This document shows positions 1 through 64,000 of a stretch of DNA of 64,000 bases, piece by piece; the stretch's first letter is position 1, and each line of letters begins with the position of its first letter. The DNA is from Conoideocrella luteorostrata. Its lineage: Eukaryota; Ascomycota; Sordariomycetes; Hypocreales; Clavicipitaceae. The translations under genes were made by a program, and so were the position numbers. A model generated the notes under the pieces. It was given only the letters and a program-made list of their open reading frames with translations, searched no databases and was not told the DNA's origin. The stretch covers positions 1 through 64,000 of the forward strand of contig JASWJB010000254.1 in the NCBI GenBank assembly GCA_032433595.1. The letters are read 5' to 3'.

Positions 1-2303
1 GGGGGGGGTTGTTCCTCCGTCTTGTCTCTGTACGAAGTACGAATCATGGAACTGTGAGCGTGCCTGAGCCGAAAGCCGCAGCCCAAGTTCCGATCTTCTT
101 ACTTGATCCACTGGTTCATTATGTTACCGTTAGCTAGATCGGTTGACGCAAATTGTTTGGCTAGTCATTGGCCCAGCTGACGTATATGGAGTTTGGTAGA
201 TCCGGATCTCTCTCCACAACGTAGCATTCGGCTCAAGGTAGAAGTGGTCGACAGTGTGACTGAACTTCGTCCCGTGGGATTTTGCAAACAATGCTTTTGG
301 AGCTTGGTTAGACTTCCGGATTGTCGCTGGCGCCCGAAGAACCGGTGTTAGGTTGTCCACGACGCTCTTCTTCTCCCGCGATGACAATATGAATCGCCTT
401 GTTAAAACGGCGTGTGGCCAAGCCGGTAAATTCCCGCATTTGCATAACAGAGTATGAAGCATCTCATAATAAAAAGGCTCTAGGTACGGAACGGATGACA
501 AATAGGCTAGCCAGCCAGCATATGAGTGAGATCACAAGCCCCCAAGAATGTACATATATGTATTGTCAACTCCTGCCCAATAGCACAACAGGGAAAGGGA
601 TCGCGCGATGGGATGGCCATTCTTGCCGTCTAGGAATGAAATCCTTGCGCTGATGGCCATTTTGCCCCGAGGCGGAAAGCTTATCAGCGTCTTACTGTGA
701 AGAGGTTGGGAAATCCCCAATCCCCAGCAAACTTGTAGCAGAAGTAGAAAATGCTGGCACAGAGACAATGCCCAAGCCACTGCAATATCTAGCTTATTGT
801 AATGAAAAACGCATTACTTTAAAGGTCTTATGCGTTGATACGAAGTGATATGTATTCTAAAAAAAAGTTGCTTTTGCATGCGATAGTTGCGACAGTGCAT
901 ACAGAATGAAACCACACCATTTCTAGACTGAAATGTGGCAGTGCAGTGTGTTTTTCTCATTCCGACTACAGCATGCGGCACAAAGTTTTTACTTTACTGC
1001 CAGCGTGGAAGATGCTTAAAGGTGTGAAAACTTTTATGCCGCCCACTGTATATCTGTTTATTTCGTCGTATCGTAAAAGCCAGTCAAGGTTCTATGGCAT
1101 GATATAACCGGTATATATACAGTATCATGATTTATTAATTCTAAATGGAACGAAAAGGAAACCGGAAAAAATGAAAAAGTGAAATAAAGACACTCAGCCT
1201 TGGATTTTTGGGCTACCCTGTACACCTTAATCAGTTTTCTTTTTCTGGACGGTACATAACTAGCTACTGCTCAAGTAAGATTAATCCCCGGGCGTATAAT
1301 ACATCTATTTCGAGAAGACGGGCCTCTACGAACTCACAGCATCAAACATGAAAAATTGCCGGTGAGATATTACGTTGTACACCCTCTTTTAGTCCCGCGC
1401 GGAGGATTTTTGCGCCAGTACATCGAGTTAGTGGTCCGGAGGAAGTCTCAGACATCTTGGGGGCACATGAATCGCCGGATTCGGCAACATCGCGCAAGAC
1501 GATGCTCGGGATTGACGTCAAGTATGTACTCCGTTCACTCGTAGCGGTGAGTCCAATGCAATCAGATAGGAAAAGAAAGGATGCAACACCTATCTAACAA
1601 GCTGTATGCAGTAACCAGGTCGACGTCGCCAAGTAGATTTACGATAGCAACGCTCTTTTCCTAGTCGCCGCTCCTTATGGCAGTTACGAAATTGGAACTC
1701 TAGATATGAAAGGTTTAGAGGGACTGTTTCGTTTGTGTGCCTATCGCCTTGAATTGGGGCACATGACGGCGCTGGAGTCGAATCGCTACCAACCTGCTTT
1801 GCTCTGCTGTCTATACATGCGGAATTCCTTGAAGGGATTGCGTGTGTAGGTGAAGCATGGTTTCTACACTGCACAAACTCGGGCGATACCTGGCCAGCTA
1901 CTTTCAGTTCTGGATACTGGAAACCGGAACCGGAGCCCGAGTCCAAGCCCGAACCCGAGCCTGTTTCTCGATCATGGTCAGAAGTTGGACGCAGACAGTG
2001 GGTGTCGTGACGGCGCATGCACGCGCCTGGAGAAGGAGTTCGGCCGAACACTACGGAGTACTTTGGCGAATGCATAACGAGCCCTCACACCCATCCAAAG
2101 CTTGCCAGGAGCGGGGCCGGAAGAAAGAGTAAGTGACGAACTAATCGCCCGACGATGTTGCTCTACCACGGGATGAAATCTATTCTGGGGTGCTGCTACG
2201 TACGTATGCTTCAGCCATGTTTGGTGGCAAGCCTCGGGGCCGACGTGGCTGGCCTCATCGCCACGCCGAAACCAAATGTGCGGCACGGGGCGAAGTCCGC
2301 CCC

Positions 2304-2322
2304 AAAAAAAAAAAAAAAAAAA
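2304..2322. repeat. Poly-A tract, 19 bp
   Basis: An uninterrupted run of 19 adenines lies in non-coding sequence. It could be a slippage tract or the end of an old retroposed element. No flanking element was recognised. Confidence 0.9.
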
Positions 2323-2529
2323 CTTTCTAAAAAGTGACGTTTCAACTGTTGATCAAGCACAAGCCTGTCTTGACATCGCAACCAGTTAATCTGCTCTGAA
2401 GGAAGAGGGAGTTGCTGTGAGTGTAGTCAAGCCCGCTAAACCTCCTTACGAGTCGTTACATGCATACTTCGTACATACTAGTGAATGCTGGACTTTGCAG
2501 GAAGCCTGTCCAATGAGTTGACGCTCGCT

Positions 2530-2553
2530 GAACGAACGAACGAACGAACGAAC
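2530..2553. repeat. (GAAC)6 microsatellite
   Basis: Six perfect tandem copies of GAAC lie in intergenic DNA. This is a simple sequence repeat with no visible link to a gene. Confidence 0.95.
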
Positions 2554-3435
2554 GACCTTCTTTAGTCACCACGGGCATGGGATGTCTCGGGGGAACTATT
2601 GCGTTGACGACATAACTATTGGAACTCCTAAGTAACCTCGGGTCAGCAGAGGACCGGTGGTGCGGCCTGCCTGTTGCTCGTATGCCGAATCTGTATGATC
2701 AACTTGTCTCAGGCCTTGCTGGACATCATGTACATACATTGATCCTTCTCCTGGGTTGGGTCAAGGGGTTGCAGCAGTCTCGTCTAGTCGGGTGTTGTGA
2801 GGGGGCCGCGTGTTTGCTGTGTGCGTGAAGATACAAACATCTCAACACAAGGTTGAACGGACATGACTGGCCGCTAAGCGTAAGCTTGGCGACGTGTTGA
2901 CCATCGGTGGATTATTTAGGAGAGGATGACGAGGATGAGATATGCCAAGGCGCGTGTGCCTTTTGTCGGGCGGCGGCTCGGATGCCTTATGAGCTTTGGT
3001 TTGGTTTGGTTCTACTCTCTTGGCCGAATGAAGGCTGCGTAAGTCGAGCAGAGCCTCGTTTTAACAGGCAGTCCATCGTTAATTGATAAAGCCCCCCCTT
3101 TGTCTCTCCCCTGCTGGGGCGGTATTACGCAGGTACTTGACGTCCAGCGTCTCATTTGTCGAAAAACACCATGCCAAGTACATTCACATGGCGCAGCGTG
3201 CTGCTGCTGGTCGTCATCATGTGCGGAGTAAATGTAAATATATGCCTGCGTTGCTCGAGCGGTCTTGGCTGTCACTCACCCCCTAGGGAGGAGGACAGGT
3301 TCATTCCATAGCCACAATCACAATATCCCATGTCCGACTGCTGCTAACAGCGATTCGGTGGGTTAACTTGGCTTAGCAGATACTCCTCCATACTTGAACT
3401 GCTTTTGTCGCAAGCAGGCAATCAAGGATATTCAA

Positions 3436-3460
3436 GGTTAGGTTAGGTTAGGTTAGGTTA
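3436..3460. repeat. (GGTTA)5 telomere-like pentamer array
   Basis: There are five perfect tandem copies of GGTTA, which is the TTAGG unit in another register. The usual filamentous-fungal telomere unit is the hexamer TTAGGG, so this pentamer array is not a standard fungal telomere end. It is more likely a microsatellite or an interstitial remnant. Confidence 0.9.
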
Positions 3461-6400
3461 CACTGTATGTATTGTATTTTAGCTCCGCGACGTCCGCACG
3501 GGCCGCAGAAGGGGACGGGACCGAGGGAGGCAGGGATGGAGTCCCGGAGCAGTTTTTAGAGGCAAACAAGGTTGCAGGCAGAGTGTGTTGCTTATTTTAT
3601 TCTTTGTTTGCCAGTGGACGCCGGCGCAAGAGGAGCAAATGACCGGCCGCCCCTTAGCACTAGGGGATTCCCCTTCTGCTCCGACCCTCTCCTCCGTACG
3701 GAATACAGAATCATGCATCATATGGAACTTTGGTATCCTACGGAGCATGCCAAGGCAAAGAGATCGACTACCCCCCCCTATTATCGCTCTGGCTTGCGAC
3801 AAGCCCAGAAGGGCGGGTGTGGCAAGGGCAGGCAGTCCGTTCCGTGTTGGGAGACTTGAATCCGCACTAATAAGATATGCGCTCGAGTCCGTCCGGATGC
3901 CTCCTGCGCCCGGAACACAACGACGGTCATAATCAAGTGCCGTCTTGGCAGATCTCAGTTGGCATACCGTTTTGTCAAGCACAGGCAAGGATTCGCCAAG
4001 GGGGGAGATGGGGATGGGGACGCTGACGGGGCGGCGGGGGACACTTATCTCCATCGTTTCTTCGACGGCGGTCAAATTAAGCTTGGCAGTCGCCCAATGT
4101 CTTGGATGCGAAACAGTGTTAGGGACCAAGCTTAATCGCTGGTTTGCTAGGGCTTGTTACGAAACCTGGCGCAAGCCCCGGACTTCTGCCTTTCGATTTG
4201 TCCCATCTGCCTTACTTTGACGACAAGCCGACACGTGTAATGTAAGGAGCGCGCGCACTCTGGTGCTCCCAAAACAAAAGGAAACCCCCCCCCCCCAAAA
4301 AGTTACACTCGTGAGGCGTCGTCCATGTATTGTTGCATGCTGTGTCTGCATTGCAAACACTGTGCGAGTGGCTGTCGTGTAGTTATTTTGTGTCCCCGAT
4401 TGAGACTGCTGGTGCGATATCCCGAGGCAAACCACCCTCGATGGAGGTCGTGGTTGTGGGGATTGTGTCTGCATACAGACGCAAAATTGCGCAGTGTTTG
4501 GCCATGCTGGCCCGCCTCGAAATCCCTCGTTCTCGTTATGTGCTGGTTTGTTTCCATCGACAGCACTTCTTGCCGCTGCTGTGCTGTTACACATGTACGG
4601 AAGGAGTCCTTTGTGGGTTGATGCCTGGACACGCGTGCATGCCAAGCCTCGATGGGCACAGTATTGTCCTCGTCATCTATGGAGTAATAAGTGCGTGGCA
4701 AAGAGCACGACGACGTAGTTCGTCGTTTTTGATCGTACGCTCTCTATCGTCTGGCATGAATTGTGCTCCGTATGGAGCACGGCAATCCGTGGCTAGTCAG
4801 TCATGAGCGGCTGTGCATTTCGGGCTGCGTGGCTCCGTACGGGGCAAATAGTCAATGACATGAACGATTCATTCTTCAATCTACGGAGCAACTACAGAGC
4901 ACTCCAACGTATTGCTAGTAGCACTGGTCGCCTCAACTTCGGTCGCTGCAACCCAATGATGCGATGGGGCGTGGTCTGACGCGACAGTGTCTTAGACTTT
5001 ACAATCTTAATGCAAACAAGTCTATTTCCACAAGGAATATGTCCACGACGATCAATCACCGGGGGAGGGGGGAACTACCTCGGTGGCTGGGTTGTTTTAT
5101 GTTTTGTAGCGGCAGCAGTGTCACACTGCCCGCCAGGTTCTTGAACGAATCGGACACCATCCAAACACCACACCGTTGTATGGTACACCATAACCACACT
5201 GTGCTCGTTTCGACAGGGGCAGGCTGTCCGAAACATCTGTACGCATGTTTGTTTGCCGGCGGCGTTTCTACGTCTCGCAGGAGGCCTTTCGGAACCTAGA
5301 TTGGTGGCCTCAATTAGTGTTTAGGCTCGCTTGAGACTGTTTCTTACCTTAAAAACGAATGCCCAACTATGTGACTGACAGCGGAGCAGCGAGCATAGCT
5401 CATAGCAAGCACCAACTGATGTGGTACAGAATACAGTGTTCGTGACATTATGACGCCTTCATAGCGACCGGCCTATTTCGACGAGCCCGCAGTAAGTTGT
5501 TCCGTCTGCTAACGACAGCCTTGACTATTGGCAAATTGCTTTCTCACGCCGGAACCATATCTCCGTGCTTCATGAACGGACAGAGCAAAGGGCTTCCAGG
5601 CTGGGACCTAGGACAGCACGACAGAGCGGCACGTAAATTTAGACTTTAGAGGCTCAGGATGAAAAAAAAAAAAAGAATAACTGCGCAAGATATGGTCGAA
5701 GCCAGGAGGCAGAATATACAGTTTTATTTCATGTGCCAAATCTTTTTCTTCCCTATGTGACGAACTGGATTATATCGGGTCAGACGCGACGGGCATTGGT
5801 GAAGCCTACCAACATCTATTGCTAACACCTGCCTCCTCTAACGCCGTGGTTTGTATCGGGCAATTGATACGATGGGAAGGTCAGTAGAGATGGCCCAAAT
5901 AGCCAAGTAACTACTTGGAAGCATGAATTGGTTTCTAGAGCTCTGGTCGAGAGTGGCTCCGACCCTCCATCATGGCAGAGAGCGGCACAGAAGTTCTTCG
6001 CACCTATCCCAAAATGGTCTACTGGGACGTGGACAATCCTGCAACTTGAACAGGTCACGCTTTACATTGGTGAAACCGAGAGAGTATTGACTATTATGTT
6101 TTACTATGATCAAGCTGGTAGGTTATTCGGGCACTTCGAGAGTGTGGAAAAACCATCGCCCCGATGTACCTGCTGAGTAAATTCATCGAAGAAGCGTCAA
6201 GGAGTCTTGTGTGTACAGTACTCCGGACCTACTCGCACAATACAATACTGTAGCCCAGTTTAGTTCATTGTGGGGTAGATGCGATAGTAATGGAGTCGAA
6301 CCAACTTTGGATCCTGTCAGTTTGGATGGCAAGCATGGACGAGTTGCTGCAGGCTGGGATGCTATGCTTAGCTTGATGCATGTTGGAAATATCGCGCAGC

Positions 6401-7770
6401 CTTTACAGTCATGGATCTTTGGCGTGCATGACAATAAATGTGAAAGTCACTAATCCTTAGAGTTTGAAATGATCTCACTATTCTGCCATGGCTCCTCCTA
6501 TCTATTACCGCAGCGTCAATGCGGCAAGCCCTTCCTGCATCACCCGTGAGGTCACGATGGGAAAGTACTTCAGGATAACTGCAGACGCATGGCATGGATA
6601 GTAATCACTTCGAGTGTTAATGTTAGTACATTGTAATTATCGTCCAGATGACGAGTCCTATAGGGAGGTTCGTACGTGGCAGAGAACAAGGTAATGCGAT
6701 ACATGCCTAGGCAAATCGCTTGGGAGCATCTTACTCATTTCTAGTCTCACAGTTATCCTCGAATGATTGTGCCTTGGGTTTGAGTATGGGTTACGGACAG
6801 CTGGAAGCCTAAGAACTAGTGCAGCAAGTCGATCGATCTCAGTTTCTGAAAATAGTAGATAGATAGTGCTGACGTTGATATTGCGGCCATCCTGAGACTG
6901 CAAGCCACTCTTTGCACTGTCCCCTTTACTTGAGCACGAGTGTCTCATGGTGCTGCCCACTGCATAATCTGGACCGGCGCAATGAAATGTGCCAAGCCTG
7001 TGGCTGTAGTACCTTTTTTCGTTGACTGGGAACACGGGTGATTGATTTTTGCGCCTCCCGCGTACACGGATCGCAGCGAAATACTGACTAACGGGGTACG
7101 GAGCACAGAGTAGACAGAAGCTGTTGAAGTTGGACGGTGCCGAACGAATAAACTCTCTGGTTCCATGCGGGTTGGCGGCTCCCCCCCCCTGACACGAGGA
7201 AGCAACTTCACAAGACAATGTCACCACACCATTTTTGCATCGTGGGCCAACGGGTTGACTCCATCGGTCGGTTGGGACACATAAAATATGCCCTTCTGAC
7301 ATATGAAATCTTGGAATTTTGCCAAGCGTTGGTTCTCCAGTCAAGAAGGTTCTCTGCGTGTGCATGGCGATGGGGACGAGATATTGATGATAGATGGGTG
7401 AGAGGCCGTGCCCACAGGCTGAGTAGTCTGCCTTCCCTCAAAATATCTGAGCAAGCGACTAATAATCAAGACTTTAAGACATCGCGGGTCGGGAGCACAG
7501 AATATGAAGGCGTGGGGTGTTTGCTGGGCAAAAAGGATGTGCTCAGCCAAGAAAAAACTACATTGCAGTGACCACATAGAGAAATGTGCCAAGGCTCTAG
7601 ATATATCAGAGCAATTGGCTTTACATGTGTGCTGCTGGGGATGTACTTGGCATGCAGCGCATGGCCACACTGGAATGGACGTACCGTGCTCCAGACCCTC
7701 ATTGTCTTAAAACGTGCAGGAGCGACGTCGTCTGTCGCCGTCCTTATCCAGCAGGTGCGAATCCTCCCTG

Positions 7771-7790
7771 CACTGCACTGCACTGCACTG
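7771..7790. repeat. (CACTG)4 microsatellite
   Basis: Four perfect tandem copies of CACTG lie in non-coding DNA. Confidence 0.9.
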
Positions 7791-10591
7791 CGAGTGTGCA
7801 AAACACCTACGAAATCACAGACAAACCTCGCTGGCTGAAACCTGGTGCTTGGCGAAACGGATTCTGCTGAAATGGTCCGTCGACCATATCCTCATCCCAA
7901 AGCCATTCTGCAGCCCACTTTTGTGCCTCAACAGCACGGCAGAGTATCGCGGAGTAATCAAATGAAGGCCAACCCATGATAACGTGCTTTTCTTTTGACA
8001 AGGTCGAGGATGAGCTTTGTTTCAATAGCCTGATGGCTCATGGATTGCAAGCTGCCAGAGCTTATTTGCGTCTACTCCGCACGATCGACTCTCAAGATAC
8101 CTAGGCATTTGAAGCATGTGCATCCGAGACGACCCTGCACCTACATAAGTGACATGTGTCTGCCGACCATCGATATTGGGAAATCGGGGAACCGTAATAG
8201 GATCAAGTATAACTAAGCGAAAGACACATCTTTTTGCAGGTAGCCCAGCTTGCAGACATTTGTAGTCCTTTTAGGTTATTAGTTAGCTATGAGACTTGTC
8301 AAGATATGGCACACCAGCAAGAAGGATTCGTCTTGACGAGGGGAGCAAGTTTCATGATTATGAATCTGGAGTATTACAGACTACGGAGTATGTGTGTCCT
8401 GAGGAACACGATGAGGATTGCGCTAGGCCGATGGAGGACACCATGCGACGATGAAGACGACGGAGTTGGACCATAACTAGTAGTTATCTCGTCAACTGTA
8501 AGCAGTGCAGTGGCAGGAGCAGTAGGTACCTAGGTAGCTAGCCGCACACCTCCGGCCCTGGTTTTTGGCCTGTACAGTGTGCTGTGCACGGAGTACGTAG
8601 TTTTCCACATTGTGTGGTATTTTGTACTCTCAACCCCCCTCTCCACTAGTAGCGACCAATCTGCGAGCGTTAGCTGCGGGCTGCACTCCGAGCTTTCCTG
8701 CTCCGTGCTCCGTGCTCCGCGCCCATCGTGACTGCCCCTTGGCGGCTCAGGTGCGTCCTCCGTCCAAAGACAGCATCAGGCTGGGAAGAAGAAAGGGCAT
8801 GGTGGGCCATGAGGGGGTATGGACTTGTTGATCAAGTATCGACTATAGCTTACCGCTGGGCCAGGGTCGATCGATTTGGGGCTGTACTAAATCGTAATCG
8901 TATTAATACAGAGAGAACTTACGGAGTAGTGACTGTTGTAATACCAAGGTTTACTTAGTAGGGACAAGGTAACAAGACACTCCCAAGACTCCCCCTGCAC
9001 ACCCTTTTCACTTTACTCACGGCCATTTTGGTATTTCTTGTGTCAAATCTCCATTCGGTCGGTTCGTTTCGCCTGATCTAGTTGACCGTTTCTTTATTTT
9101 CACTATTAATGCCTCTGCCCTCCCTGCCTCGACATAATATGTGAGCTCCTCTCTTCCATCTGGATGTGACCCTTCTCTCCACGCCTGACCTTGTCTTGTG
9201 TCTTAACACCCAGCTTATAATCACCACTTCAAATTCCTCTACCTCATTTTCTTCCTTGATCCTTCCTGGTTGTTGGTCACTCGGACTTATTCCTGGCATT
9301 GCCGGCCTGCATTGAGCCGAGACGAGGTCTGCCTGTTGTTACTCTCACTCAATGAAAGCCAGTCCACACACACGACCAGCTTCTCGACGCCATCGACTCC
9401 TCCAGACAGGGGGACCTTCCGACATTGATTCCCCGGATCGGTCACAATTAAGCACGACGACTGCAGCGCCAAGGACGTACAAGACGAACTATTCATCAAC
9501 CCCGTCACAATCCGAACCTGGGCTAATGTTGAGAATTGGATAATTCTCGACCTTCCTGAAATTCAAATCCGGCGCGACGAGTCAACGACACCGGTTTCTA
9601 TGCGTTTAGACCCGAGAAAAACTCCCCCTCCGCGTTTCAACCTTTTATGTTCGACATTCTGCATCTACATTTGACAGCCGGAGCCACCCCGCCTGATTCG
9701 AAGCTGGCATTTGTAGTGTAGTTGCAAACAAGTTGACTGACACGTCACTGACACCATTCGACTTTGCCGCAAACACTTGGCACCTTCTTTGCCGGAGTGC
9801 CTTTATGTCACGGACTGTTCGGCCTGCTGTACCGACACACCAGCGCATCTCATCTGCAACCTTTACAACAGAGATAACCGGACATCTTGTGCTCTGGCAT
9901 CACCCAACAATCATCCGCATCCCATCGATCCTGCAAGACGGACACCAGAGCTAACAGACCGGCGACTCCGCGTCCTGGATTGGTGCCCACGCCGACCTTT
10001 TAGTGGTGGAAGCTGTGCATGCCATTACGTCGTACGCCTCCACTCTTCCCTCCATTGTTGTGCCTTCTCTTAGTTTGAGGCTTTTGGCGCCTCTCGCTGA
10101 CCACGCTAGCCAGATTGCCAGACCAAACTCATACGGATCCTGCGTGGAGTTCAGATTGTAAAAACCACGCACATCGGATCGGCCCTGCAACCTGAGTTCT
10201 GCGTTTGCGCCTGGAAGCCGCCGACTGCAACCCCTCGCATTGTAACGAGTACCCTTTGGTGTACTGGCTTGCGTGGGTCGCTGCTTATGGTGCTGCGTGG
10301 TACCTGACTGGCGCGCTAAACGTACCGAGTACAGGCATCGCTGAGCTGGGTGGTTTCTGAAGGCGCCAGACCTAACCCGTTCTGGTCGATCTCGCCTCCG
10401 GTCACTGCCACCGTTGCTTCTAGCAGCTTGTTCTCTGACTTTTCTACGACGCTTCTACCTTTGACTAAGCATATTGTGCCACCCACCGCTTCCCACCATG
10501 GCCCTCACATTGGCTCACGTCTATCCGTGGACGTCTTCGCTCGCTCCGCAGAAAGACATGCGGCCAATATCGTCTTCGACCGCTGAAACAG

Positions 10592-11255
10592 GTAAGTTTT
10601 GGTATAAAAAAAACCCCCCCACTCGCCCCATGCGCTGTTTTCCTTATGACCAGCTGTTCTTATTTGAATTTCGGTTGTTATCAAGCCCACTGAAATTAAT
10701 TCAAACCCACCGGCAAGCGCCTCTCCTCTCGCCCCCCTTTCCCCTTGTCCTTGCCCTTCTTCCCTGCCCCTCCATCGCTTGCCCCCCCCCCCCCCCCCAT
10801 CATCCGCCTCGCTTTGTTGCTTGGGACCTGGCTGGCTTGCACCTGCCCGGTTGTGCTGTTGGTTGCTGGCGCTGGCCGCTGGTTGCTCGCGGCTGCTGTC
10901 CACCGACCACCGAGCGTTGCATGTTGGCATGGCGTCCTGAGTGGTTGGTTGCATTTCGCTGCTGTGCGCCAATTCCGCCGTGGCTAGTCCCCATTCGATG
11001 CCCATTCCATCTCGCTCAATAGCCGGATGGAGCCTTGCCTCGTGTGGCGGTCGAGTGAACCCAGTTGTGCCCAGTGTGCCTAGTCTCTCCAGTGCGCCCA
11101 CAGCGCAACTGTGAACACCCACACCCCCCGTTGGTCGCCGCCTGCGGCAGTGACGTGATTGCCTGCGGCTCATTCAATCCGTTCAACCCATTCAATCCAT
11201 TCAACCACCTCCTGCCGTTCAGCCTGCTGACTTTTCCTCGCTACCCACAATACAG
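10592..11255 (+). other. Candidate long intron upstream of the kinase ATG
   Basis: A textbook donor (CAG followed by GTAAGT at 10592) is paired with a strong 3' site: a CTGAC branch sequence near 11225, a pyrimidine stretch, then a CAG ending at 11255. Removing this 664-bp segment joins an ATG at 10498, in a perfect CACCATGG context, in frame to the kinase ORF with no stop codon. The intron is long for a fungus, so it may instead lie in the 5' leader. The segment contains a 17-bp C run (10782-10798). Confidence 0.45.
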
Positions 11256-11320
11256 CGAGCCCGTGTGCCTCTAGTGGAACAAGGACGCCGTGTGATGCCC
11301 TGACACCGATACCGAACCCC

Positions 11321-13474
11321 ATGGGATACTATTCCATCCCGTCAACGGCGCCGTCGGTCTCTCATTCTCCTCCCTACTACTCCGGCAGTTTTTCCTCAGC
11401 ATCGCCACATCAGTTTTCCTCTGATATTACCGATCCTATTCTCGAAGAAGGCGGCGAAGAATCCGGCACCGACTCGCCCATTGAGCCCGTCACTCCCGTG
11501 AGTGGAGGGCGCCACTCTCAAGACTTCACCACAATTCATCACAGCCAATACAGCGATTACCAAGCCCTTTCCAGAGCGCACACTGCAACCAATCCGCCAA
11601 CCTCAACTTTTAATAAGACTCCTCTACTCACCCACCAAACCTCTGCACCTCCTGCACCAATCCTCATCTCTGACTTTGCCGAAGAACCACTGTCTCACTC
11701 GACAGCAGAGCAAGACCCATCACTACCAACGCGCACCCTACGACGCTCTGGCCGCGCCTCTACCAGCAACCTTAAGCGCAAGATGTCGCGCCTCTTTCGA
11801 CGTTCTAGTTCCACCTTGGAAAAAGAAAAGGAATATGCCATTGCGGACTCACCGGTGCCAGTCTCGGAATCGGCGCCTCAATCAAATAATTACCTCAACG
11901 AGAACGGAGTGCCCAGCAGCCGCTATCCAAATGGCATTAAGTCATCTACCACAACACGGTCAAATTCACCACCCTCTCCCGGGTCACCCTTAGAGATGAC
12001 CCAATCGCATCGGCCAACGACCGGTACCAATGGTTCACTGCCCAATCCTGCCGACTTCAGCAAGAAGAACCGAGCATCCACAGGCTTGACCCTCCGTGGT
12101 CGTGCAGTGAATTTCGTCGGTGCTACCATGGGCCGTGGAAACCGCCACCCCAAGGCTCCAAGACGGGCTAGCAGCTTCGACATTCCCAACAGACCAACTA
12201 CACCATCTGTGCCAAAGCATAGGGACGCAGAAAAGACATATCCTCCTGAGCGCCTCCCGTGGCCACTGCCCCCAGACGCCGGAACTGGCGCCAAGGCTCG
12301 CCGCATGAGCTTAAGTCTCCCCGACGACTTCACCGTCGACGTTGCTGAACTGCTGTCCGAGTTTGAGTACCAGAGCAAGCTGTTGGGTCGTCACGGCAAG
12401 CACCTTGGCAAGGGCGCGGCGTCCAAAGTAACTCTGATGGGGCGCAAGGGATGCCCTGGGGAGCTCTACGCCGTAAAAGAATTTCGCGGGAAATCAAACC
12501 GTGAAAGCCAGGAAGACTACGAAAAGAAGATCAAGTCTGAGTTTAGCATTGGCAAGAGTCTTCACCATCCCAACATTGTGGAGACAATTAGACTCTGCAC
12601 TGATCACGGGAGATGGAACCACGTTATGGAATACTGCTCCGAGGGCGATCTTTTCAGTCTCGTCCAAAAGGGATTTCTCAAGAGCGAGGACAAGAAGAAG
12701 GACCGCCTGTGTCTTTTCAAACAACTAGTTCAGGGAGTCAACTACTTGCACGCCAACGGGATCGCTCATCGAGACATTAAGCTCGAAAACCTCTTACTCA
12801 CCAAAGACAGCAAGCTCAAGATTACCGACTTCGGCGTTTCAGAAGTATTCAGCGGGACGCACCCCGGTCTCCGCGAATCAGGCGGCCAGTGTGGTCAGAA
12901 CATGGGAGACGTGCGACTGTGTTCGCCCGGGATCTGTGGGAGTGAACCATACATTGCGCCCGAGGTATTGGCTAAGAAGGAAAGCTACGATCCACGAGCG
13001 CTCGACGTATGGGGCTCAGCCATTGTCATGATCTATCTTACGTTTGGCGGAGCCATCTGGTCGCGGGCAGAACGAGGCAACCTACACTATGACAAGTTGG
13101 TCAAGGGCTGGGAGAAGTGGTACGGCAAGCATCCCGAATGCGATGCGTGCATCACGGACACGGACTATCCCAACTGCTACGCCATGGACGTGGGCGTAAA
13201 CCCCCCCGCCCTTCGGCGCATCCTTTTACAAATGCTCAACCCGGACCCTAGCAAGCGAATCACCATGGCCGACGTTGTCAATAACCGCTGGATGAAGAAT
13301 GTCGAGTGTTGCCAACTCGAGTCGTACGACGATCAAGCGCAGCTGATTGACGCCACCAAGAAGGATGGGGGCAATAAGGGTTCGGCCAAGAAGATCTTTT
13401 GCCACAGCCATCTCCCTCCTAAGCCTTCTGGATCTCATTCACTAGGCAAGATGCCCGGCCAACCTGGCTATTGA
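11321..13474 (+). CDS. Hal5/Npr1-type serine/threonine protein kinase
   Basis: This 717-residue protein kinase belongs to the fungal Npr1/Hal5 group, whose yeast members control nutrient and ion transporters at the plasma membrane. The first 350 residues are Ser/Pro-rich and probably disordered, with basic-serine patches typical of regulatory tails. The kinase domain covers roughly residues 360-665. It has the glycine-rich GKGAASKV loop, the VAIK-type lysine (K386, in YAVKEF), HRDIKLEN with the catalytic Asp at 485, DFG at 503-505 and the APE of PYIAPEV. A long insert precedes the activation-segment end (SPGICGSEPYIAPE). The tail contains a FCHSHLPPKP motif near the C-terminus, resembling the HNHLPP endings of Hal5-type kinases. 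The ATG at 11321 opens the continuous ORF but has a weak context (C at -3). An upstream spliced start at 10498 would add 53 residues. The exact paralogue within the Hal family cannot be fixed from sequence alone. Confidence 0.92.
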   Translation: MGYYSIPSTAPSVSHSPPYYSGSFSSASPHQFSSDITDPILEEGGEESGTDSPIEPVTPVSGGRHSQDFTTIHHSQYSDYQALSRAHTATNPPTSTFNKTPLLTHQTSAPPAPILISDFAEEPLSHSTAEQDPSLPTRTLRRSGRASTSNLKRKMSRLFRRSSSTLEKEKEYAIADSPVPVSESAPQSNNYLNENGVPSSRYPNGIKSSTTTRSNSPPSPGSPLEMTQSHRPTTGTNGSLPNPADFSKKNRASTGLTLRGRAVNFVGATMGRGNRHPKAPRRASSFDIPNRPTTPSVPKHRDAEKTYPPERLPWPLPPDAGTGAKARRMSLSLPDDFTVDVAELLSEFEYQSKLLGRHGKHLGKGAASKVTLMGRKGCPGELYAVKEFRGKSNRESQEDYEKKIKSEFSIGKSLHHPNIVETIRLCTDHGRWNHVMEYCSEGDLFSLVQKGFLKSEDKKKDRLCLFKQLVQGVNYLHANGIAHRDIKLENLLLTKDSKLKITDFGVSEVFSGTHPGLRESGGQCGQNMGDVRLCSPGICGSEPYIAPEVLAKKESYDPRALDVWGSAIVMIYLTFGGAIWSRAERGNLHYDKLVKGWEKWYGKHPECDACITDTDYPNCYAMDVGVNPPALRRILLQMLNPDPSKRITMADVVNNRWMKNVECCQLESYDDQAQLIDATKKDGGNKGSAKKIFCHSHLPPKPSGSHSLGKMPGQPGY

Positions 13475-16400
13475 GTTTTATAAGCGGCCGAATGCTGGAT
13501 ATTTTCGCCCCCCCTTTTTCTTTTTCTTTTTTTTTAGCTGATCACATTTCTTCTCTTTATCGCAGGACTTTTTAGTCCCAGGTTCTACGGATCGTGTGGT
13601 GTGGTCTTGAAGGAATACAAATACCAGGAGTCTTGACAGGATTGGCGTTTGGAAGGATACCAGTGGCATCAGAATAACGAGCAATCGTATTGAGCCTCGG
13701 CGTTTGGAGTACGGCTTCATTGACTGCTTTAGCTGTTACTTGCACCGTTAGTTTTCTTTTCCTTTGTCAAGTGGCTCTGAGTGGGGGCGGCGTAAAGGCA
13801 TCGTTTTGACAAGGCAAGCTCTCCCGAGCGGACATAATGCATTAGGTGGCACATGGCCCGCAGGTGCGGAGCCAGCCCCGACGACTCACTTGGCCATTGC
13901 AATCGATTTTTTTTTGTGCCGACAGTGTCAAAGAGGCCATCAGGTACACATGACGAGCTTCACCGCCCTCCAGCCCATGCCGTCCTCTCCTTTGTCCTTT
14001 CTTTTCAGCATTGTTCGGTTCACCTGATAAATCCGGAGGAGGAACCTCCGTGTTGGGTCTGCATGGCGGGTTTCTGCTTGTTTTCTTCTCTTTATGGTCT
14101 CACCCGTGATACATTTGACGAACATGCAAAACATGGCGCCTGGGTTATGGCACACAAAGACACCGCCGGCAAGGCAGAAGGGGGGTGTGTGTTTGGTTTG
14201 GGATTAGGTGGCGCACTCACCCGGCGGAAAGACGGGCGGCGGAAGGTTCTGCATTTTCACGATTTGTTGCCCAGTAGCCATTGGCAGCGTGTTCAGAGAG
14301 ACGCGGATTTCGTTTCTTTTTTCTCTAAGCACTGCGCGACACATATGATAGACGTAATTGAATCGATGCATGGCAGTTGATAACTATGATCAGAGACGAG
14401 AGACTGTACCCAATGACGGGAGATGTGACTACTGTCTGACTGCCCTTCATGCTCACACAGCCTGGCCAAGAGTGGCTGGTGATGATCTTCATTGAGGACG
14501 ATGACATGGCGGTCGACGGTGGGGTCTCGTCCAGGCGCCCGCGTGCCAAGACCATCGGCCGATCTGCCGGCTGCCACGCTGCGCTGGTCTGGATGTCTCA
14601 TCCGAAGATGGACATGCTGAAACACCACGTTCTGCAGTTTAACCAGACAAGATTCCTGGCATGTAGCGGGCGAGAGTTGGCTGTGTTGTCTCTGACCGGT
14701 GACGAGTTTGCCCGCTGAACATCTGGGGCTCTTGCCTCTAATGTTCTTTTACCACTTGCTGGTCGGCCTCATTCATATCTACGGATTACGGACAACGAAT
14801 AAGTGAATGACAGCCTTGGAGAGCGCGGTTTCGATCCTTGACATCATATGGCATTGCATTGCGTTACAACGCTTAGCCCATCTTTTCAGGCATGTACTTA
14901 CTCTGTAGAAAGCTCGCCCACTCGGAATTGCATGGACAAGTGAGTAGGCGGCAGTTCGCGTGGCACAGAAAGGTGTTCCGTTATGTACGTTTCATGCGGT
15001 GGGAGGGGGAAGGAAACATAGGGTCGTCGTTCTTTCGCTGGGACCATGGTCTTGAGCTTGAGCTTGGGCTTTTGTGGAAGTGAAGAGGAGAGGGGAGGCG
15101 AGGGACGGGGATGCTCCGGGAAACCGGAGATGGATGATTCATGTGGCTTGTGGCGGTGGGCGGGGAATTGGCAATAGTCGCTGATGATCTACTCGTTAGG
15201 GACGGAAAGGTGAAAAGCGCGACAACAAAGAAAAAAAAGAAAAAGGGAATTGTGCGTGAAGTGTGAAGTGTGTTTGTTAGTGGTGTTTGTGAGCGTGAGA
15301 ATTGGGGCGCCGCTTGCGGATGGAGTTGCTGCTTTGAGATGAGGGCACGATGTGGAGTGCAGCTGGATGCAGGTTGCAGGATATAGGATACAGGATTGTC
15401 GGCAGTTGTTTCACACCTTTTTTTTTTGTCTCGTTCCGTGGTCATTGGAAAAGAAAAGAGGAGACGTGGCGGCCTCATTTCATGGATGGATGAATGAATG
15501 GATGGCACGTCGGGTGGCCGATTTGGAGGGTTTGAGACGGGGCTACGTTGTGCGACTGCGACGTTGAATCTGAACTGCAACGCTGGCATCGCGTATGTGC
15601 TAGTGTGCATGACTACCTAGGTAACTACCTATGCAGGCTATGGGCAAGTAGGCCAAAATTAATTTTTTTTTTTAATGAGACATGGCAGCGACATGACGGC
15701 AATGAGGCACCGCGGATAGGAAGTGGCAGAGAATCTCGGAACGGTTAACCAATGGCCATGAGAACACGTCTGTTTCCTGGTCCCTCCATGTACTCGCTCA
15801 TCCTTCTGTAAAACTGGTAAATTGCGGGCTATACTCTGGCTTGATTCTCCGCTTTTAAAACACACGGGCCAATCAATCCCTGATGAACATTCACTCACCC
15901 AACATACGGAGCAGAGCCCCGAAGACTTATCGTCAGCCGTATAGCATCGCTTCAAACGCTTAATTCTCCTTAACGGAATTTCCTCAGAGAGCTTGGATCT
16001 GAGTATAGCGAGCCGCCCCGTACGTCCCGGTCGCCACAGCTGCCACCTCACGGCGTTGCGGTACACCGACCATCCCCACAAATCTCCTGGACCATTCAAG
16101 AACACTATAACTGTTGTACGGAGTATATCTATCAAAAACTAACCTGCAGCTCTGAAGGTGTTTTTGGTTTCGAACTCGTCATATTCGTGCAATAGTCGTA
16201 CAGGCTGATAGAGCACTCCCTAATTGCTCTCCTGCTTCAGTTACCCCATGCGATGTAGACGAACTCATCTAGATTGCCCCCTCTCTGCTCCCATCCACCC
16301 TGCGCATCTGGTTTGTGGCCGTTGATTGAACGGGGTCTGCCGTCTCGTCTGTTTTAAAAATATGCAAAGTCGGCTGGGATGAGGAATCCGAAGCAGAGAA

Positions 16401-19400
16401 GGCAACATATGAGGAGCTTAAAATCTCTCAGAAGTCTAATTTCCCGAGTACTATGGCGAGCCAAGGCATCATGGCACCAGGGCATGTCACTTATTAGAAA
16501 TCGGGGGTGCATGTATGACAACGCATGCCGGAGCTGTGTTGCCGATGGCTGCGGTCCAGGACATGATGACAGCTACTTCGACCGCTCTCGCCGAGTTTGG
16601 CGTGTTGCCAGATGACATCCATCTTTTCGGCGATAAGGTCATGATTGTTGAGTTAGAGATGGTAGCCAAGGTCACGTTGAGGGAAAGCGTGGCCACCGAA
16701 GTTGCGCTGCGAGAGGCTGCCTGACGAGGTGGCGTGCGACTAACCCGTGGTGTTTTTGGAAAGATGGCGAAATACAACAGGCGTAGGAATGAGGAGTGAG
16801 GCGATGAAACTCAATAGCGCCTGCTGCTATGAAGCCAGCTCAACTTCCTGATGGCTGAGCAACAGCCATCTGAGTAATCTAGTGGGCGGCCGAGCAAACT
16901 GGCTAGACAACTATGAAGGGACGTCAATTATATTACATTAGATAGTAGAAGTCGATGATCAATCTCTGCATCTGAAAATTCCAGAGCTGCCTTTCGCAAT
17001 GTACGGGCTCGCCTTTATAAATTCCTTCAACCCGCACAAAATATCGGCGAGCCCCCTTTGCCGTGCCGTTTATGCGTGCGCGGACACTTCTGTGGGCTTT
17101 TGGTCCTTTTGCCGCTTGAGCGGCACGATAGCTTAACAAAATTGTAGTGTTTCATCATGAACTTATGGCCAAAGTTTACCCGGCCATACGACACACGGCG
17201 GAGCAGTTGGCTTACGAAATTAACATAAATTCCAACTGTTGAAACGATGCAAGAGGAAGCTAGTTTTGCACGGAACAAGCAAGCACCATGAAATACATTG
17301 GTGATGAGAGTGATGCAACGGTAGAGAACCATGTTCTAGAGAAGGTGCTGAGGACATTATAACATCGTCACCTCATATCATATAACCACTGAGTAGACGC
17401 CACGATAAATAAGATGGATTCAACACCGGCTACGACTACGTAGCGTCTTACAGAGCTAGCCAAAGAATACGATGGCTAGCAAAGCTACTCAAACCTACCA
17501 CGGAGTAGATAGTAGCAGTTCAAAGATCATCATCCACATCAACATAGTTCCACAGCTGTCATTCGTGATACTAGAAGAAGAGTCGGATCAGTATCGTAAC
17601 TGAGATGCAACCTCGCAGGAAGTACTCCGTACACGTGCGAGAGACTTGATCATGCAAACAAAGATAAAACAAAAAAAAAAAATATGCAATGCAACACCCA
17701 ACGACGGATGGCACCACGTTGTCGCGTGCGCTCGTGACAGCCAGACTGGAGCCTCAGCCCTGGCCTCAGCCAGGCCCCTGTCTCAACCTTCTCGATAAGA
17801 ATTTAGCACGGCAATGCTGCATGGATTGTAACCAAATGGACACACCGAATGGACTGGTGCTCCGTACAAGAAACTGCCAGGTGCAAAACTAGCAAAAAAC
17901 TAACAATATAAAAAGGCGGGGACACGGCTAAGTCGGCTCCTGGATGCATCTGCAGATGCAGGATTCATGCGAGCGGCCCCCACAGGCTAACCACTGGAAT
18001 TAGTGTACGGAGTAACTACAGAGGAGTATGTAACTAGTTGGTTACCTGCTCCGTAGACTCGGTCATCTCCATAAATATCGGTCCCATATCGGCGCGGCTG
18101 CTGTTCCTGATGACTGGGATGTATGATGGCATGTGGGAAGGGATGTGGGATCGGATGGAGTGCCTCCGTATTACTGTGGAAGGTGCAAAAGACACGCTGA
18201 CACGGTAGCCGCCAGAGCTAATTGTGCTGTCAGTCAGTGCTGTACTGTGCTCCGTACTCTGTACTCCGTGGATATTTGCATCGTCGTCCACGGGCCGCGT
18301 CCAATCATCTGACTGGATAGCCGTAGCCGTGGTGGGGGATCTTCAGCTGGGAGCAACTGACTGGACTGACCGATGACATCGTGTTGTTGCCTCCGTCAAT
18401 CTGCCCTCTCTGCCTCTCCAGCTTGGAAACTAGTGCACCACTCACCGACTGTTTCTGCACGCCTTTACTTCATCCACAGCCAACAGCGGCTGAGAGAACC
18501 AATCTCTCAAACCCAAACCCGCAGTGGGATGGTCCATCCGAGACATTTGCTGCCCATGTCACGAGGCGGCCTGCCCTCCCTGTAATGCCCAGATGCACGA
18601 CTTGCGTGCGTCCGTCTTTTCCCCAAGGTCCCACGCCTAGACTAGTAGGGTACATTCTCTAGATGTACTCTCGTTGCGTGTGCATGGGAAGGGCTGAAGA
18701 TGGCTGCCGCGGATGGCCTTGCGCTCGGCATCAGCATGAATAGTTGTTGGCCGACTCATTATCACGACGGAGCGGCAACACGGCACGGGCTGAAGATCTC
18801 CACCATCAGGTCGACTCTGTTGCTTTGCTCGTATTGTGCAAATACACGCACACAGGTGTTCCATCCCCACGCCCTGCAATGCCCATGCCAGCTGCCGCGC
18901 CTTGTACATCCTTCACTTTGGGGGACATGGTCACGAATAAGCTTTGCATTTGTTAAGACGCTTACAAAAGGCAACAAGTGATAAGAATAGATAGAGACGA
19001 TTGGAAGAATCATGCCTTGTATCACGGACTGTCGGGGGCGAAACAGATCCAGGCCGGCATGTCACACCGTCTGCCTTATTGAAAGCCCGAATGCCGGTGC
19101 GGGCATTATCGACATGTGGTCATGGGAATAACACGGTCGTACCAGGAGGAATTATGGCGTGACGGGACGGAATGTTGTGTGAACCTCAAAGGCCAGGCGA
19201 CGAGGCACTGTTAAGAGCCCGACAGGGTGTCCCTTCTTACGACAATATACCAAGTAAACAGCATGGCTGGTGTAACTGCAAGCTGTGTTGTTCTGCAGTC
19301 CGCCTTAACCGCAGCATCATCTTTAGCCCTGCCCGGCGCAGCCCTGCCATGCCCAGCGATGCCCTACCCAGCAATGCCATGCCTATCGTTCGTGTTATAT

Positions 19401-19599
19401 TAAGCTATGGGGGGGTGGGGGATTTGCTTGAACTGTCTGTTCGCCAGCATCACAAATCACACGTCTCAACTGGGTAACCCGACCACCAACGACGCGCCCG
19501 TCGCATACTTCCATAGCCCTCCTTCGCCCTATCGTAGCCTGCAATTAACTATTAGATACTAACCCTCGCACCTTTTGCGTCATATGGCCGGAACTGAGG

Positions 19600-19650
19600 T
19601 GCTGTGCTGTGCTATGCTGTGCTGTGCTATGCTGTGCTGTGCTGTGCTGC
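19600..19650. repeat. Imperfect GCTGT/GCTAT pentamer array
   Basis: About ten tandem five-base units alternate between GCTGT and GCTAT. It is a degenerate microsatellite in non-coding sequence. Confidence 0.85.
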
Positions 19651-20995
19651 TGTTGCTCATGACAAACGTGCTATTCTTCGGATACCGGCAACTTTTTCTT
19701 CGGTCATCAAGCACGTTCTACCAAAAGATACAAGGGTTATATTCCCCAAATTGGAATGTGGGGGGAGGGGAGGACAACTAGATGTGGTATTCGATACTTT
19801 GTTTACCACCCTCACGATGTATCGCTTCTGAGGAAGGAGGAAACTCGTACTGTGTCTAGTTGCAGCCGGGGCGTGTGCGCGAGAGAAGGGAGGCGTGAAT
19901 TGTGAAGAAGTTTAATGCGTGTGCGCGCGTAAGTGTCGAGAATGAATAGTACGGTTGTATAACAGTTACCAGCTTGGTCTGTCTGCTACGAGTTCGTCAT
20001 AGTACTATACGTTACAGTAGTTATATGTGTATGGAAAGCGAATGCCTCGTGTAAGGCTGCAGAGAGGTAGTTCTACGGATGTAGAATACGTGGGCGCCTT
20101 CTAGATTAACATGTTCCCATATCCCATTTTGGGCTATCTAGGTTGTCTTTGCTGGCAGAGGTTACTGGAATTCAAGTCTGTCCTCCATTACTGAGCACTA
20201 CGCAGATCGATGTGTCTGTATTGAGCTCCTGCTACAGCTTGATCAAGGGAGAAAACCAACCAGTTCCACCTCCTCTCCTGGATGAGTTCCTGAGCCGTGG
20301 CCGTTTCCACCTGCTTAGCTCTTGCTATGCTTTGCAGGCACAGTATTTATCAACCCCTCAACGGGCGGCACGGACAACTTGCCAGAGGGGCCATGTACGT
20401 GATCTGAGCGTATGGAACTGTACATCTCATGCATGCGACTGATGCTTGAATATAGAACGGTCGGTATTACGCATGCCTTTGTCGTGGAGTTTGAGACAGC
20501 GAAAGACAGCTCGGCGCATCTGATCGTTTGCGGCCTCATTTCCTGGTGCGCAGTACATCCTAGCTAGGCGCACGACATCCCCGCTACGTTTTCGGTGCCG
20601 TGAATTCGCGATTTACTCCTCTGGTAGACCTCACAGTTTGATTGCCAACCATTGCAGAAGGCCTCCCAGCGCACCAGCTGGCTTCCTCTGGCTGGCCGGA
20701 GAGGTTCCATCGCTCGAATTGCTTCTGTCCGGGTTCACATTACCCCTGAGTCTGAGCGTTGTGTACTTGCGGTGGCGTTTGCTAGGTAGCCAACTGCCGG
20801 TATGCACCATGTCACAACTATTTACGTATAGCTACAGGCCCTGGAGTCATAGGCCATCTGCTATTGGAGGAGTTATCTGGCTTGTCCATCTGCAGATGGA
20901 GAGGAGAGCAAGCGACTGTGTATAATAGACCTCCGGAGGCCGAGCAAGATCCAAGTAGATATGACCAAATAGTCGGTATGCCTTTTTTTTTCTTT

Positions 20996-21013
20996 GGGGG
21001 GGGGGGGGGGGGG
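20996..21013. repeat. Poly-G run, 18 bp
   Basis: An uninterrupted 18-bp G run follows a T-rich stretch. It is a slippage-prone homopolymer, so its true length may differ from the assembly. Confidence 0.85.
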
Positions 21014-21317
21014 TCGCCTTGGGCTACCTACGACGTTGCTAATTCGACGCTGAACTCAAATTCGGACTCGAACTCAACGAAGGCTTGCGCTAGAGCTTGG
21101 CTGCTTTTCTCTCCCACAAGTATCTGTTCTACATCAGCATGAGAGAGCTTCAGTGGCAGATGGATATTCTCGAACTCAAGTTCCGGCACGAAATATGAGC
21201 TCTTGCCTAGAGACTGGACATGGCTGTTTCCAGTTTATGCATTCGCGATGTTATCATCAACCACTTCCTCACTCACTCGCACGTGGAAGCGCCGTGCTGC
21301 AGGTCGCCGTCTCTCAG

Positions 21318-21798
21318 GCACATAATCCGTGGCTCTGGAATGGTGCTGTATTTTTGCCCTGCGTTGGGGAAAGCTATTATAAAGAACATACAATAGCGAC
21401 ATCAAAGTAAAAGATCTTGTTCGCAGTCGGAATCCTTGTAAAGACGATAAATTGGCACCAGACGGTGGGATTGAGATGGCCCGATATCCGCCAATCTCGA
21501 CGAAGGAAATAAAATGCAGGGGCCAATTTACTTACATCGAAATCGTCAAAAGAACATTCCAACCTTGGATCCAACGATACGATTGTTCTGTGCCTGATGT
21601 AGTGCGCTCTAAGATTGAATCAGGGTCGGGAAAGACAAGGAAATTCGCGTTGGTAGAAAGTCTTGCAATTGAAATATCCCAAGTAGTAACTGAGGTGTGG
21701 TTGTCTTCCAAAGGAGCCTTTGGCCTTGCTGAAGCTTTCCCTGTAGATTCCTGGTAGATTTTCAAGAACTCCTCGCATGAACAGCCGCGGTTGGTCAT
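21318..21798 (-). CDS. Possible small three-exon gene, unknown function
   Basis: On the minus strand an ATG at 21798 opens a hydrophilic frame (CEEFLKIYQES near the start). It reaches a canonical GTAAGT donor at about 21533. Splicing to an acceptor ending in TTTACAG|G-type sequence near 21437 continues the frame as SMIPTANKIFYFDVAI. A second canonical GTATGT donor follows. A further acceptor (CCCCAACGCAG) would give a short final exon ending near 21318, but that second intron would be only about 33 bp, below the normal fungal size. Frame-consistent canonical donors argue for a real or recently real gene. The short length, the tiny intron and the lack of a known domain argue against one. Confidence 0.25.
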
Positions 21799-22576
21799 GA
21801 AAGTGCTTATTTGATCCTTTGCGAGTGGTTAGTAGCCCGCCCGTTAGGGTACATATCTCTGGTGTCATAATGTGAGCAGCTATAGCCGCCTAACTCTGTG
21901 GAATCGTCACTTGTATTTCTATCCAGGTGACGGGGAATCAGATCTCTTCTTATGGATGGTTCCTAGCTAGCCAGAGAGCACGAGGAAAATGTTAAATCAG
22001 ATAGTTGTGGCCATGTTGGATAATATTTGTGATGTGCGACATCCTACATCGCGCCAGATCTGCCTCACCCGAAGGTTATTTGCCGGCTCATCCTTTATCC
22101 TTGAATACCTTTCCCAGAGAGTGTACATTATCCAACGAAACTGCATGACGCGTCGCCTGGGCCTCTAGGGATAAGGTATTCTTCACATTTGCGGTCGAGC
22201 CCTCTCTTGTATTTCTCCAGATGTTTCTTCCTTTCCTCTGTTGTGGTGTCAATCGCCGCTTTTTCAATGTCCAAGCAGCGCTCCTTTTTTAAGCCGCATA
22301 TTAGTTAGCAGGTTGTCGGTTAGAGTTGAATACGAGCAAGACATCATGACATCAACTTCCGTCAGTGATAAAATTAGCCAAATTCTCAGCACCATATCGC
22401 ACAGGAGGGTGGTTAGTAGTGACCGTCCTGTCCGTATTTGCACATACTTATATATATTCAGCCCACGGCCTTAAACAGACCGCTCAGAGACCTCGCCACC
22501 GAGACCTTTCCCTGTTTCTGCCTTCTCATTTGTTGTCTCAGACGAATACGAACGACCCCGGATACAAGGAAGCTTA

Positions 22577-23506
22577 TTGTGTAAAGTCACGGATCAATTC
22601 ATCTTGATCGTAGCGATTGTGGTTGGTGGTCTTGGCGTACTGATCGCGATACTTGTTCTCATCAAATTTGTACGTCGGCGCTGGACAAGACAACTGAAGG
22701 TAATGACCAACAGAGGCTTGCCGCCGGGTGCCAGGGATAGCAAGCTTTCTAAGCGGGATCTCGAGAAATGGTACGATGCCTTGGACGAGATCATTAGTGA
22801 GCGCCTTAAGCGGGAGTCGAGCACTGGGAGCGGCGAGCGAGTTTTCTTGTCACATTACATCAATCAAGGCCAATTTCGTCATTAGGTCCTCCACACTCAC
22901 GGTTACAAATAGGAGCTGCGCCAGAGCAGCATCGGGTCAAACGGTGAGCGGCGTTATGACGCAGCCATCACTGCATCCAATTTTGACCCCGAAACCTACA
23001 AAAACGCATTGATAGCATGCTATTCACCACAAGTTGGTCACTATTTACACAGTATGATTGGCTGGACAACGTTGGCGAAGTAGAAGGTTGATTAGGAGTG
23101 TTCTCGCACGTATGCCAGTTTTGGAACATATGCTTTGTTCTTCAATAAATTCCAAGACTTTTTACAATGGCTTGCGGACAGTATTGTGACGAAAAGGGCG
23201 GCGGACTGGTATTGATTTCGAGGAAAGACTTTGAAAAGTTACAAATACTCAGAGACGCCGAAACTAACTAATCATTTCATATATGCCGAAATGTGGAGGA
23301 AGCAGCTGCGGCTCAAGCTAGATGATCTCGCTAGGTCTAACCGAGAGAACGCTCAAGCTTTGATCCTACAACTCGAAAAATATATACGAGACAATACAAC
23401 GAAACTTTCCGTCTGCGGGAGTATCGATGGAAACGAGAATGGCGGTGGTAACGGGTGTGACGGAAGTGGTGGAAGTGGAGGTGGAGGTGGAGGAGGTGGT
23501 CGTTGA
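22577..23506 (+). CDS. Possible multi-exon single-pass membrane protein, possibly decayed
   Basis: The first exon candidate (22577-22885) begins with a short extracellular stub and a strong membrane segment (about residues 8-31, rich in I/V/L/G). A basic stop-transfer patch (KFVRRRWTR) and a charged, helix-forming region (LSKRDLEKWYDALDEIIS) follow. Beyond it, coding-like peptides occur in other frames. One near 22915-23080 contains RRYDAAITASNFDPETYKNA. One near 23125-23215 contains NKFQDFLQWLADS. A third at 23291-23506 is coiled-coil-like (LRLKLDDLARSNRENAQALI) and ends in a glycine-rich tail. Together they suggest three or four exons of one gene. I cannot place all splice sites confidently, and at least one junction may be a frameshift, so it could be a pseudogene. 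No family recognised. Confidence 0.3.
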
Positions 23507-25644
23507 TTTGACGGCGGGAGTGGTGTGTGCTGAACATTCTAGGAGAACATTGACAGAAGTATTGGTTCGGTGCTCAATGGATCAAGATATCGCAGAATTT
23601 TAAACAGAGTTACGCTAGATTTCCATACGGGCCTTGATATGCCAGCTACACGGAACAGCAAAGGCACGGCAGGCGACAAGAATCGTTACGGTACAATTTT
23701 GGGGTAGGAAACCATTTGTACGCATCGTTGTTGTTAATCGGTTGAAGGGTATATTATTTGATATATCAGGAACAGAAGCCTGTTGGCTAAATTTTAGAAT
23801 CATCAAGGACATGCCCTGCATGCCGACACCAACTCGCCTGCGGTCGCCGCGGCGTGTATTGGGCACCGCCTTATACTGCTGTCGCTGAAAACTTTGTCCA
23901 CCCTCGCTCAGATACTATATACTGTATTCATTGATGCGACTTCCATGGAGCGGATGTAATAGCAGCCTAAACCCTACCCTTTGTCTGATCACCATAGAAG
24001 CAGAGGCAAGATCGTTTTACACGGCTTCATGACATCCACTCGTTTACAGCTGTAGGATCTGTCCCTAGCGACACAGTGAAATGTGCGTCAATTCAATAAC
24101 TAATCGCTGACCACATATGAGATGACCGACTGCGTCGGTGAGAACAAGCTCTTAAATTTAGACCAACTCGGCATGTGGTCGCCCCCTATTTCGGCCAATA
24201 ATAACATGGTGCTTGAATGGGCCCAGTCTCATACCGAGATGGGAGATCGGAAGCTTCACTGTCTTTATGAGAACGCATGACCGTCAACAGTTTGGACGAC
24301 ATTATAAGCGAGTTTCTGTATGTTTCGTGCATTGTAAAGCTCCTGTATCTACCGATCAGGATCGGTCTACTTTCCGTTAGATAAGGATGAGAGGATGAAC
24401 TTTGGAACTCTTGCGGAAGACCCAGATCAACTATAAGAAGCTATCGTGATAGCATGTGATGAAGTTATCGGTGATTTGCAGATGATAATTCGTCCGCATA
24501 CCATGAGTCAGCAATTTTCGGAATATCTTCTTCTTCCCCATATTTACAACCCGAGTGAATGTGTTGCTGTTTCGGCGCCCAAATTTGAATGCCTTAGGTT
24601 GTTCATTTTCAAGTCCCTTGATCACCAATAATAGGTATCTGCACAGGCTATCCCAAAGTACCTCAGTTCATATATATAAATTTTGTGTGAAAATGAACCA
24701 AAAAAAGACATTAGAGAATGCAAATTACGATCTTATTCAAGGCATTTAATCTATTATCTTTACGGTACACAATCAGTCAGAGAGAAGACCTCTCAGTCAA
24801 TCAATCTTATGCCCCCTCTCAGCAGCCCAATTGCGTAGCTTAGACGTTGGAAAGCGGCTTCCTGTCCATGATATTTCATGCGCCATACTTCTCCAGTCGG
24901 ATAGCCTCGATAGCGATGAAATCACTCGTGTTTGCTCGCGAGAATCCTTCAAGTATACCCATAATGGCCTCTGTTTCGGAGTAGAGGTTTGACGTCTCAC
25001 TAGAAAGTCCTAGGACATATGAATTTGCACTTATAGGCCATCACATGGCCTTTCTGAGAAAGACAATCGAGTCTTCAACAAACCCACGTTCCGGGTTGAA
25101 GTACGGACCGGACCTATGCCAGGAAGCTATAGAGGACATTGAGTAGCCAAGGGAAATCCCTACCTTGATATAGGTACTGTGACCACTCGAAACTTCAGTG
25201 AGCACCGTCATTTATCGATACATAATTGAACCGAACCGCAACAACTTTCGGACGTCGGATCCGACTCGAAGGCTGTATTGTTTCATGCCGAGACATCAAG
25301 GATACTCAGCTTCCTGGCAGAACAAGTATCAGATCGATCGATACAGATTGACTGACGAGATAACTAGTTGTCAGCATGCATGACAGTACAGATCTAGCCT
25401 CATTGTTGTGCGTTCAATATTCAGTGTTTCAGTGTCCGATGGCCGTTCCTGGGTGACAGACAATCGCATCCAACATTCAGAGGCGGCGCGATACGCGCAC
25501 TAGGCGTGATTCGCGATTCTCGCTGCATCATGTTGAGGTCATCAGATTAAGTACCCTGATCACTGCATCAGTGCGATGTAGCAGTCTCACCATTCAGACA
25601 CAGTATACCTGAATTGCCTCGTAAGACTTGGCACACCATTCTGT

Positions 25645-25671
25645 CCCCCCCCCCTCCCCCCCCTCCCCCCC
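25645..25671. repeat. C10-T-C8-T-C7 polypyrimidine tract
   Basis: Three cytosine runs are separated by single T residues. On the minus strand this is a long guanine tract able in principle to form quadruplex structures. It lies just upstream of a TATA-like element and the small gene at 25784. Confidence 0.9.
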
Positions 25672-25689
25672 GTACAAGTGTATACAGAT

Positions 25690-25698
25690 ATAAAAAGA
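25690..25698 (+). promoter_or_regulatory. TATA-like box of the small gene at 25784
   Basis: A TATAAAAAG element lies about 90 bp upstream of the ATG at 25784 and immediately downstream of the C-rich tract. This spacing suits a fungal core promoter with a short leader. Confidence 0.45.
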
Positions 25699-25783
25699 GC
25701 CTCTCCCATGTCTCATCCGCGTACGTTATTACATCACGCCAGTCTGTCCCCAGTACGCAGTAACAACAGACCTTCCTGCCAAC

Positions 25784-26110
25784 ATGCTCAGCGTAGCAGA
25801 TTACCAGAAAAAGTATGACGAGCTCTTGGAGAGACGCCAGGCTTCGAAGTCGGACGAATCCATGTCCAGCACCGAGAAGCAGCGGATAGCTGACGAGTTT
25901 GCCGTCGCTCGCAAGGAACTCAGAGCTGCTTCCAAGGTCGCCATGGCGAGGGCCTCTGGAGCTACAGCGAAGGCCAATGCCGCGAGGGCCACTACGGCGC
26001 TGGGCTCTACTACAGCGCAGGGCTCTGCAGCGCAGGGGTCCACAGCGCAGGGGTCCACAGCGCAGGAGTCCACAGCGCAACCCACTCCCACCGCCCACAA
26101 TGCCCTCTAG
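25784..26110 (+). CDS. Small Ala/Ser/Thr-rich protein with pentapeptide repeats, unknown function
   Basis: This 108-residue frame has an amphipathic, helix-forming N-terminal half (YQKKYDELLERR, then KQRIADEFAVARKELRAASK). An alanine-rich stretch and a C-terminal array of GSTAQ-type pentapeptides follow. There is no signal peptide or membrane segment. Support for a real gene comes from the TATA-like element about 90 bp upstream, an ATG with C/A-rich leader (CCAACATG) and sensible amino-acid use in this frame. The antisense frame (25801-26100) is low in complexity and mirrors the repeat. No family recognised. It could be a lineage-specific orphan gene. Confidence 0.42.
   Translation: MLSVADYQKKYDELLERRQASKSDESMSSTEKQRIADEFAVARKELRAASKVAMARASGATAKANAARATTALGSTTAQGSAAQGSTAQGSTAQESTAQPTPTAHNAL
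26011..26085 (+). repeat. 15-bp coding minisatellite
   Basis: About four copies of a 15-bp unit of the form ACAGCGCAGGGGTCC encode the GSTAQ/ESTAQ pentapeptides. The unit length is a multiple of three, so copy-number change keeps the frame. Confidence 0.85.
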
Positions 26111-29100
26111 CCGAGGGTAGCAGCACCAGCTCCAGCACCAACACTCCATGAGCTGTCAATGTTTCGGACCGATGCCGGTGCTTTGCATTGCGCCATTCAT
26201 CAAGCTTGGAGGCAGAAACGGCGCTGCTTCCTTGCTATCTGATCATTTTTTTCGTCTTTTCTCAATCGGGTCTGTTTTGTTTTTCATTCGCTGCGTGCAT
26301 TGGAAAATGAAGCATTGGCTCGATGACATGTTCAGCAGCTTGGCCAGTGAAGAGAAGCGCTCATCTATTCAGTAATGCTCATAGCAAGTATCCCATCACG
26401 CAGGTGCTTGAAAAGCCAAGTCTGCGGACTTGTGGATGGTACAATTCGATGCGCTAGGCAGGACTTGTATTTGCGTTGAGGATCTGAGGGTATACAATGT
26501 TATTTGCACGCACCCCAAAGAGCCTCCTTGGAATGTCCTAACAATCTGCCCTGTGAACGTGAACAAGATTCTACCTATTGTGCCTGTCTCATCTTTGAAT
26601 GTAATAAGAGCCCCGACTTCATCCTTTACGACTCGTACTTTGTCCGTACTTGATGCCTCCAGAGGTGACTGTGTACGGTCATTACCTCTCCTGGGCTTGT
26701 CCGGATGTACCGATTGGATCAGGTCGGAGAGTCTACCGAGGGGCATTTGGAGCCTTTCATAGAGAGTAACATGATTGGGGCCCAGCTGAGGGAATTGATG
26801 TGGGAGCTGAATGAGTAGTCATGTAGTTGTACGGACGACGGAGCAGAGGGACAGACGAACACTCACGCAAAGGCATCGCCGAGAGAGTGCTTCAGATAGG
26901 AGGGTGTGTGACCAACTTACATTGGGAAATAAATAATATAACCCTTTTTCTTTAATCACTCACTCATCCACGGCAGGGCTACTACTAAGTCCGGCAAGAA
27001 CAGGCTCGGGGGACAAAGTGGTAGCAAGCACAACATTGCACACTCTCTTTTGCCACAAGCAGGTTTATGGTATGGTTCAAATGGCCGGAAAGTAATGCGT
27101 AGTCATGATGCGGTCAAGTTTGGTATTCGACAGTAGTTTTAGCACAATAGCTAGTAGTCATCATCAGTCTCTCTTTTTTTCCCCTCTTGCCATCAGTGCA
27201 TCATGGCCTCAGGATTCATTTACGAAATTTTTCCCTTGAGCAAGACTCTTACAAGCTACAGAACATTTCGGGATATTTGGGACAACTCCCGGTTTCTATG
27301 TCTGTGCGTCTCTCGGAATGCTGCCCTGCTGAGGTGCTTCCACGCTACGGGGGCGCTCCTTCGAGTCTTTCGGGGGCATTGGATAATGCTCCAGCACAGC
27401 ATCAACAATGTCTTAGATTGTAAGCGCCCGATGGTGGATTGAGTGGGCGCTTTTCATGGAACAGGATGAACAGGTAACGCATCTGCGAAGCCGTGTCAAC
27501 CAGGAAGCGATGGCTGGCTGGACAAAGGTAAACCAAAACGACTTTAACAACACAGAACTTTTGCAGTCACAGTATTTCAGTACTGGTCATGGATTACACA
27601 TTGGCGACTGATAAGCTTTCTCGCATCATAATTCAGCATGTTATGGTCGGCGCGTCGTGAGCGTAACTCCCCCATCCCTTGTCTTTTACACGATGGGCTG
27701 AATGATAACGAGAGTTCTCAGACATTAACAATATGAGGATGCACATTGTTTCTAGGGTCGGAGTAAATGATGGAGACTGGATATCCTTCCACTCTGCATT
27801 ATCATTATTTGCTGGTACTCGAGCAACTGAATACCTGCTTCCCATCCAAAAGTTATCCGTTGTCTTATATCTTGATCCTCTGAGTCATCAGTGAACAACG
27901 ATTTAGTGTCACACTAAGTCATGAATAACTTCAAGTCGTAGGTAAACAAATTTCACGGTGTACCAATTCGTTCATGAATGGGTCACCGAAGGCTACCAGT
28001 TCCTGGCTACAATCACCGATCTGTTGCTGAAGTGCATGGTCAGCATCTTGCCAGGCAGTATAGACTGTACGATCTTCGGAATATTACGACTCGAGAGGGT
28101 TGGAGATCTCTTCGGTTGTCCCGGCGGCATCTTGTTCAATCGCTGCCGCTGCTGTTGCTGCTCTGGCGTTCGCAAACGTGAATGAAGCTATTCCTGTGCC
28201 ACTGGTAAGTCTCTAGCGGTCCTGAACGCTCTGCTGTCCCCGCTTTTCCACCCTTCGGGCTGTTTGGAAAGAAAAAGAAAACCCCGAGGTCCCTGCAGCA
28301 GGGTAATCACGTGATTATAGACAATTCATATCATAATTGGTTATTCTTGAATAAAATCGGAACTATACTCAGCCTCTACATAAAGCCCCGTTAATTCCCT
28401 GTTTTAATGCCCTTGTATGTTTATGCGTCCAATTAAATGCTAGAGATCACCTTAAAAGTGGAATGCTTTGTGGAGATGTTGTGCAGGAGTCATAAACCGT
28501 TCGTAAGCCATCATGGTTCAAATGCAAGTCCGCCGCTAGGCTGCAGAAGTATTTCCGTCAGGCGTCACGAGTTCTTGGAAGAACTTGGGCTCTGCCTGGA
28601 CTCTACGTCGGTAGGGATGCCCGTTGACAGAATGCCTTTGTCATTCTTGACTATTTGACTAAAGTCATGTAGGCGATCGCCGTCGAAAAAGTCTGGTTGT
28701 GGTTTTATCGTATTTGAGTTTGTCACAGGCTGAAGCTGAGATTCTGCTGGTTCTGAATGCTCGTTAATTACAGGGACAACAGTACATGTCATGTCGTTCT
28801 CAAATACTGCGTCGTCGTTTCTGGTGCAAAATTCTTAGAAAGCGCCATTCGAGAATCATATTATGCGTAACGTGACGGGTACAAGCGTGAATTCGGACTG
28901 CTCTGTTGAAGCATGGAGTTCACAATCTGGACTGCCTGCTCACAGCTGTTGCGCTTAACCGTATTAGGCAGAACGGCTTGAGCTGGCAGGATGTTTCCCC
29001 CGCCCCACCTACATGCCTCGCTACGCGCGACTTCCGTCAAGAAGGGATGTTAGACGCACATGAACTTGGGCAGAAATTGACGTCGCTTCTGTGTTCCAAA

Positions 29101-29185
29101 GAAGAATGCCATTCTCATTCATTTTCTGCGATGCTTTGTATCCAACTGCTTGATTACCCTCCTTAGAGTTCCATGCGACAAAAGC
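26111..29185. other. Intergenic region upstream of REV3
   Basis: No gene was recognised. Frames on opposite strands at 26396-26762 both have moderately protein-like composition, and I could not choose between them. A frame at about 28070-28200 reads as an alanine-rich hydrophobic segment ending at a GTAAGT donor, so a small exon is possible there, but nothing identifies it. The minus-strand frame at 28565-28792 is hydrophilic and also unassigned. The REV3 promoter should lie in the last few hundred bases. Confidence 0.45.
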
Positions 29186-32100
29186 ATGAGTTTATTCCGA
29201 GTTAGATTGAACTGTATCGATCATTACCAATCCAGCTCCACTCGCTACGATCCTCAGCTTCGCAATGATGTTCGTGCCTCGCAGGGAGGCAAAGGCCCGA
29301 AAGTCCCAGTGGTGCGAATATTTGGTTCTACGGAAACCGGACAGAAGGTTTGCGCTCACATCCACGGGGCATTTCCCTACCTTTATGTCGAATATGACGG
29401 GGACCTGGCACCAGATGAAGGTGAATTAGCCGCATCAAGAGTGAGATGTTAATGTGAGCTGACAACCATTTTTAGTTGGAGCGTACATCTATCGACTTCA
29501 CCTTTCAATTGATCACGCTCTAGCAGTTAGCTACAGGCGGGACCAATTTGGAGACAACGCACAATTTGTCGCACGGATAACCGTTGTGAAGGGTATTCCG
29601 TTTTACGGCTTCCATGTTGGTTTCCGCGTCTTCCTCAAGATATATATGTTCAATCCCGTCGTTATGACAAGACTGGCGGACCTTCTTCAACAAGGAGTCA
29701 TTTTGAAACGAAAATTCCAACCATACGAGGCTCATTTGCAGTATCTTCTCCAGTTCATGGTTGATTACAATTTGTACGGCTGTGACTACGTGGACTCTTC
29801 CAAAACTGCATTTCGCTCACCTGTTCCGGAATATGATTCTGCTTCAAACTCTTCACACATATGGCATAGCCAATCGGTACTTCCCGAAGACATCACAGAT
29901 GAGCCTTCTTTACCTCGGCTTAGCCACTGCTCGATTGAAGTGGACATTTGCGTCCAGCACATCGCCAACCGAAAAATGGTTAAGGAGAGGCCTCTTCACC
30001 ATGATTTCATTGAGCGCAATGCACCTATTCCTAGAGATTTGAAGCTAGTACACAGCATGGCGGGGCTCTGGCGAGATGAAACCAAGCGTCGCCAGAGACA
30101 GATGCCCCGAGGCTCATCTGGGAGAAGCCCGTTTCCACCCGAGGTACTTGTCACAATGTCTGCCGACCCGAGACAATCTCAACCGCAAGGCTGGATTCAC
30201 GAACAAGAATACAGGAGGCAGATAGAGAACCTGGTTGAGGCTGAATTATCCGGCTCTGACAATCAAACACCAAATTTTGCGGATTTTGCAAAGCAAGTTG
30301 ACCCTCGCGGAGAGATACAGACTGTTCTGGAAGCTGTTGAAGATCTGTACCCAAACCGGCTCATACCAGCTCTTGGACTGTCATCGACAATGGTACAGTC
30401 TCCCGGTGGACCTGCCAGCAGCATCGAAGTGGATGACAAGAGGATTATGCAGGATCTAGCGCCTGATGAAGAAGATTTCTTCTTTCCAGAAGATTCAGAT
30501 GAAGAGGCCCTCAGAGCCCTTGTTCCAACACAAAATGAGGATGACGTGAATCAAATAATAGAGAAAATTGGTCATGCTCCAACGGAGTTCGCTGCAGATA
30601 AGAACACAGCCTTCACAAATGCACTTAAATTGCCGGAGCTGCGAACAGGTCTTATGTTCGGGTTGGGACACAGCATATTCAAAACAGGATCATTTCCTAT
30701 TATGCCTGTCACGCAAGCGCTTCTTGACGCTGCTGAAGAAGAGGGCTTGGTAGGCAGGACTATAAAGCCTGCTCCCATACAGTTGCAACAGAAGCTCGCA
30801 TTGAAGCGTTCAGGTTCAGCCCTATTGGCTGATAACAATCCTCAGAAACGACTTAAACACTCCGAATTTTCTTCACCACTGGCTAATGAGATTGTTGTGA
30901 GAGGTATCACCCCTACACCACCTTCTGCCCAGCCTCCTCCACCTTCAACTCAGCCTCCTCCGACATCAACTCAGCCTCGTCCTGATCTATTTACTCCCAA
31001 GATCAACAGCAGCTACTCTGTCACGTCTCTTGGTGAGAACTCGAATAAAAAGTCCAACACTGGATTGTGCCTCAGCCAGCCTAACCAACCTTCTAAACAA
31101 CCTCCTAACCAAAATGTTCAGAGCTCATACGAAAAGTCTGAGGACACAAAAATTTCAACAACCTCCTCTCCAATCATTTCATCTAGTTTGTCGCAGGAAG
31201 ATGACGGCGACGATGACGACGATATGACAAAGATTCAACGAGCAATCGCTCAAGTAATCACAAAGCCATATATGTTATACTCAACTATGCCCCCAACAGT
31301 TAGTGAATGCTTGGCCTTGCGCGATGAAAACAGGCCGGACGTTATATATCAGGATGCCTTTTACAGCAAAGAGAAGGATGTTCCGCAGCGAATTCGAGAG
31401 TATGGGGGCCGTGAGTACCGCCCAGGTTGCAACACTTTGCCATTCCTGCCTGAGTTCGACGCAAACGGCTGGTCCGCAGCTAGTTTTGGGATTAAGGACG
31501 AGATGTTCCATCAAGGTCAAATTCTAGAAAAAGAACAGGCTCAACAGCGTCGCCAATGTACCTGGCGGAGTTGGGAATTTGCCCAATTGCCTCCGAGCAA
31601 CGAGGAAGTCGTTCAATGGATGGAGGACGAGAATCGGAAGCAAGATCCTATCCAGAACAACGCGTCTCAGCGACCCTCACCCACTCGGAAGGCTTGGATT
31701 TCTCAGATAGATGGTCCCACGCCAAAAAACAAATATGGGTTCAGATACACGCAGCGAGCCAAGTCAACCAGCGTTGAGCACGAGGTCCAGTACATGAGTA
31801 CCATGAGTCTGGAGATCCATGTGAACACTCGTGGGAAGTACTTCCCCAATCCTGAAGAGGATGAGATTGAGTGCATATTCTGGGCCTGCAAATCTGATGA
31901 GATGATGAGACATAGCCAGAGCTCATCGAATGCAGTCCAGTCCGGCATCGCCGTGCTCTCCCCAGACGGAAAGCTAGGACAGATGATGCGAAAGTCAGCC
32001 GGAGTCGAGGTTGTGCAAGAAACTTCCGAGCTGGACTTGCTCGTTCGAATGGTTGAAGTCGTGAGAACACATGATCCAGATATCTTGACTGGGTATGAAG

Positions 32101-34328
32101 TGCACGGCAGTTCTTGGGGCTATCTCATAGAACGAGCTCGTTTCAAGTATGATTATAATTTGTGCGACGAGTTCTCTCGCATGAAGAGCGACTCACATGG
32201 GCGATTCGGGAGGCAAAGCGACCGTTGGGGGTTCAATACGACTTCGACGATCCGAGTTACTGGCCGCCACATGATTAACATCTGGAGAGCAATGCGCGGC
32301 GAGCTGAATCTCCTCCAATATACTCTCGAAAATGTAGCCTGGCATCTTCTTCACCGCCGCGTACCTCACTATTCGTGGAAAACAATGACATCTTGGTACA
32401 CAAGCGGTCGTATCGGTGATCTGAGCAGGCTTATGCGCTACTATCTGTCACGCACGATGATGGATATTGAAATCTTGGAAACAAACGAATTGATATCCAG
32501 AACCAGCGAACAAGCCCGGTTGCTTGGGGTGGATTTCTTCTCAGTGTTCTCGCGTGGTTCGCAGTTCAAAGTCGAGTCCATCATGTTCCGCATTGCCAAG
32601 CCCGAGAATTTCATGCTCATTTCACCCAGCCGAAAACAGGTTGGCAGCCAGAACGCTTTGGAGTGCTTGCCGCTGGTGATGGAGCCGCAGAGTGCCTTCT
32701 ATAACAGCCCGCTGTTGGTGCTGGACTTTCAGAGCCTGTACCCCAGCGTGATGATTGCGTACAACTATTGCTACTCGACGTTTTTGGGCCGCATTAACAA
32801 CTGGCGCGGTGTGAAGAATAAAATGGGATTTACAGAGTATAAGCGGCAGAAGGGGCTTCTTGCCTTGCTGCAGGGCTACATTAACATTGCACCGAACGGA
32901 ATGATGTATGTGAAAACGGAGATCAGAAAGTCTCTGCTAGCAAAGATGTTGACCGAGATTCTGGAGACGAGAGTCATGGTCAAGAGCGGCATGAAGAAAG
33001 ACAAGGACGACAAGGCACTGCAGCAGCTGCTTAACAATCGTCAGCTAGCATTGAAACTGTTGGCCAACGTCACGTACGGATACACGTCCGCGTCATTCTC
33101 GGGGCGAATGCCGTGTTCCGAGATAGCAGACAGCATTGTGCAGACGGCGCGAGAAACCCTCGAGCGTGCCACGGCTTACATCCACTCGGTAGGCCGTTGG
33201 GGCGCGGAAGTCGTGTATGGAGACACGGACAGTCTGTTCGTGCACCTCCATGGAAGGACAAGGGCGCAGGCCTTTGACATTGGCAACGAAATCGCCAAGG
33301 CTATAACAGATATGAACCCACGACCTATCAAGCTCAAGTTCGAAAAGGTCTACCATCCGTGTGTCCTGCTCGCCAAGAAGCGCTATGTCGGATACAAGTA
33401 CGAGAGCAAGGACCAGATCACGCCTGATTTTGACGCCAAAGGCATAGAAACGGTCCGCCGAGACGGCACCCCCGCGGAGCAAAAGATTGAAGAGAAGGCC
33501 CTCAGGCTGCTCTTTGAAACCGCCGACCTCAGCGAGATCAAAAAATACTTCCAGAGGCAGTGCCGCAAGATCATGCGCGGATCCGTATCCGTCCAAGACT
33601 TCTGTTTTGCCAAGGAGGTCCGTCTGGGAACTTACTCCGACAAGGGTGTACCCCCTGCCGGCGCACTCATCAGCACCAAGAAAATGCTCAAGGACGCGCG
33701 AGCCGAGCCTCAATACGGCGAGCGGGTTCCCTACGTTGTCATCACAGGAGCCCCCGGCGCACGCTTGGTAGATCGCAGCGTGTCCCCCGAGGATCTGCTG
33801 GCCAACCCGCACTGGCAGCTCGATGCCCATTACTACATCTCCAAGAACATCATCCCCCCACTGGAGCGCATCTTCAATCTTGTCGGCGCCAACGTCCGAC
33901 AATGGTACGACGAGATGCCAAAGATCCAGCGGATTCGCTCAGTACCAACCGGCCCAACAGCCAAGAAAGGGACGCTTGAATCATACATGCGCTCCAGGCA
34001 TTGTCTCCTCTGTAACGCCAAATTCGCTCAGCAACGCCACCACCTCTGTCCAGCATGTCGGTCGAATACACCAGCGACCTTGTTCAAACTCCAGACGAGG
34101 CTTACTGCCGAGGAGCGCAGGTTCCAGGATGTAGTGGACATTTGTCGGACGTGCTCGGGATTGAGTCCCCTGGAAGAAGTTCGCTGTATCAGTCAAGACT
34201 GTCCCGTTTTTTGGACGAGGACAAAACAAAGGATGAAGTTGGCACACATGAGAGAGACGACTGGATCGGTAATACGTGCGTTGGCTGAACCTGAGAATGT
34301 CATCAACAGGGCTGCATTGGAGTGGTAA
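29186..34328 (+). CDS. REV3: DNA polymerase zeta catalytic subunit (Rev3)
   Basis: Family-B translesion polymerase that, with Rev7, extends primers past damaged bases in the nucleus and is responsible for much induced mutagenesis. I predict two exons, 29186-29420 and 29476-34328, with a 55-bp intron (donor GTGAAT, acceptor TTTTTAG). Splicing joins DLAPDE to VGAYIYRLHLSIDHAL in frame and gives 1695 residues. The ATG at 29186 starts MSLFRVRLNC, the usual family beginning. The N-terminal polymerase domain is followed by a long acidic and proline-rich linker containing a PPSTQPPPTSTQP-type repeat. Catalytic motifs: A, DFQSLYPS (Asp about 1162); B, NVTYG (about 1276); C, YGDTDS (1326-1331). Two C-terminal cysteine clusters follow, beginning near 1588 (CLLCNAKF...CPAC) and 1635 (CRTC...CISQDCP). 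The second matches the Fe-S cluster site of B-family polymerases. All motifs are intact. Confidence 0.96.
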
Positions 34329-35521
34329 ATGGTTAATGGTGAACAGAGCAAGGGTATGGATATTTTGTCGACTCAAGGCGCACACCACGACGTACATATG
34401 CTGATGTCTGACACACAATCAGCAGCGTCAATTCAATTCAATCGTGGAATCAGGCGAACACCTTCTGAAAATGGAAATGAAACGTTCTGGCTATTCCACC
34501 CAGGAATATCACGTATAGCAGCCTTTCAAAAACATCAATTCAAGCACAACAGACGCTGGAGCAGAGCTCCGATCAAAGCCGCAGTTGGAGTGGGACGGAT
34601 AAACTTGATTTTTTGACTTGAGAGCAGGCTATAACTCCTCTTATAGTTGACTTACATGATTTGACTTAATGTGTTACGTGCTGGTTTCGTCTCATGGGCT
34701 TGCTGGATTCTGCACGTGTGTTGTTGGAATTAGCATGTGTAATACAGAGTCAAAAGGCATGGATGTTCATAATATTAGTCACAATAATAAGCCTGAAATG
34801 TAAGATAGTTGTCGTTGAGTTCATTCATTAATGAGTTGGAACCTGCCTTATATTGGATGGTTCTGTCACTGAGCGCCCGCCGTGAACAATGCTGTTCTGT
34901 GTGTAACAAAATAGGTCAAGTCCAAATTTTTATAAGAGCGATTCTGTGATCTTGCAGGGGATCTCTTTCGCCTTCACAATTTGTAGTTATTCCGATTTTT
35001 GGAATTCTTGTTAGTGCAACAATCTCGCGGTGTGATTGCAACCGAAGTAAAGTGGTGTTTTTATACCTGAAAGGTGGAATCATCGTTTTCTTTGTGCAGA
35101 AGATTACTATGACGAAATGTAACCGCAAATGTCCGCTATGAAAACAGTTTATGAATTGTCAGGATCAAGACTAATTTAACTCTCTTGCTTATATTCACGG
35201 TTCTATCTTATGTATCTGTATACATGACAGTCCCTGTGGTCCAGGTAACGTCGCATGTTGTCAAGTCACACCGAAATCACTCTACTATGGCAGCATTCTC
35301 AAATCATCGAGATTAGCCGCGTCTATTCATTCCCAAAACCAACGCCGTGCTCCCGGGTCTAAACAGCACCGTTATCATTGAACGAAAAGAACACAGGTCT
35401 CACAACTTAGCTTCTCTCTGCCATTGGCAGAGAGAAAAAAAGAGGCTCGTTTGCTCAACCACGAGATGTATGATCACCATCATATGTATATCTCCTTGGC
35501 TCTCTGAAGTCTTGGGAAGCA
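34329..35521. other. Convergent/3' intergenic region between REV3 and the SMP gene
   Basis: This interval lies between the 3' ends of two convergent genes. It is AT-richer than its flanks and contains no supported coding frame, RNA gene or repeat. It presumably holds the two 3' UTRs and terminators. Confidence 0.6.
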
Positions 35522-38500
35522 TCATCCTTGTTTCATCGCTGCAGTGGTAACAACAGGAAGAGGCTCTGCTGCATGATCGTCATCAAGATTATCATTTTCC
35601 ATCCAGCCGGAAAAGTCCTCATCTTCGTCGTCAATATCAGCCACAGTAGCTGGGATAGCTACCAAAGGGCTCTCTTTTGTCCCCATGGTATCTGGAACGA
35701 ATGGATCTACGGGAGGCGCATGTTCGCTACTGAGCAAAGATCCCGATGCCGTGGGGAGGGGGGGCTTCGGCACAGGCCCTTGCAGTGTTCCTGTTGTAGA
35801 TTCTGGTTCTAATTGCAGTGACGGCTGCGGTGGGTCAGGTACTTTTGCCGGCTCGACTTTGGCTGCATTTCCCCAAGCTTCATCATAACTTGCCTTCTCT
35901 GCTGCTGGTGTGCCAGGTTGCGAATCATTGGGAGCAGCTACAACTAGCATATTATGCTCCACTTCCTCCTCTTGCTGTTGGCTCGCTCCTCTGCGCCTTC
36001 GCTGAGGGAGCGGAGGTGGCTGTGAGGACCCGAGGGGTGGCTCTTTGTCACTGTCAACCACTGCCGTAGATGTTTGTTCAGGGATGGGTGCTGCTGAGGC
36101 GGGGACAGGCTTGCGCTTCGAAGCTGCTGCCGATCCAAGTCTGGATGGTCCATTAGTTGGGCCAGGAAGGGGTGTTCCCGGCGGGGGTAAAGGCTGGCCG
36201 CGTCCCATCGGTTGGCTAAGATCAATTTGGTGAGGTTTCTCGCCATTGCCACGATGTTCTTTCTGCCGACGGATTGCATTCCAACCCCACTGCCTAGCCT
36301 GTTCCGCAACGTTGGTAACAGCCGCCAGAGTTGTTTTTTTCAGTTCACCGCTCGCCGAAGACTCTGACGACATGGTAGTGCTTCCAGTTTCGCGTCGCGC
36401 AAAGAAGTTTCTGCCAAGAGAACCAGCCTGGCTTTTGAACGAACCTGTTGCGGAATGGGCTGGCGATGCAGGTCCTGAATCTTCGCTACGGGCCAGGGAC
36501 TCGGCTGATGAAGCGGTATTGCGACGGCCTGAAGGGATTGGAGTTGCTTCTGCTTCACCGCGTTCTTCCTTGTCTTCGACTTCCTTGGATGAGGTTGAAG
36601 AATGTCGAGACAGTTTTGCAAGCGAATGGGGCTTGGCGGGAGACCCAAACGGCGAGTTCGTTGGTGATGATGCCTCTTGGTGGGAACGAGAGGCCAAGGA
36701 AGCCATCAAGTTTGTGGCATGGTCAGGGGGCGATGACAAGGGTTTGAAGAGGTCAGCATGCGCTGCCTCGGTGCCCACAACGGGACCAGTCGAGTTCTTC
36801 ACCATGTTGAGCGAGCGCGATGTGCTGCTTGCAGGGGATGCAGGGGATGCCGGCTTAGGGTTAATACCGGCAGACAAGACAGACGTTGCACTACCATTGA
36901 CATTCTTCCCCAACTTTCTCCCAAAAAAGCCCGTCGTTGCCGGCTGTTGATCCACAACGGGGAGGGTATGGCTCTTTTCGATGGGTCGCGTCTGATTGAG
37001 CATGTCCTGGTTTTCATCCGTCTTTTCCAGGGGCTCTACTACCTCAATATCAGTTGGCAGAGGCTCTGCAGGGTCGGAAGTTTCAACGGGATCGTGATCT
37101 TGAAAAATACCGCCTCTCCAGAGCTTTTGTTCTGTTTTAAAAAAAGGCACATCATCCCAAAATGGTTGCACCAGCGTTTCGGCGAAGACTTCCTTTATAC
37201 GATTCTCTATCTGGCGAAGGATAAGGGTATACGTGATTTGTCTTGAACTGACAATGGGTTCGATGGCCATTTCCATTTTGGGCATTGTTTGGAAAGACAT
37301 CCACATGCGGTTGCTTGGTGGCGCCTTGATTTTGAAAAGTACGTGGCCTTCGATTCTTTTCAGAACAACGGCAAGAAGCAGAGTGACCTCCCGGGCCTTG
37401 AACCTTGTCCCCAAGTCAATCTTGGCTGTGGCGCCAACCTCGATACGAAAGTTTCCCGTGTACCTAACATCGGCCTCCACAACGCATTCGCCTTCAACGG
37501 TCAGGTCCTTGAGCTTCAAGTTTGTGAAGTAGGGGGCAGCCTCGCCAGTGTCTATCTTCTGGATGGTGATATTCGCCAGAAATGAGGGTCGCTTCACCCT
37601 CGCTATCTTCTTCGTGATTTTCTCGCGCAGAAAGTTTTCAAGGTCTCGTGTCCTGTAGACGGCAAGGAATACCCTCCCAATCATGGCATTAAGCCACCTG
37701 ATATGTACATGGTCCTCAGAGGAGTGGAGCCTTTGGACCAGAGAAATAATGTTTTTAACCTCAAATCCTTTCGGAATGGGAGGAGGGTCAGAATCGAACC
37801 CAAAGGTCTGCTCCTGGTTCTTCAACAAAGCGAAATAGAAGTCTTCCTTTGCAGAGCAGTTTTCCGAAAAGAGGTAAAATGGCTTGGAGGTGTGACTGTC
37901 CGGCGCCGGCTTATCTGCACCACTTTGCTTCCTTGATAGACATAATGCGTTCCTCTTTATGAACAGCTCGCCTTCGGGTGTAACGTCGCCACCGGAGTAA
38001 ATGCTGATGTTGTGGTGCGCCAGGGAGATGACATGCCGGACCTCGAGCTGTTCATCGTCATCAAACAGCATGAGATGCCCATGCCTTAACACGACATAAA
38101 AGACATTGCCGGCCTTCTTTGGCCTCTGACTCATGCCATTGGTGTTGCCGTGCCCATCCAGCGGTCCAGCTACCGGCTTACGATCGAATATGCTCCTGTA
38201 CATTGTTTGGTAGACACTGGGGCTTGGAGCAGCGACCGTGGCAGATCCAACAGGTGTTGGACGTTCTATAGGCTTGGCGTTGAGCCCCATTGGTGTATAC
38301 TCGCGGCATACTGCGAAGTATCCGGCAGCGACGTCGAGGTCTCGAGCTGGCCGAGCTTTGGTTTCGTCGGTATTTGTTTTATTCTTGGCTTCGTTGAGAG
38401 CTGACGTGTCATCTCCGGGCTGGACGATACCATGCTCGTCGCGGCCGCCAGGGATGAGATCATGTCGATATGGAAGAGTGTAATGGGCATGTGCAAGAAC

Positions 38501-38575
38501 AGCCAGGATGACGAGCGGAATGAAGGTGACGCCCCCGAGGAGGTATGCCACGAACAATGTCATCCATGGTCCCAT
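35522..38575 (-). CDS. NVJ2: SMP/PH-domain lipid-transfer protein, TEX2/Nvj2 family
   Basis: This 1017-residue ER-membrane protein is of the type that tethers organelles and carries lipids at contact sites; yeast Nvj2 moves ceramide at ER-Golgi or nucleus-vacuole junctions. An N-terminal membrane hairpin covers about residues 4-30 (LFVAYLLGGVTFIPLVILAV). A PH-like region spans about 150-270 and contains VFYVVLRHGHLMLFDDD. The SMP domain covers about 290-490, with HIRWLNAMIGRVF, the VEADVRYTGNFRIEV core, RMWMSFQTMPKMEM and ITYTLILRQIENRIKEV. The remaining half is Ser/Pro-rich, probably disordered, and ends in an acidic stretch (DDEDEDFSGWMENDN). No intron is needed. The ATG at 38575 directly precedes the membrane anchor. 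It is convergent with REV3, with no functional link implied. Confidence 0.92.
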   Translation of the reverse strand: MGPWMTLFVAYLLGGVTFIPLVILAVLAHAHYTLPYRHDLIPGGRDEHGIVQPGDDTSALNEAKNKTNTDETKARPARDLDVAAGYFAVCREYTPMGLNAKPIERPTPVGSATVAAPSPSVYQTMYRSIFDRKPVAGPLDGHGNTNGMSQRPKKAGNVFYVVLRHGHLMLFDDDEQLEVRHVISLAHHNISIYSGGDVTPEGELFIKRNALCLSRKQSGADKPAPDSHTSKPFYLFSENCSAKEDFYFALLKNQEQTFGFDSDPPPIPKGFEVKNIISLVQRLHSSEDHVHIRWLNAMIGRVFLAVYRTRDLENFLREKITKKIARVKRPSFLANITIQKIDTGEAAPYFTNLKLKDLTVEGECVVEADVRYTGNFRIEVGATAKIDLGTRFKAREVTLLLAVVLKRIEGHVLFKIKAPPSNRMWMSFQTMPKMEMAIEPIVSSRQITYTLILRQIENRIKEVFAETLVQPFWDDVPFFKTEQKLWRGGIFQDHDPVETSDPAEPLPTDIEVVEPLEKTDENQDMLNQTRPIEKSHTLPVVDQQPATTGFFGRKLGKNVNGSATSVLSAGINPKPASPASPASSTSRSLNMVKNSTGPVVGTEAAHADLFKPLSSPPDHATNLMASLASRSHQEASSPTNSPFGSPAKPHSLAKLSRHSSTSSKEVEDKEERGEAEATPIPSGRRNTASSAESLARSEDSGPASPAHSATGSFKSQAGSLGRNFFARRETGSTTMSSESSASGELKKTTLAAVTNVAEQARQWGWNAIRRQKEHRGNGEKPHQIDLSQPMGRGQPLPPPGTPLPGPTNGPSRLGSAAASKRKPVPASAAPIPEQTSTAVVDSDKEPPLGSSQPPPLPQRRRRGASQQQEEEVEHNMLVVAAPNDSQPGTPAAEKASYDEAWGNAAKVEPAKVPDPPQPSLQLEPESTTGTLQGPVPKPPLPTASGSLLSSEHAPPVDPFVPDTMGTKESPLVAIPATVADIDDEDEDFSGWMENDNLDDDHAAEPLPVVTTAAMKQG

Positions 38576-41470
38576 GGCTGGGAGCTCTGGGTTCTATGCG
38601 CAAGTAGTCTTGCAGCCGGTCTGACTCGGGAGGAGACCAGACGATCGTCCGTCTGCGATCCGAAGTCGAGTCAGCGTCTGGCAAGCCGGCGAAGGATTGC
38701 GGTGCCTGGGTACGATGTCGAAGCGAGGGCGGTTGTTTATCCGATGCGGCGGCGGGACCGTGTTGTCAAGAAAATCTTACTGATGCCCGACAAATGAATG
38801 CGGCAAGTGGATAGCTACGGTCTGTCTTGTTTGCTGTTCGATAGGCTGTGAACGACGGGATGGCACGACCAGCATGCATGGCAGCAAAGAGGCAAGGTGT
38901 TGTCACAGACAGAACGGCCGTAAGCAGAAACGTCGTAGGGTCGGGAAGATTCGACCGAACGTGGGAAGGAGCTCCAGAGCTCGGGAAGAAAGATGTCAAG
39001 ATCGGCAGCGGAGAGATGGGATGCCCCAAAGAAGGGCAAGACAAGATTCTACGCCGTGCAGCAGAGTCAAGACGCGCCTATGCGTATCGGATGACACTTG
39101 TGATGGAAAGTTGATATACCCCGACAATGTCGCAGGACGCAAATGTAGAGCACGCACTGTGTTCATCGATGCGGCGGTCGAAAGACGTTGGGTGACTTGG
39201 AAGTGTGGCTCCAGAAAGGTCCAAGGCCACGGTAGCAGCAGCTCTGAGTGAATTGCCATGTGCACTGTCAGGTGTGCTGCCCCACACTCGACGGCCCCCA
39301 GCAGTAATTCCGAGCCACTAGTTGGCACGCACCATACGCTGGCGGGCTACTGTACTCCGTAGGTTCCCCGTACTAGTAGAGCGAGGAATGTCCCGAAGTC
39401 TGTCTTCATTCACTACCCTATACAAACTTTCTGGTCCCTAGATTCTTACTAGCTATTCCGACAGACGACCAATTTCGTGTGCCAACATGTCAAGATATTC
39501 ATGTGGCAGAAGATCAAGGCCGTTCCCGAATAGTTTCACCGACAGATCGCCGTTTGGGTGAACCGATTTACACAATCATTTCCCTTTGCGAACATTGTCG
39601 TTCATGATGGAAGCCAACAATATCATTTTTGACCCTTGTATCCCTTATGCGAACAATCCCCGGCGAACAGACCAACATCGCAAATCTGGTTCTTACACAA
39701 GCATCAGCCGGGTCAGCAATTGCTACAGTCGTGAATGTCAACCGCATCTCTTATGGCGGTCAAGTCTCTAACATAAGATTCCAGGAATGAACGATACACA
39801 GCCCAAAGCAACTAACGAAGCCACTGCACTATTTCTTTCTACGACGCTGCCGGCAGCATAATCAGCTAGCAACTAAATTGAGTTCGTTGTATCACAGTTA
39901 AATAACGGGGAGGGGAGGGGGGGTTTGCCTGTTGTAGAACCAGAACTCTTTGGGTTATGTTGAAACAAGTGTTGAGGTGATAAGGTTGATTGTAAGTTGA
40001 CCGACGTAACTATACCTTATGTCTATAAGAAGCGACCGCGTGTGGAAAAACACCTCAGATCATGATGGCGCTTGTGTGTTGGTCAGCACAACCTATTAAT
40101 GCTACTGTTCTTAGCTGTCAATTTAGTTGTTGTGAAGCCTAACTACTTGGACAGCCATTTAAGCCTCCGCAAGCTGTTTTCGATGAGACTAACAACAGCA
40201 CCCCAGATTTCGACAGCCGGAGCCTTCGCAATGATGCGACGAACGACAGCGCTGAAACTCTCGCGCCTTAGCCCTGGTACATGCTGCTTTAAGGATGAGG
40301 GCCTCACTGCCACATTGCCCCTTCTATCAGTATAATGTAGCCTGAATGCCGCTGGTGAGAGGATTAAAGTCCCGAGAATGCTTGCAACATCCTCCTGTTG
40401 TGTGATAGCATGATGCGGCGTGCGAGTCGGATCGTGGCGTCAGTACGGAGTAGAGTCACAGAATACGCAGTGCGGCAGCGCAATAAACAATAACAATAAA
40501 AAGCAACAATATGATGTCGGCGTAACTTGTAAACTCACTGCATCATTAAAGTTAAATTCTTGCTGCACATTAAGAGAACCCCCCCTGTAATTGCGACCGT
40601 GACTTTGATCACTTCCAACAACATTCGATCCCACGCTCACCCAAAGAACCAACCACAAACCACGAACCACACAATCCACAATCTATCTAGAGAAACCAGT
40701 ACATCCACCATTAATAAGTATGGCACACTTCGCAAGCTAACTAGTATAGCTGCTAATGTGATTCCGGCGGTATTATGGCTAAGCAGGATGGTAAGCTCAC
40801 TGCCACCCGAGCAAAGCTGGAAAAGCTGCCCGAACGATGTTCCTTCGTAAGTATCATCAAGAGTAGTTTGTCGACCCAAAGAAGCACACACTCACAATAC
40901 ACTTCCTGTAGCGCAGCTTCAATTCAATAGCAGAATTGGGTAGAGACCCGATTCAACTGGTAGGAACCTTCTAGATACTAGGATCAAATGGTTCCATCCG
41001 TTCGGGAATGTCTAGGTTAGTGTGGCTCTTGAATGTATCAATTCCATCTTAGTAGGCAGTGGAGCCTGACTCACACGCCGCGCCAAACGCGCTGCCACAC
41101 AATGGGGGACACAGTAAATCTCAGGTCCAACCTATTGATGCGATAGTCCAGAGTGGGACAAGATGATGGCAGACTGGCATAAGCCGGGCATATGCTGAGC
41201 ATATACCGATAATACGGTACGAAATATGTGGGTCCTTACTGAAAGTCACGTGGCATTTTCTTAGCATAAGCTTACATTCTGCTTCGCTCCTGCTAACTTC
41301 GTGGCCATTATAACTGGGCGGACGTTAGGTGATGAAGCTACTAAGCATTCTCCCTCCATTATATGCCTTTCAAGGGCAATGGCTTTTGCATAATCCTACA
41401 ACACATTTCCTCGGCGGTTTGGTTACGATGCGCCTCTACTATTGTTGTCTGCTTTTTATGCGCTGGGTAT
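38576..41470. other. Intergenic region left of the cluster
   Basis: No gene recognised. Reading frames just upstream of the SMP gene (38848-39251) overlap on both strands and look like promoter or leader sequence. The region carries a TACTCCGTA motif at 39352 and a TACGGAGTA motif at 40444. Short tracts around 39900 are G-rich. Confidence 0.5.
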
Positions 41471-41990
41471 TTATGTTATAACGCAAAATCCACCGACTAC
41501 TAAATACGTGCTGTGGCGATTATGATCCATTGAGCCACGAAAACAATGCCAAAAGTTCTTTGGCGTCTGTGGCCCATCCAGTTCTAATACCGGCACGCTA
41601 CCGCATATCAGAGTGATGCGACCAGCAATGTCTCTGAGCATGCGAGTAGCCATTGGGTTCATGACGGATTCAAGAGAGCCTGCGTCTGCAACCATCGCCG
41701 TGCGCATTACAGCTGCACTCTGACTGGCTCTGTAAATACCTGCCGCTTTGAGGAGATGGCCGCGCCTGTTATTGGACTTTGTCTGTGACCAATGCAAGGC
41801 CGCATGGACTGCCTCTAAGACTCTAATGGTCTCCTGAAGTGTGGCTTTCTAGCACGGCTCTTGGTATACGGAATAACATCAAATGTAGAAGGTTGAGTTC
41901 CTCCTTGCGGTTGATGATAAGATGGCATAACGATTGAAGAGGACTCGTCCTTGATCGATGACTGGCAATTGGCACTGTTCGAAACTCCAA
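41471..41990 (-). pseudogene. Degraded coding remnant with a frame break, family not assigned
   Basis: On the minus strand the peptide LQETIRVLEAVHAALHWSQ runs into GHLLKAAGIYRASQSAAVM and then NPMATRMLRDIAGRI. This is a helical, strongly protein-like sequence of about 110 residues ending at 41471. Immediately upstream the coding signal continues in another frame (QPSTFDVIPYTKSRARK), so a one-base shift near 41850 is needed to join them. Splicing does not repair it: the only GT-AG pair spans 36 bp and gives the wrong phase. The helical pattern recalls the ligand-binding half of fungal transcription factors, but this is a guess. It lies at the left edge of the cluster and may be a dead cluster gene. 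Confidence 0.35.
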
Positions 41991-42506
41991 CATGCAGATC
42001 TAATGGTCCTGAACCAGTGGTACGAGATTACAGTGCCAGATACTATAACGCTAATCGTCTGTCACATGGGATAAGGCTGCGGAGTCTTGCTTACGCCCAC
42101 CAGGGTCTGCTGACTTTCGGTTGACTGGAAGGACTGCAACATCAGTCGCAGCATATGAGACCCCAGGATTTCAGAGAATCTCGGCGAGGCCAAATTCTGC
42201 TTTCAATTTTAGGGCGCCTGCCATGCCTCTGCACGCGTATATCTTGGGTGAGAAAGGCAGCTTTATACATATGCCCAAAAAGGAAATAGCGAGGGGGATT
42301 GCTCTGTTCTCATAGGCCAGTTCTGGTAGCGTGTGGTTCACGCGTAAACATATCCCGCTCTCAGTTCTCGGTGATGTCTGTCCTGTATCCTGTAACTACC
42401 GGGGCAAAACGTATTCGATCACTTAGAGCGGTTTTTTGCCGAGCTTGCCGTTCGCCAATATGTATGTTCTATTCTAGTATCTATGTGAAAAGCGTAGGCC
42501 CCCGTT

Positions 42507-44563
42507 TTAAATAAATGAATAACGAACCTCCGCTCGTACTTCATTCGCCAACTCTAGAGCTCGTTGTCTGCCTTCACGAGAGAAAACATTGAAGTAAGCT
42601 AGGAACGTATTTCTGCCCGTGCTCGGATGAGGGACCTGTTGCCCTTTCTTAATTAAACAGGCCGAGCGACTGATTTGCTTGGCCAGATCGGGTCGCCTCT
42701 CTTTGAGGTCGGCGCAAACGTCGTCAGAGTCGAAAATACCCTGGGAGGAGATGGGGTAATCGACTGGAATGAAGACCATCACGCATGTGTACTGTGGTCC
42801 AGCCTTGAACGGCTGCGACAAGACCCTCACGCGCTCCTTATCGCCGACTGCCAGAGCCAGTGCAACGCCCCAATAGTCAATGCCATGTGTCGATTCTACG
42901 ACATAAGAGCCTGTCATGCCGAGAGGCCGAGGATTTATTTCGATGAGCCAGGCCTTTGGCTCTTTGGATTGATCCTCAGCGGCGACGAGATCAACGACTC
43001 CGTTTTTCATCTTGTACTCTACGGTTGAGTCCTGGACTCGGCCCTCCAGGTGCATGATGCCATCTTTGATGCCCAGCTTCAGGAGTGTGTCCAGGAAGCT
43101 GTCGCGTAGCAATTCTATCTCTTGATGTGGAAGTATGGAAGGGTAGACGCTATTCAATTCGTGAAAGTTGGTTAGTGAGCCGACGCTTTGGCCGTTGATG
43201 TCTGCAGATTTCGGAAAGTCGTCGCAAACCTCGAAGAACAGGATCTCGCCATCCAATAAGATGAAGTTGATATCTACTTCTGGTCCTTCGCAATATTCTT
43301 CAATAACAAATTCCGTTCCATGTCGGGAGCTGTCAATAGCGCGCACTGCATCGGTCAGATACTCGACGCTATCGATACGGGAGACGCCCTCAGAGCTCCA
43401 CCCATCGCAGGGTTTGATGACAAGTGGATATTGAAGTTGGTGTTGTGATACAATTCCCAATGCGTCATCTAAGCTGAAGCCGTTGTAGGCATTGTGACCG
43501 ACAAATTTGCTCGTCAGATACTTGTTCGTCGCAGTCTTAAAAGCCTGAGGTGATGCAGTCTTTAGACCCAATTGCGGTGCGATTTCCGCAATATAGGGCC
43601 AGAATGAGTCGGCAAAAGTGACTATTCCATCTACTGGCTTTCCATAGGCCAGGACGGATTTGACGATATGATCGCCAACGTCGGCCTGGGGAGGGTTGGT
43701 CAATCGCGTTGGAATAAATGCATCCCGCCAGTGTGCATGCTCCTCCTTCTCCAGCCAACTGCCGCTATTCTCCAGTACGACAACGTTGATGCCTAGTGCT
43801 TTAGCTGCCATGTAGAGCCCCAGCCCATCTTCTGGATGAGAGCTATTTGCATCCACTAACACCAATGTCTTGGCTGTCGGTGTGCCCGGTGTTATCCACG
43901 GCAGCGACAGCCTGTTGTCAAGGTCCGATTCCACAGATATGGAGAGTGTCGTTTCTCTATTTGATAGGATTGATCCTGGAATTCTGCGGAGGATCAAGCC
44001 GGCTGCCGCAGCAGAAAAAGAAGTGGCAATGTCGGCTCTGTCATCGAGTGATTGCTCGCGGCCCGGATATTGCTGTAGCGGCTCCGCAAACGAGACAGCG
44101 ACCTCAAAATATTCAGAGTCTCTCAGGCGTAACGGTATGATGTCTGAGCGTACTATGTATCCTTCTTGTAATGGAACGATCAATGTCACCAAAAGGCTCT
44201 GATCGGCTTTGATTGTGGCTGTCATTTGCAAGCATTGGAGGAGGAATTGGAACTGCTTGGGGGACCCGAACGAGTCGGGCTCAGCAACTTCCATAGAACC
44301 ATTGACAATTTTGACCAGATATATTGAGTCCTTTTCGCCCAAGAGCGTCGCATCCAATGAACTGTTTTTGCAGTTGAACTGTATGCTTAGTGATTGCCAT
44401 GACTCCCTGGTTTGAGTGGCGTTGAGAATGCCCCACGACGCTTCTAGCAGGATGGCTATGTGTCTATCAGCAAGTGCGTCAATCGGATATTTTTGGCCAC
44501 GGACAGAACAACCGTACAATCATCTTTTTTTGAGAGGACTTGAAGTTCCTGAGCGCTCCTCAT
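42507..44563 (-). CDS. fsqD: ATP-grasp carboxylate-amine ligase, FsqD-like
   Basis: Enzymes of this fold use ATP to activate a carboxylate and join it to an amine. In the fumisoquin pathway the homologue is thought to attach an amino acid to the product. The long frame alone has no ATG at its 5' end because a stop precedes a TTG. An ATG at 44563 (A at -3) opens a 46-bp first exon. A 62-bp intron (44517-44456, donor GTACGG, branch GCTGAT, acceptor ACATAG) restores the frame. The second exon is 44455-42507, and the product has 664 residues. The ATP-grasp domain occupies about 300-590. It shows VIKPCDGWSSEGV (Lys 363), VIEEYCEGPEVDINF and the metal-binding EINPRPLG (521-528). The N-terminal 200 residues are a family-specific extension. 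The gene is divergent from the FAD hydroxylase, with about 1.1 kb between them. Confidence 0.9.
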
Positions 44564-45653
44564 GCTTGTGGCAGAAGAATCGTACCAATGCAGTGTTTGG
44601 CTATGGGCTAATTAGTCGTCGGATTCCACATGTCCTTGAAGTGCGATCAAACTAACTATGTCAGCGGTATGCAATGACTTAGGCAAGGGAAAGTCTAATG
44701 AAAGACTATTCCAGCGCATGTAACCTATGAAGACGATAAAAAAAGCTGAGAAAGTTGATAGATTGCGAGCCGTGCAGAGACAGAGTTCAAAGTTCATGTA
44801 GGACCAACAGACTGAGCATCCAATTGGCACGTGATGCAGCACGGCATTCACCATTGTATAGGATACCAATGCTGGCCAATTAAATGGCCAATGCAGATAA
44901 CATACGTATAGCACACAGATAGCAGCCCGAAGCACCAAACAACCGACTCTTTCGGAGGCTGGTGGCAAATATTGCGAGATAGATTCGGCGTCCTGTCAGC
45001 AGAGTGAGTGGGCCGCCTGCAATTGGAGTGTTAATTCCCAATTGCAATCGTGGAATTGACCAATGTCATTCGACAATTCATATGCCGAATAGCATGCGTC
45101 TTTCGTCAAGTCCGACATGCACTTGTCTTGACACAACGCCCTGGAGTTCTTGGTTGACTACATCGGACCTAGACGCAATTCAAAACCATGGCAGCAACCC
45201 AAAGTTCGGAGGGTGAAGTCAATGTAGGCCGAAACGGCTTTGCATTTTCGTACGCCTTTTACTAGGTCCATTGGTCAAGGTTCGTGGAGGCTTCCGATAA
45301 CCTTTCTGAAATTGACGTTTGACTGCAAACTACTGCTCGCAGTGGCGCGTGTAGATGCATTTCGGCCTTTTTGTGTCACTGCCCCTTCACTCAAACCAAA
45401 AGGTGATCCATTTAAACCGATTTCATTCTGCATTATTCTTGCTCAGCTTGCCCGAATGACAAGGTGTGGCCGATTGATCGGGATCGGGCCGGTCTCATCC
45501 TGCGCCATGCGGCTTGCCCGAGTCCCTGGAAGCTTGTCATAGTACCACCCACGTCAGCCCGCCGAAAGCAACCCCTTGCCTTGCCATGTTTTGCTAACCA
45601 TTGATAATGGCGCTTGAGACTTCTGGAAAGCATCTCTGGCAAGAACGCATACC
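44564..45653. promoter_or_regulatory. Divergent promoter of ATP-grasp ligase and FAD hydroxylase
   Basis: This 1.1-kb head-to-head interval has no coding frame of its own. It contains a CCGA-N5-TCGG inverted repeat followed by AGGCTGG at 44943-44962. A nearly identical element occurs in the next divergent promoter. Further CGG half-sites are TTCGGAGG near 45205 and CCGAAACGG near 45229. These are plausible sites for a Zn2Cys6 regulator. Confidence 0.5.
44943..44962 (+). promoter_or_regulatory. CCGA-N5-TCGG element, copy 1
   Basis: An inverted repeat of CCGA and TCGG half-sites separated by 5 bp is followed directly by AGGCTGG. The same right half and extension recur at 50251-50261. Confidence 0.4.
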
Positions 45654-47750
45654 ATGTCTCAAATCATCAGTGCACTCGTCGACGTTCTCATTGTTGGGGC
45701 TGGCCCAGCAGGGTAAGTTCTCATGAGAGAGCATCGACCTGCTTCGTGGAGTTCTGTCCGACTAATCATGACTGTAGCCTGACTGCTGCAAACTGTTTCA
45801 ACGGCACGAAGCTGAAAGTTCTGGTAGTTGATAAAAAAGATGGACCGGAGAAGACTGGGAGAGCCGATGGGCTTAAAAGCATATCTCTGGAGATCTTGGA
45901 CACATTCGGAATCGGGGATACCATCCTGACAGATTCACAGAGATGCGAAGAAATTGTTCTGTGGAACCCGGATAAAAATGGTGTCATCCAGAGGACGATG
46001 ACGATCGCCGATAAGGTGGACGAGCTGATGAAGCCAAGAGAAATCACGCTGGATCAAGGTATGGGCGTAGTTCAACTCAGTTACATAAGTTACCATGGGT
46101 TGTCTCAGACTAAAATTCTCAACTACAGGAAGAATCGAAGCTGTCATGGGCGAGAACCTTCAAAAACATGGCAACGTCGAAACGTGCTGGAACACGCAGC
46201 CGGTTGATGTAGAGCTAGATCCAGAGCTGGAAGACGACCCAGATGCCTATCCTATCACGGTCAATTTACATAACAATAAAACCCATACGAGGCGGACGAT
46301 ATGCGCGAAATATCTCATTGGAAGCGATGGTGGTCGAAGCTGGCTTCGAAAGTTTTTCAACATCAAGTTCACTGGTGACTTGACGGACTCGACATGGGGT
46401 GAGTAAAATGAGCTGGGCTGAGCGGAAGCTCTAGCCTTGATCTTTGGAACTTGTGCTAACATTTTCACAGGAGTTTTAAACATGATACCTAGGACAGATT
46501 TTCCAGACATACGAAAAGTCTTCGTTGTCCATTCGACCCGCGGTACGATCATGGGCGTGCCACGGGAAGATAAGCTCGTACGGTTCTATATTAGCATGGA
46601 CGGGGGTCATCGAAACACGTCATTAGATGCCAAAAGTATTACATCGGACAAAATAGTTCGTGCTGCGCAAGACATTCTTGCTCCGTACAAACTCGAAGCG
46701 GGCAAAATCCCCTGGTGGTCAGCTTACTGTGTGGGCCAACGAGTCGCCGACCAGTTTTCTTATCGCAACAGAGTCTTCCTCGCTGGAGATGCCGTCCATA
46801 CTCATTCGCCAAAAGCAGGTCAGGGTATGAACACTAGCATCCAAGACGGTTACAACATTGGCTGGAAGCTTCGCTACTATCTAGAAAACAGTTGCAACGT
46901 ATCGCTGGTTGCGACGTATGAGAGCGAACGACGTCCCGTTGCGCAGGCTCTCATCAACTTCGACAAGGAGTACCTCGAGTTCTTTGCTAGAACGGACACG
47001 ACGCATGACGAGTTCCTGGAAGCTTATCTTGCAGCTCAAAAGTTCACAACTGGAATCGGCATACGGTATGCGCCGTCCGTTGTGGTTCAAGCAACAGCCA
47101 GGCCGGAAGATTCGCATGCAATCGCTGCTGGACTCGCACACGGCATGCGGCTTCCGGATTTCCAGATGGTGAACCAGTCAGACGGCGTTCCAGTTCACAT
47201 CTATCACAGACTTACGCAGCAGGCTCGGTTCAGACTTCTCTTCTTCCCCGGCGACATTGCCAATGAGTCTACTGGACTGCGGTTTAAAACTCTTGGCAGT
47301 TGGATTGCCGAACATAAAAAAAAGGTTACTGGCATTGAATTCATCACCATACATAGCTCGATTCGTGCAGATGTTGAACTAATGAACCTGCATCCCGTGT
47401 TCCGTCCCTGGGATGATGACGATGGCTGGGACTATTGGGCTGTCTACGCTGATGATGAAAGCTATCATGATGGCCATGGTCACGCCTACGAGAGATGTGG
47501 AATTGACAGGAGCACAGGCTGTATGGTCTTGTTGAGACCTGACGGATATGTCAGTCTTATTTGCGGCTTGGACGATACTAATGCTCTTGTCACGTTCCTT
47601 GATCAGTTGAACTCACCATCAACCCCCACTCAAGCTCATGAGGGGAAGTATGTGGTACAGGCGAATGGCTCCTTGAAAACCGGACCCAAACAAGTGTGTC
47701 CACAAATTTTACGCGATTCGTGCTCAGTACAAACTTACAATGCTCTATGA
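45654..47750 (+). CDS. fsqG: FAD-dependent phenol 2-monooxygenase-like hydroxylase, FsqG-like
   Basis: Group A flavoprotein hydroxylase that uses NADPH and O2 to hydroxylate a phenolic ring. The expected substrate is tyrosine or a tyrosine-derived intermediate. There are four exons: 45654-45712, 45778-46058, 46129-46398 and 46471-47750. The introns are 65, 70 and 72 bp, with GTAAGT, GTATGG and GTGAGT donors. Branch sites such as ACTAATC and GCTAAC are visible. Phases agree throughout and give 629 residues, a normal length. Motifs: the GAGPAG dinucleotide fold at residues 15-20, the GSDGGRSWLR motif binding FAD and NADPH, and GDAVHTHSPKAGQG (from residue 309) for the FAD ribityl chain. The C-terminal 180 residues match the thioredoxin-like domain of phenol hydroxylases. 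It is divergent from the ATP-grasp gene and converges on the degenerate adenylation gene. Confidence 0.93.
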
Positions 47751-47978
47751 GAAAAGTAAATAAATGTACCTCATGTTTCTACTAGGTTTATTGGGTTTTA
47801 TAGCCATAGGAAGACTGCAATGACTACGAAACCTGACCTGAAGCCTGGTGTGGAGTGAAACTAGATTATCGTTCACCTTCAAATGTTATCGAAAGATCTG
47901 AGACTCTGAACAACCCCTGTCAATTCGAACAGTTGAAATCGCTTCAATTTTCTAGGAACTAACCAAGTGCCCGCTACA

Positions 47979-50036
47979 CTAGAAGTGTCCTCCAAACGCA
48001 GGCTTTCCCCGAGCTTCTCTGCCTCTGTGAAACCTTTCACGACCAGTGATCACTCCAATAGAATCCATCTCACGGCAAAATGCAAGCTCTCCGTCTCCGT
48101 TGTCAAGATACTTCACCAACATTCCAGTGCAAAATAATTTTTCACATTTTGCTTTCATTTGATCAGATGCCCATGCAGGATTGACGACGAACCTGGTCAC
48201 TTCTACGTCGTCTTTCACGTACCCATCCGCAATAGTTGGGCCACCAATAACAAGCTCCCCAACGGCGCCGACTGGAAGTAGCTCATCCCCATCCGTTGGA
48301 TTCACCACCCAGACCGAGGCGGCAAATGAAGCCCCAATGCTTGCGCGGAAAACGGAATTTTGTGTGGTTGCGTCTCTGGACATCGTGCAGAGCACTGATG
48401 TCTCAGGATTGCCATACGCTTTGAGTACCTCGCAGTTGAAACCCCCGTCGTCGATCTCGCATAGACTCATTGGATCCTGCATCAATATTAGACTTTTCAG
48501 GCTCGTAAGTTCTTTTGAGCGCAGACAATCTGCGACGCTCGCTGGTAAGAACGCGTGTGTGACCTGTTTTTCGTTGATCATGGCTGCCAGGCCATCGTCG
48601 TATTCTTGGCCAGGTACAATCACTAGACATGCGTTGAAAAGAAGGGAACTGAATATTTCGCCCGTACTGACAAAGTCTGTATAGAGAGCATTTTGTAGCA
48701 CCCTGGAGTGTTCATAGTACTGAAGTGCTAGACCTTGAGCAAGTGTGCCTGTGTATAAAGCACTGTGGCTCTGCATGACAGCCTTACGTTGTCCTGGACC
48801 GCTGGAGACAATCTGGATGAAGGCGTTGTCACTTCCGACATCTGAAATCTTGCCGTAATCTCCGTCTCTCTGTAGTTGATATAACAGCGGTGAGTTAACT
48901 ATGAGAAGTTGACGAGAAACACCGGCAAAAGTATTGGCGTAAGATTCCGAAACGCAAATAACTTCGCCTTCTATAGACGGCAACAAGTCCAAGGCATCCC
49001 GATACTGTTCCACAGATGACAAGGGGAGACAAACGGAACCGGATTTGAGAATAGCCAACATGGTAATGATGGCAAATTTAGACTTGTCAAAGCAGAACGG
49101 GACCAGAGATGTCTTGTTTTGATGTTGTTTTGCCAGCGTTTTGATATGTTGGGCTAGCACAGACGATGCTGCATCCAATTCCTCATAAGTAAGATCGCCA
49201 TCCCAAGCGGTAACAGCAGGGGCCTCAGGGTTATCCAGTGCCTTCTCTGAGAATGCCTCGTGCAATTTCTGTTTCAGAACCGGAAAAGTCCTCTGGTTCC
49301 ATTCTGCAATTTGTTTGCGATCTGTCGAACTCAGTCTCTCTATCGACGATACATTTTGGGCTGGCAGGTCAAGAATGGACTTTAGAATTGTGCGATATGT
49401 TTCACCAATTCGGTATGCCTGGACCGCGCTGATGGTAGACCTTCGATATCTCAGAGCCGCCGAAGGGCTGTTTGGAAAAGGCCTCAACTCCAGCAAAATC
49501 TCGTAAGCAGATAGGCTTGTATATTGTATGTGGCTATTAATTTCCCGGGAAACGATGGCGGTATTGCAAATGCTCTCTATGCTCAAATTTGGTTTGGCGC
49601 TCGCATCCTTGTACAGTTGGATATTATGGAGGAGGTCGATGATCTTCTCATCCGGCCTCAATTTATACTGCAAACACAAGAGCCCGTTGGAATAGTCGGG
49701 ACCCAGGATGTCGCAAGCAACAAATTGTTTTCCAGTATAGCTTTGCAATAGCAACAGCCAAGCCACTTGAAGTAGAGTCGGCGGCGAGATTCCGCACTCT
49801 TGGAGAAAGGAGTCGTTAACTTCGCTCAAGTCTTCAAGGTCCACTTCGACAAAGTTATCTTTTGCCGTTGTAGGTAATTTCTTTCCCGTAATGGGGATAT
49901 GACACATCAGAAAATGCTGTGTATTGGATAAGGAATCTTCAAAACGATCAGAAACATCTGAGTCTGGCGTGTTGCAGCCTCTGGAGGGCGGACTCGAGCA
50001 ACTGAGACTGCCACTTGCATCACTTCCAAAGATCAT
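47979..50036 (-). CDS. Truncated NRPS-like protein with a degenerate adenylation domain
   Basis: This intact 685-residue frame begins at the ATG at 50036. It has a condensation-like N-terminal segment (about 45-240) without an HHxxxDG motif, then an adenylation domain that stops early. The core motifs are eroded. A3, normally SGSTGKPKG, reads SSGPGQRKA. A4 has Phe in place of the substrate-binding Asp (YTDFVSTGEIF). A5 reads AYGNPET. A7, normally YKTGDL, reads FCTGML. A8 is GRERFHRGREARG, and the protein ends about 10 residues later, without A9, the A10 lysine or a carrier domain. A6 (ELVIGGPTIADGYV) is well kept. Shared features with the neighbouring NRPS-like gene (NPxWASD, ELVxGGPT) suggest an old paralogue. 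It probably cannot activate a substrate. It may be a structural partner, a regulator or a gene in decay, although no stop or frameshift interrupts it. Confidence 0.85.
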   Translation of the reverse strand: MIFGSDASGSLSCSSPPSRGCNTPDSDVSDRFEDSLSNTQHFLMCHIPITGKKLPTTAKDNFVEVDLEDLSEVNDSFLQECGISPPTLLQVAWLLLLQSYTGKQFVACDILGPDYSNGLLCLQYKLRPDEKIIDLLHNIQLYKDASAKPNLSIESICNTAIVSREINSHIQYTSLSAYEILLELRPFPNSPSAALRYRRSTISAVQAYRIGETYRTILKSILDLPAQNVSSIERLSSTDRKQIAEWNQRTFPVLKQKLHEAFSEKALDNPEAPAVTAWDGDLTYEELDAASSVLAQHIKTLAKQHQNKTSLVPFCFDKSKFAIITMLAILKSGSVCLPLSSVEQYRDALDLLPSIEGEVICVSESYANTFAGVSRQLLIVNSPLLYQLQRDGDYGKISDVGSDNAFIQIVSSGPGQRKAVMQSHSALYTGTLAQGLALQYYEHSRVLQNALYTDFVSTGEIFSSLLFNACLVIVPGQEYDDGLAAMINEKQVTHAFLPASVADCLRSKELTSLKSLILMQDPMSLCEIDDGGFNCEVLKAYGNPETSVLCTMSRDATTQNSVFRASIGASFAASVWVVNPTDGDELLPVGAVGELVIGGPTIADGYVKDDVEVTRFVVNPAWASDQMKAKCEKLFCTGMLVKYLDNGDGELAFCREMDSIGVITGRERFHRGREARGKPAFGGHF

Positions 50037-50208
50037 TGTAAATGTTCGTTGCGATACATGCTAAGAAACAGTCTGATTCAGTCGACAATCGAAGAAGCGG
50101 TGACAATACCGTAAAGTTGCCGCACTACCCACGTGTTATTGAGCATGCACATGGTCGAGCTCTTGAGAAGAGAGTAACTAAGCTGTTGAATCTTAGGGCT
50201 GACAGCCA

Positions 50209-50220
50209 CCGAATAGTCGG
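50209..50220 (+). promoter_or_regulatory. CCGA-N4-TCGG element, copy 2
   Basis: Inverted CCGA and TCGG half-sites with a 4-bp spacer (ATAG), 20 bp upstream of another such element. Confidence 0.35.
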
Positions 50221-50240
50221 CGTATACGGAGTAAGCTAAG

Positions 50241-50261
50241 CCGAATATTCTCGGAGGCTGG
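50241..50261 (+). promoter_or_regulatory. CCGA-N6-TCGG element, copy 3
   Basis: Inverted CCGA and TCGG half-sites with a 6-bp spacer, followed by AGGCTGG exactly as in the element at 44943-44962. Confidence 0.4.
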
Positions 50262-50844
50262 GGTGTCGAGGCAGATCATCGTCGGGTTGAAGACAGTACT
50301 ATTGGCCGCAACGCTTTGGAGGCGCCGCACATGGTAGCCGAGCTTTGAACTTCGAAATCAGCAATATCCCAAGACCAGCTCAAAAGCTCCTCAAAGTTAT
50401 CAAGCTTGGCAATACGTATGAGTACGTAATGTCTTCTGTTGTGCTGGCAAGGTGGCACAGTGGCTGATTTGGCCACGTTGCTATGTTCTTATGAGAAGAT
50501 GCCAAGGCTGTGTTATGCACATAGTGACGAGAAGTTGGGTAATTCCTGTTATTAACTCATACTGAGTGCTTCTCGATCAACACAGGCATGTGTTGCCGGG
50601 TTTGTCGCCAGGCCAGAGTCCCGTTGAGTAATTCGCATTGCACTGTATTACTATTGCAATATTACGTCTATCATGGGTATATCTAATGCTCCTTGGCGAG
50701 CGTTGATCAGATTCGCCTCGTCTTCCATACATGAACTGAACATTCCACAGCCACACACGACCACGCATCCCGCTGCTGAAGAGGGAGGAAGGCATTCTAA
50801 GACCATTTGACATGAAAGTTATTGAAATTTTCCGCACGAGGCTG

Positions 50845-50852
50845 TATAAAAG
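50845..50852 (+). promoter_or_regulatory. TATA box, NRPS-like gene direction
   Basis: A TATAAAAG match on the plus strand. It lies about 430 bp before the conservative ATG at 51278 but only about 90 bp before the ATG at 50934, which favours a transcript starting near 50900. Confidence 0.5.
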
Positions 50853-51277
50853 GTTTGGAGCAGTCAGACCCAGCAAAGTTAAGTTGGCTGGTTGACAACA
50901 GCGCCTTACTTCCATCTCCAGCGGCAATTCAGAATGGATTTGTAAACAAGCTTATTCATACATCAATACACAGAGCTCTCTCACAGAATTTTTAATAAAA
51001 CATTAAATGATCTTCGATCTCTTCCCAGCACCTCTGGTGTGCGCCGCTCCGAAAGTGTAAGCTTGACGCCGAATGCCAAGGGCCGAGCCCGACTGACGAC
51101 TAGGCGCACCGAAAGGTGTGGACATGCTGTAATGTGTCGCAGTTGCATCGGGGAAGAATTGTAAAAATCGTGAAATACATACAAGGAGCTCAATAGACCC
51201 TCTTGAATCACATTCTGATCAAGTGTTACAGCATATCCCGGCGACGAATCACCACAAATCATCGTCGTGCCCAAAAT

Positions 51278-54200
51278 ATGGCACACAACGCGAGAATTGT
51301 CGGAAGATCTTTAGGAGACGCTAATTTCATGTCTTCGGAAATCAGTTCAGCCACTAATTTGCCAACTTTGAAATCTTCCACTCCAAAGCCCCAAGACTTT
51401 GGATTGGTCGAGTCCGCACCATTCAGCCCAACGAATACTACGTCCAGTCAAATAGAAAGAGAAAATATACTGATCAAAGCTTGGGCTTTGTTGCTTCACC
51501 ACTATTCTGTGTCAGATCCAGTTTGCTTTGTCGTTACCGGCAAGCTACGGGATGGCGACATTCACAACAGACAAGACGCATTGTCAGTAGTCTCACGCTG
51601 GTCAAGATCTTCGTCACATCCCAGCCTTGAACCTCAGCTCCAATTTGAGACGTACGCCGCTGCTTGGCACTCTAAGAGATCGAACACCCTGCTTCGACTT
51701 GGAGAACCTACGCAGGTTGATGGCGAGTTTAGCTATGTTCTGGAATGGGATGTTAGCAAGTCGCCGGATATCCGTCTCTGTGCAAGACGGAACAAAGTGC
51801 CACCCAAATTTGCAACCAGCCTGTGGGGTGCTCTCTTAGAACAGGTTGATCTACTGGCTTCGGGGCGCATGAAGAACGAAACTCTAAGCGATGCCGACCG
51901 CGAAGTAATTAGCAAAGAAACGACCTACCCACTGTTTGAGGAACAGTTGTGTTTACATCAGCTCTTCCAAGAGTCCGTTCGGATTGCTCCAAGTGCCGAA
52001 GCCGTAGCAGCTTTTGATGGTTCTCTGACCTATACCGAATTAGACGAGTTGTCAGATGTTCTAGCTGCCAGGCTCATTGAACAGGGCAATGTATGGCCCG
52101 GGAAGTACGTGCCTTTCTCTTTTGAGAAGAGCATGTGGATGGTAGTTGCTATGCTAGGAATCCTCAAAGCTGGAGGCGCAATTGTTTCCATTGACCCTTC
52201 TCAGCCTATTGCTAGAGCTAGCGAGATTCTCAAGGAGATTCAGGCCGACGTTATTGTCACTTCTTCCCAGCAAGCCTCCAGGTTTGACGATATTCCCACC
52301 GGAGTCATCTCAGTAAGCGCACAGACAATGAGAGCGCCTCAAAAGAATACTCTTTCATCTAAAAAGCTACCTATTGTTCGTCCAAATAGCCCTTCCATGA
52401 TAATTTTTACTTCTGGGTCAACTGGCAAGCCAAAGGGCATAGTCATCCAACACGGAGCAAGCTCTACGCGATTTGTCACGGAGGGCAAGGCCCTATCGTT
52501 CCAGGGTGCTAGAACTCTTCAATTCGCTGCGTCAACTTGGGATGTATTCATGACAGACATCTTCGCAACTTTAATTCACCGGGGTTGTGTTTGCGTTCCA
52601 AGTGAGGAGGATAGGCGGTCCAACCTTGCCAAATTTTGTAAGGAGAAGAGAGTGACACTTGCACTCATCACACCGTCACTTGCCGGCTTGCTCGATCCTC
52701 ATGACTTCCCAACCTTGAAAACTATTATACTTGGTGGGGAAGCTCTGAGGAAAGACGTCGCTCAGAAGTGGAAAGGTGCTGCAGGTGTAAAGCTCCTCCA
52801 AGGCTATGGGCCAGCGGAAACGGGGTTTATTGTCGGCACATCGAAGAAGAATGTTGAACTGAGCGATAGGCCAGCAGTCATTGGTTACGCACAGAATAAC
52901 TCTGTGTGCGTATTAGTCGATCCAAATAATCACAATTTACTTGTTCCTCGAGGAGCGACTGGTGAACTCGTAGTGGGCGGTCCCACGCTTTTTCAAAAAT
53001 ATCTCAATGACGCGGAGAAGACAAAATTGGCTACTATCAAGAATCCCCGTTGGGCGTCAGACCTCGACTGTGATGTTAGGAGATTCTACAAGACAGGCGA
53101 TCTTCTTCATCAGAGTCTTGATAGCTTAGATGGCTGCTTCGAGTTCGTCGGTCGCAAGGACGACCAGATCAAGTATCATGGGCAGCGAATTGAGGTCAAA
53201 GAGATTGAACACCATCTAAGCAGCATTGCGGATGCAAAGAGCCGAGTCATCTCCTGTATGGTTGTCCTACCTCAGGCAGGTATTTTGAGAGACAAACTGG
53301 TTGCGGTTGTCGAATGCGAAACGAATGGCACGCGAAGTACCGTGCCTGGCCTTGCAATTCGGGATGGCGATCACTTGTCACTTTCCACGGTCAGAACCGC
53401 GCTCTCTGACAAGCTTCCAGCCTACATGATCCCCAACGAATTAGTTGTGGTGCATGCAATTCCGCACAACAGTGCTATGAAGATGGACAGAGCTCGGGTT
53501 AAGTCCTGGCTATCTGAACTACATTCGGATTCAGGTGTCTCTATCAGTGGTTACGACTTCGCCAGCGAGAAGCTGTTGGCTCATGAGACAACGGCGAGGG
53601 CTTTGTCCAGGCATTACTCACTTCTTGTTTCGGGTGATGACAAAAACCGTCGTCAGGCTTATGAGGATAGAGACTTCAACCTACACGCGGGCGGCATTGA
53701 TTCCATCAACATCATATCGCTTTCAACATTTATATCAAGACATTACGAGGCACAGATTCCCGTAAGCGACTTGTTAAGCTCCAAGGCAACAATTCGCTCA
53801 ATTGCTTCCATTATCGACAAAAAGACTACTCAGAACCAAAGGACAGCAGCTATAGACCTCTCGACTGCCGAAAGTGAGGTTAGCCTGCAGCTGCAAGCCA
53901 TCCTACCTGGATCCAGTGGAAAGCAATTTGATGTGTCTATCAAGAACGTCTTCATGACAGGCGCAACGGGCTTCCTGGGTGTTGAAATTCTCCATCAGTT
54001 GATTACTCAAACAAACTGCCATGTGTATATTCTTGTAAGATCTTCGACAGAGGACACAGCCACGCAGCGAGTCATTGAGCGGGCACAAGAAGCTGGGTGG
54101 TGGGACCAATTGTATATCTCAAGATTCACTGCCTGGATTGGCGATCTGACGAAGCCACGGCTGGGATTGTCCAGCACACAATTGCAAATATTGCGAGGAA

Positions 54201-56350
54201 ATTCAGCACACACTATTGATACTGTTATCCACAACGGTGCAAAGGTCCATTACAATCTTGACTACGACTCTCTCAAAGCTGTCAATGTCACATCAACCGT
54301 TGAGCTCATACAGCTTCTGAATGAGCGCACAAGTCCCTTGAAGAGCTTCGTGTTTGTTTCAGGCGGCCAACAATTGAGCTTTGCTGATGACGACGATGAA
54401 GAGAATCTTTCCAAAGCTTTAAATGGTTCGGGATACGCTCGCTCAAAAGCCATGTCTGAGCTCTTTGTCAAGAAATTTGCAACACAGCAGCAAGGCTCCA
54501 AGGTGGAGCATGCTCAAGTCGTCAAGCCAGGGTTTATAATTGGCGACGCGAGCCGTGGTGTCGGGAACCAGGCAGATTTTATCTGGAGGCTCATTGCGTC
54601 CTGCGTTGAAATTGGAGCCTACAATAAGAAGGATGAACATGGCTGGCTGTTCATTTCTGATATCGCCCGAGTATCTCGTGCAGTTCTGGAAGGCGTTTTC
54701 AAGACGAATCTCGAGCTAAGTGTAAAGGTTCTAGATGGCATCAGATTCAAGGATCTGTGGAATCTGCTGCGGGACAGTTTTGGTTACGATCTTCAATCAC
54801 TTGATCCTGCTACTTGGCTGTCGCGAATCCGCAAAGCAGTGGCCGAGAAACAGGAGGCTCATGCGATGTTCCCGCTGCTTCACCTGCTAGAAGGGAATGA
54901 TGAGCCGATTGGAGTGCTCAATGGACCGTTGCAAGCAACACAAGGAGTTGAAAATTCCATCAAAGCAAACGTCGAATGGTTCCGGAGAATTGGGTTCATG
55001 CCTGACCCAAGCTCTGCGGCTACCCCTACATCATCAAATGACTATGAGCTTGTGGATGAAGATGCTTTCAATGTTGCAACTGTGCGCAAGGAATTTCCAG
55101 CTTTGCATCATGGAGTTGTTGCCTTCAACAACGCAGCTGGAACCGTTTTGCATCAGGATGCCATGGCAGGAACGCAGAAGTACATGACCGCGTTTCCCTA
55201 CGAACTGGGCCGGAACGATGCTCAAAGTCAAGCAAAGACTGAGAATCTCATTGAAACATATGGGGAACTGGCCGCGTTCATGGGCGCGGACCCAGACGAA
55301 GTTGGTGAGTTCAACGGCTTCATGTTATACTCATTACTACATCACGCAACAGAGCGGAGCTGGTGCTAACTTGAGAGGACAGCATTTGGACAAACGACGA
55401 CTTTCTTGCTCCGGATGCTTGGCCAAGCACTGAAGCCAAGCCTCAACTCTGATTGCGAAATAGTCGTGTCTAACCTTTGTCACGAAGCCAGTGCTGCGGC
55501 ATGGATTGCTTTAGCCAAGGACCTTGGCATCGCCATCAAATGGTGGGCACCACCCGCGGGAGGCGACGACCCGTGCCTGTCTGTGGAAACTCTCAAGCCG
55601 CTATTGAGCTCAAAGACGCGCATTGTGGCCTGCAATCACGTATCAAATGTTGTTGGCACGATCCATCCTATTCGTCAAGTAGCTGACCTTGTACACTCCA
55701 TTCCTGGAGCCATCTTGATTGTCGATGGCGTCGCCTTCGCGCCTCACCGCCCCATTGATGTCAAAGCTTTTGATGTCGACTTCTATTGTTTCAGCTGGTA
55801 CAAAGTGTTTGGTCCACATGTTGCACAACTCTATGGTCGACGCAGTGTGCAAAAGCGCTTCCTGCAGGGTATTAGCCACTTTTTCCTCAGCGATATGCCT
55901 GGCCTTGACTGGCGTTTGCGACTGGGAGCCAACTCGTTCGAGTTAGAAGCCGCCTTGGTTCCTATTACTCGCTACCTGAAGAGAGTTGGATGGGATAATA
56001 TTGTCGCCCAGGAGGCTCTGTTGCAGGATATCTTCCTTTCGTACCTAAGACGACGTCCCGAAACTTTCCGCATATTCGGCGAGAAGCAATCTAATCCAGG
56101 CAAGCGAGTTCCGGTGATTACTTTCCGGATCATTGGTGAGTCCTGCCTCGATGTCACCAATACAATCTGTCAGAAGGGTCGTTTTAGAGTCGTATCTGGG
56201 AACTGTTGGGCGCCCAGACCAACCCACGATGTATTAGGTTTGGATGAGGATGGGTTGATCCGAGTCAGCTTTGTGCATTACAACACGGTGGCAGAGGTTA
56301 AAGAATTCTGCAAAGAACTTGATTTGATTTTGACTTCTAAAACAGCATAG
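51278..56350 (+). CDS. fsqF: NRPS-like A-T-R protein fused to a PLP-dependent enzyme, FsqF-like
   Basis: Core enzyme of the cluster. Exons are 51278-55304 and 55383-56350 (intron 78 bp, GTGAGT donor, GTGCTAAC branch). Splicing joins DPDEV to AFGQTTTFLLR, giving 1664 residues. A condensation-like N-terminal remnant (to about 230) is followed by an adenylation domain (about 240-740). It has FTSGSTGKPKG, the substrate Asp in TWDVF, GYGPAET, YKTGDL, GRKDDQIKYHGQRIE and the A10-type Lys in AMKMDR. The carrier site is GGIDSI (Ser 809). A thioester reductase follows, with TGATGFLG (894-901) and YARSK (Tyr 1053, Lys 1057). From about 1268 there is a class-V aminotransferase or cysteine-desulfurase-type PLP domain, with Lys 1483 in SWYKVFG. 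In the fsq pathway the homologue activates an amino acid and forms a carbon-carbon bond through its PLP domain. A longer N-terminus is possible. Confidence 0.95.
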
Positions 56351-57272
56351 TCAACACGGTATAATTTTATCTTGGTTCTTCTGAGATGACCAATGAGTTT
56401 TAAGCACTGCGTTCAATTAGGCACTACTTTAATGGCCGTAGCCCTTTAAAGCACCGTATGTAGTAACATGATAAGCTGGCATGACCATAAATGTAGATGC
56501 GTTTGAGTGTTACAGAGAGTGTCTGATTCACTGAGTTTCATGTGGAACACAATGCTTGCAAAGGGGTGCGCGAAAGCTTGACATACATAGATAGCTTTGG
56601 AAAGTGCCCTCACTGCTTTTCCCTGTTTCCTTCCATATCCATCTTCATTGCTAGTAACACATTCATAGGGAGGGAGGCATAGCAATCCTGGCAAGGGCCT
56701 ATAGTCGGGAGAGTAAGTCAGGGCCATTCGGTGCGCGAGCACAAGCGGCAAAGCATGCGCGACGCCACTTCTCATGCGCTGCCGAACGACCTAGCTTATG
56801 CATTACCGCATCTTTCAAGGCGCGATATCAATACAGGAACGCAAGGGAAACGCCGAATGAGCGAAAAAGGAACAATTCGGCCTTTTGGGTGGTGTTGGGT
56901 GGTACGTAAGGGTCGGGCCGAAACTCCACGTCGGGCCGAACTTCGATTTGTTGGTCGCCGAATAACCACAACTCGGCTCTGAAGCTTGCATTGCCTCTCC
57001 GATGGGCCTGAAAAGAGACTGCAGTAAGCTGACTTGCTGATCTAAGCGATCCAGGTAAACAAAGGGGAGCATCCGATTCTTGGTTGGCTATGAGGCTCTC
57101 ATGGCATAGCTCTCTTACTGTCATTACATGACACGACTAAGCCGCGATTTGTTCTTTGGGCACTACGGAGTACATATTATGGTAAAAGTTTTATTAAACA
57201 TGTTATTCTAGACTTGTAGGCTCGCGTGTGCTTAAACTGTTCTTGTCAGCCAATGCTACTACTCGCCGCGGT
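56351..57272. other. Intergenic region between convergent cluster genes
   Basis: The region lies between two 3' ends and has no supported gene. It contains two copies of GTCGGGCCGAA (56912-56922 and 56930-56940), whose core TCGGGCCGA is palindromic, and a TACGGAGTA motif at 57164. Overlapping frames at 56446-57124 on both strands look non-coding. Confidence 0.55.
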
Positions 57273-58414
57273 TCAGGCCTTCTTCCTTAGCAGATAGATA
57301 CCATACGAGTTCTGTTGGTTCATCCAGCTGTCTATCAATTGACCGCCAGCGTCATTGCATATGTCCATGACCTTCATTTTAGGCCATTTCCCACTCCTGA
57401 TAGAGCGCATTGTTTCACCACGATGAAAGTGATACTCTGCGCCGGCGATATGTACTGTCAGATCTTTCTTGGCCACATAGAAGGCTTCGTGCATCCACAC
57501 GCTCGGATTCCATCGACCCATAAAATCCCAATGGTCTACGTCGAATGCGGCGGTGTCGAGTAGTTCGTTCGCATGGTCTAAGCCGTTGAGGACGAACTCA
57601 CGATTGGTCTGTGCCTCGTATGATCTCGCGATTTCATCCTGGTCCTCACTTCCATCCAGTCCGACTATCATTGAGGAGCCAGTGCGAAGAAAGCTGTGAA
57701 TGTACTCGGATGCTTCGTGTGGGGTGAAGTTGGCCATACTATTTCCAAGCCACAGCAATGTTGTCATCTGGGCGTTACTGCTGTCGCATGCCAGCCAAGC
57801 CGCGCAATCTTCGTAAGTACCAACTAGGCCTTGTATTTTTATATTCGACTTGTGCGCTGGAAAGATCGACTGTAATTCTCGAATGCAGCGTCTCAGCGCT
57901 ACTCGATCCACATCACAAGCCACGTAGTAAACGGATTTATGTTGCGCCTGCAGAGTCTGTAGTATCAAGGCTGTCTTCTTCATGTTTCTTCCGATGACCT
58001 GATCAGTATGCGGAACCATTTGTTAATTGCTTTTTTCTGAACATACCCAGCCCCTAGTTCTACCAAGCGATCGCCCGAGGAGATTGAATGGGTGATTTTG
58101 TGAACGACTGTGTGTAGAAGCGACCATTCTCTTGTGGCGGGATAGTAATCTGGAGACTCGAGGACCGTGTCGTAAAGAGACAACCCATGGTCATTCCAGA
58201 GTAGCAATGACGGAAGATCTTTGGAAGGGGCGGATAAACCCTTGACAATGGCTGGAACCAAGTTTTGCGCAGTGGGCTGCTGACGGATGTCGTGAAGTTG
58301 AATGAGCTCTTTGCATGGAGCTCCCACAACTAGTTGTGTCGTGTGCAGAACAGACTTCGATGCCGGATACGAATCGCGGAAGTTGGGAAAACTTGCGATT
58401 GTGGCCGCTGACAT
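57273..58414 (-). CDS. fsqC: SAM-dependent N-methyltransferase of the EgtD/EasF family, FsqC-like
   Basis: The enzyme transfers methyl groups from S-adenosylmethionine to the amino nitrogen of an amino-acid-derived substrate. Relatives include EgtD (histidine to hercynine) and EasF (dimethylallyltryptophan). Two exons, 58414-58047 and 57987-57273, flank a 59-bp intron with a GTATGT donor and a CTGAT branch. I chose the acceptor GGAAG over the nearer CAG. Only this choice keeps the frame and rebuilds the family motif ELGAGN (119-124) followed by MKKTALIL, equivalent to ELGSGN in EgtD. The product has 360 residues. Other conserved pieces are YYVACDVDR, GLVGTYEDCAAWL and LLWLGNSMANF. Hercynine synthesis cannot be excluded by sequence, but no EgtB-type partner is nearby. 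The gene is divergent from the FAD oxidase with a 642-bp shared promoter. Confidence 0.9.
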
Positions 58415-59056
58415 GTTCGCTGGCGCTATTTACAATAGAATGAATGATGAGGGTGCTGGTAGACACAAAAGAGAGGTTGACTTGCAAACGCCAGGACCAT
58501 CTAGGTAGCTGACTCTAACGTAAACAAAGACCGGAATCTATGACATAGAATGCACAGCATACGGGGAATGGGGTACTACTATTTATGACCTTGTCCCAAC
58601 ATACCAGAGCAGCCCCCTCACAAGCTGGCAGCTAAGCACCAACAATAACGGACGTTCTTTTTGACTTACCTGGTCCTACTCATCTCATTGTCCAAAATCA
58701 AGTGGGCGGGAGGAATTGAGAATCTGTCCGGTCATGCTTGTGGGGGCTGTGCATCCGTGAAACCTTCTCACTGGGTTCGGACCTGATCTGGGTGAGCTCG
58801 AGCAGCACCGATAACCGGGGTGGCGATTCGGAGTGTGAGATCGGCTCACTGGGTTCGGACCATGACTGCAGAAATCTATGCTCATTCCGCGTAGAAAACC
58901 ATATGGCGATACATATAAGCACGAGTCAATTATGCTGGCGAGAAATGAACAAGTCCTAAAAAACCTTTGGAAGACTAAAGCAAACTCCACCTCAATTAAA
59001 ATCCCAGCATATTATCTGGAGGGAAAAGAGTCAATATCGAGATTTCCACCTCCAAA
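58415..59056. promoter_or_regulatory. Divergent promoter of methyltransferase and FAD oxidase
   Basis: This 642-bp head-to-head interval carries two direct copies of a 16-bp sequence, TCACTGGGTTCGGACC, at 58768-58783 and 58846-58861. A further TTCGGAG sits at about 58827. A TATA-like ATATAAG at 58913-58919 lies about 140 bp before the oxidase ATG. Confidence 0.55.
58768..58861 (+). repeat. 16-bp direct repeat pair in the divergent promoter
   Basis: The two copies, TCACTGGGTTCGGACC, are identical and start 78 bp apart. Each contains GGTTCGGACC, nearly palindromic. An exact 16-bp repeat so close together is unlikely by chance and suggests paired binding sites. Confidence 0.7.
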
Positions 59057-60612
59057 ATGACAGTACCATCATCAGTTATCATCGTCGGCTCGGGCGTGTT
59101 TGGCCGTGAGTAAAATGGCGATATTTTGTACCGAATGCCCCCATGGTATCGTGCTGACATATTCAACCAGTCTCGACCGCGTTCGCAATGAGCCGCGATG
59201 ATCGATTTGCCAATTCAAAGATCACGCTCGTCGACAGGTGGAACTTCGAACCAGACTCCAGCTCCAAGTCGGTTCAGAACCCGGGAGCAGCCAATGCCGA
59301 CACATCCCGCGTCATCCGCCGTGATTACCCGCATGGTCCATATGCTTCTCTTGCACGGGAGGCAATGAAGCATTGGAGAGCAGATTTCGGGAAAGAGGGA
59401 AGATATGTCAACCAGCGCCTGATATTCTCTGGCGAAGGAAGCTCATTGCTTTTGCCCAAACGGCAAGGTGATACAGTGAATTATATCAAGACAGCGTACG
59501 GAGTCAGCTGCGAAATGACGGAGGGCGGAAAGGACGCACTCAAGGTTCTTGACTCCTTGAATGAGATTCGTGTTGAGCTTGGCAGCCACACCACCTTGCC
59601 AGACACTCTTTTGCCGGAAGAAAAGAAAACGGTCAACACGTTGAGAGGTTACATCTCGGAGGATTGCGGATGGGCCAACGCTGGCGCCAGTATCGAGTGG
59701 CTCCGTCAGGAAGTGATTCGCCTTGGTCGAGTGCAGTTCCACGTCGGGCATGTTGACAAGCTCAATGCCTCGGACGATGGCCAACGTATCCTAGGTGTTC
59801 AGCTAGAGGACGGATCAACACTGGAGGCGGAGCTTACAATTGTCGCTGCCGGAAGCCAGACCGCCCACATCCTGGGCATACCAAAGTTTTGCGACGTGTA
59901 CAGCGAAGTAGCCGCCTACATTCAACTTTCCCAAGCCGAATGTGATGAACTTCGCAGGAGAAACTGGCCATTGATAGTCAACGCTCATCGGGGCGTGTTT
60001 TCCGTAGGACCCGACCACGACAACTGCATCAAACTGGGCCATTTCTCCTACAGTGGCATGGCAGATGTGCTCAAGGATGCGCAGATCAAAGTCAAAACGC
60101 GTGTGGATGCTTCTGGGCGCACTCCTGAGCAGATCTGGACCGAAGATCCCAAGTACGGCTTCGGAGGTGATGTGACAATCTCTCAGCTCGGCGATGTTGT
60201 TGACTACGAGAGCCACAGAATGCTCAAGACCTTGGCTGACTTCCGCCTTTTCCTCCTTGAATTATTGGGACCATCAGGGCTCGAGGGAGTTAATACACTC
60301 GATCACTCGCAATGCGATGTCTTACTAAACAATATTGCCAATCGTCCGTTTACGAGGGTTCGAAAGTGCTGGTACAATGATACTCCGACATTGGACTTTA
60401 TTGTTGACTACCACCCTTCTTACGACAAGAGCTTGTTCATTGCGACAGGAGGCTGCGACCATGCTTTCAAGTTTCTCCCCATCATTGGTGAAAAAGTCAC
60501 TGCCCTGGCTTTGCATCACCGAGGTGTCAAGTCTGATGCACTCACAGAGGCTACACCTTCTCTAGGCGACTTGGTCGAGCTATGGAAGTTTCCCGCAGAG
60601 CTCATTCAATAA
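59057..60612 (+). CDS. fsqB: Covalent-flavin amine oxidase of the amadoriase/sarcosine oxidase family, FsqB-like
   Basis: Flavoenzyme that oxidises an N-methyl or secondary amine to an iminium. In the fumisoquin pathway FsqB does this on the N-methyl group, and ring closure gives the isoquinoline, as the plant berberine bridge enzyme does. Two exons, 59057-59105 and 59171-60612, flank a 65-bp intron (GTGAGT donor, CAACCAG acceptor). They give 496 residues beginning with a Rossmann motif VGSGVFGLSTAFAMS. The RRDYPHGPYASLA region matches the amadoriase active-site side. RKCWYNDTPTLDFIVDYHP carries the cysteine (416) expected to hold FAD through an 8-alpha-S-cysteinyl bond, at a position close to the one reported for FsqB. 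ATGGCDHAFKFLPIIG completes the FAD site. All key residues are present. A simple fructosyl-amino-acid oxidase role is the alternative, made less likely by the neighbours. Confidence 0.93.
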
Positions 60613-60814
60613 TCCTGTGCACGATCACGATTCTAGATGTGATTTTTTCCTGAAACCAGTGAATTTTTGATCGTCATAAGTATATTGCTGCATCTCCACC
60701 ATCCAGCTCAGTTTCTTAGGAGGAAACTGCATTGAGACTACCGATGAACAGTTTATGAAAGTCTAGATTTGTTTTCTTTGGTACCTTCATTAGGCCTATG
60801 CAGACTCCTCTGGT
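60613..60814. terminator. 3' intergenic region between oxidase and regulator genes
   Basis: A 202-bp AT-rich gap between the stop codons of two convergent genes. It must contain both polyadenylation regions. Confidence 0.4.
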
Positions 60815-62329
60815 TCATAATATTTGTGAGTCTAGATTGTTCAGAATAGCTTTAATTTGACGAATTAGCCGCTTGGCACGAACCTCCCTTCTATCCGCAC
60901 GTCTCGTAATTGATGGAGAATCATCCTGGTCATAGAGTGCATCAATCCAACCTGCAAAGAGCTTGTCTTGTGGTACACCTTCTCGAGTCGCGCAGAAAAT
61001 GCCAGCCTTCCTCGGCGATCCGATCAGGAAGCCCTCGATCTTTTCCAGCATGCTCAAGCTAACGCTTACCAGGCATTCTAATTGGAGACCATGGTCCCCG
61101 TCCAGCTCGAAGCCGTCTAATTGAACGCCTGGAAGAATTGGAGGGACGATGGGTTTTGGATGAGATAGGGACTCTAGTATTGGAGTCAGAAGATGATCGA
61201 AGGATTGTAAGATGTATGCATAACACGATAGGATAGATAATCGTGTCGGTATCTCTAGACGTGGCTTGGGGGCCAAAGATGAGGCCGATAATGATTTGCC
61301 TGACGTTGATAATCGCGAAGAGCCGCGGGATGAATGCCTGTCGGATCCTTCGCCATCAAATACCCAGCCGGTGTCAGCACGGCTCTCGCTCCAAGCAGAA
61401 CCACATGCCCAATGGAGGCGCTGGAGGATCGAGAGGAACTCTCGACAATGTTGCAGGGTCCGGCCAACATGTGGCGTACCAGATATAAGATCCTCGGTGT
61501 CCCCGTGTTCATCTAGCCCGTTTTTCTCGCGGAGTAATCTTTCATTCAACTTGGCGACCTCTTGTATACATGTCTTGACCAGGTCAGGATACCTGGAGGG
61601 CGCGAATGGCGGCGATTGTCTCCCCTGGCTCGAAAGCTGTCCCGATGAAGTGGTACCTGCGCGCACAGAGCTGAGATCCGCGATGAACTGATCGGGACTC
61701 CAATCTATAGACGGAGCTTTACTCATCAGTTGGGCTGTGTGTGCCCCAGCGTTGTCTCTAATTGGCTCCACGCGCGAGTTTGTCCCGGGGTCAAGCATCC
61801 AGCCTGGTGTTTGCAGATCCATGTCGTTCCATTCAATTTCGACATCACTTTGATATGAATGCCAGTCATTCGTAGCCGTTGGTTGTATGGTAGGGGAGGT
61901 TTCCATAGCACAGGGCTGCTTGGAACTCTCATGGAAGTGATGGGTCGGAATGGGACTGCGTCGGCGATGATTGACAGGACAATGGACGAGTGGATCAGAT
62001 TGTGTGCTAGACATAGGTGCAACCTTGGAGCTAGCACTAGAAGAAGCCGGAACGCTGCCATTCATGGGAGCGGAAGCATGAGGCCCATCACCTGCAGAAG
62101 TTATATCAGATCCAAAAGCGTCTTCATTCCTTTCCCGAGCCTGACCTCTTCTCGGGGCCGGCTTAACATTGTAGCAATCGACTTTCGCCCTTTTGCACCG
62201 GTCACACGGTATTTCATTCCGGATAAACCGGCTGGACGGGCTGGGCATCGGCCTCGCGGCACCGACGCATCGTAGTTTTTGGCCACGACAACGATCGCAG
62301 GCTCCCTTCCTACCAAATTCGGCATTCAT
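60815..62329 (-). CDS. Zn2Cys6 transcription factor, probable cluster regulator (FsqA-like)
   Basis: Nuclear DNA-binding regulator, probably the pathway-specific activator because it sits at the cluster edge. I start it at the ATG at 62329 (MNAEFGRKGACDRC), 504 residues. The frame runs further upstream to an ATG at 62362, but the Zn cluster normally lies close to the N-terminus. The two half-clusters are CDRCRGQKLRC and CDRCKRAKVDC, each CX2CX6C. They are separated by a 20-residue linker, longer than the usual 5-16. A Ser/Pro-rich middle follows. The C-terminal third is helical, with RLSILSCYAYILQSFDHLL and CLVSVSLSMLEKIEGFLIG, like the AflR-type regulatory region. The last residues form a basic amphipathic helix (RAKRLIRQIKAILNNLD), as is common in this class. 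No intron is required. Confidence 0.88.
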   Translation of the reverse strand: MNAEFGRKGACDRCRGQKLRCVGAARPMPSPSSRFIRNEIPCDRCKRAKVDCYNVKPAPRRGQARERNEDAFGSDITSAGDGPHASAPMNGSVPASSSASSKVAPMSSTQSDPLVHCPVNHRRRSPIPTHHFHESSKQPCAMETSPTIQPTATNDWHSYQSDVEIEWNDMDLQTPGWMLDPGTNSRVEPIRDNAGAHTAQLMSKAPSIDWSPDQFIADLSSVRAGTTSSGQLSSQGRQSPPFAPSRYPDLVKTCIQEVAKLNERLLREKNGLDEHGDTEDLISGTPHVGRTLQHCREFLSILQRLHWACGSAWSESRADTGWVFDGEGSDRHSSRGSSRLSTSGKSLSASSLAPKPRLEIPTRLSILSCYAYILQSFDHLLTPILESLSHPKPIVPPILPGVQLDGFELDGDHGLQLECLVSVSLSMLEKIEGFLIGSPRKAGIFCATREGVPQDKLFAGWIDALYDQDDSPSITRRADRREVRAKRLIRQIKAILNNLDSQIL

Positions 62330-62489
62330 CGAAAGAGGGAGAAGATATGCAAAATAGAGCATTACAACGCGCAACACAAGCCGGGGGGAAGGAGCATTCG
62401 CAACCAGATATATATGCCCGGCTACTCACGGATCTCGGCCGTTGGTTTCGCGTCAACACTCAGACAGACTTTTCAAGGGTACCCTGTGT

Positions 62490-62503
62490 AGCCTATCTAG
62501 GCT
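62490..62503. promoter_or_regulatory. 14-bp inverted repeat upstream of the C6 regulator
   Basis: AGCCTA and TAGGCT are separated by TC, about 160 bp upstream of the regulator ATG. The perfect dyad may bind a dimeric protein. No family assignment is possible. Confidence 0.35.
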
Positions 62504-63445
62504 GCGAAGTGAGCATATGCTTTTCAAGCTAGGCAGCCAATGTGACAGCCATTGACACTACGCTCACACAGCCACCAACCTATGCAGTTGCTAGTAGCGG
62601 TGAAGTCACCACTCTCTTATGGGACAGTCTCCCATTGGATTCGAACACGTCCTGATAGGTCTGGGTGTCAGCATGAGATACGGGCGTGAGTGACTTCTCC
62701 GTGGCACAGTGGAAATAGAGCTTATTACACCAGGCTAGAATTTGTCTCAAGTTCAAGTTGGCCAGGTCCCCAGTCGGGCGTCTTGCTTACGGTGGCCAGA
62801 GTTGCATTGTGACCGCTGATCTACAGTCACAGAATTTAGCCTCATATTCATACACAAGCAAACAAGTTAGCCAGGCGCTCCGTAGAGCCGACGTGGCGGG
62901 GACCCGTCAGAGCACGATGTGACGATGATATAATCCGCATTACGCGGATATCCCATACTTCTGAGAGAGACGCTACCTGGCCGATGAGCAAGGATCCCAG
63001 GCAATATTTGCCCAGAGATCTCAGTGCGGGTCGGATGGCCGCATAACAGTCTGAGACAGCTGTCCCACAAGAGAGAAGAGTGATCTGGGCCAGTGTTCCG
63101 GGCCTCGCATTCCGACATCCCCCAAGCGCCCCGGGAGAAGAGAGAAGGGAACGGAGCGGAATCATTGCCGCGATAGCCTTGTGGCGTGCTCAGCGTCAGC
63201 AAGTGCGACATAGCGATCACCAGTCGGCTGCTTTGGAACTCCCGCACGATAAGCTGACGACATGAAAGCTTCTTCGCCCTGGTCTGGTTCTTTTGCCCAC
63301 CCAATCCACTTCCCGCAGAACGTCAAATGTCCCGCTCGCTTGCATATGCACGACTAGACTGCTCCGTAAAGGTAGAGAGGGAAGCGAAATCTTTCTGTGA
63401 TCCAATGAGGCAAGGGTGGATGCACGGACCACGTGTCCATCAATC

Positions 63446-63461
63446 TACGGAGTACTCCGTA
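63446..63461. repeat. Palindromic double copy of the TACGGAGTA motif
   Basis: TACGGAGTA and its reverse complement overlap by two bases to give the perfect 16-bp palindrome TACGGAGTACTCCGTA. Confidence 0.85.
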
Positions 63462-63489
63462 ACTGAATACCACAGGCACATAAAAAGTG

Positions 63490-63508
63490 TTTTCTTTCTT
63501 TCTTTCTT
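63490..63508. repeat. TTTC microsatellite
   Basis: Four to five tandem TTTC units in non-coding DNA. Confidence 0.85.
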
Positions 63509-64000
63509 GATGGAACATCGTGCGGGAGCTGCAAACTCTGACTAGGCCGACTACGGATTACTTTGTAGCAGAATGGCCCCATCCCGAGTTGACTGACGGC
63601 CTAGTTGTGACATGATTTTAGATCACGAACCGGTTGTTGCTTCTGGCCAGAGCATCGGCTGCCGAGACACTGCGTACTTGTAATGAATTGTCAGTCATTT
63701 AATGAGCAGAGGTGATTCGACTGCGCTGATCACGACGTCAGCGACATCGTAGGGCTTACCCAGGAAACCAGCTACAAACTAAAGTTTATGTTCATGTCGG
63801 GGGAAATTTCTCTGAATATTTTCTTCTTCTTTCAATAAGCCCGCACGCGGTGACCCTAGACTTTCGGGCCTTGACTGCCTCTGATGAGGGCAAGGCTGAA
63901 AGCTACACATATATGTGGTTGCAAATACGTTGCGACCATAGGATGCTATTATTGGTTCTGTCTTGGGAGTGAGTATAAGCGCGTTGGCCGAGAGTGGAGA

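What the first reader, a model, noticed from the sequence alone, without database searches (positions are those of the whole stretch)
42507..62377. Fumisoquin/imizoquin-type isoquinoline alkaloid gene cluster
Six enzyme types that rarely meet elsewhere lie together: ATP-grasp ligase, phenol-hydroxylase-like FMO, A-T-R-PLP fusion, EgtD/EasF-type methyltransferase, covalent-flavin amadoriase-like oxidase and a C6 regulator. Catalytic motifs of all five enzymes are intact after splicing. From memory this is the core set of the A. fumigatus fsq cluster, the fungal route to plant-like isoquinolines. The gene order and extra gene here suggest a variant product. Function is inferred by family resemblance, not shown.
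Basis: partly seen in the sequence, partly recalled or inferred. Interest (0 to 1): 0.88.

Follow-up and report, generated by a model that had tools for sequence, protein, structure and literature searches.

The report
Fumisoquin-type alkaloid cluster, insect fungus
This stretch of an insect-killing fungus holds the set of genes that Aspergillus fumigatus uses to make plant-like isoquinoline alkaloids, here with a changed substrate pocket and one extra gene that looks like an adenylating enzyme which has lost catalytic parts.

Summary
Seven genes (42507-62362) have intact reading frames: ATP-grasp, phenol-hydroxylase FMO, A-T-R-PLP fusion, EasF-type methyltransferase, FsqB-type oxidase, a Zn2Cys6-like regulator and an extra adenylation-like gene. 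The fusion model is identical to a deposited Conoideocrella luteorostrata protein. The set is fumisoquin (fsq) type, not imizoquin type. The oxidase is 66% identical to A. fumigatus FsqB with key residues kept. FsqF relatives occur in Aspergillus, Clonostachys, Fusarium, Aureobasidium and others, so the system is known.

New: (1) the FsqF adenylation pocket reads Phe-Ile at 330/331 in only 2 of 49 readable relatives; (2) its PLP domain is 55% identical to UstD, an enamine-forming C-C bond maker; (3) the extra gene keeps a confident C-lobe plus adenylation-core fold but lacks the A10 lysine, carrier domain, P-loop residues and A7 aspartate. Four close relatives were found, all ending likewise.

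No fsqE transporter is visible, but the contig ends 2.4 kb away. The product and the extra protein's role are inferred.

The parts
42507..44563 (-). fsqD-like ATP-grasp ligase, 664 aa, exons 44563-44518 and 44455-42507
   Evidence: PF18130 54.9 and PF13535 37.5 bits, both above cut-off; only weak solved relatives
45654..47750 (+). fsqG-like phenol-hydroxylase-type FAD monooxygenase, 629 aa, four exons
   Evidence: PF07976 170.8 bits; divergent from the fsqD-like gene across 1,090 bases
47979..50036 (-). extra gene: adenylation-like protein, 685 aa (C-lobe of a condensation domain plus adenylation core; no A10 lysine, no carrier domain; P-loop residues and A7 Asp lost)
   Evidence: divergent from the fsqF-like gene across 1,241 bases; the last ~20 codons may be spliced differently
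51278..56350 (+). fsqF-like A-T-R-PLP fusion, 1664 aa, intron 55305-55382; PLP lysine is residue 1483
   Evidence: identical to QQS21_009652 of C. luteorostrata
57273..58414 (-). fsqC-like EasF/EgtD-type N-methyltransferase, 360 aa, exons 58414-58047 and 57987-57273
   Evidence: TIGR03439 241 bits against cut-off 205.55 from the second exon alone
59057..60612 (+). fsqB-like covalent-flavin-type amine oxidase (oxidative cyclase), 496 aa, two exons
   Evidence: 66% identity to 6gg2, residues R66, Y121, C414, Y416, D444 kept; divergent from the fsqC-like gene across 642 bases
60815..62362 (-). fsqA-like Zn2Cys6-type regulator, 515 aa (start codon uncertain)
   Evidence: zinc-cluster pattern with a 20-residue linker; PF00172 12.9 bits, below cut-off 21

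Best explanation
This is a fumisoquin-type isoquinoline alkaloid cluster of Conoideocrella luteorostrata. Likely route: the ATP-grasp enzyme activates tyrosine (published proposal for FsqD, not biochemically shown). The PLP domain of the A-T-R-PLP fusion makes an enamine of a three-carbon amino acid, as its relative UstD does, and joins it to the tyrosine unit by a C-C bond (inferred). The A-T-R part binds and reductively releases the chain (inferred). The EasF-type enzyme N-methylates and the phenol hydroxylase makes the catechol (inferred from family). The FsqB-type oxidase closes the isoquinoline ring through the N-methyl group (shown with N-methyl-dopa for A. fumigatus FsqB, inferred here). 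The regulator switches the three divergent gene pairs on (inferred; no shared promoter motif was found). The extra protein is most likely a non-catalytic adenylation-fold protein that was under selection for most of its history.
For: Six of the seven fsq gene types, contiguous and with intact frames, against the list A-G given for A. fumigatus and C. rosea (PMC5999785, passages). FsqF-family best hits and FsqB best hit. FsqB residues R66, Y121, C414, Y416 and D444 kept; R66M and D444A variants have very low activity (PMC6222107, passages). PLP domain: UstD 485 bits, 55% identity over 404 positions, Schiff-base lysine kept; UstD generates an enamine nucleophile (PMC11976203, passages). The FsqB-like gene is the only close copy in the genome (next 105 bits, 34% identity). 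Extra gene: open over 685 codons at 40-44% identity to relatives; simulated substitution-only drift to 80% or 66% identity never left zero stops in 200 runs each.
Against: No fsqE-type transporter on the contig, though it ends 2.4 kb past the regulator. No shared motif in the promoters above random controls. No expression or metabolite data for this fungus. The adenylation pocket differs from A. fumigatus at two positions, so the product may not be a fumisoquin. The zinc-cluster match is below its cut-off. The FsqC-, FsqD-, FsqG- and FsqA-like proteins were compared with families only, not with the A. fumigatus proteins.
Confidence: 0.88

Rival explanations
1. The cluster is intact by sequence, but the extra gene is a decaying pseudogene with no role, a leftover adenylation module.
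For: It has lost P-loop and A7 residues that its four close relatives keep. At positions invariant in those relatives, A3 has changed at 5 of 11 and A7-A8 at 4 of 13, against 131 of 330 overall, so the P-loop is not specially protected. TIGR01733 scores 148 against a cut-off of 317.4.
Against: No stop or frameshift in 685 codons. Simulated drift to 90% identity left zero stops in only 10 of 200 runs, so any decay must be recent. The five motif windows together changed less than the rest (20 of 68 against 111 of 262; A5 only 2 of 13). Codon-position base composition is like that of the neighbours. A confident fold is predicted.
Confidence: 0.3
2. The extra protein is still an active adenylating or acyl-transferring enzyme that adds a further unit, its missing C-terminal subdomain being supplied in trans.
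Against: The P-loop Thr and Gly and the A7 Asp are lost in this copy, and the A10 Lys and carrier serine are absent in all five family members as modelled. The C-lobe alone lacks the catalytic HHxxxDG (motif recalled).
Confidence: 0.08
3. An imizoquin-type cluster making a tripeptide-derived isoquinoline.
For: The methyltransferase, phenol hydroxylase and FAD oxidase types are shared with imizoquin biosynthesis (recalled).
Against: No condensation domain above cut-off among the cluster frames scanned. ATP-grasp and A-T-R-PLP genes are present, which are fsq features; imizoquins derive from an NRPS tripeptide (PMC7854668, passages).
Confidence: 0.04

Closest known systems
Fumisoquin (fsq) cluster of Aspergillus fumigatus
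   Same: ATP-grasp, FMO, A-T-R-PLP fusion (57% identity), methyltransferase, FsqB oxidase (66% identity) and a Zn2Cys6-type regulator
   Different: Extra adenylation-like gene; no fsqE ABC transporter visible; pocket positions 330/331 Phe-Ile instead of Pro-Cys
Fumisoquin-like cluster 3 of Clonostachys rosea (PMC5999785, passages)
   Same: Same core types; also a hypocrealean fungus; upregulated by Fusarium spent medium there
   Different: It has the MDR transporter and an extra dehydrogenase; its FsqF falls outside the group that holds this one, at support 85
Imizoquin (imq) cluster of Aspergillus flavus
   Same: N-methylation, hydroxylation and oxidative cyclisation of a tyrosine unit (recalled)
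   Different: Imizoquins are NRPS tripeptides; no such NRPS seen here
UstD, decarboxylative aldolase of ustiloxin B biosynthesis (7mkv)
   Same: 55% identity to the PLP domain, lysine K258 kept
   Different: Stand-alone protein with an aldehyde partner; active-site positions 299, 388 and 391-393 differ; the 7mkv chain may be engineered at 391-393 (recalled)

Membership tests
fsq (fumisoquin) cluster | FsqF: A-T-R-PLP fusion without condensation domain | tested here: met
   the carrier domain scores 20.3 against a cut-off of 20.8 but keeps GGIDSI
fsq (fumisoquin) cluster | FsqB: covalent-flavin oxidative cyclase | tested here: met
   747 bits to 6gg2, 66% identity, key residues kept; activity and flavin linkage not tested
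fsq (fumisoquin) cluster | FsqC N-methyltransferase, FsqD ATP-grasp, FsqG phenol 2-monooxygenase | tested here: met
   family level only; not compared with the A. fumigatus sequences themselves
fsq (fumisoquin) cluster | FsqA Zn2Cys6 regulator | tested here: inconclusive
   six-cysteine pattern; PF00172 12.9 bits, below cut-off 21
fsq (fumisoquin) cluster | FsqE MDR-type ABC transporter | tested here: inconclusive
   none of 54 ABC_membrane matches (E <= 1e-10) is on contig C254; no ORF over 155 aa in the flanks (not domain-scanned); the contig ends 2.4 kb past the regulator
fsq (fumisoquin) cluster | makes a fumisoquin | not testable with these tools
   needs metabolite analysis
imq (imizoquin) cluster | NRPS that builds a tripeptide | tested here: not met
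   no condensation domain above cut-off among the eight reading frames scanned; cluster region only
NRPS adenylation domain (extra gene) | adenylation fold | tested here: met
NRPS adenylation domain (extra gene) | P-loop (A3), A7 Asp, A10 Lys, following carrier domain | tested here: not met
   TIGR01733 148 bits against 317.4
UstD-type PLP enzyme (FsqF C-terminal domain) | sequence family and PLP lysine | tested here: met
   485 bits, 55% identity, K1483
UstD-type PLP enzyme (FsqF C-terminal domain) | enamine formation and C-C bond formation | not testable with these tools
   needs enzyme assay

The most novel reading that the evidence does not exclude
The extra protein belongs to a small family of adenylation-fold proteins that lost catalysis and became a non-catalytic partner of the fsqF-like enzyme (holding, gating or docking the carrier domain). 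Together with the Phe-Ile pocket it diverts a UstD-like enamine C-C coupling to an isoquinoline scaffold not made by known fsq clusters.
Probability: 0.2. Interest if true: 0.65.

Novelty: new variant of a known kind. Interest (0 to 1): 0.42.

Why it matters
It puts an intact-looking plant-like isoquinoline pathway in an insect pathogen now studied for biocontrol, whose genome announcement highlights only cephalosporin and cyclopiazonic acid clusters. The UstD kinship gives a concrete, testable chemistry for the C-C bond that defines fungal isoquinolines of this type. A degenerate adenylation-fold protein inside such a cluster is a clean case for asking whether pseudo-adenylation proteins have a role.

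Tried and rejected
Imizoquin-type cluster: rejected, no tripeptide NRPS in the cluster. Extra gene as a recent copy of the fsqF adenylation domain: rejected. In its own genome the fsqF domain is only the 13th of 66 rows (32% identity), and in a tree of 82 adenylation domains the extra-gene family (5 rows) and the FsqF domains (13 rows) are separate groups, each at support 100 (quick tree, SH-aLRT only). Extra gene as an artefact of a frameshift at its end: alternative introns were considered; the spliced variant tried does not restore the missing C-terminal subdomain.

Promoter motif: gapped CGG pairs and k-mers gave nothing beyond random sets; a dyad scan hit the time limit. Linking the extra-gene family to fsq clusters elsewhere: not achieved. 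None of the four relatives' longest contigs (5778, 6674, 20032, 22489 bases) has the length of any contig in the 120 fusion hits listed, and a viral-contig scan found none. So the association with fsq rests on this one genome. The first structure model, from five sequences, was poor (pLDDT 34.7) and was not used.

Dropped rows: six of the 50 best FsqF-family proteins (P0047, P0048, P0053, P0056, P0066, P0070; short or broken models) were left out of the tree. One (P0056) has gaps at the pocket positions, hence 49 readable. Many of the 50 are close copies of one another. Two notebook remarks were overtaken: pocket differences at 299 and 301 (entry 1) were not borne out, and the genome paper was read in part 1 of 2, not whole.

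Full report
What is there. The window is bases 1-64000 of contig C254 (64788 bases) of a 46.4-Mb fungal genome in 620 contigs. The spliced fusion protein is identical over 1664 residues to QQS21_009652 of Conoideocrella luteorostrata, a species of Clavicipitaceae that kills scale insects (PMC12352038); the strain was not checked. Seven genes lie between 42507 and 62362 with intact reading frames: ATP-grasp (-), FMO (+), extra adenylation-like gene (-), A-T-R-PLP fusion (+), methyltransferase (-), oxidase (+), regulator (-). The first six form three divergent pairs with shared intergenic regions of 1090, 1241 and 642 bases. Family assignments pass curated cut-offs except for the regulator's zinc cluster and, narrowly, the fusion's carrier domain.

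Is it more than chance. Methyltransf_33 occurs at 3 places in the genome, ATPgrasp_N at 6, and Phe_hydrox_dim gives 7 matches. The oxidase has one close copy only; the next match is 105 bits at 34% identity. Their meeting in 20 kb is not chance.

Which system. PMC5999785 (passages) lists the A. fumigatus fsq genes: regulator, fructosyl amino acid oxidase, N-methyltransferase, ATP-grasp, MDR-type ABC transporter, NRPS-like enzyme and phenol 2-monooxygenase. Six of these seven types are present here. The transporter is not seen: of 54 ABC_membrane matches listed for the genome (E <= 1e-10) none is on this contig, and no ORF over 155 aa lies in either flank (not domain-scanned). But the contig stops 2.4 kb beyond the regulator, and its last 209 bases match no other contig. 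Imizoquins come from an NRPS-made tripeptide (PMC7854668, passages); no such NRPS is in the cluster, so the type is fsq.

The oxidase. Against A. fumigatus FsqB (6gg2) it scores 747 bits; the next solved relatives, fructosyl amine oxidases, score 59 or less. Identity is 326 of 494 aligned positions, 66%. R66, Y121, C414, Y416 and D444 are kept (C414 as the flavin-bearing cysteine is recalled), as are pocket residues V64, L100, V286, F293 and V295; I284 is Leu. In A. fumigatus FsqB the R66M and D444A variants have very low activity, Y121F a smaller effect and Y416F a very small one (PMC6222107, passages). The same paper shows conversion of N-methyl-dopa to the isoquinoline.

The fusion. In a tree of 44 of the 50 best-scoring relatives, the window's protein pairs with a metagenomic protein (P0035, 63% identity) at support 100. 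The other hypocrealean members, Clonostachys and Fusarium, fall outside the groups that hold it, at supports 85 and 90 (SH-aLRT only, LG+G4, long end branch, so the placing is moderate evidence). Reading the ten pocket positions (numbering of gramicidin synthetase PheA, recalled; anchored on motifs), none of 50 has Asp at 235. At 330/331, 31 of 49 readable proteins have Pro-Cys, 10 Gly-Cys, 2 Ser-Cys, 2 Ile-Cys, 1 Pro-Ser, 1 Leu-Tyr, and 2 (the window and P0035) Phe-Ile. This is the best hint of a different substrate or chain, and it is only a hint.

The C-C bond. The PLP domain's best solved relative is UstD (7mkv): 485 bits, 222 of 404 positions identical, Schiff-base lysine kept. The next, FGM3, scores 283, and cysteine desulfurases about 106-120. 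UstD makes an enamine nucleophile that adds to an aldehyde (PMC11976203, passages). The published fumisoquin proposal has dehydroalanine attacking activated tyrosine, and spathullin takes label from cysteine (PMC6943532, passages). FsqD was proposed to form tyrosyl phosphate and has not been characterised biochemically (PMC12568646, passage). A UstD-type enamine would serve the same purpose. No paper in the held library holds both UstD and fumisoquin. Subscription papers, including the original fsq and imq papers, could not be read, so this link may be in print elsewhere.

The extra gene. Its protein has the C-terminal lobe of a condensation domain followed by an adenylation core. The model built from 43 sequences is confident (pLDDT 82, pTM 0.84). 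It superposes on a C-A didomain from residue 203 of 8hlk and on PheA residues 19-439, so the condensation N-lobe and the adenylation C-terminal subdomain appear to be missing. Two searches, each scoring about 8,000 candidates, gave four close relatives at 40-44% identity: one in Lepidopterella palustris and three in unnamed public sequence; the remaining hits are general NRPS proteins at 30% identity or less. All five end just after the A8 region; for the relatives this rests on gene predictions, which an unrecognised intron could cut short. The four keep much of the P-loop and the A7 Asp; the window's copy has lost T410, G412, P417 and D639 (own numbering). All five lack the A10 lysine and the carrier serine. 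At positions invariant in the four relatives the window differs at 131 of 330; the P-loop window is no better kept (5 of 11), but the five motif windows together are somewhat better kept (20 of 68) than the rest (111 of 262), A5 most of all. The frame is open: simulated drift to 80% or 66% identity never left zero stops (0 of 200 runs each), and to 90% did so in 10 of 200 (substitutions only). Most of its history was therefore under selection; recent decay is not excluded. I favour a non-catalytic protein (about 0.6) over a relic (0.3) and an active enzyme (0.08); the recount of motif windows did not change these odds.

What is against. No expression data, no metabolite, no shared promoter motif, no transporter, and no second genome in which the extra gene sits beside fsq genes. 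Whether the fusion is unique in the genome did not complete, because the search was never served.

Known or new. FsqF-family proteins occur in Aspergillus, Penicillium, Fusarium, Clonostachys, Xylariales and Aureobasidium, so the system is known. The papers that hold 'fumisoquin' (28) and those that hold 'Conoideocrella luteorostrata' (20) do not overlap. The genome announcement (part 1 of 2 of its text read, up to the acknowledgments) names cephalosporin C and cyclopiazonic acid clusters, not this one. I rate it a new variant of a known kind.

Noticed in passing
29463-34325 (+): Long frame of a family B DNA polymerase with exonuclease domain and C4 zinc finger (probably Rev3/Pol zeta, name recalled), a housekeeping neighbour of the cluster.
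   Followed up: partly
35525-38593 (-): PH-domain plus MMM1/SMP-like protein directly left of the cluster.
   Followed up: partly
11231-13471 (+): Protein kinase with a long N-terminal stretch without a Pfam match; GC skew is strongly negative around its start (-0.23 at 10001-12000).
   Followed up: no
51278-56350, and relatives P0021-P0070: None of 50 FsqF-family proteins has Asp at adenylation pocket position 235, which usually holds the alpha-amino group (recalled); the natural substrate may not be a plain alpha-amino acid.
   Followed up: partly
62207-62266 (-): The regulator's zinc-cluster pattern has a long 20-residue linker (residues 33-52) between its two halves, which may explain its sub-threshold score.
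   Followed up: partly
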